A stretch of DNA of 64,000 nt from Actinocatenispora sera (lineage in GTDB: Bacteria > Actinomycetota > Actinomycetes > Mycobacteriales > Micromonosporaceae): NCBI RefSeq assembly GCF_018324685.1, contig NZ_AP023354.1, positions 62,001 through 126,000 of the forward strand. The letters run 5' to 3'. Shown in pieces: positions 1 to 64,000 of this stretch; positions within the stretch are counted from its first letter, which is position 1, and each line of letters starts with the position of its first letter. The notes below the pieces were generated by a model that was not told the origin of the DNA, searched no databases, and worked only from the letters and a program-made list of their open reading frames with translations. The translations under genes and the position numbers were made by a program.

Positions 1-1419
1 GCCGTTGTCCAGCACCACGAACAGCACGCCGATCCGCTGCTCGGCCAGTACCGCGAGGTCGGCGCCGAGCATTCCGAACGCGCCGTCGCCGACGAGTGCC
101 ACGACGGTACGGTCCGGCGCGGCGAGCTTGACCCCGCCGGCCGCGGCGGCGCCGAAGCCGAGGCTCGTCTGCTCCGACGGGACGATCGAGTTCGCCGGCC
201 CGGCGCAGCGCCAGAACGGGAAGAAGTAGGACCACATGTCCTGCAGCCCGTTCTCCTGCACCAGCACGTGCTCCGCCGGCAACCGCTCGGCCAACGAGGC
301 GAGCAGGGCGGCGATGCGCGGCGCGCTCGATGCCCGCGCCGCGGCCGTGTCCGCTTCGACCCGCTGCCGCGCCCGTACCGACACGGCACCCGCACGGTCG
401 ACCCAGACCGGGTCGGGCTCACGGCGGCCGACGGCGAGCCGGGCACACCAGTCCTCGACCACGCGCCCGGCGTCCGCGACCACCGACGGCCCGGCGAACT
501 CGGTACTCAGTTCGGTCGCGTCGATGTTGACCTGCACCACCGGTACGCCGGCCGGTGCGAAGCCGGTGCCGAACGTCGCGGTCTCCTCCAGCCGGCTGCC
601 CAGCGTGATCACCAGGTCGGTGTCGCGCCACAGCTCGACCGCCTCGGTCGGCGAGTACAGGCCGCAGACTCCGCAGCACAGCTCGTGCGCCTCGTCCACG
701 GCACCCCGGCCGGACGCGGTACTGAACACCGCCGCGCCGAGACCGGTCGCCAGCTGCTCCACCACGGCGGAACCGTTGCGGTGCCGCATCCCACCGCCGA
801 CCACCAGGATCGGGCGCCGGCTCGCCCACACCGCCGACCACGCGGTCGCCGCGGCGGCCGCGTCCGGCCCCGGGTACTGCGGGGCGACGTCCCGCCACGG
901 CCGCGTCCGGGGTACGACGGCATCGGACAGGTCGTCGGCGATCTCCAGGTACACCGGCCCAGGCGCGCCGGCCGCCGCCGTCGTGAACGCCCGTTCCAGC
1001 GCCGGGACGAGCCGGTCCGGATGGTCGACCCGGTACGCCCACTTGGTCAGCGGCCGCAGCAGCGCCACCTGGTCCAGCTCCTGGAAGGCCCGCGCACCGC
1101 GCCGGGCGACCGCGGTACCGGCGGCGAGCACCACCAGCGGCGCGGCCGACGCCGCGGCCTCCAGTACCCCGGTCAGCACGTTGGTGCTTGCCGGCCCCTT
1201 GCCGATCAGGCACACCGCCGGGTTGCCGCTCTGCAGCGCGTACCCGGTCGCCATGAAGCCGGCGTTGCGCTGGTCGCGGTTGAGCACGAACCGGATCTCG
1301 CCGTCCCGCAACGCATCCAGTACGGTCAGGTCGTCGGCCGGCAGGCCGAACACGGTGTCCACGCCGCGGGTGGTCAGGAAGTCGACCACCGCCTGCCACG
1401 CGCCGGGATACGAGGTCAT
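1..1419 (-). CDS. Thiamine-diphosphate-dependent decarboxylase/carboligase (partial)
   Basis: A ThDP enzyme of the acetolactate synthase/benzoylformate decarboxylase superfamily. It is cut by the window edge: 473 codons are present and the C-terminal residues lie outside. From the ATG at 1419, the N-terminal PYR domain shows the GLPADD turn and the GKGPAST loop (about residues 73-79). The C-terminal PP domain shows the ThDP/Mg motif GDGAFG from residue 444, followed by DNG. The position that is normally the catalytic Glu (HEQ in acetolactate synthase) reads NRDQ, giving Asp49. The start overlaps the stop of the upstream ligase-reductase gene in an ATGA, so the two are probably translationally coupled. 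Inferred role: it condenses or decarboxylates a 2-oxo acid with an aldehyde or acyl unit made by its neighbours. The substrate cannot be read from sequence. Confidence 0.88.
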   Translation of the reverse strand, partial: MTSYPGAWQAVVDFLTTRGVDTVFGLPADDLTVLDALRDGEIRFVLNRDQRNAGFMATGYALQSGNPAVCLIGKGPASTNVLTGVLEAAASAAPLVVLAAGTAVARRGARAFQELDQVALLRPLTKWAYRVDHPDRLVPALERAFTTAAAGAPGPVYLEIADDLSDAVVPRTRPWRDVAPQYPGPDAAAAATAWSAVWASRRPILVVGGGMRHRNGSAVVEQLATGLGAAVFSTASGRGAVDEAHELCCGVCGLYSPTEAVELWRDTDLVITLGSRLEETATFGTGFAPAGVPVVQVNIDATELSTEFAGPSVVADAGRVVEDWCARLAVGRREPDPVWVDRAGAVSVRARQRVEADTAAARASSAPRIAALLASLAERLPAEHVLVQENGLQDMWSYFFPFWRCAGPANSIVPSEQTSLGFGAAAAGGVKLAAPDRTVVALVGDGAFGMLGADLAVLAEQRIGVLFVVLDNG

Positions 1420-4118
1420 CCGCGTACCGGGCATTCGTCCGCCACCACCTTCGAGATCAGCAGCGGCTGGGCCCAGCGCCGCTTGCGATGACTGACGTAG
1501 TTGGCCATGATGCCGCGGCCGCCGAACGGGCGGTTCCCGTCGTCGACGTCCAGCAGGGTCCGGTCCACCGCCACCACGTGCCGCTTCCCCAGCTGCTCCA
1601 CCAGATCCGGCGCGTGCCCGTACACCATCGCGCCCATCGCCCGGTCCTGGAACGACGGCTCGGTCAGCCGGGTGCGCAGCTGTTCCCGGTCGGTGTAGCT
1701 GACGACGTTGAACACCGGGCAGAACAGTTCGGTCAGCGACATCGGCGCATCGAAGTCGCGCAGCAGGATCGTCGGATGCACCTGCCGGGTACGGAAGTCG
1801 ACCGCGCCGCCCTGCACGATGTAACCGGCGTTGCGCGGCAGGTACTCGGTCACCGCGGTCAACGCGCTGTCGTAGCAGATCGGTCCGTAGTCCGCGGCCG
1901 GGTCGGCGCAGTCGCCGAACGTCATGGCGGACAGTCGTTTCCCGATCCCCTCGACGAAACGGGCCGCGTCCTGCTCGGGGACGAAGAACACGTCCGGGCC
2001 GAAGCAGTCCTGGCCGGAGTTGAGCATCCGGATCCGTACCGCGTCGTCGATGGACAGGTCCAGGTCGGCGTCCGGCGCCACCACGAACGGGTTGGCACCC
2101 TGGCCGAACAGCATGAACAGCTGGTCGGTGCGCAGCTGGGCGCGCACCGCCTCGGCGTTGTGGTACGTGCCGGTGAACACCACGACGTCGGCGTCGGCGA
2201 CCGGTCCGCCGACGAACTTGCGCTGGCTCAGCGAGGCGAGTTCGATCGGAATCTGGTGTACCGGCGCCAGCAGCTCGTGCAGCTCCCGGGTGACCTCGGC
2301 GACCTGGCTGGACGGCCGGAACGCGATGTCCTCCACGAACAGCGCCGGCACCAGCAGGTACAGCACGTACGAGTAGAGCAGCACGTTGGACGGCATGAAC
2401 ACGGCCATCCGGCGTACCGCCTGCGGTCCGTTGCGCAGCACCTCGTCGACGGCGCCGGCCAGCGTGTGGATCGACCCGTCGATCTCCATGTCAACCGCGC
2501 GGTGCAGCGAGATCCGGGTCAGGATCCGGCGTACCTCCTCCGGCCGGTCCCGCAGCAGTTCCAGCACCGCCCGCAGCCCGGCCACCCGAGCCGGGAACGG
2601 CACGTCGCCCTCGCCGCCGGTCGTCGCCACGCCGGGCAGCAGCACCATCGCGTCGTCGCCGTTCGCGGCCGGCCGCCGGGCCGGCCCGACCAGTTCTTGC
2701 GCCATGTCGCGCAACCGGGCGAGATCCGGCTTTCCGTTGCGGTTGAGCGGGAACGACGGCAGGACCGCCACCTTGTTCGGACGCTCGTAGTCCGGCAGCA
2801 GGGCAGCGATCTCGCGCCGCAGCTCGGCGGCCGGCTGTCCGCTGCCGTCGGCCACGAAAAGCACCAGCTGGGTACCGCGCCCCTCGTCGGAGACCGCGAC
2901 GATCTTGACCGGCCGGCCGCACATCTCGGCCTTCCGCTCGATCGCCTCCGGGTAGAGCGTGTGCCCGAGCCGGTGCACCGCGTACTTGCGGCCGAGCACG
3001 ACGATGTTCCCGTCCGCGTCGGCGTAGCCGAGGTCGTTGGTCCGGTACGGCCCGTCACCGCGCGGCTCGATCGACCCGTCACCGCTCAGGTAGCCCTGCA
3101 TCAGGCTCGGGGACTGCACCCAGATCTCGCCGCTCTCCCCGGCCTGCACCGGATGCCCGTCACCGTCCACGATGGTGACCTCGACCCCGGGCAGCGGGCG
3201 CCCGCAGCCGACCGCGTTGCCGGGAGCTGCCAGCGCGACGTTGCCGGCCTCGTTGCTGCCGTACCCGTCGAGCAGCGGCAGCCCGAGCCGCTCCTGGAAC
3301 CGGTCGGCGAGCGACCGGGGCATCGGGGAACCGCCGACGCAGAACATCCGTACCGAGGCGAGGTCACGGGCGATCTCCGGCCGGCGGTCCATCAGCTTGA
3401 GCAGGCTGTGGTAGGTCGACGGCGCGGCGTCCAGCACCGTCGCGCCGCTGTCCGCGGCCAGCTTGACCGCCTGGTCGAGCCGGCCGAGCGGCGCGATCGC
3501 GAGCGAGCAGCCGAGCGTCCACGACATGACCAGCAGCGTCAGCCCGTAGAAGTGGGAGAACGGCACCAGCGGCAGCAGCACGTCGGTGTTGCGGTACGCC
3601 ATGCGTTCCCGGGTGCGCTCCAGGTCGTGCAGGAACCCGCGGCCGGAGCGCACGATGCCCTTCGGGATGCCGGTGGACCCGGACGACCAGGTGATGAGCG
3701 CGTCGGTGCGCCGGTTCCAGGCCGCGAACGACAGCACGTCGACGTCGGAGGTCGCGTCCGCCTCCTCCTTGACCAGGCTCGCCAGCGACACCACGTCGGC
3801 CCCGCCGGTGCTTTCGTCGAGGTCGCCCCGGACCACCCAGCGGGCCCGGGCCCGGCGGGCCATCCGCACCCGCTCCGCCTCGGTCTCCCGGTCGTCGGCC
3901 AGCACGATCGACACGTCCAGATGCATCAGGGCGAGCAGCGCCACGACGTAGTCGGCCGAGTTGCTGGCCGCCAGCATGACCCGGTCGCCCGCACACACGC
4001 CCCGGCCGCCGAGCACCGCAGCCATCCGCAGCGCGCGTTCCTCGATGTCGACCGACGTGTTCACGGCCTGGCAGGTGAAGATCCTGCCCGTCAACCATTC
4101 CACAGTGAGTCCATTCAT
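1416..4118 (-). CDS. Fusion of ANL acyl-activating enzyme and aldehyde-dehydrogenase-fold reductase
   Basis: A 900-residue two-part enzyme. Residues 1 to about 475 are a complete ANL adenylating domain: P-loop SSGSTGIPKG near 145, YGSNEAG, TNDLGY, the hinge region GRKYAVHRLG, and the catalytic-Lys motif NRNGKPDL near 460. Residues from about 515 to the end have the aldehyde dehydrogenase fold, with catalytic Cys705 in NSGQDCFGPD and LTELFCPVFN matching the EEIFGPV region. The ELGGK segment reads LFGQGANP, so the usual general-base Glu is missing, as in CoA-acylating family members. That favours reduction of an activated acyl group to an aldehyde. No carrier domain is visible between the halves. 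It lies 68 bp below the PKS gene and overlaps the ThDP gene. The activity is inferred from the domains. Confidence 0.85.
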   Translation of the reverse strand: MNGLTVEWLTGRIFTCQAVNTSVDIEERALRMAAVLGGRGVCAGDRVMLAASNSADYVVALLALMHLDVSIVLADDRETEAERVRMARRARARWVVRGDLDESTGGADVVSLASLVKEEADATSDVDVLSFAAWNRRTDALITWSSGSTGIPKGIVRSGRGFLHDLERTRERMAYRNTDVLLPLVPFSHFYGLTLLVMSWTLGCSLAIAPLGRLDQAVKLAADSGATVLDAAPSTYHSLLKLMDRRPEIARDLASVRMFCVGGSPMPRSLADRFQERLGLPLLDGYGSNEAGNVALAAPGNAVGCGRPLPGVEVTIVDGDGHPVQAGESGEIWVQSPSLMQGYLSGDGSIEPRGDGPYRTNDLGYADADGNIVVLGRKYAVHRLGHTLYPEAIERKAEMCGRPVKIVAVSDEGRGTQLVLFVADGSGQPAAELRREIAALLPDYERPNKVAVLPSFPLNRNGKPDLARLRDMAQELVGPARRPAANGDDAMVLLPGVATTGGEGDVPFPARVAGLRAVLELLRDRPEEVRRILTRISLHRAVDMEIDGSIHTLAGAVDEVLRNGPQAVRRMAVFMPSNVLLYSYVLYLLVPALFVEDIAFRPSSQVAEVTRELHELLAPVHQIPIELASLSQRKFVGGPVADADVVVFTGTYHNAEAVRAQLRTDQLFMLFGQGANPFVVAPDADLDLSIDDAVRIRMLNSGQDCFGPDVFFVPEQDAARFVEGIGKRLSAMTFGDCADPAADYGPICYDSALTAVTEYLPRNAGYIVQGGAVDFRTRQVHPTILLRDFDAPMSLTELFCPVFNVVSYTDREQLRTRLTEPSFQDRAMGAMVYGHAPDLVEQLGKRHVVAVDRTLLDVDDGNRPFGGRGIMANYVSHRKRRWAQPLLISKVVADECPVRG

Positions 4119-4186
4119 CGCGTACGAAGGGGGATCGGGCCCGGGGATCGACGCGTCGGTCGGTCACCGGAGCCGTCGGGTGCGCC

Positions 4187-7100
4187 TCACGCGGGGGTGG
4201 GCGCCAGCGGTGTGCGAAGCCGGCCGAGTTCCTCGGCGACGACCTGCACGGTCCGTTCGAGCTGCTCGGTGGTGTGCTCGGAGGTGACGAAGAACCGCAG
4301 CCGGGCCAGTTCCTCGGGCACCCCCGGGTACATGATCGGGTTGACGCTGATGCCGCGATCGAAGAGCGCGTGGCACAGCGCGAGGGAGCGGGCCGAGTCG
4401 CCCACGATGCACGGCACCACCGGGGAGTCCCGGCTGGTGCCGGTGTCGATACCGGCCTTGCGGGCGAGATCCAGGAACAGCCGGGAGTTCGCGGTCAGCC
4501 GGGCCAGCCGGGCCGGCTCGGCGCGCATGGCGCGCAGCGCACCGAGCGCCGCCGCCGTGTTCGCCGGCGTCATCCCGACGCTGTAGACGAACCCGGGCAC
4601 CGTGTACCGCAGGTACTCGATCAGCGTGCGGGCGCCGGCGACGTAGCCGCCGCAGGATGCGAGCGACTTCGACAGCGTGCCGGACCAGATGTCCACAGTG
4701 GACCGGTCGACGTCGAAGTGCTCGCCGATCCCGCCGCCGTGCGCGCCCACGGTACCGATGCTGTGCGCCTCGTCGACCATCAGCAGCGCACCGCGCCGCT
4801 GCTTCACCGCGATCAGCTCCGGCAGCTGCGCGATGTCGCCGTCCATGCTGTACACGCCCTCGACGACGACCAGGCAGCGGCGGTGCCGCGGCCGGTGCCG
4901 GCCGAGTACCGCGTCCAGTGCGGCCGGATCGTTGTGCGCGAACGGTCGGCGCGTCGCGCCCGACAGCGCGCAACCCTGCAGGATGCTGTCGTGCGCCAGC
5001 TCGTCGTGCACGATCAGGTCGCCGGGGCCGACGAGGTGGCCGATGACCGACACGTTCGTCGCGTGCCCGCTGACCATCGCCAGGCACGCCTCGGCGCCCA
5101 GCAGGGCGGCCAGTTCGACCTCCAGCTCGTCGTGCAGCGGCCGGTTCCCGGACAGGAAGCGGCTCGCCGACACCGAGGTGCCGTACCGCCGGACCGCCTC
5201 GAAGACCGCCTCGTTGACCTGCGGATGCCCGGACAGTCCGAGGTAGTTGTAGCTGGAGAAACTGACCAGCTCCTGCCCGTCGATCCGGGTCGTCTGCCGG
5301 GCGTTGCCCTCGTGCGTCAGGAAGTACGGGTTGCGCCCGAGCCGGGCCAGCTCCTCGTCGTGCCCGGCCAGTTCCGGCATGTCGGCGAGGCCGCGTTCGG
5401 GTGTCACCGCGCCCGGGCCGGGTTCGGTGGGCCGCGGCTCCGACACCGCAGGGGGAGTCGGGTCCGGTGTCGGAGCCGCGGGTGGGTGGCCGCCGAGGGC
5501 GGCGGCCGCTGCCGGCACGGTGTCGCCCGGACGCACGATCTCGGCGATGGCGTCGACCATCTCGCGCAGCGTCGGACGAGCCGGCAGGTCGGTACCGGCT
5601 CCGGCCAGTGCCGGCCAGACCCGGGTCAGCGCGGACAGCAGCTCGGTGACCATCAGCGAGTCGAACCCGAGCTCCTGCACGAGCAGTTCGGTACCGGTGA
5701 AGTGGTCGACCGGGAACGCGCTGATCCGGGCCACCTCGCGGTAGACGACGGTCGCGACCTCGTCACGCCCGGACATCACCGCCGAGCCCGGCGCCGGGGT
5801 CGCGACCGGCCGCGGGTCGGCCGCTGCGGCGACCAGCCGCGGGTCGGCGGCTCCGACCAGCCGCCGGTCGGCGGTTGCGGCGTCCGGCTGCGGCCGGTCC
5901 GGTTCCGCGGCGGCCCGCGAAGCGTTGGTGGCGCCCGGATCCAGCGACCGCAGCAGCGCGATCTGCTCCCGGAACAGGTTGACGAGTTCGCTCACCGGCT
6001 GGTCCTCCTGGCTCGCTGCAACGGGTACCTGGGTCGGCCGCGATCCGGCGCGCGCCGACGACGCGTCCGGTGGGCGCGAACCGGCGGGTGCCTGCGGTGG
6101 TTTCGGACGACCGGCCGCGTTCGGCGCACCGGCGGTCGCGTCCGCTGCCGGCGGACCGGGCCGTACCGGCACGGTCGCGCCGTTCGACCGGAAGCCGGCC
6201 GGGTCGCCGGCGCCGGTACGACCGGCGAGCTGCCCGGCCGGGTCGGTCTCGGGGTGCAGGAACGCGTCGACGTCCGGCCACGGCGGGGTCGGGTAGCTGC
6301 GGTTGGCCAGCGGCGTCACCGGCGGGCTGAGCAGCCGGCCCGGCGCGGCGGTGATGCCGGAGCCGTCCACGTCCACGCCGAGCGTGACGAGCTGGGCCAG
6401 CCCGGTGAGGAAGCTGCGGGCGTCGTCCGGCCCCTCGCCGGTCACCGACACGTAGTGGCAGTCGGTGCGGTCCCGCAGGTTCTGCCGCACCGTCCGCAGC
6501 AGCGCGGACCCGCCCAGCACCTGCACGAAGATCCGGGCACCCGCCTGGTACGCGGTGCGAGCGGCGTCGGCGAACCGTACCGGCGCACCCGCATGCCGGC
6601 GCCACAGCTCGGCCAGCTCGGCCGGTTGTGCACCACCGGTACCGGAGACCGAGGAGACGAACGTCCGGGTCGGCGGCAGGATCGCGGCGGCCGGCACCGC
6701 GGCCCGGATCTCGTCCCGGGCCGAGTCCAGCAGCGGGGTGTGGAACGCGTTGGAGACCGTCAGCGGCTGGCTGCCGATCCGTTCCGCGGCCAGCCGCTGC
6801 TCGAACTCCGCCAGCGCCGCGACGGTACCGGCCACCACGGTCTGCCGCGGATGGTTGTAGCAGGCCGGCCACAGCCCGGCGATGCCGTCGAGCAGCTCGG
6901 CGACCCGGTCCGGGCCGGCCTGGACGGCGAGCATGCCGCCCCGCTCGGTGGCCTCCGCCGCCCGCATCGCGGCGCCGCGGCGCGCCATCATCGTCACCGC
7001 GGCGTCGTCCGGCAGAGCGCCCGCCGCGACCGCCGCGGGGAACTCGCCGACGCTGTGCCCCAGCGCCACGTCCGGCGTCACACCGCAACGAGCGAGCAGC

Positions 7101-8962
7101 CGGGTCGCCGCCACCCCGAGAATGCCCAGGGCCGGCTGGCACACGTCGGTACCGGTCAGCCGGTGCCGGCCCGCCTCGGTGTCGGCGTCCGCGCCGTACA
7201 CGGCGTCCAGCGCCGAGAAGCCGGAGCCGGTGCGGACCCGGTCGTCCAGCCGGTTCGCCGCGGCGGCGAACACCGGGAACCGGTCGTACAGGTCGCGCAG
7301 CATGTCCGGCCGTTGACTGCCCTGCCCCGGGTAGACGAACGCGACGACCCGGGCCGCGTCCCGCACGGTGCTGCGCGCCAGGTACACGCCGTCGTCGAGC
7401 CGCCCCGTGTCGGTACCGGCAAGCCGCGGCAGCGCCGCCTCGATCCTGGCCCGCAGCTCGGCCCAGGACGCCGCGACGATGGCGAGCCGGGCGCGCAGCG
7501 GGCGCCGGGTGCCGAGCGTCGCGGCGAGCCGGGTGAGGTCGTCGGCGGTACCGAGGCCCTCCCGGTCGGCCCAGTCGAGGAACCGGCGCAGGTAGCCGTC
7601 CAGCCGCTCGATCGTGCCGGCGGTGAAGACGAACAGTTCGGGTCGCGGTTCGGCCGGTTCCGGGGCCGGCGGCTCGGGCGCCTCCTCCAGGACGACGTGC
7701 ACGTTGGTCCCGCCGAAGCCGAACGAGTTGATCCCGGCCCGGCGCGGCGTCGCCGGATCGGCCGGCCACGGTACCGCCGTCGCCGGCAGCCGCAGTCCGG
7801 CCCGCTCGAGCCGGGCCGCGTCCTCCACGTCGGTCGCCGGCTGCGGCGGGATCGTGCCGTGGTGCAGGGCGAGTGTCGTCTTGATCAGGCTGGCCAGCCC
7901 GGAGGCGGTCAGCGCGTGGCCGACGAGCGCCTTGATCGAGGTCAGGTACGCCGGCGGGACCGGGCGGGCGGCATCGTCCCCGGCCCGTACCCGGGTCAGC
8001 GACGACAGCTCGACCCGGTCGCCGACCACCGTCGCCGTACCGTGCGCCTCGATCAGCCCGACCGACCCCGGTGCCACCCCGGCGTCGGAGTACGCCCGGG
8101 TCATCGCCCGGACCTGCCCGTCCTCGCGCGGCGTCATCGGCCCGTCCGCGGTGCCGTCGTTGGAGCAGCCGATGCCGCGAATCACCGCGTACACCCGGTC
8201 GCCGGCGGCGAGCGCCGCGGCGAGCGGCCGCAGTACCACGACGCCGACGCCCTCGCCGAGCACGAACCCGTCCGCGCGCCGGTCGAACGGCCGGCACACA
8301 CCGGCCGTCGACAGCGCGCCGACCCGGGAGAAGCCGACCAGCCCGACCGGTGCGAGGCTCAGGTAGGCCCCGCCGACGAGCGCCTCGGTGCACACCTCGG
8401 CTCGCAGCGCGGTGACCGCTTCGTGCAGCGCGGTCAGTCCGGACGAGCAGGCGGAGTCGACGGTGAAGCTCGGCCCGCCGAGATCGAAGTGCTGGCTGAC
8501 CGTCGCCGCGGCCATGTTCAGCAGCGAGCCGGGCACGGCGTACGGGTCGATGCCGGCCGCGCCGGGCGTCAGCTGGTTGAACTCGGCCGAGCTGAGGGCG
8601 AAGTACACGCCGGTGTTGACCGCGTCGTACGGGCGGCGTTCCCATCCGGCGTCCTGCACCGCCTCGCGCGCCACGTCGAGCAGCAGCCGGTGCTGCGGGT
8701 CGGTGTTGCGGACCCGCCGGGGCGACATCCGGTAGTGCACCGCGTCGAACTCGTCGACCCGGTCGAGGTAGGCGACCCGGTCGGTGTAGCTCTTGCTGTC
8801 CGACCGCCGGTCGTCCGGGTCGAAATAGCGCGAGTGGTCCCAGCGCGCTGCCGGGACCGGGCGAAACTGCCGTTCGGTCGAACTGGCCAGCCGCCAGAAG
8901 TCGGTCAGATCCCGTGCACCCGGGAACCGGCAACTCATGCCGATTATCGCGATGTCCCGCAT
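4187..8962 (-). CDS. Polyketide synthase KS-AT-ACP with C-terminal alpha-oxoamine synthase
   Basis: A 1591-residue multidomain enzyme. The KS (about 3-430) has Cys172 in DSACSSGL, the His motif EAHGTA and the second His in SIKALVGHA. The AT (about 555-850) has Ser637 in GHSVGEF and NAFHTPLL at the extender-specificity site, close to the HAFH malonyl type. After a Pro/Ala-rich linker comes an ACP with pantetheine Ser1102 in LGFDSLMV. A class II PLP-dependent alpha-oxoamine synthase (about 1190-1585) follows, with VDEAHS and the PLP Lys1432 in SGTLSKSLAS. No KR, DH, ER or thioesterase is present. By family knowledge the last domain releases an acyl-ACP by decarboxylative condensation with an amino acid, giving an amino ketone. 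The ATG at 8962 is chosen for its GGGAG Shine-Dalgarno. The frame stays open to 9154, but that stretch looks non-coding. Confidence 0.92.
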   Translation of the reverse strand: MRDIAIIGMSCRFPGARDLTDFWRLASSTERQFRPVPAARWDHSRYFDPDDRRSDSKSYTDRVAYLDRVDEFDAVHYRMSPRRVRNTDPQHRLLLDVAREAVQDAGWERRPYDAVNTGVYFALSSAEFNQLTPGAAGIDPYAVPGSLLNMAAATVSQHFDLGGPSFTVDSACSSGLTALHEAVTALRAEVCTEALVGGAYLSLAPVGLVGFSRVGALSTAGVCRPFDRRADGFVLGEGVGVVVLRPLAAALAAGDRVYAVIRGIGCSNDGTADGPMTPREDGQVRAMTRAYSDAGVAPGSVGLIEAHGTATVVGDRVELSSLTRVRAGDDAARPVPPAYLTSIKALVGHALTASGLASLIKTTLALHHGTIPPQPATDVEDAARLERAGLRLPATAVPWPADPATPRRAGINSFGFGGTNVHVVLEEAPEPPAPEPAEPRPELFVFTAGTIERLDGYLRRFLDWADREGLGTADDLTRLAATLGTRRPLRARLAIVAASWAELRARIEAALPRLAGTDTGRLDDGVYLARSTVRDAARVVAFVYPGQGSQRPDMLRDLYDRFPVFAAAANRLDDRVRTGSGFSALDAVYGADADTEAGRHRLTGTDVCQPALGILGVAATRLLARCGVTPDVALGHSVGEFPAAVAAGALPDDAAVTMMARRGAAMRAAEATERGGMLAVQAGPDRVAELLDGIAGLWPACYNHPRQTVVAGTVAALAEFEQRLAAERIGSQPLTVSNAFHTPLLDSARDEIRAAVPAAAILPPTRTFVSSVSGTGGAQPAELAELWRRHAGAPVRFADAARTAYQAGARIFVQVLGGSALLRTVRQNLRDRTDCHYVSVTGEGPDDARSFLTGLAQLVTLGVDVDGSGITAAPGRLLSPPVTPLANRSYPTPPWPDVDAFLHPETDPAGQLAGRTGAGDPAGFRSNGATVPVRPGPPAADATAGAPNAAGRPKPPQAPAGSRPPDASSARAGSRPTQVPVAASQEDQPVSELVNLFREQIALLRSLDPGATNASRAAAEPDRPQPDAATADRRLVGAADPRLVAAAADPRPVATPAPGSAVMSGRDEVATVVYREVARISAFPVDHFTGTELLVQELGFDSLMVTELLSALTRVWPALAGAGTDLPARPTLREMVDAIAEIVRPGDTVPAAAAALGGHPPAAPTPDPTPPAVSEPRPTEPGPGAVTPERGLADMPELAGHDEELARLGRNPYFLTHEGNARQTTRIDGQELVSFSSYNYLGLSGHPQVNEAVFEAVRRYGTSVSASRFLSGNRPLHDELEVELAALLGAEACLAMVSGHATNVSVIGHLVGPGDLIVHDELAHDSILQGCALSGATRRPFAHNDPAALDAVLGRHRPRHRRCLVVVEGVYSMDGDIAQLPELIAVKQRRGALLMVDEAHSIGTVGAHGGGIGEHFDVDRSTVDIWSGTLSKSLASCGGYVAGARTLIEYLRYTVPGFVYSVGMTPANTAAALGALRAMRAEPARLARLTANSRLFLDLARKAGIDTGTSRDSPVVPCIVGDSARSLALCHALFDRGISVNPIMYPGVPEELARLRFFVTSEHTTEQLERTVQVVAEELGRLRTPLAPTPA

Positions 8963-9349
8963 GAACGCTCCCGACTTCACATCGCCTTCACTCGCCTGAC
9001 AGGTACCGGTCGACCATTTGACGCCGCCCGGCGCGACGCCGGAATTCGAAACTTCGCAGCCTCGCAATTCATCGCCGTCGATGTCGCTCAGGATGCCATC
9101 GGGGCGGTACCGGTAAACCGATGGAATAGCCGAAGTATTTGCCTTCACCGACACTGCGGTACTGCGCGTTCTCGCACTTCGGAGGGGTCGGCGGGCACCG
9201 AACCGGTACGCCGCGGCAGCGCGGTCGTGACAACACCGAGAGTCGCCGTTCCCGTTATCCCGCCGTTACCAAAACGGCGAACGCGCAGCATGATTCCACG
9301 GTGGCGCGAGCAAAGGCCGAAAGCGCGGCAACGACCGCGGTGGACTCGT
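8963..9349. other. Intergenic region between PKS and regulator genes
   Basis: 387 bp, noticeably richer in A and T than its flanks. It should hold the promoter of the PKS, ligase-reductase and ThDP operon. I see no convincing -10/-35 pair, terminator or repeat in it. Confidence 0.5.
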
Positions 9350-11629
9350 TCAGTACTCCCGTGATAAAGGAAGTTCGGCGTGCAGAATCCACTGGGCGAC
9401 GCCGACCCGAGAACGACAGTCGAGCTTCCGCATGACGTGCCGCAGATGATTGATCGCGGTCCACTCGGAAATGTCCAGATCCACGGCCACCTGCCGGTTG
9501 GTGTGCCCCGCCGCCACCAGCCGCGCCACCTGCAGCTCCCGCGCGGTCAACGGCGTCTCCGGCGGGGCCGGGTGGCGCGTCGCCGGGGCCGGCACCTCGG
9601 CCTCGCCGAGCGCCAGCCCGACCGCGTCGGCCAGCGTGGCACGACGCCCCGCCAGCCGCTCCCGCCGGAACACCGGCTCGCCCACCGCGTCCCGCAACCG
9701 CACCAGCGCCTGGTCGAGCGCCCCCGGCGGGCAACTCGGGTACACCGAGCCGGCCGTCGCCCGGATCGTCTCGGCCGCACCGACCAGCCGAGCGGCGAGC
9801 GTGCACTGCCGCGGATCCCGGCCGCGCGCGGCGAGGACGGCCAGCGACTCCAGGGCGAACGCCACCCCGGGCCGGTGTTGCAGCTGGTGGAACTGTCGCA
9901 AGCCGTCCCGGGTGCGGGCCTGCGCGCCGGTCGGGTCGCCGGCCGCACCGGCCACGGTGCCGGCCCGCACCGCCAGTACCGCGCCGACCAGCGTGTCGCC
10001 GGCCGACGCCGACGCATGCCGGTCACACAGCCGCGCCGCCGCGGTCAGGTCACCGCGCAGCAGCGCCAGCGTCGCCATGCCGTCCGCCACCAGCATGCCG
10101 GTCATGCCGCGGGCCCGGCCGCACGCCCGGCTCTGCGCCCACCGCCGGGCGGCCTCGTCGTACTGCCGGCGCATCAGCGCGATCTGTCCGAGCAGGCCGA
10201 GCGCCAGCGCCTCGCGGCGCTCGTCACCGGTACGCCGGCACCGCGCCGCCACCTCGGTGAGCAGCGTCCGGGCCCGCCGGTCCTGCCGCAGGCAGGCGCA
10301 CAGCCCCGCGTACATCAGCCAGCCGGACACGTCCGCGCCGGACGGGTCCGCGCCGGCGAGCTGACGGCCCAACCATCCGTGGGTGGCCGCGACCCGGCCG
10401 CTGGCCACCACGTATCGGCTGACGTCGAGGATCAGCGAGAGGACCGCCGGCGCCCGGCCGGTCCCGGCGAGATGGTGGCAGGCGTGCCGGAGGTTCTCGT
10501 GCTCGTCGGCCAGCGCCGCCAGCGCGGCGCCCTGCCGCGGGCCGGACAGGTCCGGCGCCAGCGTCCGAGCCAGGTCGAGGTAGTACGCCGCGTGCCGGTC
10601 GGTGACCCGGTCCGCCTGATGCGACCGGCGCAGCCGCTCGACGGCGTAGCGCCGGGTGGTGTGCAGCATGCGAAAGCGCGGCTCGCCGTCCGGCCGGTGC
10701 GCCGCGACCTGCACCAGTGACCGCGCAGTGAGCGTCTCCATCGTGCGTTCCGCCGACGCCGGGTCGATGCCGGTCAGCGCCTCGACCGCGGCCAGGTCGA
10801 ACCCGCCGGAGCACACCGACACCGCGTCCAGCAGGTCACCCTCCGCCGGGCCGAGCCGGTCGAGGCTCGCACCGATGGCGGACCGAAGGGACCGCTGCGG
10901 TACCGGCACTTCGGTGGGCTGCGGCTCCAGCACGTCCAGGCCGTCGCCGAGCCGGCGCAGCAACGCCTTCGGCCGGAACAGCGTCATCCGGGCCGCGGCC
11001 AGCTCGATCGCGAGCGGCAGGCCGTCGAGCAGCCGGCAGATCGCCGCCAGTGACCGGTAGTCGTCGGGCGTCGGCCGGTAGTCCGGCCGCACGCTCCGGG
11101 CCCGGTCGACGAACAGCTCGATGGCCGGCACAGCGGCCAGCGCGTCCGGGTCGGCCTGCCCGGCGGTACCGACCGGAAGCGGGCCGACCGGATAGACCTG
11201 CTCGCCGTACAGGTGCAGTGGCTCGCGGCCGGCGATCACGAAACGCAGCTGCGGGCAGACCGGGAGCAGCGAGCGGACCAGCGTGGCGACCGCGTCGCGA
11301 TGCCGATCGGCGTCGTCGAGCAGCACCACCCCGCGCCGGACCAGCACGTGCTGGTCGGAGAGTTCGGTACCGCTGACGGTACGCAACAACCAGCGAAGAT
11401 CGGTGGCCCGCGAGTCCGCGCACGGTCCGTCCGTGGCCCGGTCGGCTGCGCCGCCGCCGTTCGGCCGCCAGCGCTGCAGAAACTCGCGCGCCAACCGCGA
11501 GGTGCCGACGCCGGCCGGGCCGACCAACGAGATCACGCGCGGCCCGTCCGGGCCCGCGAGATCCGCCAACTCCGCCAATTCTCGATCCCGACCGATGAAA
11601 CGACTCCGTGCAGCGCCGAATTCAGGCAC
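9350..11629 (-). CDS. ATPase-LuxR family transcriptional regulator (LAL/AfsR-like)
   Basis: A large cluster-situated regulator. An N-terminal STAND-type NTPase begins RFIGRDREL. It is followed by a helical tetratricopeptide-like region and a C-terminal LuxR helix-turn-helix (LTARELQVARLVAAGHTNRQ onwards). The Walker B region reads VVLLDDAD. Walker A reads GPAGVGTS, so the nearly invariant Lys is Thr (residue 43 from this start). The GTG at 11629 is preferred because GGGGG lies just upstream; a GTG at 11680 would add 17 residues. It sits between the PKS operon and the tailoring/export operon, on the same strand. It most likely controls the cluster, by analogy with LAL regulators of actinomycete clusters; this is inference. 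Confidence 0.85.
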   Translation of the reverse strand: MPEFGAARSRFIGRDRELAELADLAGPDGPRVISLVGPAGVGTSRLAREFLQRWRPNGGGAADRATDGPCADSRATDLRWLLRTVSGTELSDQHVLVRRGVVLLDDADRHRDAVATLVRSLLPVCPQLRFVIAGREPLHLYGEQVYPVGPLPVGTAGQADPDALAAVPAIELFVDRARSVRPDYRPTPDDYRSLAAICRLLDGLPLAIELAAARMTLFRPKALLRRLGDGLDVLEPQPTEVPVPQRSLRSAIGASLDRLGPAEGDLLDAVSVCSGGFDLAAVEALTGIDPASAERTMETLTARSLVQVAAHRPDGEPRFRMLHTTRRYAVERLRRSHQADRVTDRHAAYYLDLARTLAPDLSGPRQGAALAALADEHENLRHACHHLAGTGRAPAVLSLILDVSRYVVASGRVAATHGWLGRQLAGADPSGADVSGWLMYAGLCACLRQDRRARTLLTEVAARCRRTGDERREALALGLLGQIALMRRQYDEAARRWAQSRACGRARGMTGMLVADGMATLALLRGDLTAAARLCDRHASASAGDTLVGAVLAVRAGTVAGAAGDPTGAQARTRDGLRQFHQLQHRPGVAFALESLAVLAARGRDPRQCTLAARLVGAAETIRATAGSVYPSCPPGALDQALVRLRDAVGEPVFRRERLAGRRATLADAVGLALGEAEVPAPATRHPAPPETPLTARELQVARLVAAGHTNRQVAVDLDISEWTAINHLRHVMRKLDCRSRVGVAQWILHAELPLSREY

Positions 11630-11877
11630 GCTCAACCCCCGGTGCACACAGACCCCGCGCCACGATCGGCTCGCAGCCACATTGGCGGTACCAGCAGCCG
11701 CTCACAGTAACCGGATGGACTTAGAAGAAAACTTATTCCGGGAGTGCTTGCCGCCACGACAGTTGAATGAGCAAACGAAGGATCGACCACGCCGGTTCGG
11801 CACACCGCCAGAAACGCCACCGACGCCGATGCCGAAACGACGACCCAGAATCGGCGCGAGCCGGGGCCGCCGGGTAC

Positions 11878-13107
11878 TCAACGCGGCGCGGCGGCCTCCG
11901 GTACCGGCTCGGCGGTGACGGCCGGGACCTCGGTGTGCGGGCGGGCCAGTCTCAGCAGCGGGCCGGTCATCACCGTGGTCAGCAACGCCATGACCACCAT
12001 CAGCGAGTAGAGGGCGCCGTCCAGTACCCGAAGCTGCAGCCCCACGGTCAGGATCACCAGCTCGGTCAGGCCACGGGAGTTCATCAACGCGGCGAGCGCG
12101 CTCGCCTCCCGGCGCTCGGCACCGGCGGCGACCGCGCCGACCCAGGTACCGAGGAACTTGCCGCCGATGGCCACCGCGAGGACCAGGGCGAGCTCCAGCA
12201 GCCCGCCGGCACCCAGGCCGGTGAGGTCGACGGTCCGGCCGGCCAGCACGAAGTAGACCGGCAGCAGCAGCACGCTGACCGGCTGCAGGTAGCGCACCAG
12301 GTCGGCGGCCAGGTCGCCGCCGCGCGGCAGGGCGACGCCGAACGCGAACGCGCCGAAGATCAGGTGCATGCCCAGCCACTCGGTGGCGAGCGAGGACAGC
12401 ACGAGCCCGACCACGATCACGACGAGGCGGGTGGGCCCCGACTTGCGCACCACCAGCCGCAGCAGCGGCCGCAGCACGAACACGAGGACCGCCACGTACC
12501 CGGGTGCGAAGATCAGCCGGCCGCCGGTGCCGGCGGCCGCACCCGCCATCGCCACCACCGCGGCCAGCAGGCCCCAGGCGACCACGTCGTCCAGCGCCGC
12601 GCTCGCCAGTGCAAGACCGCCCAGCCGGGTGCGCTCCAGGCCGCTGTCGGTCAGGATCCGGGCGAGTACCGGGAAAGCGGTCACCGCCATCGCCGCACCG
12701 ACGAACAGCGCGAGGACGACCGGCTGCGTGCTGTGGTGCCGGTGCGCCAGCCAGCAGCCGAGCGCCACCCCGAGCACCGCCGGCAGCACGATCGACCCGA
12801 TCGACACGGACACCGCGACGCGCTCGCGGCCGCGGATCAGCTGACGGTCCAGCTCGTAGCCGAGCAGGAACATGAACGGAATCAGGCCCAGGTCGGCGAG
12901 CGAGACCAGCGCACCGTCGACCGAGGCGGGAAAGAGCCGCGTGTCCAGGGTGTGGCCGAGCAGCGTCGGGCCGAGGGCCACGCCGGCGACGATCTCGCCG
13001 ACCACCGCCGGCTGCCGCAGCGCGCGTGCCACCGCACCGAACAGCCGAGCAACGGCCAGGATGATCGCCAGATCCAGCAACAGGGCCTGAACGTCGTGGC
13101 TGCTCAC
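11878..13107 (-). CDS. Cation/H+ antiporter (CPA2, Kef-type membrane domain)
   Basis: A 409-residue integral membrane protein with about 12 hydrophobic segments. It has the paired-Asp signature SAALDDVVAW and the family motif NSRGLTEL. It corresponds to the membrane part of Kef/CPA2 exchangers, without an RCK/TrkA-N nucleotide-binding domain. The GTG at 13107 is chosen because GGAGGA lies just upstream; the frame continues further, but with composition unlike a membrane protein. It starts 17 bp after the sulfotransferase stop and ends the halogenase-led operon. Related antiporters occur in actinomycete biosynthetic clusters, where export or pH-homeostasis roles have been proposed. The role here is unknown. 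Confidence 0.88.
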   Translation of the reverse strand: MSSHDVQALLLDLAIILAVARLFGAVARALRQPAVVGEIVAGVALGPTLLGHTLDTRLFPASVDGALVSLADLGLIPFMFLLGYELDRQLIRGRERVAVSVSIGSIVLPAVLGVALGCWLAHRHHSTQPVVLALFVGAAMAVTAFPVLARILTDSGLERTRLGGLALASAALDDVVAWGLLAAVVAMAGAAAGTGGRLIFAPGYVAVLVFVLRPLLRLVVRKSGPTRLVVIVVGLVLSSLATEWLGMHLIFGAFAFGVALPRGGDLAADLVRYLQPVSVLLLPVYFVLAGRTVDLTGLGAGGLLELALVLAVAIGGKFLGTWVGAVAAGAERREASALAALMNSRGLTELVILTVGLQLRVLDGALYSLMVVMALLTTVMTGPLLRLARPHTEVPAVTAEPVPEAAAPR

Positions 13108-13124
13108 CGTGCTCCTCCGGCTCT

Positions 13125-14186
13125 CTAGGACGAGCCGGACGGAGTGCGGGCCAGCCGCTCGCGCAGCGCCCGCACCGCCCGGGTGCCGGGCTCGCAGGCC
13201 TCCCGCAGGGCCCGGCGCTGCGCCTCCGGCGGCTCCGACGACCGACCGGTACCCGAACCCGGTCGGACCAGGGTCACCGCCTCGGCCAACCATCCGTCCG
13301 GCGCGTCGACGCCGAGCATCGCGGCCAGCTCGCGGAAGCGGTGCACCGGATCGGCCAGCACGTCCTCGTAGCGCAGGTACCGGATCCGGTCGGTCGGTAC
13401 CGCGTCCAGCTCGCGGACGCCGTCGGCGACCAGGTGCGACCAGATCATCCCGAACACCGGCAGCGGGATCGGCTGCGACATCAGCGCCGTGCCGTCGAAG
13501 CGGTCCGGCAGCAGGCAGCGCAGCTCCGGCGGCAACCGGTCGGCGTGGCCGGCGGACGGCGACAGGTACGGATCGACGCCGAGCAGGTCCATCATCTCCA
13601 ACACCCGTACCTCCAGCCGGAACGACGGGTGCCGGCTCATCGACGCCGAGGCGGCCGAGCCGTCCCGGTCCAGGTACAGGTAGCGGGCGTCCGGGAAGCA
13701 GGCACGCAGCCCCGGGACGAACCGCAACGACGCCCCGGAACGCTCCACGACCACGTCCCGGTCAAACCGGTCGCACAGCCAGTCGAACAACCGCGCGTAC
13801 TGGACCGCCACGCTCGCGCGCTCCCAGCCGGTCACCGCCGCCTCGATCTCGTCCAGTACCTCGTCCGGCCGGTCGGACAGGTGCGGCAGCGTCACCAGGC
13901 TGACCGGTGGAACCCCGGTCTCCGCGGTGAACCGGCCGGAACCGAACGGGTACAGGTACTCGGCCGGCGCCACGCCGTGCCGCAGCTGGGTCATCGCCTT
14001 CGACCGCGGGGTGCTCAGGATCGCCCAGAAGCGTCCGCCGTCGATCTCCTCGACCGGGAACGCGTCCGGGTCCAGCGAGGTGAAGAACTCGCTGAGGCTG
14101 AGCACCCGCGGGTGCCGGTTCAGCACCGTCGACAGCAGGGTCGAACCGCATCGACCGGTGCCGAGGACGACCGTCAACTGGCGCAT
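13125..14186 (-). CDS. PAPS-dependent sulfotransferase family protein
   Basis: A 353-residue cytosolic sulfotransferase-fold protein. The N-terminal motif GTGRCGSTLL (about residues 7-16) matches the 5'-phosphosulfate-binding loop. YLYLDRDGSAASASMSRHP corresponds to the 3'-phosphate-binding Arg/Ser region, and RYEDVLADP is a typical C-terminal family segment. It should transfer sulfate from PAPS to a hydroxyl or amine. The frame is open to 14582, but the ATG at 14186 has a GAGAGGGAG Shine-Dalgarno and starts directly at the P-loop strand. It lies 26 bp after the membrane-protein gene in the halogenase operon, so it is probably a tailoring enzyme. The acceptor is unknown. Confidence 0.85.
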   Translation of the reverse strand: MRQLTVVLGTGRCGSTLLSTVLNRHPRVLSLSEFFTSLDPDAFPVEEIDGGRFWAILSTPRSKAMTQLRHGVAPAEYLYPFGSGRFTAETGVPPVSLVTLPHLSDRPDEVLDEIEAAVTGWERASVAVQYARLFDWLCDRFDRDVVVERSGASLRFVPGLRACFPDARYLYLDRDGSAASASMSRHPSFRLEVRVLEMMDLLGVDPYLSPSAGHADRLPPELRCLLPDRFDGTALMSQPIPLPVFGMIWSHLVADGVRELDAVPTDRIRYLRYEDVLADPVHRFRELAAMLGVDAPDGWLAEAVTLVRPGSGTGRSSEPPEAQRRALREACEPGTRAVRALRERLARTPSGSS

Positions 14187-14212
14187 CGGGTACCGCTCCC
14201 TCTCGACGGTGG

Positions 14213-15028
14213 TCAGTAGCCGGCCCGGCCGGCGGCCGGCGCGTGTCTCGGCGGGTTCACCGGCGAGGCGCCGGCCGCACCGCCGCGCCGCCACAACAGC
14301 ACGGCGATCGCCACGTACCAGATCAGCGGGAGCAGGGTGGCGAACACCGGATACAGCACGGCGTAGCCGAGGTCGGTGTTGCCGGTCATCCACAAGTACC
14401 CGGTGGTGAACACGGCACCGATGCCGCCGACGACGCCGAGCCAGCCGACCCATCGCGGCAGCCGCGACCCGAGCAGGATCGCCAGGCCGTACCCGATCGG
14501 GGCGAGGCCGGTCATCGCGGCCAGCGAACCGAGCTCGGTACCCAGCGTGTCCCGCACGCCTTCGGCGAAGATCGGCACCCACTCCGGCCGGGTCGCGGCG
14601 TTCGCCTGCTCCCAGCTGGTCGCCAGGTACTCGTGCAGGTAGCCGTCGTGCACCATGGTGATCAGGAACATCGCGGCGCCACAGATGGCGAGCCCGCCGG
14701 CCGCCCGGGCCAGGGGCCGGGCCGGCCCCTGCTCCAGGATGTCGCCGAGGCTCAGCAGGCCCACCAGCTTCAGCAGCACCACGAACGCGAACACCAGGTG
14801 CACCACGAGCCAGACGTTGCGGGCGGCGAGGATCCCCTTCAGGTACGTCAGCGTCGGCACGTCGCCGAACGGGTCCTGTACGCCGAGCTCCAGCACGACC
14901 GTCACCACCAGGCCGGCGACGACACCGAGCAGCGTCGCCGCCGCGCCCAGCCGGTACACCGAGCGGCGTACCGGCTCGGCCTGGCGGCCGGTCGCGGGCA
15001 CGTTCTCCAGCACGGTCATCTCAGTCAC
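14213..15028 (-). CDS. Six-helix membrane protein, DUF4386-like
   Basis: A 271-residue protein with about six predicted membrane helices: AAATLLGVVAGLVVTVVLE, VWLVVHLVFAFVVLLKLVG, GLAICGAAMFLI, APIGYGLAILLG, VVGGIGAVFTTGYLW and LPLIWYVAIAVLLW. I do not recognise a function. The pattern resembles the DUF4386 group of actinobacterial membrane proteins. The GTG at 15028 overlaps the fabI-like stop by 8 bp; an ATG at 15019, one base after that stop, is equally possible. Its place inside the operon suggests a cluster role such as transport or immunity, without direct evidence. Confidence 0.75.
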   Translation of the reverse strand: MTEMTVLENVPATGRQAEPVRRSVYRLGAAATLLGVVAGLVVTVVLELGVQDPFGDVPTLTYLKGILAARNVWLVVHLVFAFVVLLKLVGLLSLGDILEQGPARPLARAAGGLAICGAAMFLITMVHDGYLHEYLATSWEQANAATRPEWVPIFAEGVRDTLGTELGSLAAMTGLAPIGYGLAILLGSRLPRWVGWLGVVGGIGAVFTTGYLWMTGNTDLGYAVLYPVFATLLPLIWYVAIAVLLWRRGGAAGASPVNPPRHAPAAGRAGY

Positions 15029-15785
15029 CCACCGCGTGGTAGCCGCCGTCGGCGTGCACGATCTCGCCGTTGGTCACCGGCATCCAGTCGGACAGCAGCG
15101 CGATGCAGGTCCGCGCCACCGGTTCGATCGCGTCGGACTTCCAGCCCATCGGCGCCCGCGCCGCCCAGGCACCCTCGAACTCGCCGAAGCCGGGGACGTT
15201 CGACGCCGCCATGGTGCGCAGCGGCCCGGCGGCGACCAGGTTGCACCGCACGCCCTTCGGCCCCAGATACCGGGCGAGATAGCGGTTGCAGGACTCCAGG
15301 CCCGCCTTCGCCACACCCATCCAGTCGTACGACGACCAGGCGAACCGCGCGTCGAAGTCCATGCCGACCAGCGATCCACCGGTACGCATCAGCGGCGCGG
15401 TCGCCATCGCCAACGCCTTCAACGAGTAGGCGGACACGTGCATCGCGGTCGCCACGTCGCTCCACCGGGTCTGCAGGAACTCGCCGCCCAGCGCCGTCTC
15501 CGGCGCGAACGCGATCGAGTGCAGTACCCCGTCGAGCTCGTCCACGTGCTCGCGCACCCGGTCCGCCAGGCTGTCGAGGTGCTCCTCGTCGGTCACGTCG
15601 AGCTCGATCACCGGTGCGGGTTCCGGCAGCCGCGTCGCGATCCGTTTCACCAGGCTCAGCCGCCCGTACCCGGTCAGTACCACCGTCGCGCCCTGCTGCT
15701 GCGCGAGCCGAGCCACCTCGAACGCGATCGACGCCGTCGTCAGTACCCCGGTGACCAGGATCTTCTTCCCATCCAGGATGCCCAT
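15021..15785 (-). CDS. fabI: Enoyl-[acyl-carrier-protein] reductase (NADH), FabI/InhA type
   Basis: A 254-residue short-chain dehydrogenase of the FabI/InhA class. The N-terminus GKKILVTGVLTTASIAF is the typical atypical-Rossmann nucleotide site. HSIAFAPETALGG matches the InhA HSIGFMP region, and the catalytic Tyr and Lys lie in YDWMGVAKAG (Tyr-x6-Lys). It reduces the enoyl-ACP double bond in fatty acid synthesis, but here it sits in a biosynthetic operon 25 bp below a halogenase gene. It could supply a reduction that the PKS lacks, make the starter acyl chain, or be a duplicated target giving self-resistance. The sequence does not separate these. Confidence 0.9.
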   Translation of the reverse strand: MGILDGKKILVTGVLTTASIAFEVARLAQQQGATVVLTGYGRLSLVKRIATRLPEPAPVIELDVTDEEHLDSLADRVREHVDELDGVLHSIAFAPETALGGEFLQTRWSDVATAMHVSAYSLKALAMATAPLMRTGGSLVGMDFDARFAWSSYDWMGVAKAGLESCNRYLARYLGPKGVRCNLVAAGPLRTMAASNVPGFGEFEGAWAARAPMGWKSDAIEPVARTCIALLSDWMPVTNGEIVHADGGYHAVGD

Positions 15786-15810
15786 CGCTGTCCCTCCTCC
15801 CGTTCGTCGC

Positions 15811-17622
15811 TCAGTCGGCGCTCGGCACCGGTACCGGCCCGGCCGGCGCGGTCCCGGCCGTCGCCACCTCGACGACCCCGGCGCGCATCAGCAGCTTGAT
15901 GAAGTTGAGCTGGATCTCGTTGAGCTCGCCGCGCAGCTCGCGGTAGGTACGCGGGCCGGACGAGAGCGCCTTCCACACCACGACACCGCCGTCCTGGTCC
16001 GGGAAGCTGCGCACCTCGCGGTCCGCCCCGGGTACCGAGAAGCGGTGGCACACCTCGGGACTGGCCATCGGCGACGGCAGCGCGTCGCCGTGCGCGATCG
16101 GGTCGCTCCAGTACCGCGCGACCGCGTCCCGGTACTCCGCCGGTACGCCGAACGACACCGGCGGCAGGTTTCCCTTGAAGCCGGGCAGGTCCAGCCCCAG
16201 ACTCTCCCGCATCGTCGCGCCCTCGGCGATCCGTACCACGTCGTCGTCGCCCGGCTCCCCCGGGTCGGCCAGGCCGAGCGCCCGCACGTACGGGCCGTCC
16301 GGGTCGAGGTCCTCGGCCGCGTAGCTGTGCTTGGTCATGGTGCGCAACAGTTCCGCGTCCATCGCGGTGCTCAGCAGGATCTCGAACGTCTCCTCGCGCA
16401 CGCCGAGATCGACGGTGTTGCCGCGGGACTTCCAGTACACGCTCTGCGGGTGGTTCTCGCCGATCGCGTGGTACCACTGGTCGATCGACAGCGAGTACGT
16501 CTCGGCGATGGCGTGCCACTCGCGGTCGTAGTCGGTCCACACGTCCCGCTTGTACTGCTCCGGGATGTTCGGGTCGACCGCGGTGCGGATCAGGGTGGCG
16601 GCGGACAGCGCGTGGTGCATCGCGAACGCGACACCGGAGGAGAACAGCGGGTCGACGAAGTACGCGGCGTCGCCGACCAGCAGCCACTTGTCGTCGAAGT
16701 TGACGAACTCGTCGTTGATCATCGAGTAGTTCGTCGCGGTGCTCATCTTCCGCCGGATCGGCGTACCGTCGGTCGCGAGGTCGCGGATCAGCGGGATCCG
16801 GTCGATCGTCTTGCGGAACACGTCCGGATCGGTGAAGTCCTTCCCGTCCTCGCGCAGCACCTCGGGCACCGTCACGATGCCGATCGAGTGCGTCACCACC
16901 CAGCGGCCGTCGATCTTCTTCGGTACCGGGATGAACCAGCCCCAGCCGTCCTCGAACGCCGAGCACACGATCGGCGACTTGGACCCGTCGTGGAAGATGT
17001 TCCAGTCGCGGTCGATCGAGTAACCGTGCCGGCAGCCCGTGTAGTGCTGCCACACCGCGATGTTGCGGTACGCCGACAGGTGCTGGCGCCGCTGCGGCGA
17101 GGTGATGCTGTTGCGGCGGCCGGACGCGTCGACGAAGAACGTGCCGTGCACGGTGCGTCCGCCGGCGAGCCGCACCTCGCACCCGCCGGGCAGCCGCGTG
17201 TAGCCCTGCACCGAGGTCTCCTCGAAGACGTGCACGCCCTGCTCCTCGGCGTGCCGCAGGAGCAGGTTGTCGAGGTCCTCCCGGTTGACATGGAAGGCGA
17301 AGCGGGACTGCCCGTCCTCGGCCCAGTGCGCGTGGTCGAAGAACCCGGCCGTCGGCTCGGTGCCGTCCCAGTAGAAGATGCCGCCGTACTTCTTGACGGT
17401 GAAGTCGGCGTTCATCACCTTGTCCAGCACGCCGATCTGCTGCATCGCCGAGGTCGACGGGTGCGCGAGCGACTCGCCGATGTGCTCCCGCGGGAACTTG
17501 ACCTTGTCGAAGATCGCGACGCTCAGGTCCGTCGTCCTGGCCAGCTGCGTGGCCAGGGTGGATCCGCCCGGCCCGCCACCCATGATGACGACGTCGTAGT
17601 GGGTACCGATCTCACGGCTCAT
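15811..17622 (-). CDS. Flavin-dependent halogenase (tryptophan-halogenase superfamily)
   Basis: A 603-residue FADH2-dependent halogenase. The N-terminal dinucleotide motif is GGGPGGS, followed by KFPREHIGES, typical of pyrrole/phenol and carrier-tethered-substrate halogenases. The WxWxIP signature appears as GWGWFIPV near residue 228, and VGDAAYFVDPLFSSG is the second FAD-binding region. After the catalytic core there is an extra segment of roughly 90 residues ending in a winged-helix-like stretch (VWKALSSGPRTYRELRGELN onward), making it longer than free-tryptophan halogenases. It should chlorinate or brominate an aromatic, pyrrole or carrier-bound intermediate and needs a flavin reductase, which is not in view. 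It heads the operon with fabI, the membrane protein, the sulfotransferase and the antiporter. Confidence 0.92.
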   Translation of the reverse strand: MSREIGTHYDVVIMGGGPGGSTLATQLARTTDLSVAIFDKVKFPREHIGESLAHPSTSAMQQIGVLDKVMNADFTVKKYGGIFYWDGTEPTAGFFDHAHWAEDGQSRFAFHVNREDLDNLLLRHAEEQGVHVFEETSVQGYTRLPGGCEVRLAGGRTVHGTFFVDASGRRNSITSPQRRQHLSAYRNIAVWQHYTGCRHGYSIDRDWNIFHDGSKSPIVCSAFEDGWGWFIPVPKKIDGRWVVTHSIGIVTVPEVLREDGKDFTDPDVFRKTIDRIPLIRDLATDGTPIRRKMSTATNYSMINDEFVNFDDKWLLVGDAAYFVDPLFSSGVAFAMHHALSAATLIRTAVDPNIPEQYKRDVWTDYDREWHAIAETYSLSIDQWYHAIGENHPQSVYWKSRGNTVDLGVREETFEILLSTAMDAELLRTMTKHSYAAEDLDPDGPYVRALGLADPGEPGDDDVVRIAEGATMRESLGLDLPGFKGNLPPVSFGVPAEYRDAVARYWSDPIAHGDALPSPMASPEVCHRFSVPGADREVRSFPDQDGGVVVWKALSSGPRTYRELRGELNEIQLNFIKLLMRAGVVEVATAGTAPAGPVPVPSAD

Positions 17623-18024
17623 TCGTGGCCCCGATTCATGTCTCGCCCACCTCGTGGCGGGGAACGGCCCGCCGGATGTGCCGTACTCGGACGTCGGCTG
17701 TCAGCGAGCGGATGTCGGCCGGACACCGCCGTCGCATCGTGTCCGGCGGCGTCCGCGTGCCCACAGCGTGCCAGCAATCCCGCAACCGCCGACCGAGAAC
17801 ATCACCGAAGTGTTTGTCCGCAATCGATCTCGGTACGGAAATCGGCAGTAGGGTCCGCATCGGAGGCGACGCACCCGTTCGTACCCACCGCATCGCCGCA
17901 TCGCGCTCACCACAGGCGAACCTCCACCCGCAGGCCATCACCCGGCCGGGCAGCACCGGCCGCGGGCGACGTTCGGAACCGGTACGGCACACCGCGATCG
18001 GCGGGCGACGGTCGGGAGAACGCG
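17623..18024. other. Divergent promoter region between halogenase and MFS genes
   Basis: 402 bp separating the minus-strand tailoring operon from the plus-strand exporter, with a lower-GC patch near 17800-17860. It should contain both promoters. No clear inverted-repeat operator was seen. An open frame on the minus strand here has no recognisable protein features. Confidence 0.5.
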
Positions 18025-19302
18025 TTGAGCAACGACTACGGCAAGCTGCTGTCGATCCCGTACACCAAGGGGTTCGTTGTCACCGGCCTCGTCGGCCGGC
18101 TGCCGATGTCGATGCTGGGCATCAGCGGCATCCTGCTCGTCACCTCGACCGTCGGCTCGTACACCCTGGCCGGCATGCTCAGCGGTTCGCTGCTGCTCGC
18201 GCAGTCGCTGACCGCGGCGCAGCGCGGTCGGCTGGTCGACCGGTGGGGGCAGCGGCGGGTACTGCTGCCGATCGTGCTCGCGCACACTGGTGCGCTGACC
18301 GCCATCCTGCTGTGCTGCCTGTTGCACGGGCCCGAGCTGTTGCTGCTGGCTTTCGGGTTCGTTGCCGGCACCACCTTCCCGTCGATCGGCGCGCTGGTGC
18401 GGTCGCGCTGGACCGACATCCTCAGCGGCCCGCAGGCGCCGCCCGGCGCACCCGCGCTGAGCGTGGCGCTGTCGCTGGAGTCCGCGATCGACGAGCTCGT
18501 CTACATCCTCGGCCCGCTGCTCGCCACGCTGCTGGCCACCTCGATCACCGGCGCCGCCGGCTTCGTCGGGGCGATGGCCTGCACGCTGGTCGGCGGCGTC
18601 CTGTTCGCCACCCGCAAGGGTGGCGGCGATCCGCACCCGCGGCCGGCGGCCGACTCCGGTTCGGTCCTGCGCATCGGCGGCATCCGGGTCGTCGCCGCGG
18701 TGTGCGTGGCGCTCGGCACCATCCTCGGTGCGGTCGAGGCCACGATCGTCGCCTACACCAAGGAACACGGCCACACCGGCCTGTCCGGACCGATCGTCGC
18801 CGCGTTCTCGGTCGGCAGCCTGATCGCCGGCCTGGGGTACGGCTCGCGTACCTGGCGGGGCAACGCGGCGAACCGCTTCGTGCTGGCGATCGCCTGCGTG
18901 CTGGTCGGCATGGTCCCGGTGATGCTCGCACCGAACATGGGCCTGCTGACCGCGGGCGTCGTCGTGGCCGGCATCGCGTTGGCGCCGGCGCTGATCGGCG
19001 CGCACGAGCTGATCCAGGAACTGGTACCGGCGGAGAAGATCACCGAGGGGTACTCCTGGGTGCAGACCACCGTCGGCCTCGGCCTCGGCATCGGCGTCAG
19101 CGCCGCCGGTACGGTCACCGACCGGTACGGCGCCCACACCTCGTTCCTGATCGCGGGCGCCGCCGCCGTGCTGGCCGTACTGATGTCGCTACCGTTTCGC
19201 CGGGTGCTGGCCCGCGCCGCGACGCCCGTGCAGTACCGGGGAACGCACCGGCGGGCCGCCTGGGTGCCGCGGCACGCGATCCGCGGCGGTCAGGTGAGGT
19301 AG
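18025..19302 (+). CDS. MFS transporter, probable product exporter
   Basis: A 425-residue major facilitator with about 12 hydrophobic segments. The cytoplasmic loop GRLVDRWGQRR between helices 2 and 3 is the MFS family motif. The start is taken as the TTG at 18025 with GGGAG six bases upstream, because the first in-frame ATG (MSMLGISG) would remove part of helix 1. It is transcribed divergently from the halogenase operon, which fits an efflux or self-protection role for the cluster product. Its stop overlaps the convergent multicopper oxidase gene by 13 bp. Confidence 0.85.
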   Translation: MSNDYGKLLSIPYTKGFVVTGLVGRLPMSMLGISGILLVTSTVGSYTLAGMLSGSLLLAQSLTAAQRGRLVDRWGQRRVLLPIVLAHTGALTAILLCCLLHGPELLLLAFGFVAGTTFPSIGALVRSRWTDILSGPQAPPGAPALSVALSLESAIDELVYILGPLLATLLATSITGAAGFVGAMACTLVGGVLFATRKGGGDPHPRPAADSGSVLRIGGIRVVAAVCVALGTILGAVEATIVAYTKEHGHTGLSGPIVAAFSVGSLIAGLGYGSRTWRGNAANRFVLAIACVLVGMVPVMLAPNMGLLTAGVVVAGIALAPALIGAHELIQELVPAEKITEGYSWVQTTVGLGLGIGVSAAGTVTDRYGAHTSFLIAGAAAVLAVLMSLPFRRVLARAATPVQYRGTHRRAAWVPRHAIRGGQVR

Positions 19303-20828
19303 TCGAGCTCGGTCATCATCCCGAGCTCCATGTGGTACGCGTTGTGGCAGTGCAGCATCCACCGGCCGGGATTGTCGGCCTGCAGCCGGATCGACGTCGT
19401 CTTGCCCGGCAGCACGACCACGGTGTCCTTGCGCAGCCCGGTGTCGGCCAGCGCGAACGTGTGGCCGTGCAGGTGGATCGGGTGGGCCATCGCGCTCGCG
19501 TTGACCAGGTCGATGCGCACCCGCTCGCCCTGCCGTACGGTCACCGGTTTGCCGTGCGGTCCCGCCTGGTCGTTGATCAGCCAGGTCAGCCGGCGGGACG
19601 TGCCCTGGCTCAACAGCAACCGGATTGTGCGGTCCACCGGTCGTGTCGGCAGCGTGCTGCCGGCCGCGGGATGCAGGTCGGCGTAGCGCAGCAGCCGGCG
19701 CGTCAGCTCGGCCGGCCGCTCGCCCGGCGGCGGTGTCGCACCGGAACCGGTCCGGACCACCACCCGCGCGGCGCCCGTGCCGCCCTCGGCCGCGGCCACC
19801 AGGCCGAACGCGCCGTCGCCGACGGTGACCACCACGTCGTAGCGCTCCGCCATGCCGATCAACAACGTGTCCACTGTGGTCGGTCGTACCGGCCAGCCGT
19901 CGGCGTGCGTCACGGTCATCCGGTGTCCGGCGAACGCGACCCGGTACGGGGTCGCCGCCGAGGCGTTGATCAGCCGCAGTCGCAACCGCTGCCCCGGCTT
20001 CGCCCGGATCACGTACGGGTCCTCCGGCGGCCGGGCGTTCGCCAGGTGCAGCGGGTAGGTCAGCTCGGACAGCATCGGCCCCCACGGCGACGACGGCGCC
20101 ATGACCGGCCGCACCGGGCCGCCGGTGCGGCCGGAGCGCAGCTCGGTGAGGATCGCGTCCGGGGTGGGGCCGACGCCGTCGGTCCAGTCGTCCAGAACGA
20201 CCGTCTCGTCGTGGTCGTGGTCGCCGGGCTCGTGCGGGTCGGTGACGATCAGCGGTGCGTACAGCCCGCGGTCGCGTTGCACCCCGACGTGCGAGTGCAG
20301 CCAGTAGGTGCCCGGATCGGGCACCACGAACCGGTAGTCGAACGTGCCGCCCGCCGGCACCGCGGGCATCGTGAGCCCAGGCACGCCGTCCATGTCGTTG
20401 CGGATGCGCAACCCGTGCCAGTGCACGGTGGTGGCCACATCGAGCCGGTTCACCAGCCGGGCGCGCAACCGGTCGCCGGCCCCGATCCGTACCGCGGCGG
20501 ACATCGGACCATCGCCGTAGAGCCAGGTGCGGGCCTGCCGCCCGGCGAGATCGAGGGTGCCCGGCTGCGCGGTCAGGGTGATCGCACTGGTCCGCCCGGA
20601 CCAGTGCCGGTGCCGCTCGGTGCGCTCCACCACGGCGTCGTGCGGGCCGACCGTACCGGCGGGTTCCGGCGCGTCCGCCGCGAACTGCTGCCGGCCGGTC
20701 AGGCACCACCAGGTGCCGGTCAACGCGGCACCCACCGCACCGAGGCCGCCCACCAGCACGGCCCGCCGGACCGGACCAGTCGGCCGGTCCGCGTCGCCGG
20801 CCGGCTCGGGCGCCTCGGGCCCGGACAC
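19290..20828 (-). CDS. Multicopper oxidase
   Basis: A 512-residue three-domain multicopper oxidase. All copper-ligand motifs are visible: HWHG in VHWHGLRI, HSH in YWLHSHVG, HPIHLHG, and HCHNAYHMELGMM near the C-terminus. An N-terminal Arg-Arg followed by a hydrophobic stretch (PVRRAVLVGGLGAVGAAL) suggests export, possibly by Tat. The GTG start shares one base with the upstream cupredoxin stop (TAGTG), so the genes are coupled. Laccase-like oxidation or copper detoxification outside the membrane is likely. The frame continues upstream to 20996, but inside the cupredoxin gene. Confidence 0.92.
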   Translation of the reverse strand: MSGPEAPEPAGDADRPTGPVRRAVLVGGLGAVGAALTGTWWCLTGRQQFAADAPEPAGTVGPHDAVVERTERHRHWSGRTSAITLTAQPGTLDLAGRQARTWLYGDGPMSAAVRIGAGDRLRARLVNRLDVATTVHWHGLRIRNDMDGVPGLTMPAVPAGGTFDYRFVVPDPGTYWLHSHVGVQRDRGLYAPLIVTDPHEPGDHDHDETVVLDDWTDGVGPTPDAILTELRSGRTGGPVRPVMAPSSPWGPMLSELTYPLHLANARPPEDPYVIRAKPGQRLRLRLINASAATPYRVAFAGHRMTVTHADGWPVRPTTVDTLLIGMAERYDVVVTVGDGAFGLVAAAEGGTGAARVVVRTGSGATPPPGERPAELTRRLLRYADLHPAAGSTLPTRPVDRTIRLLLSQGTSRRLTWLINDQAGPHGKPVTVRQGERVRIDLVNASAMAHPIHLHGHTFALADTGLRKDTVVVLPGKTTSIRLQADNPGRWMLHCHNAYHMELGMMTELDYLT

Positions 20829-21364
20829 TAGCTGTGCCCGCCCCGCACGAGGAACGTGCCGTACATCCCGTGCTGGGCGTGCCAGGAGCACTCCATCCGG
20901 AAGCTGCCGGTGCGCGGGACCGAGAACGTCACCGACTGCGTCTCGCCGCCGGCCACGATGGCGATCTCGGCCCCGTCGATGCCCTTGACCTGCCACTGGT
21001 GCGGCATCGATCCGGTGTTGTGCAGCCGCACCGTGACCCGGCCCGGATGCACCTCGACCTTCGACGGCTGGAACCGCATCTGCTGGGTCGCGTTCAGCTG
21101 GACGAGCTGGGCCTGTCCACCGGCGCCGCCGCCGTCCGCGCGGGCCGACGAGTGGGTCGCCGACGGCGTCGGGTCCGCGCTGGTGGACGCACCGTGGTGT
21201 CCGGCCGAACCCTGCGGGGCCGTCGAGCCGGGCGTCCTGGCGTTGCAGCCGGCGACGCCGCCCAGCAGGGCGAGGCCGGCGACCGCGACCGCGGCCGCCC
21301 GGCGAAGGCCCGGCGCCGGGGTGGTGAGTCGAGCACCGATCGGTCGGTATGCGTTGCGCGCCAT
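20828..21364 (-). CDS. Cupredoxin-domain lipoprotein
   Basis: A 178-residue secreted lipoprotein with lipobox LLGGVAGC, a Ser/Thr/Ala-rich linker, and a plastocyanin-like domain (about 85-178). Type-1 copper ligands are visible as His in SMPHQW and the Cys, His and Met of ECSWHAQHGM. The ATG at 21364 has GGAGAG upstream. It lies between the TetR and multicopper-oxidase genes and is coupled to the latter by TAGTG, so it probably passes electrons or copper to that oxidase at the cell surface. Confidence 0.88.
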   Translation of the reverse strand: MARNAYRPIGARLTTPAPGLRRAAAVAVAGLALLGGVAGCNARTPGSTAPQGSAGHHGASTSADPTPSATHSSARADGGGAGGQAQLVQLNATQQMRFQPSKVEVHPGRVTVRLHNTGSMPHQWQVKGIDGAEIAIVAGGETQSVTFSVPRTGSFRMECSWHAQHGMYGTFLVRGGHS

Positions 21365-21414
21365 GCCAAAGCTCTCCGTTTCGTCGCCGGGTGTGGTTCC
21401 GGGGCGCCGGCCGG

Positions 21415-22029
21415 TCAGGCCGGGTCCGGCTCGGGGGACACCGCCCTCAGCTGGTCGAGATGGCCGTGCGCGAGCTCGCGCGCCTGCTCGGCCCCGATCC
21501 GCGTCGGCGCGGAGACCAGGTGCACCACGAGCCCGTCGATCAACGCCTGCAGCCGGCCGCCCTCCCGCACCAGGTCCAGGTCGGCGGGCAGCTCGCCGGC
21601 CTCGACCGCCGCCCGCAGCAGGCCGACGAACACCTCGTTGAGCCGGCTCCACACCTCGGCGGCCATGGGCGCCAGCTTGGCGTCGGTCGTCGCCCGGGAT
21701 ACGAACGCCAACCAGACCAGCGCCTCCTCGCGGCGCTGCACGTCCAGCGGGAGCAGCTCGTCGATCACCGCGTGCGCCCGGCCGAGCAGGGTCGGTTGAA
21801 CGCACGAGGCGTCGAGCCGCTGCTCGATGCGGTCGTCGACCCGGCGCAGCGCGAACTCGAGCAGCTCGTCCTTGGTCGTGAAGTAGTAGCGCATCGACCC
21901 GATCGACCAACCGGCCTCGTCGGCGACGACGCGAAGCGAGACGCCGGCCAGCCCGTCTCGCGCGATGACCCGGCACACCGCGTCGGCCAGCTCTCGCCGA
22001 CGCTCCTCGTGATCGACTTCCTTGGGCAC
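21415..22029 (-). CDS. TetR family transcriptional regulator
   Basis: A 204-residue TetR repressor. The N-terminal helix-turn-helix is centred on GVSLRVVADEAGWSIGSMRYY, and the C-terminal ligand domain is of the BetI-like type. It is the first gene of the TetR, cupredoxin and multicopper-oxidase operon and is divergent from a lipoprotein-repeat gene. The GTG at 22029 lies six bases after a TAGATT -10 box, so the mRNA is probably leaderless. An inverted repeat overlaps the promoter, consistent with autoregulation. Confidence 0.88.
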   Translation of the reverse strand: MPKEVDHEERRRELADAVCRVIARDGLAGVSLRVVADEAGWSIGSMRYYFTTKDELLEFALRRVDDRIEQRLDASCVQPTLLGRAHAVIDELLPLDVQRREEALVWLAFVSRATTDAKLAPMAAEVWSRLNEVFVGLLRAAVEAGELPADLDLVREGGRLQALIDGLVVHLVSAPTRIGAEQARELAHGHLDQLRAVSPEPDPA

Positions 22030-22035
22030 CCGGCC

Positions 22036-22064
22036 AATCTAGCACGCTCGTATTAATACGTCTA
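22036..22064 (-). promoter_or_regulatory. Predicted leaderless promoter of the TetR gene
   Basis: On the minus strand: -35 TAGACG (22064-22059), a 17-bp spacer, -10 TAGATT (22041-22036), then six bases to the GTG at 22029. The spacing puts transcription start at or next to the start codon. Confidence 0.45.
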
Positions 22065-22072
22065 TGTTAATA
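22051..22072. promoter_or_regulatory. TetR-type operator (imperfect inverted repeat)
   Basis: A 22-bp inverted repeat, TATTAATACG then TC then TATGTTAATA, with seven of the eight outer base pairs matching. It is A/T-rich in a very GC-rich region and lies between the TetR gene and the divergent 22118 gene, overlapping the TetR -35. It is the likely TetR binding site; binding is inferred. Confidence 0.6.
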
Positions 22073-22117
22073 TCGCGGTGCTAATACAAACGTGCGCGAA
22101 GACGGGGAGGCCACGCC

Positions 22118-22636
22118 ATGGCCATACGCCGGTCCCGGGTCCTGCTCACCGTCGCGATCGCGGTCGTCGTCGTGCTCGTCGGCGTCGCCGGTCTCTTCGT
22201 CTGGGCCTACCAGCACTTCGTCGACCGGGAGCGGTTCACCGTCGCCGACGGCGCGGTGACCATCGAGCACCACGTGGTGCCGAAGCTCGGCGACATCCTC
22301 GTCACCGACAAGGGATACCCGCTCTACATGTTCCCGCCGGACCACCAGTCCGAGGTGACCTGCACCGGCAACTGTGCGGAGAACTGGCCACCGATCGTGG
22401 TGCCGGCCAGCGCCCGGCTCAAGGCCGGGTCGGGGGTGCGCGCCGACCTGCTCGGCACCCGGACCGCGCCGAACGGCAAGCACGTCGCGACGTACCACGG
22501 ATGGCCGCTCTACGTGTTCATCGGAGACGACAAACCGTACAAAGCGACCGGCCAGGGCGAGGTCACCGACGGCGGCGCCTGGTACGTGCTGAACCCGGCC
22601 GGCGACGTCGTGACCGCCGGCGGAAAGCACAGCTGA
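22118..22636 (+). CDS. Secreted lipoprotein-repeat protein (PF03640-like)
   Basis: A 172-residue protein with an N-terminal membrane anchor (RVLLTVAIAVVVVLVGVAGL). Two units of the secreted repeat known as Lipoprotein_15/COG4315 follow: KGYPLYMFPPD with CTGNCAENWPP, then HGWPLYVFIGDD. Function of the family is unknown; members are extracytoplasmic. It is divergent from the TetR-copper operon and shares the putative operator, so it may belong to the same regulon. Confidence 0.85.
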   Translation: MAIRRSRVLLTVAIAVVVVLVGVAGLFVWAYQHFVDRERFTVADGAVTIEHHVVPKLGDILVTDKGYPLYMFPPDHQSEVTCTGNCAENWPPIVVPASARLKAGSGVRADLLGTRTAPNGKHVATYHGWPLYVFIGDDKPYKATGQGEVTDGGAWYVLNPAGDVVTAGGKHS

Positions 22637-22656
22637 CCCGCCGGCCGGCAGGCGGG
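22637..22656 (+). terminator. Weak hairpin after the lipoprotein-repeat gene
   Basis: CCCGCC pairs with GGCGGG across an 8-base loop directly after the stop at 22636. It is short, with no T tract. Confidence 0.3.
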
Positions 22657-22732
22657 ACGCGCGCTTCGCCGGGCCCCCGGCCTCATCGGCCCCGCTCGAT
22701 TCCGCCGCGGCGCGCGCCGGTACCGGCGTCGT

Positions 22733-22738
22733 TAGACT
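22733..22738 (+). promoter_or_regulatory. Predicted -10 box of leaderless deoC
   Basis: TAGACT ends seven bases before the deoC ATG at 22746, and no Shine-Dalgarno is present. This fits a leaderless transcript. The -35 is not clear. Confidence 0.4.
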
Positions 22739-22745
22739 CGGCCGC

Positions 22746-23729
22746 ATGACCAGTTCGGCGTCGATGACGACGCTTCCGGCCGGTGCCGGTGCCGCGGAGT
22801 TCGCGGCCGAGGTGACCGCGACCGCGGCGTCGCTGCGTACTTTCCTGCACGGCCTGCCGGGGGTGGACAAGGTCGGTGCCGACCAGCGGGCGGCAACGCT
22901 CGCCACCCGGTCGATCAAGACCACCGCCAAGCAGTGGGCGCTCGACCTCGCCATCCGGATGGTCGACCTGACCACCCTGGAGGGCGCGGACACCCCGGGC
23001 AAGGTCCGGGCGCTGTGCGCGAAGGCGATGCGCCCCGACCCGGCCGACCGCAGTTGCCCGCCGGCCGCCGCGGTCTGCGTCTACCCGGCGCTGGTGCCCA
23101 CCGCGGTCGAGACCGTCCGTGGCTCCTCGGTCCGGGTCGCCAGCGTCGCGACCGCCTTCCCGTCCGGGCAGGTGCCGCTGCCGGTGAAGCTCGAGGACGT
23201 GCGGGCCGCGGTGGCGGCCGGCGCCGACGAGGTCGACATGGTGATCGACCGCGGCGCGTTCCTCTCCGGCCGGTACGACGAGGTCTTCCGCCAGATCGTC
23301 GCGGTCAAGGAGGCGTGCGGCGCGGCCCACCTCAAGGTCATCCTCGAAACCGGCGAGCTGGGCAGCTACGACAACGTGCGGCGCGCATCGTGGCTCGCGA
23401 TGCTGGCCGGCGGCGACTTCATCAAGACCTCCACCGGCAAGGTGTCGCCGGCGGCGACGCTGCCGGTCACGCTGATCATGCTGGAGGCCGTGCGCGACTT
23501 CCGCGAGCTGACCGGCCGGCAGATCGGCGTCAAGCCGGCCGGCGGGATCCGCTCGGCCAAGGACGCGATCCGCTACCTGGTCCTGGTCAACGAGACCGCC
23601 GGGGACGACTGGCTCGACCCGGCCTGGTTCCGGTTCGGCGCCTCGTCGCTGCTCAACGACCTGCTGATGCAGCGCAGCAAGCTCGCCACCGGCCGGTACG
23701 CCGGCCCCGACTACTTCACCCTGGACTGA
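22746..23729 (+). CDS. deoC: Deoxyribose-phosphate aldolase
   Basis: A 327-residue class I aldolase that splits 2-deoxyribose-5-phosphate into glyceraldehyde-3-phosphate and acetaldehyde. Visible family motifs are CVYPALVPTAVE, VATAFPSGQ, DEVDMVIDRGAF, the segment HLKVILETGELG, and the Schiff-base Lys in DFIKTSTGK. GVKPAGGIR carries the second conserved Lys. It is followed 5 bp later by an aldehyde dehydrogenase gene. This deoC-aldehyde dehydrogenase pair is common in actinobacteria and suits disposal of the acetaldehyde. Confidence 0.95.
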   Translation: MTSSASMTTLPAGAGAAEFAAEVTATAASLRTFLHGLPGVDKVGADQRAATLATRSIKTTAKQWALDLAIRMVDLTTLEGADTPGKVRALCAKAMRPDPADRSCPPAAAVCVYPALVPTAVETVRGSSVRVASVATAFPSGQVPLPVKLEDVRAAVAAGADEVDMVIDRGAFLSGRYDEVFRQIVAVKEACGAAHLKVILETGELGSYDNVRRASWLAMLAGGDFIKTSTGKVSPAATLPVTLIMLEAVRDFRELTGRQIGVKPAGGIRSAKDAIRYLVLVNETAGDDWLDPAWFRFGASSLLNDLLMQRSKLATGRYAGPDYFTLD

Positions 23730-23734
23730 TCGCG

Positions 23735-25168
23735 ATGGCCTTCGAATACGCACCGGCACCCGAATCCCGGTCCATTGTGGACATTCGCCCGGCGTACGGG
23801 CTGTTCGTGAACGGCGAGTTCGTCGCACCGGCCGACGGTGAGTCGATGAAGACGGTCGACCCGGCCACCGAGGAGGTGCTCGCCGAGGTGGGCGTCGCCG
23901 GCCCCGCCGACGTGGATCGCGCCGTGGCCGCCGCCCGCACCGCGTACCAGCGGGTCTGGGGGCCGATGCCCGGCGCCGAGCGGGCCAAGTACCTCTACCG
24001 GATCGCCCGGATCATCCAGGAGCGGGCCCGCGAGCTGGCGGTGCTGGAGTCGATCGACAACGGCAAGCCGATCCGCGAGTCCCGCGACGTCGACATCCCG
24101 CTGGTCGCCGCGCACTTCTTCTACTACGCCGGCTGGGCGGACAAGCTCGGCTACGCCGGGTTCGGCGCGAACCCGCAGCCGCTCGGGGTGGCCGGCCAGG
24201 TCATCCCGTGGAACTTCCCGCTGCTGATGCTGGCGTGGAAGATCGCCCCGGCGCTCGCCGCCGGCAACACGGTCGTGCTCAAGCCGGCCGAGACCACGCC
24301 GCTGACCGCGCTGCTGTTCGCCGAGATCTGCCAGCAGGCCGACCTGCCGGCCGGCGTGGTCAACATCCTGACCGGCGCCGGTGACACCGGCCGCGCGCTG
24401 GTCGAGCACGGCGACGTGGACAAGGTCGCGTTCACCGGATCCACCGAGGTGGGGCGGCAGATCGCCCGCTCGGTGGCCGGCACCCGCAAGCGGGTCACCC
24501 TGGAGCTCGGCGGCAAGGCGGCGAACATCGTGTTCGCCGACGCGGCGCTCGATCAGGCGGTCGAGGGCATCGTCAACGGCATCTTCTTCAACCAGGGCCA
24601 CGTCTGCTGCGCCGGCTCGCGGCTGCTGGTCGAGGAGTCGGTGTCGGAGGAGTTGCTGGCCCGGCTGAAGCGGCGGATGACCACGCTGCGGGTCGGCGAC
24701 CCGCTGGACAAGAACACCGACGTCGGCGCGATCAACTCGGCCGAGCAGCTGGCGAAGATCCGCGCCCTGACCGAGATCGGCGAGCAGGAGGGCGGGCAGC
24801 GCTGGAGCGCGCCGTGCCCGCTGCCGGATCGCGGCTTCTGGTTCTCCCCCACCGTGTTCACCGAGGTCACCCAGGCGCACCGGATCGCCCGGGAGGAGAT
24901 CTTCGGGCCGGTGCTGTCGGTACTGACGTTCCGCACCCCGGACGAGGCCGTGGTCAAGGCCAACAACACGCCCTACGGGCTGTCCGCCGGGATCTGGACC
25001 GAGAAGGGCTCCCGCATCCTCTGGCTCGCCGACCGGCTGCGCGCCGGCGTCGTCTGGGCCAACACGTTCAACAAGTTCGACCCGACCAGCCCGTTCGGCG
25101 GGTACCAGGAGTCCGGTTACGGCCGTGAGGGCGGCCGGCACGGCTTGGAGGCCTACCTTGCCCACTGA
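23735..25168 (+). CDS. NAD(P)-dependent aldehyde dehydrogenase
   Basis: A 477-residue full-length ALDH. It shows the substrate/NAD signature IPWNFPLLM, FTGSTEVGR, the general base in LELGGKAANIVF, catalytic Cys in FFNQGHVCCAGSR, and EEIFGPVLSV. It should oxidise an aldehyde, probably acetaldehyde from the adjacent deoC reaction. The ATG at 23735 follows the deoC stop by 5 bp. Its 3' end overlaps the TTG start of the next, catalytically incomplete ALDH-like gene. Confidence 0.95.
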   Translation: MAFEYAPAPESRSIVDIRPAYGLFVNGEFVAPADGESMKTVDPATEEVLAEVGVAGPADVDRAVAAARTAYQRVWGPMPGAERAKYLYRIARIIQERARELAVLESIDNGKPIRESRDVDIPLVAAHFFYYAGWADKLGYAGFGANPQPLGVAGQVIPWNFPLLMLAWKIAPALAAGNTVVLKPAETTPLTALLFAEICQQADLPAGVVNILTGAGDTGRALVEHGDVDKVAFTGSTEVGRQIARSVAGTRKRVTLELGGKAANIVFADAALDQAVEGIVNGIFFNQGHVCCAGSRLLVEESVSEELLARLKRRMTTLRVGDPLDKNTDVGAINSAEQLAKIRALTEIGEQEGGQRWSAPCPLPDRGFWFSPTVFTEVTQAHRIAREEIFGPVLSVLTFRTPDEAVVKANNTPYGLSAGIWTEKGSRILWLADRLRAGVVWANTFNKFDPTSPFGGYQESGYGREGGRHGLEAYLAH

Positions 25169-26045
25169 GCAGAAGACAGCGCCGGCACGGCTGGCGGTGC
25201 GCAAGACGTACAAGCTGTTCGTGGGCGGGAAGTTCCCGCGCAGCGAGTCGGGGAGGTCGTACCCGGTGCAGGGCGCCGACGGCGAGTTCGTGGCGAACGC
25301 GGCGCTCGCCTCCCGCAAGGACGTCCGGGACGCGGTCGTCGCCGCCCGCAAGGCGTTCGGCGGCTGGTCCGGTGCCACCGCGTACAACCGGGGGCAGATC
25401 CTCTACCGCATCGCCGAGATGCTGGAGGGCCGGCGCGACCAGTTCGCCGACGAGGTGCGCACCGCCCGGGGCGGCACCCGGTCCGCCGCCCGCGCCGACG
25501 TGGACGCCGCGATCGACCGCTGGGTGTGGTACGCGGGCTGGTCGGACAAGATCGCCCAGGTGCGCGGCAACGCCAACCCGGTCGCCGGGCCGTACTTCAA
25601 CCTGTCCGCACCGGAGCCGACCGGCGTGGTGGGTGTCGTCGCGCCGGCCGAACCGCTGCTCGGCCTGGTCTCGGTGCTCGCGCCGGCCATCGTCACCGGC
25701 AACACCGTGGTGCTGCTGGCGAGCGAGACCCGGCCGTTACCAGCGATCACCCTGGCCGAGGTGCTGGCCACCTCCGACCTGCCCGGTGGCGTGGTCAACC
25801 TGCTCACCGGCCGGGTCGCCGAGACGGCGCCGTGGCTCGCCGGGCACGCCGACGTCAACGCGCTGGATCTGACCGGCGTCGACGACTCGGAGCTGGCCGT
25901 CGAGCTGGAACGCAGCGCCGCCGACACGCTCAAGCGGGTGCTCCGCCCCCCGCTCGCCGACGTCGACTGGAAGGCCGAGCCGGGAACCGAGCGGCTCACC
26001 ACGTTCCTGGAGACCAAGACGGTCTGGCACCCCAAGGGCGCCTGA
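25158..26045 (+). CDS. Truncated ALDH-like protein, probably non-catalytic
   Basis: A 295-residue ALDH-superfamily protein that keeps the N-terminal and NAD-binding parts (KTYKLFVGGKFPRSESGR, VVGVVAPAEPLLGL). It loses the catalytic half: there is no ELGGK motif and no active-site Cys, and it jumps to a C-terminal ETKTVWHPKGA. The TTG at 25158 overlaps the upstream ALDH stop by 11 bp; a GTG-type start at 25125 is less likely. A reduced partner beside an active ALDH occurs in other actinobacteria, so this looks like a conserved pseudoenzyme or partner subunit rather than fresh decay. Confidence 0.75.
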   Translation: MPTEQKTAPARLAVRKTYKLFVGGKFPRSESGRSYPVQGADGEFVANAALASRKDVRDAVVAARKAFGGWSGATAYNRGQILYRIAEMLEGRRDQFADEVRTARGGTRSAARADVDAAIDRWVWYAGWSDKIAQVRGNANPVAGPYFNLSAPEPTGVVGVVAPAEPLLGLVSVLAPAIVTGNTVVLLASETRPLPAITLAEVLATSDLPGGVVNLLTGRVAETAPWLAGHADVNALDLTGVDDSELAVELERSAADTLKRVLRPPLADVDWKAEPGTERLTTFLETKTVWHPKGA

Positions 26046-26052
26046 CGTGCTC

Positions 26053-26079
26053 CGGGCGACCCTCGGTGAGGGTCGCCCG
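26053..26079 (+). terminator. Hairpin terminator after deoC-ALDH operon
   Basis: A perfect 12-bp stem (CGGGCGACCCTC with its complement) around a 3-base loop begins 7 bp after the stop at 26045. Confidence 0.7.
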
Positions 26080-26138
26080 AGAAACATTCACGTTGATCAG
26101 TGGTCGACGGGTACGCACACACGAGATCTCGTGCCAAT

Positions 26139-27002
26139 ATGGCGCAGGTGGCCCACCCCCCGGAGCCTGCACCATGCATGGCAGTCGACCTGTGCTACCC
26201 CGACCTGCCCGACATCGACCCGCGCGCGCTGACCGTCCGGATCAGATCCGCGTTGCCCGGCACGATGCTCGTGTGGGCCGGGCCGACGAACCTGCTGTTG
26301 CGACATGAGCGGGCCGATCCGGCCAACCCGTACCGGCCGGATCCGGCCGACATCCTGGGCCTGCCGCCCGAGCATCACCCGTTCACCGAGGCCGACCGGT
26401 ACCGGGACGACCACCTGCTGCACACGGTCGCGTTCGGTACCGAGCCGCCGGCCGAGCGCGACCTGAGCCAGTGCTGGGCCTGGCCGGACGCGAGCGCCAC
26501 GCTGGTGCGCTGCCGGTACCAGATCACGATCAGCCAACCGTTGGGCCGCAGCCGCGACAGCGCCGAGCGGGTGCAGGCGCTGCGGGCAACGGTGGACACC
26601 GCGATCGCGCTGGCCCGGCCGCTCGCCACCTGGTGGCCGGCCAGCCAGCAGGCGTTGCCGCCCGGCGCGCTGGTGACGCACCCGCTGACCGGTGTGGTCA
26701 ACATCCGGCTGTTCCGGTCCATGTCCGATCCGGAGGTCACCCTCACCGACACCCTCGGCCTGTACACCCTGGGCCTGCCCGATGTGCAGTGCCAGTCCCG
26801 GAACCTGGATCCCAACCGGCTGTCCGACCTGCTGTTCGAGCTGGCCGAGTACCTCTGCAAGCACGGCGACGTGCTGCGGCCGGGCAGCCCGGTGCCGGGG
26901 CTGAGCACCGACCAGCAGTTCGTCCCGAGCCGGCAGCCGGCGATGGTGCCGCCGCACCGGATGGTGATCGACCTCGACCCCGGCCCCGGCTACCGCCCCT
27001 GA
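26139..27002 (+). CDS. DUF4261 domain protein
   Basis: A 287-residue cytosolic protein. The C-terminal half carries features typical of DUF4261: the segment TDTLGLYTLGLPDVQC and RNLDPNRLSDLLFELAEYL. Function is unknown. The ATG at 26139 is preferred; 26175 (MAVDLCYPD) is an alternative, and no strong Shine-Dalgarno settles it. It follows the deoC operon terminator and precedes a GNAT gene on the same strand. Confidence 0.65.
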   Translation: MAQVAHPPEPAPCMAVDLCYPDLPDIDPRALTVRIRSALPGTMLVWAGPTNLLLRHERADPANPYRPDPADILGLPPEHHPFTEADRYRDDHLLHTVAFGTEPPAERDLSQCWAWPDASATLVRCRYQITISQPLGRSRDSAERVQALRATVDTAIALARPLATWWPASQQALPPGALVTHPLTGVVNIRLFRSMSDPEVTLTDTLGLYTLGLPDVQCQSRNLDPNRLSDLLFELAEYLCKHGDVLRPGSPVPGLSTDQQFVPSRQPAMVPPHRMVIDLDPGPGYRP

Positions 27003-27122
27003 CGGTGCCGGTACCGGCCACCGGTCGCAGTCGGAGGTCGGGACGGCGCGGCGCGGCTGGCCACGGGTCGGTCGGTACCGCAGGCGACCGGCGACGTGCG
27101 TCGCAGACTAAGCTCGGCAGCC

Positions 27123-27896
27123 GTGAGCGCCACCGAGTACGCCCGCGCCGTCGCGTTCGGGCACGCCTTCGCCCGCCGCCAGGCGGTACGAACGGTCGAC
27201 GTGCCGGGTGGCTTCGCCGTGCTCGACGACGAGTTCGATCAGGTGCACGACCTGAACCGGCTCATCGGTACCGGCCCGGTCACCGCCGGTGAGCTGATCG
27301 CGGCGGCCGACACCGTGTTCGGCACCGCCGGGCTGGCGTACCGGCAGCTCACCATGGACGGTCCGACCGGCACCGAGCTGGTCGCCGGGCTGACGGACGC
27401 CGGCTACCGGGCGGACCGCGAGCTGTTGATGGCGTACCACGGCGGGGAGCTGCCCGAGGGCGTGCCGGTGTCGGTGGTCGAGCCGGCCACGTTGCTCGAC
27501 CCGGCCGAACGGGCCTGGCGGGCGGAGGCGCCGGGGCTGGCCGACGGGACGTACCGGCAGCTCGCGCGGCAACGGTTGCGCCGGCCGGCGGAGCTGACCC
27601 GCCGCCTCGCGGTGCTCGGTGCCGACGGCACACCGCGCGCCTGGTGCGAGCTGTACCTGTCGCCCGACGACCGGGTCGCGCAGATCGAGGATCTGCTGAC
27701 CCTGCCGGCGTACCGCGGGCACGGTTACGGCTCGGCACTGGTGGCGGCGGGCGTGGCACAGGCCCGTACCGCCGGCTGCGACCTGACGTTCCTGCGGGTC
27801 GAGGCTGACGACGGGCCGGTCGGGCTGTACCGGCGGCTGGGGTTCGAGCCGCTGGGCGAGGCACGGCAGTTTCACCGGGCTGCGGGCGGGACCTGA
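27123..27896 (+). CDS. GNAT family N-acetyltransferase
   Basis: A 257-residue acetyltransferase. The acetyl-CoA loop is in YRGHGYGSALVAAG (R-x2-G-x-G/A), followed by FLRVEADDGPVGLYRRLGFEP, typical of motif B. The N-terminal half is a degenerate GNAT-like region. The substrate is unknown. The GTG at 27123 lies eight bases after TAAGCT, a possible -10 box. Confidence 0.82.
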   Translation: MSATEYARAVAFGHAFARRQAVRTVDVPGGFAVLDDEFDQVHDLNRLIGTGPVTAGELIAAADTVFGTAGLAYRQLTMDGPTGTELVAGLTDAGYRADRELLMAYHGGELPEGVPVSVVEPATLLDPAERAWRAEAPGLADGTYRQLARQRLRRPAELTRRLAVLGADGTPRAWCELYLSPDDRVAQIEDLLTLPAYRGHGYGSALVAAGVAQARTAGCDLTFLRVEADDGPVGLYRRLGFEPLGEARQFHRAAGGT

Positions 27897-27976
27897 CCGC
27901 GCGGCGGCGGCGCCGGGACACAATGACCTAGATGCTGGAGTCCGGGACCGGTTCCCGGCATGAAACGGAGGACGCC

Positions 27977-29224
27977 GTGGCTCGCCACCGCGCCGAACAC
28001 GAGTCGGACCAGCCGACCGCCAAGTCGGACGAGCCGACGACCGAGTCGGACCAGCCGACGACCGAGTCGGACCAGCCGACCGCCGAGTCGGACGAGCCGA
28101 CGACCGGGTCGGACGCCGACGACACATCGGACACCGAGGACGACCACCAGGCCGACGAGCCGGAGCGGACCGAGGCGGTGGCGGAGTTCTGGGCCGAACT
28201 CGCCGTCGACCCGATCGAGATCGCGCTGCCGTCCGGCGTCGGCTACACGCTGCGCGCGTACCGCAGCCCGGACGAGGTCACGGCGGTACCGGGCGCAGCG
28301 CTGGAGCCGGAGCCGGCCGAGGACGCGGAAGCGGCCGGCACCGCGACCACGGTCGCCGCCGAAGAGAAGTCCGGTACCAGCACGGCTGTCACCGCGAAGG
28401 CCACGCCGGCGCCCGCCGACGAGTCCGCCGGCAAGGGCGGCCGGCGCAAGGGCCGCAAGGCGCGCAAGCGTGCCGCCGAGGCCGCCGAGGCCGCCGAGGA
28501 CACCGAGGCCACCGAGGCCACGGCCGGCGCCGACGAGGCCGGCGAGGACGAGGCCGGCGAGGACGAGGCCGGCGCGGAGAAGGCCGGCGCCGCGGACGAG
28601 GCAGCGTCCGACGAGGACGAGGCGTCCGACAACGAGCCCGAGTCCGACGACGAGAGCGCCGACGAATCCGAGCCCGGCGAGGACGAGTCCGACGAAGAAG
28701 ACGAAGAAGACGAAGAGGACGAGGAGCCGGCCGGGCCGGACGAGGTACCGGTGTTCCTCAGCCAGCGCGGCAAGCTGCTGCTGTTCCGCACGCCGGAGGC
28801 GCTGGTCGAGTTCGTCCGCTCGGACGAGCCGCACTCGCTGCGCGGCGTCGAGCAGGCCGAGCTGCTCGCAGAGCGGCTCGACAGCTCGCACATCGCGCCG
28901 GACGACGACGATCACTACGAGCTTGACCTCCTGGTGAAGAACCTGCGCGGCGGGCACGACACCTGGGAGCCGGCGCTGGTCGTCTCGGCCGGCGAACTCG
29001 CTCGTGACCTTGCGTACGCGCTCGATCTGCAGTCCGTGCAGACCTCGCTGGCGCCGGGCTCGCCGCTCGACGACCTGGACGACGCGATGCGGGGCCGGCT
29101 GAACGGCGGCATCGGCGCGTTCCGGGCTCGCCGGCGGATGAGAAAAATCGGGGCACAACAGGCAGCGCTCGCGTGGCGGACGATCATCGGAAAGATCAGT
29201 GCCGCTGTGGACTGGCGCGATTGA
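27977..29224 (+). CDS. Acidic low-complexity protein with conserved C-terminal domain
   Basis: A 415-residue protein of unknown function. The N-terminus has five near-identical 7-residue repeats (ESDQPTA-type). A short ordered segment with EIALPSGVGYTLRAYR follows, then a long Glu/Asp/Ala-rich disordered stretch. The folded C-terminal domain is about 165 residues, starting VPVFLSQRGKLLLFRTPEAL. The GTG at 27977 is chosen because GGAGG lies five bases upstream; the frame is open to an ATG at 27932. The strong negative charge suggests a scaffold or nucleic-acid-mimic role, which is speculation. It precedes the IS110-like/Roadblock pair. Confidence 0.72.
   Translation: MARHRAEHESDQPTAKSDEPTTESDQPTTESDQPTAESDEPTTGSDADDTSDTEDDHQADEPERTEAVAEFWAELAVDPIEIALPSGVGYTLRAYRSPDEVTAVPGAALEPEPAEDAEAAGTATTVAAEEKSGTSTAVTAKATPAPADESAGKGGRRKGRKARKRAAEAAEAAEDTEATEATAGADEAGEDEAGEDEAGAEKAGAADEAASDEDEASDNEPESDDESADESEPGEDESDEEDEEDEEDEEPAGPDEVPVFLSQRGKLLLFRTPEALVEFVRSDEPHSLRGVEQAELLAERLDSSHIAPDDDDHYELDLLVKNLRGGHDTWEPALVVSAGELARDLAYALDLQSVQTSLAPGSPLDDLDDAMRGRLNGGIGAFRARRRMRKIGAQQAALAWRTIIGKISAAVDWRD
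28001..28105 (+). repeat. Five tandem 21-bp coding repeats
   Basis: Five in-frame copies of a 21-bp unit encoding (E/K)SD(Q/E)PT(A/T) at the N-terminus of the acidic protein. Copies differ at only a few positions. Confidence 0.9.
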
Positions 29225-29314
29225 CCCCTGACCAGGGAGCATCGGAGACGGTAATCGGATGCCCGATCCGCCGACTGGTGGCTCCGGCATCCGTCCGGCG
29301 TCGGAGGTGTTGAC

Positions 29315-31165
29315 GTGCGTGTGTACTGCGGCCTGGCATCGGCTGGGGATCGACTCACCGCTGCGGTGGTCGACGACGGTGGCCGGGTGGCCGCCCTGCA
29401 GCAGGTCCCGGACACCGCGGCGGGCTATGCGGAGGCGTTGACGCTGCTGGCCGAGCGGGCCGACACCGCCGATCCGCGCTGCGTCCCGATCGCCTGCGAC
29501 GCCCCCGATCGGGTCGTACCGCGACTCATGGTCGCCGCCGGTCGCACCGCGTGTTACGTCGATTCGTCCACTGTGGAGAGTCTGGCCGCGGCCGAGCCGC
29601 CGGACGCCGCCGACGACGCGCGCCGCGCCGTCGCCATGGCCCGCGGGCTGTACGCGGGCGCCCTCCATGCCACCGGCCAGCCGCCCGCGGCGGAGTTCGC
29701 CCCGCTGCGGCCGGCGCTGTCCGCGCACGGCGCGCTCACCGCCGCCCGCAGCTCCGCGGTCGCCGCACTGCGCCAGGTGCTGCGCGAGCTCTACCCGGCC
29801 GCGCTGCGCGCGTTCCCCGACCCCGGTTCGGACACTCCGCTGGCGCTGCTGGACGCGCTCCCCGACCCGAGCCAGGTGGGGCGCGACCAGGACGAGAGCG
29901 TCGTCGCCCGGCTGGCCACCGCCGGATACGCGGACGCCGCGGAGGCGCTCGCCGCGCTGCGGCAGGCGGTGACCGACACGCCGGTACCGCAGCCGCCGGT
30001 CGCCGCCGTCGGCGCCACCGTCCGCCAGGCCGTCGCCGCCGTGCTGGCCTGTTCCACCGCGGCCGACGCGCTGATCCGGGAGGTGGCCGAGCGGCTGTCG
30101 GCGGAGGTCACCGAGCCGGTCTCCACCCCGCCGGTGCACGCCCGGCCGCAGCCGGACGCCGAGCTGACCGCGGAGTGGTCCACCGCGACGACCATGCCGA
30201 TCGACCCGTTCCGGCCGGGCGTACCGGAGCCGTCCTGGACACCGCCGGCGCCGCCGCGTCCGGTCAGCGGCGCGCCGCTGACCTCCCGCGGCCGCGGGCC
30301 GAAGCTGCCGTCCCGGCCGATCCGGCCGGTGATGGCGCCGGCCGGCGAGGACACCACCCTGCAGCTGCGCGGCAAGCGGCGCGCAGCAGAGCGGGACGAG
30401 CTGGTACCGGCCGAGCCCGTGCCGGAGCCGGATGCGGCGACCGCGAACGAGCAGACCGCCGAGCGGCCCACCCTGCCGGGCGAGCCCGAGCCGCCGCGGC
30501 TCGACTTCTCCACCGACTTCCAGCCGACGGTGCTGCTCGACGACGGCGAGCCCACTCCGCCGACGCTGCATCCGGTGCAGCAGAACGGCTCCGCGCCCGA
30601 CGGTCTGGCGCCGGCCGACGACCCGCTGACCGCGGACGACCCGCTGGCGCCGGCCGGCGGCGCATCCGTGACCGCGCTGTCGGACCGAAGCCACGGCCGC
30701 TCCCGGCGCGCCGAGACCGCCTCGCGCAGCCGGCGCCGGTCCCGCAGCTCCGAACCGAGCGCCCGGACCGTGTCCGCGGGCCCGCCGCCGGTCGAGGAGA
30801 GCGACGGCGACTCCGAGCTGCTGATCTTCGCCGCCGCCCGGTCGGCCTGGTTCGCCGGCGAGCAGGCCGAGATGACCTGGGAGAACCTGTCCGACGAGGG
30901 CTGGCGGGCCGCGGAGGCGGCGAGCCGGCCGGCGGTCGGGCAGAACACCGAGAGCGGTCTGCCGCGCCGGGTCCCGCAGGCGAACCTGGTACCCGGGTCG
31001 CCGCTGGACGAGGCGGCGCCGGCACCGATCGCGCGGGACGCCTCGCAACTCGCGGCGCAGACCGCCGGGTACTTCCGCGGTTGGCAGCGGGGTCGGCGCA
31101 GCACCGGCCACGAGCAGCCGGAGCAGGCCGTGTCGTCGGGTTCGTTCTCCTCGGCGCGCTCGTGA
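29315..31165 (+). CDS. Protein with IS110-like N-terminal domain and disordered C-terminal region
   Basis: A 616-residue protein. The first ~160 residues resemble the DEDD (RuvC-like) domain of IS110-family transposases: RVYCGLASAGDRLTAAVVDD as strand one, ACYVDSSTVESLA, and DDARRAVAMARGLYAG in place of the DAKDARVIAD motif. The first catalytic Asp (normally GVDVG/GIDVG) is replaced, since the segment reads CGLASAG, and the middle Glu also looks lost. The rest is Pro/Ala/Glu-rich, likely disordered, with a short ordered segment near the C-terminus (LLIFAAARSAWFAGEQAEM). The GTG at 29315 has GGAGG upstream. It overlaps the Roadblock gene by GTGA. It looks like a domesticated, non-transposing protein. 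Confidence 0.6.
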   Translation: MRVYCGLASAGDRLTAAVVDDGGRVAALQQVPDTAAGYAEALTLLAERADTADPRCVPIACDAPDRVVPRLMVAAGRTACYVDSSTVESLAAAEPPDAADDARRAVAMARGLYAGALHATGQPPAAEFAPLRPALSAHGALTAARSSAVAALRQVLRELYPAALRAFPDPGSDTPLALLDALPDPSQVGRDQDESVVARLATAGYADAAEALAALRQAVTDTPVPQPPVAAVGATVRQAVAAVLACSTAADALIREVAERLSAEVTEPVSTPPVHARPQPDAELTAEWSTATTMPIDPFRPGVPEPSWTPPAPPRPVSGAPLTSRGRGPKLPSRPIRPVMAPAGEDTTLQLRGKRRAAERDELVPAEPVPEPDAATANEQTAERPTLPGEPEPPRLDFSTDFQPTVLLDDGEPTPPTLHPVQQNGSAPDGLAPADDPLTADDPLAPAGGASVTALSDRSHGRSRRAETASRSRRRSRSSEPSARTVSAGPPPVEESDGDSELLIFAAARSAWFAGEQAEMTWENLSDEGWRAAEAASRPAVGQNTESGLPRRVPQANLVPGSPLDEAAPAPIARDASQLAAQTAGYFRGWQRGRRSTGHEQPEQAVSSGSFSSARS

Positions 31166-31545
31166 CGGAGCTGGATCTGTCCGCCAGCGCCCTGGGCCCG
31201 GTCCTCGTCGACCTGGTCAACCGGGTCGCCGGTGCGAGCCATGCGGTCCTGGCATCCGTCGAGGGGGTACCGATCGCCGTCTCGAACGGCCTGCCCAAGC
31301 CGCGCGCCGAGCAGCTGGCCAGCGTGGGCGCCGGGCTGCTGTCCATTGCGGACGGTGCGGGTCGCTGCATGGACGCCGGGGCGCCGCGGCAGGCGGTCGT
31401 GGAGATGGCCGCCGGCGTGCTGATGGCGACGCCGGTCAGCGCCGAGCTGAGCCTGACCGTGCTCGCGGTCTCCGACTGCGACCGGGAGCAGCTCGGCTTC
31501 GAGGTGGCCGAGTTCATCGACCACGTCGCCCCGTTGCTGACCTGA
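31162..31545 (+). CDS. Roadblock/LC7 domain protein
   Basis: A 127-residue single-domain Roadblock/LC7 protein (LVDLVNRVAGASHAVLASVE, GVPIAVSNGLP, MAAGVLMATPVSAELSLTVL). In actinobacteria such proteins partner small MglA-type GTPases or sensor kinases, but none is adjacent here. The GTG at 31162 overlaps the preceding stop in GTGA, so it is translated together with the IS110-like protein and may act with it. Confidence 0.85.
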   Translation: MTELDLSASALGPVLVDLVNRVAGASHAVLASVEGVPIAVSNGLPKPRAEQLASVGAGLLSIADGAGRCMDAGAPRQAVVEMAAGVLMATPVSAELSLTVLAVSDCDREQLGFEVAEFIDHVAPLLT

Positions 31546-31626
31546 CCTCCGTGCCGGAAGGCCGGATGCCGACCTGACCGCCGTGCGGGAGACCGGGTAC
31601 CGACGTGACCGCCGTGTCGGGAGGCC
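31542..31626. repeat. Degenerate 31-32 bp tandem repeat
   Basis: Three imperfect copies (31542-31573, 31574-31604 and a shortened 31605-31626) sharing the core TGACC-CCGTG. The first copy includes the Roadblock stop codon and the third runs into the terminator stem. Confidence 0.6.
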
Positions 31627-31647
31627 ACTGCTGGCCTCCCGACACGG
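31612..31647. terminator. Bidirectional terminator between convergent genes
   Basis: A perfect 16-bp stem with a 4-base loop (CTGC) between the Roadblock gene and the convergent substrate-binding protein gene, whose stop is at 31654. Confidence 0.8.
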
Positions 31648-31653
31648 ACCGGG

Positions 31654-33402
31654 TCAGGTGGTCAGGTAGACGTTGTAGAAGATCGGTGTGCCGAGCGTCT
31701 GGCTGAGCACCACGTTCTTGCACTTGGTGCCGGACAGCGTCACGTTCGACGTGTTGATGATCGGTACCACCGGGGCGTACTTCGTCATGATCATCTTGTC
31801 CAGCTTGGCCCACTCCGGTGCCGCCTGCTCGGCGTGCTCCGCGACGAGCTTCTCGATCTGCGCGTTGACGTCCGGCGCGTTCAGGTACGAGTAGTCCTTG
31901 TTGCCCTTGGCGCGGATCGTGTTGCCGTTGAACAGCGGGGCGACGATCGACGAGCCGCTCGGCCAGTCCGCCGCCCAGGTGTTGATGTACAGGTCGTACG
32001 GGTTGGTCTTGGTGCCGATGTTGTCGTAGTAGTTCGAGCTGTCGACCGGCTTCAGCACGATCTGGAAGCCGGCCTTCTCCAGCGAGTTCTTGATGACCAC
32101 GGCGGTCGCCTGGTTGGCCGACACGTTGGAGTAGGCGTACACCAGCTTCGGGTGCTTGCCGCCGAGCAGCTGCTTCGCCTTCGCCGGGTCACCGTGCGTC
32201 CCGGCCGGGTAGGCGTCGTACTTCTGGTAGCCGATGGTCAGCGGCGACTCGAGCGCGGTGGCCGGCTGTCCGGTCAGGTTGCCGCCGCGGGCCTGCAGGT
32301 ACGCGCCGCGGTCCAGGGCGTAGTTGAGCGCCTTGCGCACGTTGAGGTCGGTGACCCGCTGGGTGTTGATGGCGAGGTAGCTGACGAACGGGGACAGCCC
32401 CTGCACCATCCGCTTCTTCACCGCCGGGTCGCCGGTCACCTTCGGCAGCAGCGACGCCGGCACGTTCTCGTACTGGGTGGCGTAGGCGTCGTCGCCGTTG
32501 CTCGCGATCACCCGGTTGGTCTGCTGCACGTTGCTCGGCCCGAACTCGGCGACCAGCTTGTCGAAGTAGTCGTGCCGGACCGCGTCGGTCTTCGGATCCC
32601 AGTACTTGTTGCGCACCAGCGTCAGCGAGGTGCCGCGGATGTACTTGTCGATCTTGTACGGGCCGGATGCGAACGGACGCCGGTCGTACTTGGTCCCGGT
32701 GTCCTTGCTCGGCGGCACCGGCGCGGTGGTGCCCAGCGACGCGGCGAACGGCAGGTCGCACTGCGGCTTGGCGAAGGTGAACGTGATCGTCTTGGCGCCG
32801 TCGACCGTCACGCCGGGCGGCGTCTTCGCGCCCCCGTCGTACGGGCCCTTGTACTTCGCGTTGTACTCGTCGCTGTCGGCCAGCCAGCGCTGGATGTAGG
32901 TGGGGCCCTCGCCCAGGGTCGGGGAGAACGACCGGGCCACGCCGTACGCCACGTCGGCGGCGGTGATCGGGCTGCCGTCCTCGTACTTGAGGCCGTCCTT
33001 GAGGGTGAAGCGCCACTGGGTGCAGTCGCCCTTGACGTCCTTGCCCGGGGTGGTGGCGAGATCGCCGACCAGGGTCAGCGTGCCGTCGCCGGTCTCCTTG
33101 AACATGGTCAGCGTGCGGATGTACAGCTGGTCCATCGACATGGCGTCGACCACGTAGTTGCGCTGCGGGTCGAGGTGCTCGAAGTCGGACTCCTCCAGGT
33201 AGTGGAAGGTGCCGCCGCGCACCGCACCCGGCACCGCCTTCGCCGGGCCCATCGAGTCCTTCGGGTCCATCGCGATGGAGCTGGTCTGCGGCTTGTGCTT
33301 GGTCTGGGTCGAGGTGTCCGTGCCGGTGTTCTTGCTGCACGCCGCGAGGCTCGCTGTCAGCGCGACCGCGCCGAGCACGGCCACCGCCATCCGTTGTCGC
33401 AT
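31654..33402 (-). CDS. ABC transporter substrate-binding lipoprotein, family 5 (peptide type)
   Basis: A 582-residue SBP_bac_5 lipoprotein. The signal peptide ends in lipobox SLAAC (residues just after 20), followed by a Ser/Thr-rich tether. Family features include FEHLDPQRNYV near the start of the mature domain and GGTFHYLEESD. It binds peptides or similar solutes outside the membrane and delivers them to the DppBC-type permeases encoded upstream. The ATG at 33402 has a GGGAGG Shine-Dalgarno; an ATG at 33426 would wrongly extend the signal peptide. It is a paralogue of the next gene. Its own promoter and both flanking terminators suggest independent transcription. Confidence 0.93.
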   Translation of the reverse strand: MRQRMAVAVLGAVALTASLAACSKNTGTDTSTQTKHKPQTSSIAMDPKDSMGPAKAVPGAVRGGTFHYLEESDFEHLDPQRNYVVDAMSMDQLYIRTLTMFKETGDGTLTLVGDLATTPGKDVKGDCTQWRFTLKDGLKYEDGSPITAADVAYGVARSFSPTLGEGPTYIQRWLADSDEYNAKYKGPYDGGAKTPPGVTVDGAKTITFTFAKPQCDLPFAASLGTTAPVPPSKDTGTKYDRRPFASGPYKIDKYIRGTSLTLVRNKYWDPKTDAVRHDYFDKLVAEFGPSNVQQTNRVIASNGDDAYATQYENVPASLLPKVTGDPAVKKRMVQGLSPFVSYLAINTQRVTDLNVRKALNYALDRGAYLQARGGNLTGQPATALESPLTIGYQKYDAYPAGTHGDPAKAKQLLGGKHPKLVYAYSNVSANQATAVVIKNSLEKAGFQIVLKPVDSSNYYDNIGTKTNPYDLYINTWAADWPSGSSIVAPLFNGNTIRAKGNKDYSYLNAPDVNAQIEKLVAEHAEQAAPEWAKLDKMIMTKYAPVVPIINTSNVTLSGTKCKNVVLSQTLGTPIFYNVYLTT

Positions 33403-33587
33403 TCGTTCCTCCCGCTCGCCGAGCATTCGTACGAGCCGGTGCGGGCACGAGCGCCTCGCCCCGGACCCGGGACCGGCACGGGGGCGTACCGGTCCCTATG
33501 GCGCAGGCCACACTGCCCGCATGACCAGTGAAATTAGCGGCGAATCCGGCGCCGGACGTCACGGCCGCGCAACGAGCGCGTCTCAAC

Positions 33588-33615
33588 TTGATAGAAGGAA
33601 TCCTTCAGAATCCAA
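33588..33615 (-). promoter_or_regulatory. Candidate promoter with palindromic operator for the 31654-33402 gene
   Basis: On the minus strand: -35 TTGGAT (33615-33610), a 16-bp spacer, -10 TATCAA (33593-33588). The spacer contains the perfect palindrome GAAGGATTCCTTC (33594-33606), well placed for a repressor. It would give a leader of roughly 180 bases. Confidence 0.4.
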
Positions 33616-33677
33616 TTAGCTCGCGAAAAGCAGCGGCGCACGGCCGCGCACGCCGCAAACCCCACCGGTACGAAACA

Positions 33678-33714
33678 GCGGCGGCCGGTGTCCACGAAGG
33701 ACACCGGCCGCCGC
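33678..33714 (-). terminator. Strong hairpin terminator
   Basis: A perfect 16-bp stem (GCGGCGGCCGGTGTCC with its complement) around the 5-base loop ACGAA, starting 16 bp after the stop of the 33731-35482 gene. Confidence 0.8.
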
Positions 33715-33730
33715 CGGGAGACGGGTACGG

Positions 33731-35482
33731 CTACTTGAGGTAGACGCTCGTGTAGACGTTGGTACCCAGGTCGGTCGACAGCTCGACACCGCCGACCTTC
33801 GAGCCGGTCAGCGACAGGCTCTTGTTGTAGTAGACCGGGATGGTCGCGGCGAACTTGGACCACTCCTGGTCCAGCTTCGCCCAGTCGTCCGCGGACTGGT
33901 CGGACGGCAGCTTGCTCGCCGCGTCCAGCTTCTTGTTGTAGGCGTCGTCGCTGTAGTACGACACGTCGTTGTTACCGTTCGGCTGGATGCTGGTTCCGTC
34001 GGTCAGCACCGGCAGCACCGCCGCGCCGGTCGGCCAGTCGGCCGCCCAGTCGGTGATGTAGAAGTCGAACGGGTTGTCCTTCCGGCCCAGCTCGGTGAAG
34101 TAGTTCTCCGGGTCGACCGGCTTCAACACGATCTTGAAGCCCGCCTTCTCGAACGACTGCTGGATCGCCGGCGCGATCCGCTGGCCCCACGGGTTGTTGC
34201 GGTAGCCGAAGATCAGCTTCGGCTTCTTGCCCGCGAGCAGCTCCTTGGCCTTCGCCGGGTTGCCGCTCTCCCCGCCGTCGAACGTCTTGTAGTTCTTCCA
34301 GCCGATCACCGTCGGAGACAGCAGGGTGGTCGCCGGCGCGGCCAGCGCGTCACCGCCGAGGGTCTGGATGATCGCCTTGCGGTCCAGCGCGTACGCCATC
34401 GCCTGACGGACCTTCAGGTCCTTGACGTGCTGCGTGTTGACCGCGACGTAGTAGACGAACGGGCCCTGACCGCTGATCGTCCGGTCCTTCAGGCTCGCGT
34501 TACCGGTCACCTTCGGCACCAGCGACTGCGGCACGTTCTCCTGCGCCACCGCGTACTGGTCCGGGCCGGCGTCCGCGATCATCCGGTTGGTCTCGGTGGT
34601 GTCCGTCGGACCGAAGTTGTAGGTGATCGTGTTCGGGTACGCGTGCCGGATCGGGTCGGTCTTCGGGTCCCAGAACTTGTTGCGCTCCAGAACCAGCTTG
34701 CTGCCCCGGTTGTACGTCTTGATCTTGTACGGACCGGACGAGAACGGGTGCAGGTCGTACTTCGCGCCCTTGTCCTGCGCCTTCGGCACCGGGGTCGAGG
34801 TCGGCAGCTGCAGCGCGAACGGCAGGTCGCAGTGCGGCGCCTTGAAGTGGAAGATCAGGGTCTTGTCGTTCTTGACCTCCAGGCCCGGACCGATGTCGGC
34901 GCCGCCGTTGTAGGGGCCCTTGTAGGTCTTGTTGTAGTTGACGTCGTTCGCCAGCCACTGCGCCAGGTAGTGCGGACCCTCGGCGATCTGCGAGGAGAAG
35001 GACCGCGAGATCCCGTACGCCACGTCCTTGGCGGTGATCGCGGAGCCGTCCTCGTACTTGAGGCCGTCCTTGAGGGTGTACTCCCAGTTCATGCACTTGC
35101 TGCCGTCGAGGTCCTTGCCCGGCCCGGTCGCCAGGTCGCCGACCAGCGTCAGCTTGCCGTTCTTGCCCTGCTTGAACATCGTCAGGGTGCGCGAGAACAG
35201 CTGCTCCGCGGACATCGCCTGCACCACGTAGGTGCGCTGGCCGTCCAGGTGCTCGAAGTCGCTGGTCTGCAGGATCTGCAGGTCGCCGCCCTTCTTCGCA
35301 CCGGCGACGGCCGGCGCGGGGCCCTGCGAGTCCTTCGGGTTGTTCGAAATACCGCCCGTGTTCTTCGTGACGTCGTTTTCGTTGCCGCCGTTGCCGCTAC
35401 CGCCCGTGTTCTTCGAGCAGGCGCCAAGGGCAGCGACCACGACCATGGCGCCTACGGCAGCCACAGCCATCCTTGGTCGCAT
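33731..35482 (-). CDS. ABC transporter substrate-binding lipoprotein, family 5 (paralogue)
   Basis: A 583-residue SBP_bac_5 lipoprotein, similar along its whole length to the neighbouring 31654-33402 product (both share SKNTG after the lipobox, FEHLD near the start, and the same block order). The lipobox is ALGAC. The ATG at 35482 has GGAGG seven bases upstream. It follows an orphan DppB permease gene with a large hairpin between them. Two paralogous receptors beside one set of ATPases suggest a transporter that accepts two related ligands. Confidence 0.93.
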   Translation of the reverse strand: MRPRMAVAAVGAMVVVAALGACSKNTGGSGNGGNENDVTKNTGGISNNPKDSQGPAPAVAGAKKGGDLQILQTSDFEHLDGQRTYVVQAMSAEQLFSRTLTMFKQGKNGKLTLVGDLATGPGKDLDGSKCMNWEYTLKDGLKYEDGSAITAKDVAYGISRSFSSQIAEGPHYLAQWLANDVNYNKTYKGPYNGGADIGPGLEVKNDKTLIFHFKAPHCDLPFALQLPTSTPVPKAQDKGAKYDLHPFSSGPYKIKTYNRGSKLVLERNKFWDPKTDPIRHAYPNTITYNFGPTDTTETNRMIADAGPDQYAVAQENVPQSLVPKVTGNASLKDRTISGQGPFVYYVAVNTQHVKDLKVRQAMAYALDRKAIIQTLGGDALAAPATTLLSPTVIGWKNYKTFDGGESGNPAKAKELLAGKKPKLIFGYRNNPWGQRIAPAIQQSFEKAGFKIVLKPVDPENYFTELGRKDNPFDFYITDWAADWPTGAAVLPVLTDGTSIQPNGNNDVSYYSDDAYNKKLDAASKLPSDQSADDWAKLDQEWSKFAATIPVYYNKSLSLTGSKVGGVELSTDLGTNVYTSVYLK

Positions 35483-35675
35483 CACATAACCTCCGCAACC
35501 TCGTCGGCCGCTCGGCTGAAGCACGCTCGCACCGGCGGCGCTGTGCCTCCCCGGCGTACTCCCCCGATGGCACGGGAGAGGAACCGCCGACAAGGCTGTT
35601 TCACAGGGAACTTAGTCACATTGCCAGGCCAGCCGGTCACGAGCATGCAACGACACGGTCTCAGCGCGGCCTAAC

Positions 35676-35728
35676 GGCTGCCCGGAACGGGAGCGAGAGG
35701 TCCACAGCCTCGCCCACACCGGGCAGCC
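35676..35728 (-). terminator. Extended stem-loop after the second dppB-like gene
   Basis: GGCTGCCCGG pairs perfectly with CCGGGCAGCC across 33 bases. An inner GCGAG/CTCGC pair extends the structure. It begins 3 bp after the permease stop and may terminate or attenuate transcription towards the substrate-binding protein gene. Confidence 0.4.
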
Positions 35729-35731
35729 ACG

Positions 35732-36721
35732 TCAGCTCAACCGCACACGCGGATCGATCACCGAATACAGCATGTCGACCACGATGTTGAGCACGATGAT
35801 GAAGAACGCCGCCAACAGCACCGTTGCCATCACCACCGGGAGGTTCAGGTCGTTCACCGCCTGCACCGCGGTGCGGCCCAGGCCGTTGACGCCGAACACC
35901 GTTTCGGTGATCACCGCCCCGCCCAGCGACGCGCCGAAGTAGAGCCCGGCGGTGGTGACGATCGGTGTGATCGCGGCCCGCAACGCGTGCCGGCCGTACA
36001 CCTTCCACTTGGTCAGGCCCTTGGCCCGGGCGGTCCGGACGAAGTCCTCCGACAGCGTCTCCAGCATCTGCGCCCGAGACAGCCGGGCGAAGATCGCCGA
36101 GTTCAGGAAGCCCAGCGTCAGCCAGGGCAGCAGCATCTGCACGAGCCACTGGCCGGGATCGTCGAACGGCGACGTGTACCCCGGGTTGGGTAGCAGGTGC
36201 ATCGTGTAGACGAAGATCAACAAGAGGATCGGGCCGAAGAAGTAGATCTGCATCGACGCACCGACCAGGCTCACGCCCACCGCCGCCTTGTCGAACGCGG
36301 TGCCCCGGCGCAATGCCGAGATCATCCCCAGGCCGACCCCGAGCACCAGCTGCAGCACCGTCGCGCCGACCACGATCGACACCGTCACCGGCAGGGTGCG
36401 TCCGATGATGTCGGTGACCGGCTCGTTGGTGCGGAACGAGAAGCCCAGGCACGGCGCCGGGCACTTCAGCGCGAGCTCGCCCGTGCCGTACGTCCGGCCG
36501 GCGACCATGCCCTTCATGAACTCGCCGTACTGCACGTAGGTGGGCTTGTCGAGGCCGAGCCGCTGCTCGGTCTGCGCGATCGCGTGCGCGTCGCACTGCT
36601 TGCCGCACATGACGTACGCGGGCGAGGTGGGCACCGCGAAGAACAGGATGAACGTGATGACACTGACCGCGAACAGCGACAGTATCGCCAACAGAACACG
36701 CTTGACCAGGTACCGAATCAT
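35732..36721 (-). CDS. Peptide ABC transporter permease, DppB type (copy 2)
   Basis: A 329-residue permease with six membrane helices. The BPD_transp_1 EAA loop appears as EDFVRTARAKGLTKWKVYGR, where it contacts the ATPases. The first extracytoplasmic loop carries two Cys-x3-Cys pairs (CGKQC and CPAPC). It is nearly identical to the product of 39058-40047, which is of equal length. It stands alone between the terminator after the ATPase genes and the substrate-binding protein gene, so it is an extra copy. The ATG at 36721 is taken as start because the helix-1 segment MIRYLVKRVLLAIL follows directly. Confidence 0.93.
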   Translation of the reverse strand: MIRYLVKRVLLAILSLFAVSVITFILFFAVPTSPAYVMCGKQCDAHAIAQTEQRLGLDKPTYVQYGEFMKGMVAGRTYGTGELALKCPAPCLGFSFRTNEPVTDIIGRTLPVTVSIVVGATVLQLVLGVGLGMISALRRGTAFDKAAVGVSLVGASMQIYFFGPILLLIFVYTMHLLPNPGYTSPFDDPGQWLVQMLLPWLTLGFLNSAIFARLSRAQMLETLSEDFVRTARAKGLTKWKVYGRHALRAAITPIVTTAGLYFGASLGGAVITETVFGVNGLGRTAVQAVNDLNLPVVMATVLLAAFFIIVLNIVVDMLYSVIDPRVRLS

Positions 36722-36819
36722 TGCCGACACCCCGTATGGCAGGTTGCCAGGACGCACCAAGGCTAGACATAACCCAGAAGGCATGGGTCACGACAAAGAC
36801 ACGAAGGCGTACCACATGC

Positions 36820-36854
36820 GACGGCGCCCGTACCTGTGGGGTACGGGCGCCGTC
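36820..36854 (-). terminator. Terminator of the dppCBDF-like operon
   Basis: A perfect 15-bp stem (GACGGCGCCCGTACC with its complement) and a 5-base loop, starting 14 bp after the stop of the 36869 gene on the minus strand. Confidence 0.8.
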
Positions 36855-36868
36855 GTCGGGTGCGTGGG

Positions 36869-37914
36869 TCAGGCGAGCGGGCCGGTCTCCGGGAAGTGGC
36901 AGGCCACCTGCTGACCGGTACCGATCTGCAGCAACGGCGGCTCCACCTCGGCGCACTTGGGCTGCGCCTTCCAGCACCGGGTGCGGAACCGGCAGCCGGA
37001 CGGCGGGTTCAGCGGGGTGGGCACGTCGCCCTCCAGCCGGATGCGCTCCCGGCCCTTCTCCCCGATCTTCGTCACGTCCGGCACCGCCGACAGCAGCGCC
37101 CGGGTGTACGGGTGGGCGGGCTCCTCGTAGATCTGGTGCCGGTCGCCGATCTCCACCATCTTGCCCAGGTACATCACGCCGATGCGCTGGCAGAAGTGCC
37201 GGACCACGGCCAGGTCGTGCGCGATGAACACGAACGCCAGGTCGAACTCGCGCTGCAGATCGCGCAGCAGGTTGATCACCTGCGCCTGGATCGACACGTC
37301 CAGCGCGGACACCGGCTCGTCGGCCACGATCAGCTTGGGCCGCAACGCGAGCGCCCGGGCGATCCCGATGCGCTGCCGCTGACCGCCGGAGAACTCGTGC
37401 GGGTAGCGGTTGTAGTGCTCCGGGTTCAGGCCGACCGTCTCCAGCAGCTCCTGCACCCGCTTCTTCACCCCGCCGGGTGGGTTGATCCCGTTGACCTGCA
37501 ACGGCATCGCCACGATCTTGCCGACCGTGTGCCGCGGGTTCAACGACGAGTACGGGTCCTGGAAGATGATCTGCAGGTCGTGCCGCAGCGACCGCATCTG
37601 CGACCGGTTGTACCGGGTGATGTCGCGGTCCTCGAACACGATCTTGCCGGCGGTCGACTCCAGCAGCTTGACCACCATCCGGCCGGTGGTCGTCTTGCCG
37701 CAGCCGGACTCGCCGACCAGGCCGAGCGTCTCGCCGCGGTCGACGCTGAAGTCGACCCCGTCGACGGCGCGCACCAGCGCCTTGGTGCCGAAGGCGCCCT
37801 GCTTGACCGGGAAGTGCTTGGCCAGCCCCTCCACCGTGAGCAGGGGGGACGAGCTACGCGGCGCCACCGCCGCCGGCGCGGCCTGGCTGCCAGGCTCGAA
37901 GGTCTGCTCGCTCA

Positions 37915-37915
<1 letters not shown>
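36869..37915 (-). CDS. Peptide ABC transporter ATP-binding protein, DppF/OppF type
   Basis: A 348-residue ABC ATPase with Walker [12 protein letters not shown], signature [10 protein letters not shown], Walker [14 protein letters not shown], and the C-terminal oligopeptide/dipeptide extension with Cys residues ([14 protein letters not shown]). It powers the importer with the DppD-type partner. The GTG at 37915 shares one base with the upstream stop (TAGTG), showing tight coupling. Confidence 0.95.
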
Positions 37916-38985
<1,070 letters not shown>

Positions 38986-39057
38986 TCTTCCTACTCTCTC
39001 TCCGGCGACCGTTGCGGTACCAGTCGTGCCCGCCGGGTGCCGGCGGGCACGGACCGG

Positions 39058-40047
39058 TCAGCCCAGCCGCACCCGCGGGTCGATCACGGAGTACAGCACG
39101 TCGACGATGATGTTCATGACGATGATGAAGAACGCCGCGAGCAACACGGTGCCCATCACGACCGGGAGGTTCAGGTCGTTCACCGCCTGCACAGCGGTGC
39201 GGCCCAGGCCGTTGACGCCGAACACCGTCTCGGTGATCACCGCCCCACCCAGCGCGCCGCCCAGATCGAGGCCTGCGATGGTGACGATCGGGGTGATCGC
39301 GGCCCGCAACGCGTGTCGGGCGTAGACCTTCCGTTTCGGCAGACCCTTGGCCCGGGCGGTCCGGACGAAGTCCTCCGACAACGTCTCCAGCATCTGCGCG
39401 CGGGACAACCGGGCATAGATCGCCGAGTTCAGGAAGCCCAGGGTGGCCCAGGGCAGAAGTAGCTGCGTGAACCATTGCGCGGGATCATCGAACGGTGACG
39501 TGTAACCCGGGTTGGGTAAGACGTGCAGCGAGTAGACGAAGATCAACAAGAGGATCGGGCCGAAGAAGTAGATCTGCATCGACGCACCGACGAGGCTGAC
39601 GCCCACCGCCGTCTTGTCGAAGACACTGCCTCTCTTCAGCGCCGATATCATGCCCAGCCCGACGCCCAGCACCGTCTGGATGACCAGGGCGCCGACCACG
39701 ATCGACACCGTCACCGGGACGGTGCGCTTGATGATGTCGGTGACCGGCTCGTTGGTGCGGAACGAGAAGCCCAGGCACGGGGCCGGGCACTTCACCGCGA
39801 GGTCGCCCGTGCCGTACGTCCGGCCGGCGACCATGCCCTTCATGAACTGGCCGTACTGCACGTAGGTCGGCTGATCGAGCCCCAGCCGGTGCTCGGTCTG
39901 CGCGATGGCGTGCGCGTCGCACTGCTTGCCGCACATGACGTACGCCGGGGACGTCGGCACCGCGAAGAACAGCAGGAACGTCACCACGCTGACGGCGAAC
40001 ATCGTCAGCACGGCGAGCAGGATCCGCCTGATCAAATACCGAGCCAT
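39058..40047 (-). CDS. Peptide ABC transporter permease, DppB type (copy 1)
   Basis: A 329-residue six-helix permease with EAA loop EDFVRTARAKGLPKRKVYAR and the same double Cys-x3-Cys loop as its close paralogue at 35732-36721. It is the operonic copy, placed between DppC-type and DppD-type genes. The ATG at 40047 is preferred over the GTG three bases upstream because of spacing to AAGG. It should form a heterodimer with the DppC-type subunit. Confidence 0.94.
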   Translation of the reverse strand: MARYLIRRILLAVLTMFAVSVVTFLLFFAVPTSPAYVMCGKQCDAHAIAQTEHRLGLDQPTYVQYGQFMKGMVAGRTYGTGDLAVKCPAPCLGFSFRTNEPVTDIIKRTVPVTVSIVVGALVIQTVLGVGLGMISALKRGSVFDKTAVGVSLVGASMQIYFFGPILLLIFVYSLHVLPNPGYTSPFDDPAQWFTQLLLPWATLGFLNSAIYARLSRAQMLETLSEDFVRTARAKGLPKRKVYARHALRAAITPIVTIAGLDLGGALGGAVITETVFGVNGLGRTAVQAVNDLNLPVVMGTVLLAAFFIIVMNIIVDVLYSVIDPRVRLG

Positions 40048-40138
40048 CACACACCTTGCCGAGGGTTGTTCTTCGCGCCGTGCGGCGCCGGGCCATCCGT
40101 GCCGATCGCCGCGGCGGCGAGCAGGCTTCCCGGCGCTC

Positions 40139-41185
40139 TCATCGGGACGACTTCGGGTCGAGGGCGTCTCGCACGGAGTCGCCGAACAGGTTGAAGGCCA
40201 GCACCAGGATCAGGATCGTGGCACCGGAGACCATCGTGTAGAAGGGGTCGGTCTGCAGGAACGTCGTCCCGTTGTTGATCATGCGGCCCAGGTCCGGTGT
40301 TGGTTCGACCACGCCGATGTTCAGGAACGACAGGGCCGCTTCACCGGTGATGAACTGCGGCACGTTGAGCGAGAAGACCACCAGGATCGGCGCCCAGATG
40401 TTCGGCAGCAGCTGGCGGAACAGGATGTGTCCCATGCCGGCGCCGGCCGCCCGGGCCGCCTCGACGAACTCGCGCTCGCGCAGCGACAGCACCTGGCCGC
40501 GAACCAGCCGGGCCGGATAGGTCCAGCTGAAGCAGGCGAACACGCCGATGATCAACCCGACCCGGAACAGCGCCGAGACGTCACCACGCTCGCCGTACAC
40601 CTTGTTCGTGATGACCGGGATCGCCGCCAGGCAGAAGATGAAGAACGGGAAGGCGAGCACCAGGTCGATGAACCAGTTGATGATCGAGTCGACGATGCCG
40701 CCGGCGTAGCCGGCCACGATGCCGATGACGATCCCGATCGAGATCGTGATGATCGCGGCCAGGAACGCGATCACCAGCGAGGTGCGCATTCCGTAGATCA
40801 GCTGCATCAGCACGTCCCGGCCGAGCTGCGGCTCCAGACCGAGCCAGTGCGAGCTGCTGATGCCGCCCAGGTACCCGAGCGGGTACCCAGAGGTGTCCAG
40901 CAGGTCGGAGTGCTGGTCGGTGGCGTTCGCCCCGTAGAGCTTGGAAATCAGTGGCGCGGCGATGGCCAGCACGAACATGATGACCAGGACGATGCCACTG
41001 ACGAGTGCCACCCGGTCACGCTTCAACCGGATCCAGGCGAGTTGGCCCGGAGACCGGCCGACGATGGCGGCACCCGACGTACCCGCGGTGGTGTCGCCGC
41101 CCTCGGCGACGGGAACCTCACCGACCGCGATGCCGCCGCCCGGCGGCTCCGCCTGGTCGTGAGGACCCAACGGGGTCTGCGTCAT
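40139..41185 (-). CDS. Peptide ABC transporter permease, DppC type
   Basis: A 348-residue permease. A hydrophilic N-terminus of about 50 residues precedes the OppC_N-type first helix (LKRDRVALVSGIVLVIMFVL). The EAA loop REREFVEAARAAGAGMGHIL follows, and the C-terminus is typical (FNLFGDSVRDALDPK). The ATG at 41185 has GGAGGGAG upstream. It is the first gene of the importer operon, followed by the DppB, DppD and DppF types. It forms the translocation channel with a DppB subunit. Confidence 0.94.
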   Translation of the reverse strand: MTQTPLGPHDQAEPPGGGIAVGEVPVAEGGDTTAGTSGAAIVGRSPGQLAWIRLKRDRVALVSGIVLVIMFVLAIAAPLISKLYGANATDQHSDLLDTSGYPLGYLGGISSSHWLGLEPQLGRDVLMQLIYGMRTSLVIAFLAAIITISIGIVIGIVAGYAGGIVDSIINWFIDLVLAFPFFIFCLAAIPVITNKVYGERGDVSALFRVGLIIGVFACFSWTYPARLVRGQVLSLREREFVEAARAAGAGMGHILFRQLLPNIWAPILVVFSLNVPQFITGEAALSFLNIGVVEPTPDLGRMINNGTTFLQTDPFYTMVSGATILILVLAFNLFGDSVRDALDPKSSR

Positions 41186-41530
41186 CGAATCTGCTCCCTC
41201 CGGGCTGGACCGGATCCAGACTCGCCGAACCGCCTTCCTTCCGGCGGCTGGGGATCCCGTCCGAGCATGCTGCTGCGCCCCGACTTCGACGCGAAACTAT
41301 CTATGGTTGGCGCCCGTTTTGAATTCCCGGCGGCATCAGGTTGGTAACAAGTGACCGGAACGCGTAACCGTGGGACACCGTGACGCAGGACAGACGCGAA
41401 GTTTCGCCCGTTCCACCCGGCCGGGACCGGCCGTCGGTACGACACCGGGGTCGGCTGTCCAGCCGATTCCCAGACTCTGATATCAGCGATCCACTTGCCT
41501 CCGACCGCCACGAGTCGCACCGTTGCGTAC
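41186..41530. other. Divergent intergenic region, importer operon and pterin dehydratase gene
   Basis: 345 bp with an A/T-rich patch around 41290-41330 that probably holds the importer promoter. No clear operator or terminator was found. Confidence 0.5.
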
Positions 41531-41824
41531 ATGGGGACCCTACTATCCGCTCAGCAGGTCGCCGATGGGCTCCGGGCCCTACCGGCCTGGCACGGCGACA
41601 CCACCGAGATTACGCGTAGCTACACCGCACCGGATTTCCTCTCCGGCATCCGCGCCGTCGACGCGGTGGCCGATGCGGCCGAGGCGGCCGGGCACCATCC
41701 GGACATCGACATCCGCTGGACGACCATCACGTTCACCCTGGTCACGCACGCATCGGGCGGAGTGACCGAAGCTGACCTGCGGCTTGCTGCGACCATCGAC
41801 GAACTCCTCGGCACATCGGCCTGA
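41531..41824 (+). CDS. Pterin-4a-carbinolamine dehydratase (PCD/DCoH family)
   Basis: A 97-residue single-domain enzyme that dehydrates 4a-hydroxytetrahydropterin, recycling the cofactor of aromatic amino acid hydroxylases. The active-site block is AAGHHPDIDIRW with THASGGVTEAD, all conserved. The ATG at 41531 (MGTLLSAQQ) starts at the first family strand; the frame extends to 41495. No hydroxylase gene is adjacent. Confidence 0.9.
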   Translation: MGTLLSAQQVADGLRALPAWHGDTTEITRSYTAPDFLSGIRAVDAVADAAEAAGHHPDIDIRWTTITFTLVTHASGGVTEADLRLAATIDELLGTSA

Positions 41825-42152
41825 CGGTACCCAGGGGTACCGCCGGGGGCTCGACCGGGTACCCGGCGTCGGTCACTGTGCGTGGTCCCTCGCCGATTCC
41901 GCCCATGATCAACTGAACCGCCGGGGCCGTCCCGATCCCATGATCGTTACCTCGGGTCTTCCGATTCAGTTGTCAACGCGGGAGACTCCTGCGCACACAC
42001 CGATGATCGCGCGGCGTAACGTATGGCCGCGTATGCACGCATTGACGGGCATTTGTCGGATGCGTACGAGGTACGGACAGTCCCTTCCGTCCGAACCTCG
42101 AAGTCGGCCGCCGCAACGGTGGCCCAACATCGCTGAGCAGGAGAGCGAGTCA
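41825..42152. other. Region upstream of sdhC
   Basis: 328 bp presumed to contain the sdhCAB promoter. A short 8-bp hairpin at 41825-41842 (CGGTACCC/GGGTACCG) directly follows the pterin dehydratase stop and could be a weak terminator. Nothing else is evident. Confidence 0.45.
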
Positions 42153-42974
42153 ATGACGACGACCGCAACCCCGCCGACTCGACCGTCCGGGCCGGGTCGG
42201 CGCGCGAACATCGCGGCCCGCACGCTGCGGACCGACCGGTGGTGGTTCCAACCGCTGATCACCGTGATCGGGTTGGTGGTCTGGGTGACCTACGCGGTGA
42301 TCCGCGCGGCGACCCAGAAGGACTACTGGGTACCGGCCTACCACTACCTGACGCCGTTCGCGTCACCGTGTCTGAGCAAGTCGTGCATTCCGGAGGCGGC
42401 GCACTTCGGTCGCCCGCTGCCGGAGTTCCCGCCGGTGATCCCGTTCGCGATCATCACCCTGGCGTTCCTGCTCTGCTTCCGGCTCACCTGCTACTACTAC
42501 CGCAAGGCGTACTACCGGTCGTTCTGGCAGTCACCGCCGGCGTGCGCGGTGTCCGAGCCGCACAAGAAGTACTCGGGGGAGACGAAGTTCCCGCTGATCG
42601 TGCAGAACTTCCACCGCTACTTCTTCTACATCGCGATCCTGATCTCGCTGATCAACTCGTACGACGCGGTGCTCGCCTTCCACGGCAAGGGCGGCGGATT
42701 CGGCTTCGGGCTGGGCAACATCATCCTGGTCGGCAACGTGGTCTGTCTGTGGATCTACACGCTGTCCTGCCACTCCTGCCGGAACATCACCGCGGGTCGG
42801 CTCAACCACTTCTCCCGGCACCCGATCCGGCACAAGCTGTGGATGTGGATCTCGGTGCTCAACGCGCGGCACATGATGTGGGCCTGGATCACGCTCGGAA
42901 CGCTCATGCTGACCGACGCCTACATCGGGCTGGTCGCCTCCGGCACCCTGACCGACCTGCGCTTCGTTCACTAG
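42153..42974 (+). CDS. sdhC: Succinate dehydrogenase cytochrome b-type membrane anchor
   Basis: A 273-residue membrane protein with about five hydrophobic helices and several His residues suited to haem b ligation (NFHRYFFYIAIL, CHSCRN, LNARHMMWAW). It anchors the complex II-like enzyme and passes electrons to menaquinone. The length matches the single large anchor of actinobacterial SdhCAB systems. The ATG at 42153 has GGAGAG upstream. It is the first gene of the operon, 25 bp before sdhA. Confidence 0.88.
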   Translation: MTTTATPPTRPSGPGRRANIAARTLRTDRWWFQPLITVIGLVVWVTYAVIRAATQKDYWVPAYHYLTPFASPCLSKSCIPEAAHFGRPLPEFPPVIPFAIITLAFLLCFRLTCYYYRKAYYRSFWQSPPACAVSEPHKKYSGETKFPLIVQNFHRYFFYIAILISLINSYDAVLAFHGKGGGFGFGLGNIILVGNVVCLWIYTLSCHSCRNITAGRLNHFSRHPIRHKLWMWISVLNARHMMWAWITLGTLMLTDAYIGLVASGTLTDLRFVH

Positions 42975-42999
42975 TCACTCAAGGCGGCTGAGAAACATC

Positions 43000-45153
43000 A
43001 TGACCGACATCGAACGCCACTCCTACGACGTCGTCGTCATCGGGGCCGGTGGGGCGGGACTGCGCGCCGCGATCGAGGCGCGGCTCGCCGGCAAGCGGAC
43101 GGCGATCATCTGCAAGTCGCTGTTCGGCAAGGCGCACACCGTCATGGCCGAGGGCGGCGCCGCCGCCGCGATGGGCAACGTCAACCCGAACGACAACTGG
43201 CAGGTGCACTTCCGCGACACCATGCGCGGCGGCAAGTTCATGAACCACTGGCGGATGGCCGAACTGCACGCCAAGGAGGCCCCGGACCGCATCTGGGAGC
43301 TGGAGACCTACGGCGCGCTGTTCGACCGCACGCCCGAGGGCAAGATCTCGCAGCGCAACTTCGGCGGCCACGAGTACCCGCGGCTCGCCCACGTCGGTGA
43401 CCGCACCGGCCTGGAGCTGATCCGTACCCTGCAGCAGAAGATCGTGTCGCTGCAGCAGGAGGACTACGCGGCGAGCGGCGACTACGAGGCGAACATCAAG
43501 GTGTTCGCCGAGACCACCGTCACCGAGATCTTCGGTACCGACGGGAAGGTCTCCGGCTGCTTCGGCTACTACCGCGAGTCGGGCGACTTCCTGCTGTTCG
43601 AGGCGCCGGCCATCGTGCTGGCCACCGGCGGCATCGGCAAGTCGTTCAAGGTCACCAGCAACTCCTGGGAGTACACCGGGGACGGGCACGCGCTCGCCCT
43701 GCGCTCCGGCGCCAAGCTGCTGAACATGGAGTTCGTGCAGTTCCACCCGACCGGGATGGTCTGGCCGCCGTCGGTGAAGGGCATCCTCGTCACCGAGTCG
43801 GTCCGCGGTGACGGCGGCGTGCTGCGCAACGCCGACGGCAAGCGGTTCATGTTCGACTACGTGCCGGACGTGTTCCGCGAGCAGTACGCGCAGACCGAGG
43901 AGGAGGGCGACCGGTGGTACACCGATCCGGACAACAACCGGCGCCCGCCCGAGCTGCTGCCCCGTGACGAGGTGGCCCGCGCGATCAACTCCGAGGTGAA
44001 GGCGGGCCGCGGATCGCCCCGCGGCGGCGTGTTCCTGGACATCGCGTCGCGCCGCTCGGCCGAGTTCATCCACAAGCGGCTGCCCTCGATGTACCACCAG
44101 TTCAAGGAGCTGGCCGACGTCGACATCACGAAGGAGCCGATGGAGGTCGGGCCGACCTGCCACTACGTGATGGGCGGCATCGAGGTCGACCCGGACACCG
44201 GCGCGGCGAGCGTACCGGGGCTGTTCGCGGCCGGCGAGGTCTCCGGCGGCATGCACGGATCCAACCGGCTGGGCGGCAACTCGCTGTCCGACCTGCTGGT
44301 GTTCGGCAAGCGGGCCGGCGACGGCGCGGCGTCCTACGTGGATGCGCTGACCGGCCGGCCGGTGGTGGCCGACGACGACGTCACCGCCGCGGTGCAGACC
44401 GCGCTCGCCCCGTTCGAGCGCGCCGGCGGGCCCAGCCCGTACGAGGTGCACGCGGAGCTGCAGCAGACGCTCAACGATCTGGTCGGCATCATCCGCAAGG
44501 CTCCGGAACTCGAGCAGGCGGTGGAGCGCATCGCCGAGCTGCGCAAGCGCATCGACACGGTCGCCGCACCGCCCGGCCGCCGGTACAACCCGGGCTGGCA
44601 CCTGTGCCTGGACCTGCGCAACATGCTGATGGTCGGCGAGTGCGTGGCGCGGGCCGCGCTCGAGCGGCAGGAGAGCCGCGGCGGGCACACCCGGGACGAC
44701 TACCCGACGATGTCGGCGGAGTGGCGGCAGGTCAACCTGGTCTGCACCGCGAACGACGCGGACGAGGTCACCGTCGCTCGCCAGCCGCTGCCCGAGATGC
44801 CGCGGCGGCTGCAGGAACTGTTCGAGCGGGGCGAGCTGGCGAAGTACCTGACCGAGGCGGAACTCGCCACGTTCGACCAGGCAACGTCCACTTCGGACGG
44901 TGCCGACGCGGCGACCGAGGCCAAGCCCGCCGCCGGAGCGAACGGCAAGGCGGAGGCGAAGCGCGCCGCCGGGGCGAAGGGCAAGGCCGAGGCGAAGTCG
45001 AGCGCCGCTGGTACGAAGGGCAAGGCCGAGGCGAAGCCCGCCGCCGGGGCGAAGGGCAAGGCCGAGGCGAAGTCGGCCGCCGGCGCGAAGGACGCGGCCG
45101 GGGCGGACACGACCGGGACCGACGACACGGACTCCGAGGGAGGCGAGAAGTAA
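43000..45153 (+). CDS. sdhA: Succinate dehydrogenase/fumarate reductase flavoprotein subunit
   Basis: A 717-residue flavoprotein oxidising succinate to fumarate. The FAD site is VVVIGAGGAGLRAA. The His for covalent FAD attachment lies in KAHTVMAEGG, and the substrate/FAD region shows MHGSNRLGGNSLSD. The catalytic core ends near residue 640, the usual length. After that comes an unusual Ala/Lys/Glu-rich tail of roughly 75-80 residues made of 12-residue repeats, ending in an acidic stretch. The stop is directly followed by the sdhB ATG. Confidence 0.95.
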   Translation: MTDIERHSYDVVVIGAGGAGLRAAIEARLAGKRTAIICKSLFGKAHTVMAEGGAAAAMGNVNPNDNWQVHFRDTMRGGKFMNHWRMAELHAKEAPDRIWELETYGALFDRTPEGKISQRNFGGHEYPRLAHVGDRTGLELIRTLQQKIVSLQQEDYAASGDYEANIKVFAETTVTEIFGTDGKVSGCFGYYRESGDFLLFEAPAIVLATGGIGKSFKVTSNSWEYTGDGHALALRSGAKLLNMEFVQFHPTGMVWPPSVKGILVTESVRGDGGVLRNADGKRFMFDYVPDVFREQYAQTEEEGDRWYTDPDNNRRPPELLPRDEVARAINSEVKAGRGSPRGGVFLDIASRRSAEFIHKRLPSMYHQFKELADVDITKEPMEVGPTCHYVMGGIEVDPDTGAASVPGLFAAGEVSGGMHGSNRLGGNSLSDLLVFGKRAGDGAASYVDALTGRPVVADDDVTAAVQTALAPFERAGGPSPYEVHAELQQTLNDLVGIIRKAPELEQAVERIAELRKRIDTVAAPPGRRYNPGWHLCLDLRNMLMVGECVARAALERQESRGGHTRDDYPTMSAEWRQVNLVCTANDADEVTVARQPLPEMPRRLQELFERGELAKYLTEAELATFDQATSTSDGADAATEAKPAAGANGKAEAKRAAGAKGKAEAKSSAAGTKGKAEAKPAAGAKGKAEAKSAAGAKDAAGADTTGTDDTDSEGGEK
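44920..45102 (+). repeat. 36-bp tandem repeats in the sdhA 3' end
   Basis: About five in-frame units of 36 bp (one of 39 bp) encoding AKxAAGAKGKAE-type segments, in the C-terminal tail of SdhA. Confidence 0.9.
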
Positions 45154-45942
45154 ATGGGTACCGAGCGCCACTTCCGGGTCTGGCGGGGCGACGACGAGAA
45201 CGGCGACCTGGTCGACTTCGACGTCGAGGTGAACGAGGGCGAGGTCGTCCTCGACATCATCCACCGGCTGCAGGCCACCCAGGCACCGGACCTCGCGGTC
45301 CGGTGGAACTGCAAGGCCGGCAAGTGCGGTTCCTGCTCGGCCGAGATCAACGGCATGCCGAAGCTGATGTGCATGACGCGGATGAACACGTTCGCCGACG
45401 ACGAGACGGTCACCGTCACGCCGCTGCGCACCTTCCCGGTGATCCGCGACCTCGTCACCGACGTGTCGTTCAACTACCGCAAGGCGCAGCAGATGCCGGC
45501 GTTCGACCCGCCGGAGGGCGTCGCACCGGGCGAGTACCGGATGCAGCAGGTCGACGTGGAGCGCTCGCAGGAGTTCCGGAAGTGCATCGAGTGCTTCCTG
45601 TGCCAGAACACCTGCCACGTGGTCCGCGACCACGAGGAGAACAAGCAGGCGTTCTCCGGCCCGCGGCTGTTCATCCGGGCGGCCGAGTTGGACATGCACC
45701 CGCTGGACGCGCGCGAGGACCGCAAGGAGATCGCACACGCCGAGCAGGGCATCGGGTACTGCAACATCACCAAGTGCTGCACCGAGGTCTGCCCGGAGGG
45801 CATCCACATCACCGACAACGCGATCATCCCGATGAAGGAGCGCGTCGTCGACCGGCGGTACGACCCGATCTTCTGGCTCGGCCGCAAGATCTTCCGCCGC
45901 CCCGGCATGGCCGAGGATCCGGCCAAGGGCCGCCGCGGCTGA
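45154..45942 (+). CDS. sdhB: Succinate dehydrogenase/fumarate reductase iron-sulfur subunit
   Basis: A 262-residue iron-sulfur protein. The [2Fe-2S] ligands lie in CKAGKCGSC with a later Cys in KLMC. The [4Fe-4S] and [3Fe-4S] ligands lie in CIECFLCQNTC and CCTEVCPEGI. It relays electrons from SdhA to the membrane anchor. The ATG directly follows the sdhA stop. Confidence 0.96.
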   Translation: MGTERHFRVWRGDDENGDLVDFDVEVNEGEVVLDIIHRLQATQAPDLAVRWNCKAGKCGSCSAEINGMPKLMCMTRMNTFADDETVTVTPLRTFPVIRDLVTDVSFNYRKAQQMPAFDPPEGVAPGEYRMQQVDVERSQEFRKCIECFLCQNTCHVVRDHEENKQAFSGPRLFIRAAELDMHPLDAREDRKEIAHAEQGIGYCNITKCCTEVCPEGIHITDNAIIPMKERVVDRRYDPIFWLGRKIFRRPGMAEDPAKGRRG

Positions 45943-45959
45943 CGCCGCCGCGCACCGAC

Positions 45960-45996
45960 TCCGGCCGGCGTACCCGCCACGGGTACGCCGGCCGGA
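45960..45996 (+). terminator. Terminator of sdhCAB
   Basis: A perfect 17-bp stem (TCCGGCCGGCGTACCCG with its complement) and a 3-base loop, 17 bp after the sdhB stop. Confidence 0.8.
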
Positions 45997-46058
45997 ATTC
46001 GTTGCTGCGGCGAGACTCTGCTTGACCCTGACACCGTGTCAGCTGGTGTGCTCGGGGC

Positions 46059-46994
46059 ATGACCAACTACACCGGCTCCGGGCCGTACTGCTACGCCAAC
46101 TCGCTCGCGATGGTGCTCGGCGACGCGGCGCCACCGACCGGCACGATCGAGGTACTCACCGGCTCCCCGTTCGGCTTCGAGCTGCTCGGCGGCACGATGC
46201 CGCTGTTCGACCCGTACGGCTGGGAGCCCGAGACCGGTCTGGACGCGGCGATCGCCGCGCTCGGCTGGCGCTGCGAGTACAGCAACGGGGGCGACCCCGA
46301 GACGGCCAGCGCGGAACAGGCGTGGCAACGGCTGCGGAGGGCGCTGGTGCGCGGTCCGGCGATCGCCGGCGCGCTCGACATGGGCCTGCTGTCCTTCCAA
46401 CCGGGCACACCGACCGAGGACGGCATCGACCACTACGTCGTGGTACTCGAGGCGGACGACGACCGGGTGCTGCTGCACGACCCGCACGGCCACCCGTACG
46501 CGACGCTGGACCGCGCGGCGTTCCTCACCGCGTGGCGCGGGGACCGGGTGCCCTACCTGGACACGTCCTACGTGCTGCGGTCCGGGTTCACCGCCGCACG
46601 GCCGTGCACCGTCGATGACGCGGTGCGCGCCACGCTGCCGGCCGCCACCGCCTGGCTGCGCGGTCGCGACGACCGCCCGGTACCGCCGGGCACGCTGGCC
46701 AACGCGGCGGGGCTGGAGGCGCTCGCCGAGCGGGCCGCCGCCGGCCTACCCGACGCGGTGCGCGGCCACCTGGCGTACTTCGCGATCCGGGTCGGTGCCC
46801 GCCGGCTCGCGGACGCGGCCCGCTGCCTGCGCGGGCTCGCTCTCGACGCGGCCGCGGACCTCGCGACCGAGCAGGCCCGGCTGGTCGGCGCGCTGCAGTA
46901 CCCGGTGGTGGCCCGCGACGACGCGGCGGTCGCCGCCCTGCTGCGCCGCCTGGCCCCGACCTACGACCGGCTGGCCGCCGCGCTCGCCCACTGA
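46059..46994 (+). CDS. C39-like/BtrH-N-like papain-fold protein
   Basis: A 311-residue protein. The N-terminal ~160 residues look like a cysteine-peptidase/acyltransferase fold related to peptidase C39 and the BtrH N-terminal domain. Candidate Cys is in GPYCYANSLAMVLG, His in DGIDHYVVVLEA and Asp in LLHDPHGHP. The C-terminal half is helical and Ala-rich, without a recognised motif. BtrH-type proteins transfer an acyl group in butirosin synthesis, while related proteins are peptidases; the activity here cannot be fixed. It stands alone between the sdh terminator and a convergent gene. Confidence 0.65.
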   Translation: MTNYTGSGPYCYANSLAMVLGDAAPPTGTIEVLTGSPFGFELLGGTMPLFDPYGWEPETGLDAAIAALGWRCEYSNGGDPETASAEQAWQRLRRALVRGPAIAGALDMGLLSFQPGTPTEDGIDHYVVVLEADDDRVLLHDPHGHPYATLDRAAFLTAWRGDRVPYLDTSYVLRSGFTAARPCTVDDAVRATLPAATAWLRGRDDRPVPPGTLANAAGLEALAERAAAGLPDAVRGHLAYFAIRVGARRLADAARCLRGLALDAAADLATEQARLVGALQYPVVARDDAAVAALLRRLAPTYDRLAAALAH

Positions 46995-47140
46995 GCCGCC
47001 CCGCGACGGAACCCGCCGCTCTCCTGCCGCCGCGCCCGCTCCACGCCTCGAACCGCGAACCGCGAACCGGACCACGATCGGCGACTCGGGGTGCGAGCCG
47101 GCGCCGCGGCAGTTCGTGGCCGGCCCCGGGCGGGTGGGGA

Positions 47141-47659
47141 TCAGCCGGCGGCGAGGGCACGGGCGGCGGCGACGTACCGGTCGGTGACCCGGTCCTGCAG
47201 CCAGCGGGCCGGCGCGGCGCCGAGCCGCGCGTACCAGGCGGCCGGGCGGCTGAACGCGGCGATGGTGAACACCACGTCGTCGGTACCGGTCCACTCGACC
47301 AGGAACGACTCCTCGCCCCGCTCCGGATGGCCGGGAAGGGTGCCGAACCCGAACCCGTACCGGTCGGGTTCCTCGACGTACCAGACGATCCGGCAGGGCG
47401 CCGCGATCCGCAGCGGCCCCAGCCGGATGCCGGTGACGAACTGGACGCCCAGCGCCGGCCGGTCCGCCTCGGTACGCACCGTCAGGCCCGCGTCGCGGTG
47501 GATCCGCCAGTCCGCCATCGCGGCCGCGACCGCGTGGTACACCTCGGGCCCGGCGCCGAGCCGCTCGGTGCGCCGGACGTGCCGGTACCCGCTCGGGAGC
47601 GCGCCGCCGGCGGTGGCACCGACCTCCGGGTACGTCAGCGGCGCCGGGTCGGCGCTCAT
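47141..47659 (-). CDS. DUF1990 family protein
   Basis: A 172-residue protein with the DUF1990 layout: YRHVRRTERLGAGPEVYHAV, then LGPLRIAAPCRIVWYVEEPD, FGFGTLPGHPERGEESF and FSRPAAWYARLGAAPARWLQ. Family function is unknown; the fold is SRPBCC-like. The ATG at 47659 overlaps the stop of the upstream Nudix gene in ATGA, so the two are cotranscribed. Confidence 0.85.
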   Translation of the reverse strand: MSADPAPLTYPEVGATAGGALPSGYRHVRRTERLGAGPEVYHAVAAAMADWRIHRDAGLTVRTEADRPALGVQFVTGIRLGPLRIAAPCRIVWYVEEPDRYGFGFGTLPGHPERGEESFLVEWTGTDDVVFTIAAFSRPAAWYARLGAAPARWLQDRVTDRYVAAARALAAG

Positions 47660-48093
47660 CCGGTCAGGTGTGGCGCCAGGGCCGCCGCGAGCGGCGCGTC
47701 GGCCGGCAGCCACGGCACCGAGTCGAGCTCGTCGGCGGCGAGCCAGCGCACCTCCAGGTGCTCCAGCGCGCGCGGCTCGCCGGCGAGCAGTTCGGCCAGG
47801 TAGAGCCGGAGCACCGCACCGTTGACCATCGTGACGTCGGCGCCGAGCCGGTCGCCGACGACGATCCGGACACCGAGTTCCTCGACGCACTCGCGGACCA
47901 GCGCGTCCGGTTCGGTCTCGCCCGGGTCGACCTTGCCGCCGGGAAACTCCCACCGGCCGGCCGCCGCGGGCGGCGTCGCGCGCTGCGCGGCCAGGACCCG
48001 ACCGTGCCGGATGATCGCCGCGCCGACGACGATCTGTGGACCGTCGACGGCGGGGAGTGGGACGGCCGGGTCCGGCCGCGGTGTGCTGGTCAC
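47656..48093 (-). CDS. Nudix hydrolase (MutT-like)
   Basis: A 145-residue Nudix hydrolase with an intact Nudix box: GGKVDPGETEPDALVRECVE followed by ELGV. It resembles MutT 8-oxo-dGTP pyrophosphohydrolases in length and in VVGAAIIRHGRVLAAQR. It probably cleans oxidised nucleotides or a related nucleoside diphosphate derivative. The GTG at 48093 is chosen as the last start before the conserved strand; upstream sequence does not look coding. Confidence 0.88.
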   Translation of the reverse strand: MTSTPRPDPAVPLPAVDGPQIVVGAAIIRHGRVLAAQRATPPAAAGRWEFPGGKVDPGETEPDALVRECVEELGVRIVVGDRLGADVTMVNGAVLRLYLAELLAGEPRALEHLEVRWLAADELDSVPWLPADAPLAAALAPHLTG

Positions 48094-48274
48094 GTTCCAG
48101 AAGAGTGCCAGATTTCCTCGGGTGCGACGAGGAACTCTGCACTCATTCGAGCGTTCTGACCGAAAAGTGGGCGTGGACATCACGGGAAGATAACGGCAGA
48201 CTCGAGCCACCAACCGGTGCAGGCGAACGATCGGCTGGTCACAAGCCGGCGGCGAAACGCCTCGAAGGGGCCGT

Positions 48275-48667
48275 ATGTCCACACTCAATGACGAGATCGT
48301 GCGCGAAGCACTCGCACAACTGGACGGATGGCAGGGAGACCGACGCGGTATCCACCGCACCCTGGAGATCACGGATTCCGAACACGCGGAACTGACCGAA
48401 CGCATCAAGGTCGTGGCGGACGCCATGCGCCTGCGACCCGACCTGCACCGCGCCGGCGACCACACCGAGATCGACCTCGATCCGGTCGACGGCCACCTGC
48501 TCAGCACCGCCCAGATCGCGCTCGCGGCACGCATCGAGGCCGCGTACCGCAGCATCGCCGGGCCGACGTCGCCGGCCGGGCCGGAGCGGCTCGCGCAGCT
48601 GCGGCTGCCCCGAATCTGGCAGCGGTGGCGACGCCACGCCGGCGGCTCGGTCGCCGACCCCAACTGA
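48275..48667 (+). CDS. Pterin carbinolamine dehydratase-like protein, degenerate active site
   Basis: A 130-residue protein. LDGWQGDRRGIHRTLEI, the following helix and IALAARIEAAYR align with the PCD/DCoH fold. The catalytic HHPD block is replaced by RLRPDL, and the later THxxGG region reads DPVDGHLLS. It probably lacks normal dehydratase activity and may bind a partner, as DCoH does. The ATG at 48275 has AAGGGG upstream. It is a distant paralogue of the gene at 41531. Confidence 0.65.
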   Translation: MSTLNDEIVREALAQLDGWQGDRRGIHRTLEITDSEHAELTERIKVVADAMRLRPDLHRAGDHTEIDLDPVDGHLLSTAQIALAARIEAAYRSIAGPTSPAGPERLAQLRLPRIWQRWRRHAGGSVADPN

Positions 48668-48675
48668 CCGACGTT

Positions 48676-48706
48676 GCGCGGCCCCGCCCCTCCGGCGGGG
48701 CCGCGC
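48676..48706 (+). terminator. Hairpin terminator after the PCD-like gene
   Basis: A perfect 13-bp stem (GCGCGGCCCCGCC with its complement) and a 5-base loop, 8 bp after the stop at 48667. Confidence 0.75.
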
Positions 48707-48720
48707 CGTCGTGCCCGGCC

Positions 48721-48797
48721 GGAAGCCCGCGAGGCGCGCCCGGCCGTCACACCTCGTTCGGAAGCCCGCGAGGCGCGCCGGCCGTCACACCTCGTTC
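48721..48797. repeat. Tandem duplication of 38-39 bp at the 3' end of the VOC gene
   Basis: Two adjacent copies (48721-48759 and 48760-48797), identical except for one extra C in the first. The second copy contains the last codons and the stop of the VOC gene. Confidence 0.92.
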
Positions 48798-49267
48798 GAG
48801 GCGGCGCGCTCCAGCGCGGCGATGTCCAGCTTGTTCATCCCCATGAACGCCGCCGTCACCCGGTTCGCCACCGTCTGATCGGGGTGCTCCAGCAGCTTCG
48901 GCAGCACCTGCGGCACGATCTGCCACGCCAGCCCGAACCGGTCGTACGCCCAGCCGCACGGCCCCTCCTTGCCGCCGTCGGTCAACGCCGCCCAGTACCG
49001 GTCGATCTCGTCCTGCGTCTCGCACAGCACCTGGAACGACACCGCCTCGGTGAACGGGCACTCCGGGCCGCCGTTGAGCGCCACGAAGCGCTGGCCGTTG
49101 AGCTCGAACTCCACCGTCATGACCGAACCGGTCTCCCCCGGAGCGGCTTCCGGCACCCGGGTGACACCCAGGACCCGCGAGTCCGGGAACACCGACGTGT
49201 ACAGCCGCGCCGCCTGCTCGGCCTGCCCGTCGAACCACAGGCACGGCTGGATCGGACGAATAGCCAT
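48785..49267 (-). CDS. VOC/PhnB-like superfamily protein
   Basis: A 160-residue vicinal-oxygen-chelate protein of the PhnB/3-demethylubiquinone methyltransferase-like group: PCLWFDGQAEQAARLYTSVF at the N-terminus, then FVALNGGPECPFTEAVSF, CGWAYDRFGLAWQIVP, and the C-terminal AAFMGMNKLDI. Activity is unknown; many relatives lack a defined substrate. The ATG at 49267 has a GGGTGAGG region upstream; a GTG at 49276 is possible. Its 3' end is embedded in the tandem duplication. Confidence 0.88.
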   Translation of the reverse strand: MAIRPIQPCLWFDGQAEQAARLYTSVFPDSRVLGVTRVPEAAPGETGSVMTVEFELNGQRFVALNGGPECPFTEAVSFQVLCETQDEIDRYWAALTDGGKEGPCGWAYDRFGLAWQIVPQVLPKLLEHPDQTVANRVTAAFMGMNKLDIAALERAASNEV

Positions 49268-49434
49268 GATCCTCACCCTTCGATCCTCGATGTCCGCTCA
49301 GCAAGGCCGACCGCGGCCGCTGGCACTCACCGGTACCGACGAGCCGCGGGCGGCGCACTCATCGGTAGCGCTCCGACCCGGGCCGGCCGTTCACAGCGGG
49401 CGGCCGCACCACGCGAGCCCCCGGCCCGATCCCC

Positions 49435-49440
49435 TATGGT
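49435..49440 (+). promoter_or_regulatory. Predicted -10 box of the leaderless CoA-transferase gene
   Basis: TATGGT ends six bases before the GTG at 49447, and no Shine-Dalgarno is present. Confidence 0.4.
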
Positions 49441-49446
49441 CAGCCC

Positions 49447-50904
49447 GTGGCCGACGAAGAACCCGATCTTGCCGAGACCCTGCTGGCGGACTTCCGCTCC
49501 GGTACCGGCGGCGACCCCGCCACGCCCGCCCCGGTGACCTGGGCGGGACCGGCGGAGACGCTGCCGGCACGGCTGCCGGTGACCGCGCTCGCCGCCGGTA
49601 CCGTGGCTGCCGCGGCCACCGCCGCCGCCGAACTGGCGGCCACCCGCACCGGGGCGGCGCCGCCGGCGGTGACCGTGCACCGGGCCGCGGTCGCCACCGC
49701 GTTCACCAGCGAACGGCACCTGCGGTTGGACGGCGAGTCGCCCGGGTCGGGCTTCGCCCCGCTGTCCGGGTTCTGGCGCACCCGGGACGGCTGGCTGCGC
49801 ACCCACGCGAACTATCCGCACCACCGCCGCCGGCTGCTGACCGCGCTGGACATCGCGCCGGAACTCGACGACGAGACCGCGGCGCCGCTGCTGCGGGCGG
49901 CGCTCGCCGAGCGGGACGCCGACGAGGTCGCCGCGACGGTCACCGCGGCGGACGGGCTCGCCGTTTCGGCCCGTACCGCGGCGCAGTGGGCCCGCCACCC
50001 GCAGGGCGCCGCGGTCGCCGAACTGCCGCTGCTCGCGCTGCGCCGGCTCGCCGACGCGCCGGCCCGCCAGCTGCAGACACCGCCCGGCGATCCGCTGCGC
50101 CCGGCCGCCGGGCTGCGCGTGCTGGACCTGACCCGGGTCATCGCCGGCCCGGTCGGCACCCGTACCCTCGCGCTGCTCGGCGCCGACGTGCTGCGGGTCG
50201 ACAGCCCGCAGCTGACCGAGATCCCGGCTCAGCAACTCGACACCGGGTTCGGCAAGCGCTCCACGCTGCTCGATCTCGGCCAGCCGGCCGACCGGGCCCG
50301 GTTCGACGCACTGCTGGCCGACGCCGACGTGCTCGTCACCGGGTACCGACCGGGGGCGCTGGCCCGGTACGGCCTGGCGCCCGGCGACCTCGCCGAGCGG
50401 TACCCGGGGCTGGTCGTCGCGACGCTCAGCGCCTGGAGCACGACGGGGCCATGGGCGCAGCGGCGCGGCTTCGACAGCCTCGTCCAGGTCGCCAGCGGAA
50501 TCGCCGCCGCCGAGGCCGATCCGGCCGGCGACAGGCCCGGTGCGCTGCCGGCGCAGGCGCTCGACCACGGCACCGGCTACCTGCTCGCCGCGGCGGTGCT
50601 GCGTGCGGTGGCGGCCCGGCACGCGCACGGCGGTACCTGGCACGCCGAGCTGTCGCTGGCCCAGACCGCCGACTGGTTGCTCGCGCACGCCGCCGGTGGC
50701 GCGCACGCCGCCGGTGGCGCGGACGGCGCCGGTGGCGCGCACGCCGCCGGGGCGGCCCCCGACCCGGCACCGTGGCTCGCCGAGGCCGACGCGCCGATCG
50801 CCCGGCTGCGGTACGCGCTGCCCCCTGTCCGGTTCGCCGGCGGTCCCGTCACCTGGGCGCAGCCGCCGCACCTGCTCGGTACCGACCCGGCCACCTGGGT
50901 CTGA
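49447..50904 (+). CDS. CoA transferase family III (CaiB/BaiF) protein
   Basis: A 485-residue protein. The second half matches CaiB/BaiF CoA transferases: LRVLDLTRVIAGPVGTRTLA, LLGADVLRVDSP, FGKRSTLLDL, DADVLVTGYRPGALARYGL, and the segment STTGPWAQRRGFDSLVQ. The N-terminal ~200 residues are a weaker relative of the same fold. The position of the catalytic Asp in active enzymes is not obvious, so activity is uncertain. A short Ala/Gly/His repeat (GGAHAAGGADGAGG) interrupts the C-terminal region near residue 420. Confidence 0.8.
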   Translation: MADEEPDLAETLLADFRSGTGGDPATPAPVTWAGPAETLPARLPVTALAAGTVAAAATAAAELAATRTGAAPPAVTVHRAAVATAFTSERHLRLDGESPGSGFAPLSGFWRTRDGWLRTHANYPHHRRRLLTALDIAPELDDETAAPLLRAALAERDADEVAATVTAADGLAVSARTAAQWARHPQGAAVAELPLLALRRLADAPARQLQTPPGDPLRPAAGLRVLDLTRVIAGPVGTRTLALLGADVLRVDSPQLTEIPAQQLDTGFGKRSTLLDLGQPADRARFDALLADADVLVTGYRPGALARYGLAPGDLAERYPGLVVATLSAWSTTGPWAQRRGFDSLVQVASGIAAAEADPAGDRPGALPAQALDHGTGYLLAAAVLRAVAARHAHGGTWHAELSLAQTADWLLAHAAGGAHAAGGADGAGGAHAAGAAPDPAPWLAEADAPIARLRYALPPVRFAGGPVTWAQPPHLLGTDPATWV

Positions 50905-51050
50905 CGGCGCCGGGCAGCGCACGCACCTGACCCGGTCGAGCATCACCGCCTTGGCCCGGCCGCACCGGCTGCCGGGCCGCACCGCTTGGGCCCGGCCCGG
51001 CCACACCGCTGGACCGACGCCGTCGCGTACCGGCGTCGGTGGGTCGTCGA

Positions 51051-51056
51051 TAGGTT
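51051..51056 (+). promoter_or_regulatory. Predicted -10 box of the leaderless 51063 gene
   Basis: TAGGTT ends six bases before the ATG at 51063. No ribosome-binding site is present. Confidence 0.4.
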
Positions 51057-51062
51057 GTCTGC

Positions 51063-51698
51063 ATGGAGTCTTTGGATGCGGCGTTTCTCGGTGCGGGGCG
51101 TACGGCGCTGGCGCTGATCGGGCGCGACGAGGTACGGGACCGGTGGGACGAGCCGAGCGCGCTGGCCCGGATGAGCGTCGGGATGCTCGCCTGCCACCTC
51201 GGCCGGCAGCTGGAACGCACCCGGGAGATCCTGCCGCTCACCGGTACCGGCGAGCCGATCGACGACGCCGCCGAGCACTACCGGCGCGCCGCCTGGGTGA
51301 CCGCGACTTCGCTGGACGACGAGTCGATGGACCGGACGACCGACGAGCGGCAGGCGGCCGCCGGGTACCCGGCGATGATCGCCCGGTGCGCCGCGGCGCT
51401 GGCCGCGGCGGAGGCGCTGCTGGTCACCGGTGAGGCGGCGGCGGTCGTCACGATCCCCTGGCAGGGCTGGAGCCTGCGGCGTGCCGACTTCCTGCTCACC
51501 CGGCTGGTGGAGATCGTCGTACACAGCGACGATCTGGCCCGCTCCGTCGATCTCCCGATGCCGGCGTTCGAGCCGGCCGCGTTCGCCCCGGTACTGCACC
51601 TGCTGGCCGACCTGGCGGCCGCCCGGCACGGACAGTCCACCCTGGTCAGCGCGCTGACCCGGGCAGAGCGCCGCCCGGACACCATCACCGCGTTCTGA
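51063..51698 (+). CDS. DinB/maleylpyruvate-isomerase-like protein
   Basis: A 211-residue helical protein resembling the mycothiol-dependent maleylpyruvate isomerase N-terminal/DinB superfamily. Candidate metal-ligand His lie in MLACHLGRQLER and in LVEIVVHSDDLARS, spaced as in the four-helix family. Members are thiol-dependent transferases or are uncharacterised. No neighbouring pathway gene narrows the function. Confidence 0.7.
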   Translation: MESLDAAFLGAGRTALALIGRDEVRDRWDEPSALARMSVGMLACHLGRQLERTREILPLTGTGEPIDDAAEHYRRAAWVTATSLDDESMDRTTDERQAAAGYPAMIARCAAALAAAEALLVTGEAAAVVTIPWQGWSLRRADFLLTRLVEIVVHSDDLARSVDLPMPAFEPAAFAPVLHLLADLAAARHGQSTLVSALTRAERRPDTITAF

Positions 51699-51774
51699 CC
51701 GGGGCGGGTGGCGAGTCCACCGCCGCCGCGCGAGCCGTCGGGTCGCTCGGACGAACGACGTGGCCGTTGCCGCG

Positions 51775-51804
51775 TTGACATAGGCAGGTATTTACCTGCA
51801 TGAT
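51775..51804 (+). promoter_or_regulatory. Leaderless promoter with embedded ArsR-type operator
   Basis: -35 TTGACA (51775-51780), an 18-bp spacer, -10 CATGAT (51799-51804), then six bases to the GTG at 51811. The perfect palindrome GCAGGTATTTACCTGC (51784-51799) fills the spacer, a good position for repression by the ArsR-type protein encoded directly downstream. Confidence 0.65.
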
Positions 51805-51810
51805 TTCGGG

Positions 51811-52620
51811 GTGAGCGAGACACCGATCGAACTGGACCTCGTGTTCAAGGCGCTGGCCGACCGCACCCGGCGGCTGCTGCTCGACCGGCTTCGCGAGCGC
51901 AACGGGCAGACCCTCGGCGAGCTGTGCACCCCACTCGGCATGGCCCGCCAGTCGGCCACCCAACACCTGGACATCCTGCGCCGGGCCAACCTGGTCACCG
52001 TCGTACGCCGCGGCCGGGAACGGTTGCACTACCTCAACCCGGTGCCGCTCCACGAGATCCAGCAGCGCTGGATCGCCGAGTTCGACCAGCCGCGCCTCGA
52101 CGCGCTGCAGGCCATCAAGACCACTGCCGAGGAGTACGCCATGAGCGAGCAGCCGATCCCGACCTACGTGTACGTCACCTACATCCGGGCCAACCCCGAC
52201 CAGGTGTGGCGGGCCCTCACCGACGCCGAGGCCACCGCACGGTTCTGGGGCCACGCCAACGTCTCCGACTGGCAGCCCGGGTCGGCCTGGGAGCACCGCC
52301 GGGTGGACGGCTCGGACGTCGTCGACGTCGCCGGTACGGTCCTCGAGGCCGAGCCGCCGACCCGGCTGGCCATCACGTTCGACGAGCCCGGCGCCGACAC
52401 GCCCGGCGGCCCGTCGGTCGTCACCTTCCACATCGAGCCGCACCAGGACATCGTCCGCCTGACGGTCACCCACGAGAACCTCGCCGGCCCCGGCCAGCTG
52501 CGCGGCATCTCGCAGGGCTGGCCCGCGGTACTGGCCAACCTCAAGTCCCTGCTGGAGACCGGCGACGTGCTGCCGCAGGCGCCGTGGGAGATGGCCGCCG
52601 CCGAGGACCGGACGCACTGA
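51811..52620 (+). CDS. ArsR-type HTH fused to SRPBCC (AHSA1-like) domain
   Basis: A 269-residue fusion. Residues 1 to about 100 are an ArsR winged helix (LVFKALADRTRRLLLDRL, MARQSATQHLDILRRANLV). Residues 115-265 are an AHSA1-like SRPBCC domain (TYIRANPDQVWRALTDAEAT, FWGHANVSDW). The gene overlaps the next start by TGATG. ArsR genes next to AHSA1 genes are common in actinobacteria; here they are one protein. It probably represses its own promoter and senses a hydrophobic ligand through the SRPBCC pocket, which is inference. Confidence 0.85.
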   Translation: MSETPIELDLVFKALADRTRRLLLDRLRERNGQTLGELCTPLGMARQSATQHLDILRRANLVTVVRRGRERLHYLNPVPLHEIQQRWIAEFDQPRLDALQAIKTTAEEYAMSEQPIPTYVYVTYIRANPDQVWRALTDAEATARFWGHANVSDWQPGSAWEHRRVDGSDVVDVAGTVLEAEPPTRLAITFDEPGADTPGGPSVVTFHIEPHQDIVRLTVTHENLAGPGQLRGISQGWPAVLANLKSLLETGDVLPQAPWEMAAAEDRTH

Positions 52621-53093
52621 TGGACACCGACGCCCTGCGCCAGGCATACGAGGCGCTGCTCGACGCCGCGGCCACCATGGCCGGGCAACCGACCGCGCCG
52701 CCGCCCGGCGAGTGGGACGCCGACGAGATCCTCGCGCACCTCGCGCTCGTCGACGCCGCCACGCTCGCCCTCGGGTACGCGATCGCGGCGGGCAGTCTCG
52801 CCAGCTACGACAACCGCGTCTCGCAGGACTGCTCGACGCTGCGGCGCACCATCGACCGGGCCGGCGGCAACGCCGGCCTGCGGGACCGGATCCGGCGCCA
52901 GGGCGACGCGCTCTGCACGCTCGCCGGGCACGTGCTGCGGCCGGTCGAGCTGGACACTCCGGTACCGACGCTGCTCGTCTCCGGCGACACGGTGCTGGTC
53001 GACCAGCCGGTACCGATGCGGGACATCGTCACCGGCCTCGCCACCGACCACCTCCCCCGGCACACCGCCCAACTCCTCGCCCTGGCCGCCTGA
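52620..53093 (+). CDS. Small DinB-like protein
   Basis: A 157-residue helical protein of the DinB/MDMPI-like type (ALRQAYEALLDAAATMAG, ILAHLALVDAATLALGY, and the C-terminal HLPRHTAQLLAL). Its ATG overlaps the stop of the ArsR-SRPBCC gene in TGATG, so both are made from one mRNA and are probably regulated together. The function is not recognised. Confidence 0.7.
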   Translation: MDTDALRQAYEALLDAAATMAGQPTAPPPGEWDADEILAHLALVDAATLALGYAIAAGSLASYDNRVSQDCSTLRRTIDRAGGNAGLRDRIRRQGDALCTLAGHVLRPVELDTPVPTLLVSGDTVLVDQPVPMRDIVTGLATDHLPRHTAQLLALAA

Positions 53094-53228
53094 ACGAGCC
53101 CGACAACCGCGGTGTCCGATCGCCGCGGATCCCCGACACGGCAACGGATCGGCGTGCGGGCGGCACCGGGTGGACGGTGCCGGCACGAAACGGATCGACG
53201 GGGCAGCGGCGCGGTGCTAGACAGCGGT

Positions 53229-53735
53229 ATGGCGATCGAACTGCGGCCACTGCGACACGAGGACGCCGCCGCCCAGTGTGCCGGCGAGGACGAGCAGACG
53301 GTGCGCTGGCTGACCGGCGGTTACGGCACGCTCGCCGGTACCCGGGCGCACTTCGATCGGCTCGCCGCGAACGCCGAGGCCGGGCGCGGCAAGCGCGGCT
53401 TCGGGGTCTGGTGGGACGACCGGCTGGCCGGCTACGTCGACTGCGACCCGGACAACCGGGACGGCCTGCAACCGGGCGAGGCTCCGGTCAACCTGTCCTA
53501 CTGCGTGCACCCGTGGGCGCGCGGGCACGGCGTCGCCGTCGCTGCCGTCGGCCTGATCTGCTCGTACATCACCGACAACGCCATCGGTGAGACGGCGGCG
53601 ATCCGGGTCGAGCCGGCCAACACCGCCTCGGTACGCGTCGCGGAGAGGTGCGGCTTCCGGCGCTGCCGCCGCTACCCCGCCCGGGACCCCGCCGGCAATC
53701 CCATCAGCTACGACCTCTACCTCCATGACCTCTGA
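53229..53735 (+). CDS. GNAT family N-acetyltransferase
   Basis: A 168-residue acetyltransferase of the RimJ/RimL-like type: ELRPLRHEDAAA at the N-terminus, VNLSYCVHPWARGHGVAVAA as the acetyl-CoA loop, then RVEPANTASVRVAERCGFRR. The substrate is unknown. TAGACA (53218-53223) ends five bases before the ATG, so translation may be leaderless. Confidence 0.85.
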   Translation: MAIELRPLRHEDAAAQCAGEDEQTVRWLTGGYGTLAGTRAHFDRLAANAEAGRGKRGFGVWWDDRLAGYVDCDPDNRDGLQPGEAPVNLSYCVHPWARGHGVAVAAVGLICSYITDNAIGETAAIRVEPANTASVRVAERCGFRRCRRYPARDPAGNPISYDLYLHDL

Positions 53736-53967
53736 CGACCGCCCTGGCAGCTCGGCCGGGGCGGCGGCGTTCAGCGAACCTGGCCCCGGGACGGGCGGTG
53801 GCTGTTCGGCAGTCCTGACGAAAGAAGGTGGCAGAGGGCGTGTAGCCGAGGGCGGCGTAGAAGTCGTCGGCGCGGCTGGTCGCGAGCGCGACGTAGGCGG
53901 CGTCGTGATCGGCGGCCCAGGACTCGGCACCGCGCATGAGCACCCGCCCGACACCGTCGCCGCGCAC
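53704..53967 (-). pseudogene. C-terminal fragment of a GNAT acetyltransferase
   Basis: An 87-codon open frame whose first ~50 residues match the end of a GNAT enzyme: VRGDGVGRVLMRGAESWA as the acetyl-CoA loop, then ATSRADDFYAALGYTPSATF. The N-terminal half is absent. The frame begins right after the stop of the intact GNAT at 53977 and is in the same frame. The last ~35 codons are low-complexity read-through into the end of the opposite-strand GNAT gene. It is probably a 5'-deleted remnant. Confidence 0.6.
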
Positions 53968-53976
53968 CGACTCGGC

Positions 53977-54756
53977 TCAACGCTTCCAGACGTAGGGCGT
54001 GGTGGTCGAGACCTTGACGAGGCCGGCGCGTTCCAGGATCGGGCGGGAGTACTCGGTCGAGTCGCTGTGCAACAGCGTCTTGCCGGCGGCGAGCGCGGAC
54101 CGCGCCCGGACGGCGGTCAGCGCGCGGTAGATGCCGCGGTGACGCCACTCGGGAAGCGTTGCGCCACCCCAGATCCCGGCGAAGTCGGTGCCCGGCACCG
54201 GCTCGAGCCGGCCGGCGCTGACGATCCGGCCCGCGGCCTCGGCGGCCCACAGCTCCAGCCCGTCGCCGTCCGCCAGCTGTCGCAGCAGCGCCGCCGCACC
54301 GTGGAAAGCGGACGGCGTACCGAACGCCTCGTCCTGCATCGCGCACAGGGCGCGGACGTCGGGCTCCGCGGTGACGCGGCGCAGCGTCACGCCCGCCGGC
54401 AGCGGTACCTCGACGGCGAGCGCGGCCGCGTCGCCGAGCATGATCGACTCGCGCTCCTCCGGGACGAACCCGTTGGCCACCAGCGTCGCGTGCAGCCCCG
54501 GGGCCCGGTCGTGGCCGCGGGTCTTCCACTCCACCTGCCCGATCGCCGGATCGGCGCGGTAACGCTCGAGCGCCTCGGGTACCAGTCGCTCGACGTTCGC
54601 GCCATCCAGGTCGCGGTAGCTCACGAAGCCCTGCCCGCCGGCGAACGTCATCAGCCACAACGGCCCGAGGCGGGTCACCGAGACCGCGCCGTGCGCCTCG
54701 GCGTCGGTACGCAGCTGGTCGTCGTACGCGCGAAGCAGCGCGGCCTGATCCATCAT
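53977..54756 (-). CDS. GNAT family N-acetyltransferase
   Basis: A 259-residue acetyltransferase with the C-terminal GNAT core: GIWGGATLPEWRHRGIYRAL carrying the acetyl-CoA loop and LLHSDSTEYSRPILERAGLV. The N-terminal part is a divergent GNAT-like half. The start is the ATG at 54756 (MDQAALLRAYDDQ follows); 54765 or 54792 is possible. It is divergent from the methyltransferase gene at 54842. The substrate is unknown. Confidence 0.82.
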   Translation of the reverse strand: MMDQAALLRAYDDQLRTDAEAHGAVSVTRLGPLWLMTFAGGQGFVSYRDLDGANVERLVPEALERYRADPAIGQVEWKTRGHDRAPGLHATLVANGFVPEERESIMLGDAAALAVEVPLPAGVTLRRVTAEPDVRALCAMQDEAFGTPSAFHGAAALLRQLADGDGLELWAAEAAGRIVSAGRLEPVPGTDFAGIWGGATLPEWRHRGIYRALTAVRARSALAAGKTLLHSDSTEYSRPILERAGLVKVSTTTPYVWKR

Positions 54757-54841
54757 CGGGAGCATCCTCGCGGCCCGGCCGCGAGCCGGCAAGCCGAATT
54801 CCGCGGTTGCGGGGCGGCTCGGTGCGGGCGACGATCCGGGG

Positions 54842-55501
54842 GTGACGGCAGAAGAAGCGACCGATCTCGACCAGCTGCTCGACGAGCAGATCGCCTACTA
54901 CCGGGTGGCTGCCCCGGAGTACCAGGACCACGCGCTCCCGTACGGTGGCGGGGACGAGCTGTCCGCTGCCCTCGACGCGTTCCACCCCACCGGCGAGGTG
55001 CTGGAACTGGCCTGCGGCCCGGGCCTGTGGACCCGGCAATTGGTACGCCACGCGGACCACGTCACCGCGGTGGACGCGTCACCGGAGATGCTGGCGCTCG
55101 CCGCGCGCGATGTGGACGGCGACCGGGTCCGGTTCGTCCGGGCGAACATCTTCGACTGGCGGCCGGACCGCCGCTACGACGCGGTGTTCTTCGGCTTCTT
55201 CCTCTCCCACGTCCCGCTGGAGCGGTTCGCGTCGTTCTGGGCGATCGTCGCGGACTGCCTCGCCCCGGACGGGCGGGTGTTCTTCGTGGATGACGGGTAC
55301 CGCACCGCCGACGAACTGATCGAGGGCGAGGACTCCACGACCATCCAACGCCGCCTCACCGACGGCAGTACCCATCGGATCGTCAAGGTCCCGCACCAGC
55401 CCGCCGACCTGGCACGACGCCTGGCCGCCTGCGGCTGGTCGGTCACCGTCACCCAGGCGCCCGGCGGACCCTTCTACTGGGGTACCGGCCGACCGGCCTG
55501 A
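54842..55501 (+). CDS. SAM-dependent class I methyltransferase
   Basis: A 219-residue methyltransferase. Motif I is VLELACGPGLWTRQL, with the SAM-ribose acidic residue in VTAVDASPEML. Motif II is YDAVFFGFFLSHVP and motif III is LAPDGRVFFVDDGY. The substrate is unknown and no pathway genes are adjacent. The GTG at 54842 follows a G-rich tract. Confidence 0.88.
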   Translation: MTAEEATDLDQLLDEQIAYYRVAAPEYQDHALPYGGGDELSAALDAFHPTGEVLELACGPGLWTRQLVRHADHVTAVDASPEMLALAARDVDGDRVRFVRANIFDWRPDRRYDAVFFGFFLSHVPLERFASFWAIVADCLAPDGRVFFVDDGYRTADELIEGEDSTTIQRRLTDGSTHRIVKVPHQPADLARRLAACGWSVTVTQAPGGPFYWGTGRPA

Positions 55502-55545
55502 CCCGCCGACGGCGGTCCCGAGCCGTCGAGACGCCCTCGATGCCG

Positions 55546-55956
55546 TCAGCGGCGACGCTCGTGGCCGGCGGCCGGGCCCGCGTCGTTCGCCCTGGCGGCG
55601 CGGGCACGCCGGCCCGGCACGCCGTCGGCGAGCTTGAGCCAGACGACACCGGCGATCACGACGGCGAGCCAGAACGCGCGCAGCGGGGTGAGGTGCTCGT
55701 CGAACAGGACAGGGCCGAGCAGCGCCGCCCCGACCGCACCGATGCCGGCCCAGACCGCGTACCCGATCCCGACGTCGATGCGCCGCAGCGCGACGCTCAG
55801 CGCGAACAGGGTCAGCAGGAAGAACACTGCCGCCGAGACCGACCAACCGAGGACGGTGAAGCCGTTGCTGCCACCGACGCTGAGCGCGTAACCGATCTCG
55901 AAGCCCCCGGCGAGCAGGAGCATCGCCCAGGGGCCGGCCTGCTTCGTGGTGCGCAT
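55546..55956 (-). CDS. SMR family efflux subunit (second of pair)
   Basis: A 136-residue four-helix small multidrug resistance protein. The essential membrane Glu is in LLAGGFEIGYAL, and VGIGYAVWAGIGAVG is the SMR family signature. The C-terminus has an extra Arg/Ala-rich cytosolic tail. It lies 44 bp below another SMR gene; such pairs usually form heterodimers exporting cationic compounds. Confidence 0.9.
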   Translation of the reverse strand: MRTTKQAGPWAMLLLAGGFEIGYALSVGGSNGFTVLGWSVSAAVFFLLTLFALSVALRRIDVGIGYAVWAGIGAVGAALLGPVLFDEHLTPLRAFWLAVVIAGVVWLKLADGVPGRRARAARANDAGPAAGHERRR

Positions 55957-56000
55957 GAGGTGGATCCCTTCGCTGCTGGTGGGTGCCGGGTCCGGCCGGC

Positions 56001-56321
56001 TCACGCCGCGCCGCTGAGCTGCAGGCCGGCGACGCCGCCGATGATGATCGCGATGCCGAGAGCCCTGCGCCAGTGCAGCCGCTGGCCGAGGAACAGCGCG
56101 CCGATCAGGACGATCCCGATGCCGGAGATGCTCGTCCAGATCGCGTAGCCGACGCCGACGTCGAACGTGAGCAGGGCGCGGCTGAGCAGGACGGTGCCGG
56201 CGGCACCGCTGGCGAGCGTGCCGAGTGTCCACCACAGCCGGGTGAACCCCTGCGCCTTGCTGGCGAGGAGGCCGACGGCCACCTCGAAGACGACGGCGAG
56301 GCCGAGGTAGAGCCAACTCAT
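56001..56321 (-). CDS. SMR family efflux subunit (first of pair)
   Basis: A 106-residue SMR protein with Glu in LAVVFEVAVGLL and the signature VGVGYAIWTSISGIG. The ATG at 56321 has GAAGGG upstream. It lies downstream of a MarR gene on the same strand, with a TACATGCATGTA palindrome in between, so it is probably MarR-controlled. It pairs with the 55546-55956 product. Confidence 0.92.
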   Translation of the reverse strand: MSWLYLGLAVVFEVAVGLLASKAQGFTRLWWTLGTLASGAAGTVLLSRALLTFDVGVGYAIWTSISGIGIVLIGALFLGQRLHWRRALGIAIIIGGVAGLQLSGAA

Positions 56322-56377
56322 GACGGGTGCCCTTCGATCGGATGTTGTCGTGTGTACCGCGAGCATTTCAATGCCTG

Positions 56378-56389
56378 TACATGCATGTA
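56378..56389. promoter_or_regulatory. Candidate MarR operator upstream of the SMR pair
   Basis: The perfect 12-bp palindrome TACATGCATGTA lies 57 bp upstream of the first SMR gene. A related TGCATGTGCATGCA element covers the MarR start codon region (56911-56924). Confidence 0.55.
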
Positions 56390-56444
56390 TTTGCCCCTGC
56401 CGAGGCACCCACTGCCCGCCTCCGCGTGCACCGGGCGCGCCGGG

Positions 56445-56921
56445 TCAGTCGGCCAGCAGCGCGCCCACCGTGCCGAGAGCGCCCGCGAGGCGCGGCAGAT
56501 CCAGTTCGGGGAACCGCGCGCCCGCCGCGGACAGCAGGTCCCGGACCCGCTCCTCGTACGGCGTGCGCAGGTCGCCGAGCAGCGCCTCGCCCTGCGCGGT
56601 GAGGACCGCGTACACCCCGCGGCCGTCGTCGGTGCAGACGTCTCGACGCACCAGCTTCTTGGCTTCCAACCGGCTCACCAGGCGGGTCGCCGAGCTCTGG
56701 GTCAGCCCCACCTGCTGGGCAAGCTCGCTGACCCGCAACTCCTTGTCCGCCGAGCGGCTCAGCGCCGCGAGCGCGCGGCAGTCGGTCAGCCCGATCCGGT
56801 ACCGGTCCGCGAGCCACCGATCGAGTTCGGCATCGACCGCCGACGCGAACGCGGCGACCGCGGCCCAGGCCGAACTGACCGGGGCGGCGGCCCCACTCGA
56901 ACCACGTACCTGCATGTGCAT
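56445..56921 (-). CDS. MarR family transcriptional regulator
   Basis: A 158-residue MarR protein. The winged helix is in LRVSELAQQVGLTQSSATRL, with the wing VRRDVCTDDGRGVYAVLT. The frame is open to 56975, but the ATG at 56921 lies six bases after a good -10 box, supporting a leaderless start here. It is cotranscribed with, or regulates, the SMR pair downstream and probably senses a cationic drug. Confidence 0.9.
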   Translation of the reverse strand: MHMQVRGSSGAAAPVSSAWAAVAAFASAVDAELDRWLADRYRIGLTDCRALAALSRSADKELRVSELAQQVGLTQSSATRLVSRLEAKKLVRRDVCTDDGRGVYAVLTAQGEALLGDLRTPYEERVRDLLSAAGARFPELDLPRLAGALGTVGALLAD

Positions 56922-56927
56922 GCATTG

Positions 56928-56955
56928 ATAATACCGAGACGTGCTCGGCGCGCAA
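56928..56955 (-). promoter_or_regulatory. Leaderless promoter of the MarR gene
   Basis: On the minus strand: -35 TTGCGC (56955-56950), a 16-bp spacer, -10 TATTAT (56933-56928), then six bases to the ATG at 56921. Confidence 0.6.
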
Positions 56956-57004
56956 GCCTTTGAGGCACGGCACACGATGGCGCGGTCCCGGCGCCCCGCC
57001 GCGC

Positions 57005-57211
57005 TCAGCGGCGGCGTTCGGTGCCGCGCCGGTAGTTGCCGGTGACGCGGGCGAGCAGCTGCTGGTCGGCCTCGTCGCCCGCACCGAGGCGGGCGACCAC
57101 CCGGTCCGCCTGCGCCCCGCGCAGCGTCACGACGACGCGGCCACCGCGGCTGATCCGCACCTCACCGGACTTGGTCACCTGGTACGAGAACGGATCGTCC
57201 GCGAGCCCCAC
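57005..57211 (-). CDS. Conserved hypothetical small protein
   Basis: A 68-residue protein starting with GTG: DPFSYQVTKSGEVRISRGGR, a mid-part with hydrophobic residues, and the ending QQLLARVTGNYRRGTERR. It resembles small conserved actinobacterial proteins of unknown function; no motif indicates an activity. Confidence 0.65.
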   Translation of the reverse strand: MGLADDPFSYQVTKSGEVRISRGGRVVVTLRGAQADRVVARLGAGDEADQQLLARVTGNYRRGTERRR

Positions 57212-57247
57212 CGTCGCCTCCCTGCCGGCCGCCGGCCCGAACCGGGC

Positions 57248-57670
57248 TCACCACCCGGCGCCCTCCGCCACCCGCGCCGGCTCGGTGCGGGCGTCGTAGC
57301 AGCGCAGCCAGCGGGGGCGGATCCGCACGAGCGAGAACCCGTCGTCGAGCGCCCGCGACCCGGGAAACTGCGACAGGTACGTCTCGCCGCAGGCGGCCCG
57401 GTCGGCGCCCGCCAGGATCTCGGCGCTCCCCTCCACCTGTACCGACACGGCGTCGTCCGTGCCGATCACTACGGCGACCCGCGGATCGTTCCGGAGGTTG
57501 CGCATCTTGCGGGCGTCGCTCGGCGCATCGAAGACCAGTTCCCCGGCGTCGGTGACGGCCAGCCCGACCAGCGCCGCCTCCGGGTTCCCGGCCGGGTCGA
57601 CGGTGGCCACCACACCCAGCCGGGTGCCACGGACGAACGCCACGAACCGCTCCCGCGTCATCAACTCCAT
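57248..57670 (-). CDS. Pyridoxamine 5'-phosphate oxidase-like FMN/F420-binding protein
   Basis: A 140-residue split-barrel flavoprotein (RLGVVATVDPAGNPEAALVG, KMRNLRNDPRVAVVI, and a C-terminal VRIRPRWLRCYD). Family members bind FMN or F420 and reduce or oxidise small molecules. The ATG at 57670 (MELMTRERF) is taken as start. The frame extends to 57721 only because it enters a duplicated piece of the ychF 3' end. Confidence 0.85.
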   Translation of the reverse strand: MELMTRERFVAFVRGTRLGVVATVDPAGNPEAALVGLAVTDAGELVFDAPSDARKMRNLRNDPRVAVVIGTDDAVSVQVEGSAEILAGADRAACGETYLSQFPGSRALDDGFSLVRIRPRWLRCYDARTEPARVAEGAGW

Positions 57671-57681
57671 GAACTGGCTGG

Positions 57682-57733
57682 ACGTTGAGCGGAAGTCGAC
57701 GATGTCGCCGTCGCGCATCACGTGGTCCTTGCC
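57682..57733. repeat. Copy of the ychF 3' end (direct repeat, left)
   Basis: About 50 bp matching 58254-58306. The first ~40 bp are identical except for one missing base, then similarity falls off. In translation it still reads MRDGDIVDFR, the YchF C-terminus. Confidence 0.85.
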
Positions 57734-58188
57734 ACCACCGTCAAGGGGCCTTCGTCCGGGGTCGGCGGCTCGAAATGATCGAAGTAGGCCGCCGCCGTCT
57801 CGGTGTCCACGGCGAAGTCGTCACCATGGGCGAGTCCACGTGCGGCAACGCGCTCCAGGCACGTGGACCGTTCGGTCGCCAGGTAGATCGTCTCGGGAAC
57901 CACGCCGAGCGGCCCCAGCACCCGACGCCACTCTTCGCGCATGGCGCGCGACCAGAACGAGAAGTCGAGCACGACGTCACGCCCCGCACCGACGAGCGCG
58001 GCAAGCCGTCGCTGCAGGTGCGTCCCGATGTCGGCATGCACGTCCTCGGACAGCGGCATGTGCCGGATGCCCCGGTCCCAGGCTTCTTGGTCGTACGACA
58101 GGCGAACGAAGCCGTTGGCTTCCCAGCGGCGAGCGACGGTCGACTTGCCCGAGCCGGCGGGTCCGCACATGAAGACGACCCTCACCAT
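57718..58188 (-). CDS. P-loop kinase-like ATPase (AAA_33 type)
   Basis: A 156-residue P-loop protein with Walker A CGPAGSGKST at the N-terminus, DVVLDFSFWS as the Walker B-like strand, and an Arg-rich lid region. It resembles AAA_33/zeta-toxin-like or gluconate-kinase-like small kinases. The substrate is unknown. The ATG at 58188 is preferred. The gene is bracketed by two copies of the ychF 3' end, and its own last codons lie in the left copy, which suggests insertion or duplication at this site. Confidence 0.78.
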   Translation of the reverse strand: MVRVVFMCGPAGSGKSTVARRWEANGFVRLSYDQEAWDRGIRHMPLSEDVHADIGTHLQRRLAALVGAGRDVVLDFSFWSRAMREEWRRVLGPLGVVPETIYLATERSTCLERVAARGLAHGDDFAVDTETAAAYFDHFEPPTPDEGPLTVVARTT

Positions 58189-58250
58189 GCGCCTCACTCT
58201 AGCTGGTGCGCTTCCCGGCACGATCGCGGTTCTCGACGGGAACGGCGGTC

Positions 58251-59324
<1,074 letters not shown>

Positions 59325-59372
59325 AGCGGGCCAGTCTACGTGCGCTCCACCGACCCGGCAGCCGCGGCGGTG

Positions 59373-59835
59373 TCAGTGCTGCGGCCGGACCAGGCGATAC
59401 TCGTACGCCCAGATCACGGCGTGCACGCGGTCCCGCAGGCCGAGCTTGGCCAGGAGGCGGCCGACGTGGATCTTGACGGTACCGGCGGAAAGGTGCAGCC
59501 GCAGACCGATCTCGGCGTTGGTGCCACCGCGGGCGAGCTCCAGCAGTACCTCCCGTTCCCGGGCGGTGAGCGGGGCGAGCGGATCGGCGGTACCGGCAGC
59601 GGGCAGACCGGCGGCGACGTGGTCGAGCAGCCGGCGGATGGGGGACGGCGCGATCACCGCATCGCCGAGCACCAGAACCTTCGGGGCCGGGCCGCGGGCG
59701 ACGAGGCGGCGAGTGGCCTTGGCGCCGTCCCGCCGCGGCACCGGACGTCCATCAGGACGACGTCGGCGGCGGTCACGGCGAGGCGGTCGAGCGCCTGCGC
59801 GCCGTCGTCGGCGATACCGCAGACCGGGCGGCCGG
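59373..59835 (-). pseudogene. Decayed NarL-type response regulator
   Basis: The remains of a response regulator in two frames. The receiver part (IADDGAQALDRLAVTAADVV, then LMDVR) is in one frame. After a missing base between 59740 and 59741 it continues as MPRRDGAKATRRLVARGPAP in another. At about 59666 the sequence jumps from KVLVL straight to GDAVIAPSPIRRLLDHV, skipping roughly 45 receiver residues. The LuxR-type helix-turn-helix (LTAREREVLLELARGGTNAE onward) is intact. The N-terminal ~45 residues are also missing. The intact homologue is at 61358-62023. A 122-codon frame with the DNA-binding domain could still be translated from 59741. Confidence 0.8.
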
Positions 59836-60018
59836 ACCTGGGATGCCGACCGGTAGACGCCGGGGTGGGCGGCGTCGCCGTGACCCGCTCGCCGGCCCGC
59901 ACGATCACGGCCCTGGCGGTGACGGGATAGCGGGCCGGCCCGGTGTGGCGCCCGGCGTACATCGGCGGGAGTACGGGGTGCCTTCCCGCGGAGGACACGC
60001 CGGGTGTGCCGGCACGCC

Positions 60019-60024
60019 TAGGCT
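60019..60024 (+). promoter_or_regulatory. Predicted -10 box of the leaderless sensor kinase gene
   Basis: TAGGCT ends seven bases before the GTG at 60032. No Shine-Dalgarno is seen. Confidence 0.35.
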
Positions 60025-60031
60025 CGGTGAC

Positions 60032-61228
60032 GTGACGACGACGCGGTACCAGGGGGTGGTGCGGTGGCGACCGCGCCCGCGGCTGGTGGACGCGGCGCTC
60101 GCGGTCGTGGTCACCGCGCTGGTGGTGCTCGGCTCGGTGGGCGAGTCGTACCCGAGCAACCCGGACGACGTGGTGGCCGGGCTGGTGGCCCCACCGTGGC
60201 CGGCGTACCTGGTCGCCGCCGCGGCCGCGGCGGTACTGGGGTGGCGGCGGCGCTGGCCGGTCGCGGTCTGGGCGGTCTCGCTGGCGCTGGTCGTGCTGTA
60301 CACGATCCCCGGCTACGTCAACGGTTCCGCGCTCATCGCCCCGGTACTGGCGGTGTACACGGTGACCACGCTCGGCCGGGTGCGGCGGGCGCTGCTGCTC
60401 GCCGGGATCACCGTCGTGGTGCTGATGGGCAGCACGATGCTGTTCAGCCCGTTCGGCTTCGGTGGGCCGGTCACGGTGATCCCGTTCGAGGTGGCGGTGG
60501 CGCTGGCGGCCGGGCTCGCCGTGGCCAGCCGCCGCGCGTACGTGGCGGAGATCGCCGACCGGGCGGAACGGGCCGAACGGACCCGCGAGCAGGAGGCGCG
60601 CCGACGGGTCGACGCGGAGCGGCTGCGGATCGCCCGGGAACTGCACGACGTCGTGGCGCACACGATGGCAACCATCAGCGTGCAGGCCGCGGCGGCCGCG
60701 CACGTGCTGAAGGATCCGCCGCCGGAGGCGGCGACCGCGCTGGCCGCGATCCGCGCCGCGAGCAAGGACGGCCTGGTCGAGCTGCGGGCGATCCTGCGGC
60801 TGCTGCGTACCGAGGGCGAGGCCGATCCGCGGCACCCGACGCCCGGGCTGGCCCAGCTCGCCACGCTCGCCGAGCGCACCCGGCAGGCCGGGGTTCCGGT
60901 CACGCTGCGGCTGCCGACGCCGCTGCCGGAGCTGCCCGCCGCGACCGAACTCGTCGCGTACCGGATCGTGCAGGAGTCGCTGACCAACACCGTCAAGCAC
61001 GCCGGTCGCGCCCGCGCGACGGTCACCGTCGACACCCGGGACGGCCACCTGGAGCTGACCGTACTCGACGACGGGATCGGCTGTACCGCACCGGAAACCG
61101 ACGGCCACGGGCTGCTCGGTATGCGCGAGCGCGCGGCCTCGGTCCGGGGTAGCGTCGAGGCCGGCCCGGATCCGGCCGGCGGCTTCCGGGTGCACGCCCG
61201 GCTCCCGTTGCCGGGCGGTGCCCGATAG
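60032..61228 (+). CDS. Two-component sensor histidine kinase (NarL/DesK-type, HisKA_3)
   Basis: A 398-residue membrane kinase. The N-terminal half has about five or six hydrophobic helices. Then come the HisKA_3 phosphoacceptor motif RIARELHDVVAHTMATISVQ and an HATPase_c domain (AYRIVQESLTNTVKHAG, DDGIGC, GHGLLGMRERA). It phosphorylates the response regulator encoded 129 bp downstream. The signal is unknown. The GTG at 60032 is chosen; the open frame to 59843 lies in a decayed region. Confidence 0.92.
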   Translation: MTTTRYQGVVRWRPRPRLVDAALAVVVTALVVLGSVGESYPSNPDDVVAGLVAPPWPAYLVAAAAAAVLGWRRRWPVAVWAVSLALVVLYTIPGYVNGSALIAPVLAVYTVTTLGRVRRALLLAGITVVVLMGSTMLFSPFGFGGPVTVIPFEVAVALAAGLAVASRRAYVAEIADRAERAERTREQEARRRVDAERLRIARELHDVVAHTMATISVQAAAAAHVLKDPPPEAATALAAIRAASKDGLVELRAILRLLRTEGEADPRHPTPGLAQLATLAERTRQAGVPVTLRLPTPLPELPAATELVAYRIVQESLTNTVKHAGRARATVTVDTRDGHLELTVLDDGIGCTAPETDGHGLLGMRERAASVRGSVEAGPDPAGGFRVHARLPLPGGAR

Positions 61229-61357
61229 TGGCCCGGCGACACCTGCCCGGCCCGGGCCGGCGCGGCGCCCGATCGCCCGCCGGCCACGGCTACCCCGACC
61301 TGTCCCGGCCGGCGCGTCCCGGTCGAAAGTGGTACTCCGAACCGTGAGGTTGATGCC

Positions 61358-62023
61358 GTGGTGATCAAGGTGGTGCTCGCCGACGACCAGGCGCTGATCC
61401 GGGCCGGGTTTCGTACCCTGCTCGCCGACGCCGGTGACATCCAGGTGGTGGCGGAGGCCGCGGACGGCGACGAGGCGGTCCGGGCGGCGCGGGACACCGC
61501 GGCCGACGTGGTCCTGATGGACATCCGGATGCCCGGCACCGACGGGCTGACCGCGACCCGCGAGATCGCCTCCGACGACGACCTGGCCGGCGTCCGGGTG
61601 CTGATCCTCACCACGTACGAGACCGACGAGTACGTGTACCAGGCGCTCAAGGACGGCGCGTCCGGCTTCCTGGTCAAGGACATCGAGCCGGACGAGCTGC
61701 TGCACGCGATCCGGGTGGTGGCCCGCGGCGATGCGCTGCTCGCGCCGTCCATCACCCGCCGGCTGATCGCCGACCTCGTCGCCCGGCCGGCCAAGCGCGT
61801 CGCCGACACGTCGGTGCTGTCCCGGCTCACCGACCGGGAACGCGAGGTACTGGTGCTGGTCGCCGGCGGGTTGAGCAACGACGAGATGGCCGGCCGGCTG
61901 TTCCTGAGCCCGCTGACGGTCAAGACGCACGTCAGCCGGATCATGACCAAGCTCGCCGCGCGCGACCGCGCCCAGCTCGTCGTGCTGGCGTACGAGAGCG
62001 GCCTGGTCACGCCGGGCGGCTGA
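61358..62023 (+). CDS. Two-component response regulator, NarL/LuxR family
   Basis: A 221-residue regulator. The receiver domain has the acidic pair in VVLADDQALIRAGF, the phosphoacceptor Asp in VVLMDIRMPGTDG, and the Lys in FLVKDIEPDEL. The C-terminal LuxR helix-turn-helix is LTDREREVLVLVAGGLSNDE with LTVKTHVSRIMTKL. It partners the upstream kinase. The MMPL transporter 146 bp downstream is a plausible target. A GTG three bases after 61358 is an equal start candidate. Confidence 0.95.
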   Translation: MVIKVVLADDQALIRAGFRTLLADAGDIQVVAEAADGDEAVRAARDTAADVVLMDIRMPGTDGLTATREIASDDDLAGVRVLILTTYETDEYVYQALKDGASGFLVKDIEPDELLHAIRVVARGDALLAPSITRRLIADLVARPAKRVADTSVLSRLTDREREVLVLVAGGLSNDEMAGRLFLSPLTVKTHVSRIMTKLAARDRAQLVVLAYESGLVTPGG

Positions 62024-62053
62024 GCACCCCGGCCCCGAACGGGGTCGGGGTGC
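62024..62053 (+). terminator. Terminator after the two-component system
   Basis: A 14-bp stem with one G-U pair (GCACCCCGGCCCCG with its partner) and a 2-base loop, immediately after the stop at 62023. Confidence 0.65.
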
Positions 62054-62169
62054 GTACTCCGTCGGGATGCCTCCGACGGGGGTACCGGTCGGCAACTCGG
62101 GGTGGACGACCGGAAACGGCCGTGGCGCGAGGCTCAGGGGGTCCATTCGAGCCCCTTCAGGAGTGCGTC

Positions 62170-64000
62170 ATGCATCCCAGGCACACCAGTCGATCCCGGT
62201 CCGAGAACCGGTCCGGGTCCACGCCGAGACCGACCGGGCCGCTGGCCGGGCTGGCCCGCGGCTGCTACCGGCACCGCTGGCTGGTGCTGGCCTGCTGGCT
62301 CGTCGGTACCGCCGCGCTGCTCGTCGCCGGCTTCCGCTACGCGGCGCCTGCCGACAACGACTTCTCCGGCGGTACCAGCGAGTCCGCGCACGCGCAGGAG
62401 CTGATCCGGCAACACTTCCCGAAGCAGAACGGCGACACCCTCACGCTCGCGGTGACCGCGCAGCAGCCCGTCACCGACCCGGCGGTACGCACCCGGGTCG
62501 AGTCGCTGTTGCACACCCTGCGCGGCGCTCCGCACATCGTCGAGACGGCGGACCCGTACCGGACGCCGGGGCAGATCTCCGCCGACCGGCACACCGCGTA
62601 CGCCACGATCCGGTCCAGCGAGGACCAGATCTCCGCCGACACGGTGACTCCGCTGCTGGACAAGGTGAAGCACGCGTCCGGCGACGGCGTCACCTTCACC
62701 CTGGGCGGCGACGCGGTGCTGTCGGTCGAGCAGCCGCCCGGCGGGCCGAGCGAGGGCGTCGGCGTGCTCGCGGCGGTGATCGTGATCCTGATCAGCTTCG
62801 GTTCGCTGCTCGCGATGGGGCTGCCGCTGATGACCGCACTGTTCGGCATCGGTACCGGCCTGGCCGGCATCGAACTGCTCGGCCACCTGCTACCGGCACC
62901 GTCGTTCACCCCGATCGTGTCGACGCTGATCGGGCTCGGCGTCGGGATCGACTACGCGCTGTTCATCGTCACCCGCTACCGCGAGGCATTGCACGGCGGA
63001 GCCGGGCAGGGCGCACAGCACGGCGGAGCCGGGCAGGGCGCACAGCACGGCGGAGCCGGGCACGGCGCACAGCACGGCGGAGCCGGGCACGGCGCACAGC
63101 ACGGCGGAGCCGGGCACGGCGCACAGCACGGCGGAGCCGGGCACGGCGCACAGCACGGCGGAGCCGGGCAGGGCGCCTGGCAGGGAGCGACACCGGAGCA
63201 GGCCACCGTCATCGCGATCACCACCGCCGGCCGGGCCGTCCTGTTCGCCGGCAGTACCGTCGTGATCGCGCTGGCCGGGCTGTTCGTGATGCAGCAGCCG
63301 CTGCTCAACGCGACCGCCGTCGCCGCGTCGGTGACGGTGCTCGCCACCATGGTCGCGGCGGTCACGCTGCTGCCGGCGCTGCTCGGCTTCGTCGGGCGCA
63401 ACATCGACCGGCTCCGACTGCCGTACTTCGGCCGGACGTCGACGACCAGCCCGCTCGCGTCCCGCTGGGCCGGGACGATCCAGCGGCATCCGGTCGTCGG
63501 CCTGGTCGTCGGCGCCGCGGTGCTGCTGACGCTCGCGGTACCGGCGCTGTCGATGCGGCTCAGCTTCGCCGACGCGTCGACCGCGCCGCGCGACACGTCC
63601 GCGTACGCCACGCACCGGACCCTCGCCGACGCGTTCGGTCCGGGCCGGGACGCGCCGCTGGTGATCGTCACGGACGGCTCCGGCGCCGCGCTGCGGCCGG
63701 TAGCCGACGCGGTCCGCGACACCCCGGGCGTCGCCGCCGTGACGCCGGTGCGTACCAGCGCGGACGGCGGGGCCAGCGAGTTCGTCGCGATCCCGACCAC
63801 CGGCACCCAGGACGCCGCCACCCCGAAGCTGGTACATCGGTTGCGGGACACCGTGATCCCGCACGCGGCGCCGGGACAGCGGGTGTACGTCGGGGGGCCG
63901 AACGCGGCGACGATCGACTTCGCCGACTCGGTCACCACCCGCCTGCCGTGGCTGATCGCGGTCGTCGTGGCGCTCTCCCTGCTCGTCCTGCTGGTACTGG
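62170..64000 (+). CDS. MMPL/RND family transporter (partial), with coding minisatellite
   Basis: The first 610 residues of an MMPL transporter, continuing beyond the window. The first helix (HRWLVLACWLVGTAALLVAG) is followed by an extracytoplasmic porter-like domain. Then come helices with GLGVGIDYALFIVTRYREAL, GRAVLFAGSTVVIALAGLFV and a second porter domain. In place of the short cytoplasmic loop after RYREAL there are seven 9-residue repeats rich in Gly, His and Gln. The ATG at 62170 has AGGAG six bases upstream. Family members export lipids or drugs. It lies just after a two-component system. Confidence 0.93.
   Translation, partial: MHPRHTSRSRSENRSGSTPRPTGPLAGLARGCYRHRWLVLACWLVGTAALLVAGFRYAAPADNDFSGGTSESAHAQELIRQHFPKQNGDTLTLAVTAQQPVTDPAVRTRVESLLHTLRGAPHIVETADPYRTPGQISADRHTAYATIRSSEDQISADTVTPLLDKVKHASGDGVTFTLGGDAVLSVEQPPGGPSEGVGVLAAVIVILISFGSLLAMGLPLMTALFGIGTGLAGIELLGHLLPAPSFTPIVSTLIGLGVGIDYALFIVTRYREALHGGAGQGAQHGGAGQGAQHGGAGHGAQHGGAGHGAQHGGAGHGAQHGGAGHGAQHGGAGQGAWQGATPEQATVIAITTAGRAVLFAGSTVVIALAGLFVMQQPLLNATAVAASVTVLATMVAAVTLLPALLGFVGRNIDRLRLPYFGRTSTTSPLASRWAGTIQRHPVVGLVVGAAVLLTLAVPALSMRLSFADASTAPRDTSAYATHRTLADAFGPGRDAPLVIVTDGSGAALRPVADAVRDTPGVAAVTPVRTSADGGASEFVAIPTTGTQDAATPKLVHRLRDTVIPHAAPGQRVYVGGPNAATIDFADSVTTRLPWLIAVVVALSLLVLLVL
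62989..63177 (+). repeat. Seven tandem 27-bp coding repeats (minisatellite)
   Basis: Seven in-frame, nearly identical units encoding (Q/L)HGGAG(Q/H)GA inside the MMPL gene. Apart from the first two bases of unit one and the last base of unit seven, the only variation is G or C at one position. Confidence 0.97.

Follow-up and report, generated by a model that had tools for sequence, protein, structure and literature searches.

The Actinocatenispora sera genome carries a gene for a single polypeptide that joins one polyketide extension module to an alpha-oxoamine synthase (AOS). It lies near the left end of the window analysed here, a stretch of 64,000 nucleotides (contig NZ_AP023354.1, positions 62,001 to 126,000). 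The locus raises the question of what the surrounding cluster makes, and whether the megaenzyme itself or the set of genes around it is new.

The megaenzyme and the extent of its cluster

The PKS-AOS protein has 1591 aa when read from the Met codon at 8962 to the stop at 4187, within an open frame that starts at a GTG at 9154. Pfam identified KS, AT and Aminotran_1_2 domains. Its matches at E ≤ 1e-3 did not include an ACP, a domain assigned here from an LGFDSL motif. Cys172, Ser637, Ser1102 and Lys1432, named as key residues in the initial annotation, are all intact at those positions, and in the PDB the AOS domain matches SPT/AOS structures (serine palmitoyltransferases) best. No KR, DH, ER or TE was reported in the domain analysis. 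The Pfam domains, the four residues and the ACP motif confirm the earlier description of a fused KS-AT-ACP-AOS chain, and the domain analysis agrees with its description as free of reductive domains and thioesterase. From the domains, we judge that the earlier proposal was right: the chain would be extended by a single malonyl-type unit and then released by the PLP-dependent AOS, leading to an amino-ketone or pyrrole-type product.

The cluster had been placed at 1-19302. The ThDP, AMP-ligase/ALDH, halogenase-like, Sulfotransfer_3, FabI-type and MFS genes assigned to that span are present (Table 1), but the span is incomplete since the left half of the cluster lies outside it. The same-strand gene run extends left of the window to genome 55236. 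Seven co-directional genes lie partly or wholly to the left of position 1, encoding the ThDP enzyme, FabF, an ACP, a YqcI/YcgG heme N-oxygenase-like protein, a desaturase, FabG and an MMPL exporter; the full ThDP gene (genome 61728-63419, 563 aa) crosses the window edge. This left half (FabF/ACP/FabG, desaturase, YqcI/YcgG N-oxygenase and MMPL), missing from the initial annotation, changes the picture. The whole cluster measures about 26-29 kb, within genome 52-81 kb.

Table 1. Cluster features inside the window, with the evidence for each
Feature	Position	Strand	Evidence
ThDP-dependent enzyme, 5' part; AHAS-like	1..1419	-	Pfam TPP_enzyme_N/M/C, alignment, PDB AHAS 179 bits
AMP-dependent ligase fused to ALDH-family reductase-like domain, 900 aa	1416..4118	-	Pfam
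KS-AT-ACP-AOS polypeptide	4187..8962	-	Pfam, catalytic residues, PDB matches of AOS domain
LuxR-family regulator with ATPase domain	9350..11578	-	Pfam GerE; AAA_16 just under cut-off
Na+/H+ exchanger family transporter	11878..13107	-	Pfam; 36% relative by Planobispora cluster
Sulfotransfer_3 protein	13125..14186	-	Pfam
DUF4386-like protein	14213..15019	-	Pfam, under curated cut-off; 39% in Planobispora
FabI/InhA-type enoyl-ACP reductase	15021..15785	-	NCBIfam NF005908 422.9 bits, cut-off 299
FAD-dependent halogenase-like enzyme	15811..17622	-	Pfam; best PDB matches 3e1t, 5buk, CmlS, PltA; 60% identical in Planobispora
MFS transporter	18025..19302	+	Pfam; 43% identical in Planobispora

A common gene set was found in Actinocatenispora comari and Planobispora takensis, consisting of the PKS-AOS, the ligase-ALDH fusion, the ThDP enzyme, FabF, ACP, desaturase, FabI, the halogenase-like protein and YqcI/YcgG. 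Because the set is conserved in Planobispora, the halogenase-like protein, FabI and YqcI/YcgG belong to the cluster. The MFS gene adjoins the halogenase-like gene divergently in both A. sera and Planobispora. Sequence and alignment to 3e1t and 5buk place a FAD motif, WxWxIP and the catalytic Lys position in the halogenase-like protein, which we take to be halogenase signatures; halogenase and monooxygenase profiles score it alike (CmlS 147 and QhpG 139 bits, both under cut-off). The genome holds two FabI genes, the other at genome 4334733. FabI turns up again in 7 of the 12 genomes outside Actinocatenispora that carry the ligase-ALDH/ThDP/FabF cassette, Planobispora included, which makes a role of the second copy in self-resistance less likely. 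The sulfotransferase gene is syntenic in A. comari, and tblastn (E ≤ 1e-8) gave no match to it in the 40 kb around the Planobispora cluster. On this ground we reject it as a core gene; it is probably accessory, and the earlier suggestion of a sulfated product is weak.

Comparison with RedL and other known systems

PigJ and PigH, which the initial annotation drew on for comparison, are separate proteins. They share with PKS-AOS the logic of a KS plus an ACP-AOS, but here the parts are fused, and PKS-AOS scores only 141.2 bits against the NCBIfam PigJ model (cut-off 900). The fused RedL is nearer. RedP, RedQ, RedR, RedJ, RedL and RedK form the 2-undecylpyrrole pathway of undecylprodiginine, with the chemistry as given in the available part of PMC12654105. 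In an undecylprodiginine cluster whose genome carries RedH over cut-off, RedL has the order A-ACP-KS-AT-ACP-AOS-epimerase. Both it and the A. sera protein hold KS-AT-ACP-AOS in one polypeptide, each is expected to add one malonyl unit and to release its product in a PLP-dependent step, and each pathway has a dedicated FabF-like KS and an ACP that would supply the acyl chain. In contrast to RedL, the Actinocatenispora PKS-AOS has no N-terminal AMP-binding and carrier (A-ACP) loading part, and its cluster adds the ligase-ALDH, the ThDP enzyme, YqcI/YcgG, the desaturase and the halogenase-like protein. Pfam analysis of the cluster genes recognised no RedK-type reductase/dehydratase/epimerase, fused or adjacent, and only FabG-like and FabI-like SDR-type proteins.

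The AOS is 50-51% identical to two RedL-type proteins and 56-75% identical to other fused proteins outside the genus. It falls outside the RedL-type pair in AOS trees whose deep branches are without resolution. Its active-site motif is SASR, versus SATP/AATP in the two RedL-type proteins, so the choice of amino acid and the mode of cyclisation may not be those of RedL. Searches of the A. sera genome for RedH returned only weaker matches, none over the RedH cut-off, and we rejected a prodiginine cluster for this reason.

As fused RedL is the nearest precedent, the megaenzyme is of a known kind and the KS-AT-ACP-AOS fusion is not in itself new. KS-AT-AOS proteins were found in several actinomycetes. 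At least 19 of the 394 genomes from the class, A. sera included, have AOS matches (E ≤ 1e-85), and at least 14 of the 21 matches fall in open frames no shorter than 1000 aa, these counts being lower bounds as few first-look candidates were scored per genome. A fused megaenzyme unique to A. sera is thus rejected. What looks new is the gene set. As the initial annotation had supposed, the combination matched no described cluster among the papers covered on PKS plus AOS, RedL and lipolanthine-type clusters, mostly from outside subscription journals.

The YqcI/YcgG protein is part of this set. It scores well over its family cut-offs (Pfam 173 bits, cut-off 27; NF041366, the GntA model, 247.5 bits, cut-off 145) and is present as a single copy in the A. 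sera genome, inside the cluster. To our knowledge, no described member of the family works with a PKS-AOS. The A. sera and Planobispora proteins are 36-38% identical; in an alignment of these two only, Cys64 of A. sera meets a Cys of the other at the expected place, which makes it a candidate axial heme ligand. The profile score places the A. sera protein in the family of the heme guanidine N-hydroxylases GntA, AglA, ChmN and DcsA. No YqcI/YcgG turned up in any other cassette or PKS-AOS locus fetched, a PDB search with the protein gave 0 matches, and none of the cluster genes was recognisable as arginine-processing. The available parts of PMC12866846 and PMC10849742 describe the family as guanidine N-H hydroxylases.

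The ligase-ALDH, ThDP and FabF cassette

The ThDP enzyme had been likened to PigD, which the alignments did not bear out: it is acetolactate-synthase-like and lacks the catalytic Glu. The GDG...N cofactor motif is present. In place of the Glu there is a Gln (RDQR) in the cassette enzymes of all 14 genomes (16 of 16 aligned rows), whereas the Glu is kept in the five other ThDP-type matches of the A. sera genome (5/5, E ≤ 1e-10). According to the portion of PMC3534367 available, Glu occupies standard position 51 in 94% of the ThDP decarboxylase superfamily and Val in 3%. Glyoxylate carboligase, treated in the same text, belongs to this superfamily and likewise lacks the Glu; it has Val rather than Gln, while the enzyme here is AHAS-like and sits in a biosynthetic cassette. 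PDB matches were AHAS (179 bits), BbmA (176 bits) and HACL/oxalyl-CoA decarboxylase entries (about 112-129 bits). Alpha-oxidation, with a ThDP enzyme acting like a 2-hydroxyacyl-CoA lyase, was also considered; the HACL-type entries score below AHAS, and the ALDH domain has no aligned general base.

In the ligase-ALDH fusion, the ALDH-domain Cys is invariant in 14 of 14 aligned sequences, and no Glu stands at the place aligned with the general base of classical ALDHs. In 7 of the 13 other genomes examined, the cassette has lanthipeptide synthetase-like genes close by, and in loci of this type it is accompanied by FabF, often FabI, and GNAT acyltransferases. Such loci resemble lipolanthine-type clusters (class III lanthipeptide synthetase, GNAT and fatty-acid genes). 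Among the 19 proteins in or beside the A. sera cluster, neither a class III lanthipeptide synthetase nor a GNAT acyltransferase was found. A bolder reading, which we hold to be doubtful, would see in the ligase-ALDH/Gln-ThDP/FabF cassette a mobile and so far undescribed device for making acyl chains, whose thiamine chemistry would be new in needing no catalytic Glu. Actinomycetes would have coupled it to lanthipeptide and NRPS systems and, in this cluster, to a PKS-AOS with release of the RedL type. The product would then be an alkyl-pyrrolinone that carries a guanidine, is N-hydroxylated and possibly halogenated, and belongs to a new structural class.

Predicted pathway and alternatives

Gene content, catalytic residues and the gene set common to two genera are established; substrate and product are predictions. 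We lean, with modest confidence, towards a cluster that makes a lipid-type secondary metabolite by a RedL-type PKS-AOS route, namely an amino-ketone/3-pyrrolinone lipid that is guanidine N-oxygenated and perhaps halogenated. FabF, ACP, FabG, FabI and the acyl-ACP desaturase would be a dedicated set making an unusual acyl chain, with the starter perhaps supplied or modified by the ligase-ALDH fusion and the ThDP enzyme. The KS-AT-ACP part would take this chain and, judging from its domains, add one malonyl unit without reduction. Release by the AOS through decarboxylative condensation with an amino acid would give an alpha-amino ketone bearing a second ketone, on which the amine, by analogy with RedL, would close to a 4-keto-2-alkyl-pyrroline. 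YqcI/YcgG may N-hydroxylate a guanidine derived from the acyl chain or from arginine as the AOS amino acid, the halogenase-like enzyme could add a halogen, and the MMPL and MFS proteins would export the product.

Different functions for the cassette and the AOS were weighed against this route. The cassette could act after chain assembly: the fusion would reduce fatty acids to aldehydes, and a two-carbon unit would be added by the ThDP enzyme (acyloin or PigD-like) to give a second building block later joined to the amino ketone. Reduction of an acid to its aldehyde would suit a polypeptide that combines a ligase with an ALDH, the missing general base is expected for thioester reduction as opposed to acid formation, and the ThDP enzyme is carboligase-like. 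However, FabF, often FabI and GNAT genes beside the cassette in lanthipeptide-type loci indicate acyl-chain supply, and ordinary carboligation is uncertain because the catalytic Glu is missing; we consider this order of events somewhat unlikely. The AOS might instead condense serine with an acyl chain; the product would then be no pyrrolinone but an open-chain lipid, sphinganine-like or keto-sphingoid, for export by MMPL. The serine palmitoyltransferase matches agree with this, the ketone could be reduced by the FabG-like SDR, and in another actinomycete an MMPL gene, a PKS-AOS and a PPTase gene adjoin. In the accessible text of PMC12134224, Pseudomonas SgaAB makes sphinganines from a PKS and an AOS with serine; there too an AOS releases a PKS product as an amino-ketone lipid, but it is a separate protein, not fused to the KS-AT-ACP, and the sphinganine formed is reduced. 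Moreover, ring closure is favoured by the second ketone that a KS-AT-ACP without reduction leaves in place, and YqcI/YcgG and halogenase-like enzymes are ill-suited to a plain sphingoid base. A sphingoid product is hence improbable.

It is also very improbable that two neighbouring clusters are present, the PKS-AOS with the left-hand genes on one side and the halogenase-like, FabI, DUF4386 and sulfotransferase genes on the other. The LuxR regulator and the antiporter gene do stand between the two blocks in the window, yet in Planobispora only an MFS gene parts the inverted halogenase-like/FabI/DUF4386 block from the PKS-AOS.

Under the RedL-type route that we favour, a small cluster common to two genera combines RedL-type release with a guanidine N-hydroxylase family. 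The analysis also brings to light a clade of thiamine enzymes that consistently lack the catalytic Glu found in nearly all others; any activity of theirs would inform the question of how thiamine diphosphate becomes activated. The cassette itself offers a handle on the acyl chemistry of several lanthipeptide-type loci.

Extent of the cluster and domains of its megaenzyme

The window (bases 62001-126000) lies within one 7.04 Mb contig. Gene calls come from a codon-position composition script, so their start positions are approximate. The initial annotation had placed a biosynthetic cluster at window positions 1-19302. The cluster was observed there, but this span is incomplete: the same-strand gene run extends to the left past window position 1, from the ThDP enzyme to the MMPL exporter, with co-directional genes reaching genome position 55236. 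FabF, the ACP and the YqcI/YcgG protein exceeded the curated cut-offs of the models listed in the table, as did FabI (NCBIfam NF005908). Since a further FabI above cut-off is encoded at genome position 4334733, the cluster FabI is an extra copy. A multicopper oxidase gene, syntenic in Actinocatenispora comari, lies just past the MFS gene (window 19290-20828). G+C content falls to 0.66-0.68 at window 32001-44000 versus mostly 0.71-0.77 elsewhere; it is likewise 0.68 at 16001-18000.

Positions of cluster genes in the A. sera genome or in the window
Product	Position	Strand	NCBIfam	Remark
PKS-AOS megaenzyme	window 4187-8962	-		1591 aa
Ligase-ALDH fusion	window 1416-4118	-
ThDP enzyme	genome 61728-63419	same run
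FabF	genome 60421-61647	same run	TIGR03150
ACP	genome 60095-60349	same run	NF002147
YqcI/YcgG protein	genome 59185-60018	same run	NF041366
Acyl-ACP desaturase family protein	genome 58244-59188	same run
FabG-like SDR	genome 57543-58247	same run
MMPL exporter	genome 55236-57419	same run
LuxR regulator	genome 52356-55148	opposite		after MMPL exporter

The proposed fusion of KS, AT, ACP and alpha-oxoamine synthase (AOS) in one megaenzyme was borne out: KS, AT and Aminotran_1_2 were found with Pfam, and the ACP was recognised by its LGFDSL motif. Cys172, Ser637, Ser1102 and Lys1432 are at the positions claimed, counting from the Met at 8962. The AT contains NAFH, which we take to be a malonyl-type signature, and would be of that type. 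Among solved structures, serine palmitoyltransferases match the AOS domain best, and a BioF/KBL-type AOS comes next. The scans of the cluster proteins reported neither a thioesterase nor any reductive domain of PKS type; the FabG-like and FabI-like enzymes are stand-alone proteins.

The thiamine enzyme and the conserved cassette

The ligase-ALDH protein has a counterpart in A. comari at 98% identity. Used as a query across the order at E<=1e-40, it matched 24 of 397 genomes, A. sera counted. Besides A. sera, eight genomes contain near full-length matches, and one (G083) encodes ligase and ALDH by separate genes; the other 14 contain the ligase half only (13) or the ALDH half only (G286). No ThDP relative was found at the three ligase-only regions fetched (G111, G306 and G369). 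In the class, 4/394 genomes matched at E<=1e-150, A. sera again counted. Taking order and class matches together with A. comari and Planobispora takensis (also among the class matches), both halves occur in 14 distinct genomes including A. sera.

All 13 other genomes of this set have a ThDP relative in the fetched region, and 12 have a FabF of at least 54% identity (28% in G239), completing a cassette of ligase-ALDH, ThDP enzyme and FabF. A class III lanthipeptide-type synthetase and a GNAT protein are also present in seven of the 13 (blastp), with Pfam RamC_N in all three such loci scanned (G302, G512 and G620); lipolanthines are treated in PMC10435860. The cassette occurs with an NRPS having four condensation stretches in G290. 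In G168 (L041:6104-8455) its neighbours are a FemAB-like acyltransferase and a PLP enzyme resembling an AOS, which stands alone and is very divergent (29% identity). From these partners it follows that the cassette combines with different release systems, and it most likely supplies an acyl chain.

The ThDP enzyme has R-D-Q at the site of R-H-E in AHAS (HMMER alignment to 6lpi). D-Q-R stands at the catalytic Glu site in 16/16 rows from the 14 genomes; GDG is kept in 15 of these rows and is GDS in G083. Glu is kept in all five other ThDP matches in the A. sera genome at E<=1e-10. In a superfamily survey, Glu accounts for 94% and Val, typical of glyoxylate carboligase, for 3% (PMC3534367). Against these frequencies a clade of ThDP enzymes with a conserved Gln is unusual.

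The ALDH Cys and the FTG motif are invariant in 14/14 aligned sequences, including two non-fused proteins (L037 and L032), and an alignment to the best solved ALDH places no Glu opposite the classical general-base Glu. Under our assumptions about ALDH residues, the fusion would carry out thioester (or adenylate) reduction or CoA-acylation, not acid formation.

The partner set of the A. sera cluster is unusual and conserved. The complete set adjoining a PKS-AOS was found in A. sera, A. comari and Planobispora. Identities to Planobispora are 75% (AOS) and 58% (KS-AT) for the PKS-AOS; 61% (ligase-ALDH), 55% (ThDP) and 66% (FabF) for the cassette; and 43% (ACP), 67% (desaturase), 69% (FabI), 36% (YqcI/YcgG), 60% (halogenase-like), 43% (MFS), 39% (DUF4386), 40% (LuxR) and 36% (Na/H antiporter) for the remainder. 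The halogenase-FabI-DUF4386 block is inverted there, the MFS gene standing alone between it and the PKS-AOS; FabG, MMPL and sulfotransferase were not found within the 40 kb examined. The Planobispora cluster (G730) also contains a second, stand-alone AMP ligase (L066:15426-16844), sharing 47-48% identity with the fusion's ligase half and directly followed by genes for both subunits of cytochrome bd oxidase (L066:16834-19120), possibly with a self-protection function.

Putative tailoring enzymes and the expected product

The top solved relatives of the halogenase-like protein are 3e1t (named a halogenase), 5buk, CmlS and PltA. GWGWFIP and a Lys pair, presumably halogenase motifs, are at the expected place. 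Halogenation is likely but not secure, because the QhpG monooxygenase profile scores almost equal to CmlS, both far under cut-off.

PF08892 has one copy in the A. sera genome and matches in 2/14 control genomes. Described YqcI/YcgG members are, in excerpts of PMC12866846 and PMC10849742, heme-thiolate guanidine N-hydroxylases, although according to the latter the activity of one member, DcsA, lacks in vitro confirmation. This family likeness is the main reason why we expect a guanidine in the product. Cys64 of the A. sera protein aligns to a Cys of the Planobispora protein. The guanidine could come from the acyl chain or, if the AOS took arginine as its amino acid, from that residue; saxitoxin synthesis offers a precedent for the latter in an AOS that uses arginine. 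Counting against both sources, the YqcI/YcgG protein turned up in none of the other fetched cassette or PKS-AOS loci, and the AOS motif does not disclose the amino acid used.

Fused PKS-AOS proteins in other genomes

In the class, the AOS query matched at least 19/394 genomes (21 rows at E<=1e-85), with frames of at least 1000 aa in 14 rows. KS and AT lie upstream of the AOS in one called gene in 10 of the 13 long-frame rows other than A. sera; KS and AT match in a broken reading frame in G670, and the KS part alone matches in G698 and G531b. The G187 gene call starts within the KS. Pfam agreed for the five long-frame proteins scanned.

G581 encodes a 938-aa protein above the cut-off for RedH, an undecylprodiginine enzyme (1667 vs 1350 bits). 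Near it is a 2663-aa protein with AMP-binding, ACP, KS, AT, ACP, Aminotran_1_2 and Epimerase (the ACPs being two PP-binding stretches), which we read as a putative RedL with a RedK-like domain. G027 is similar, but that protein lacks the Epimerase domain and the RedH match (982 bits) is below cut-off. As described in part of PMC12654105, RedL converts dodecanoic acid to 4-keto-2-undecylpyrroline, which is then reduced by RedK. In the AOS tree, A. sera and Planobispora group together (99/99) and the two RedL-type domains pair off separately (100/99), deeper forks being without resolution. Table 2 of an older survey already includes an A-CP-KS-AT-PLP protein of Streptomyces griseoviridis (PMC3870968, in part). 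SgaAB, by an excerpt of PMC12134224, is a split version that makes sphinganine, whereas the A. sera PKS-AOS is fused.

The fused PKS-AOS is already a known kind. The interpretation in the initial annotation, which did not recognise the gene set as described, was right in part. What surprises is not the megaenzyme but the thiamine enzyme with its Gln and the cassette shared with other genomes. The A. sera cluster is a variety of the RedL-type PKS-AOS, and what looks new is its partner set.

In G531 an MMPL exporter, a KS-AT-AOS protein and a phosphopantetheinyl transferase adjoin one another (L096:7797-15530). This locus is perhaps the simplest site for learning the product of such a PKS-AOS.
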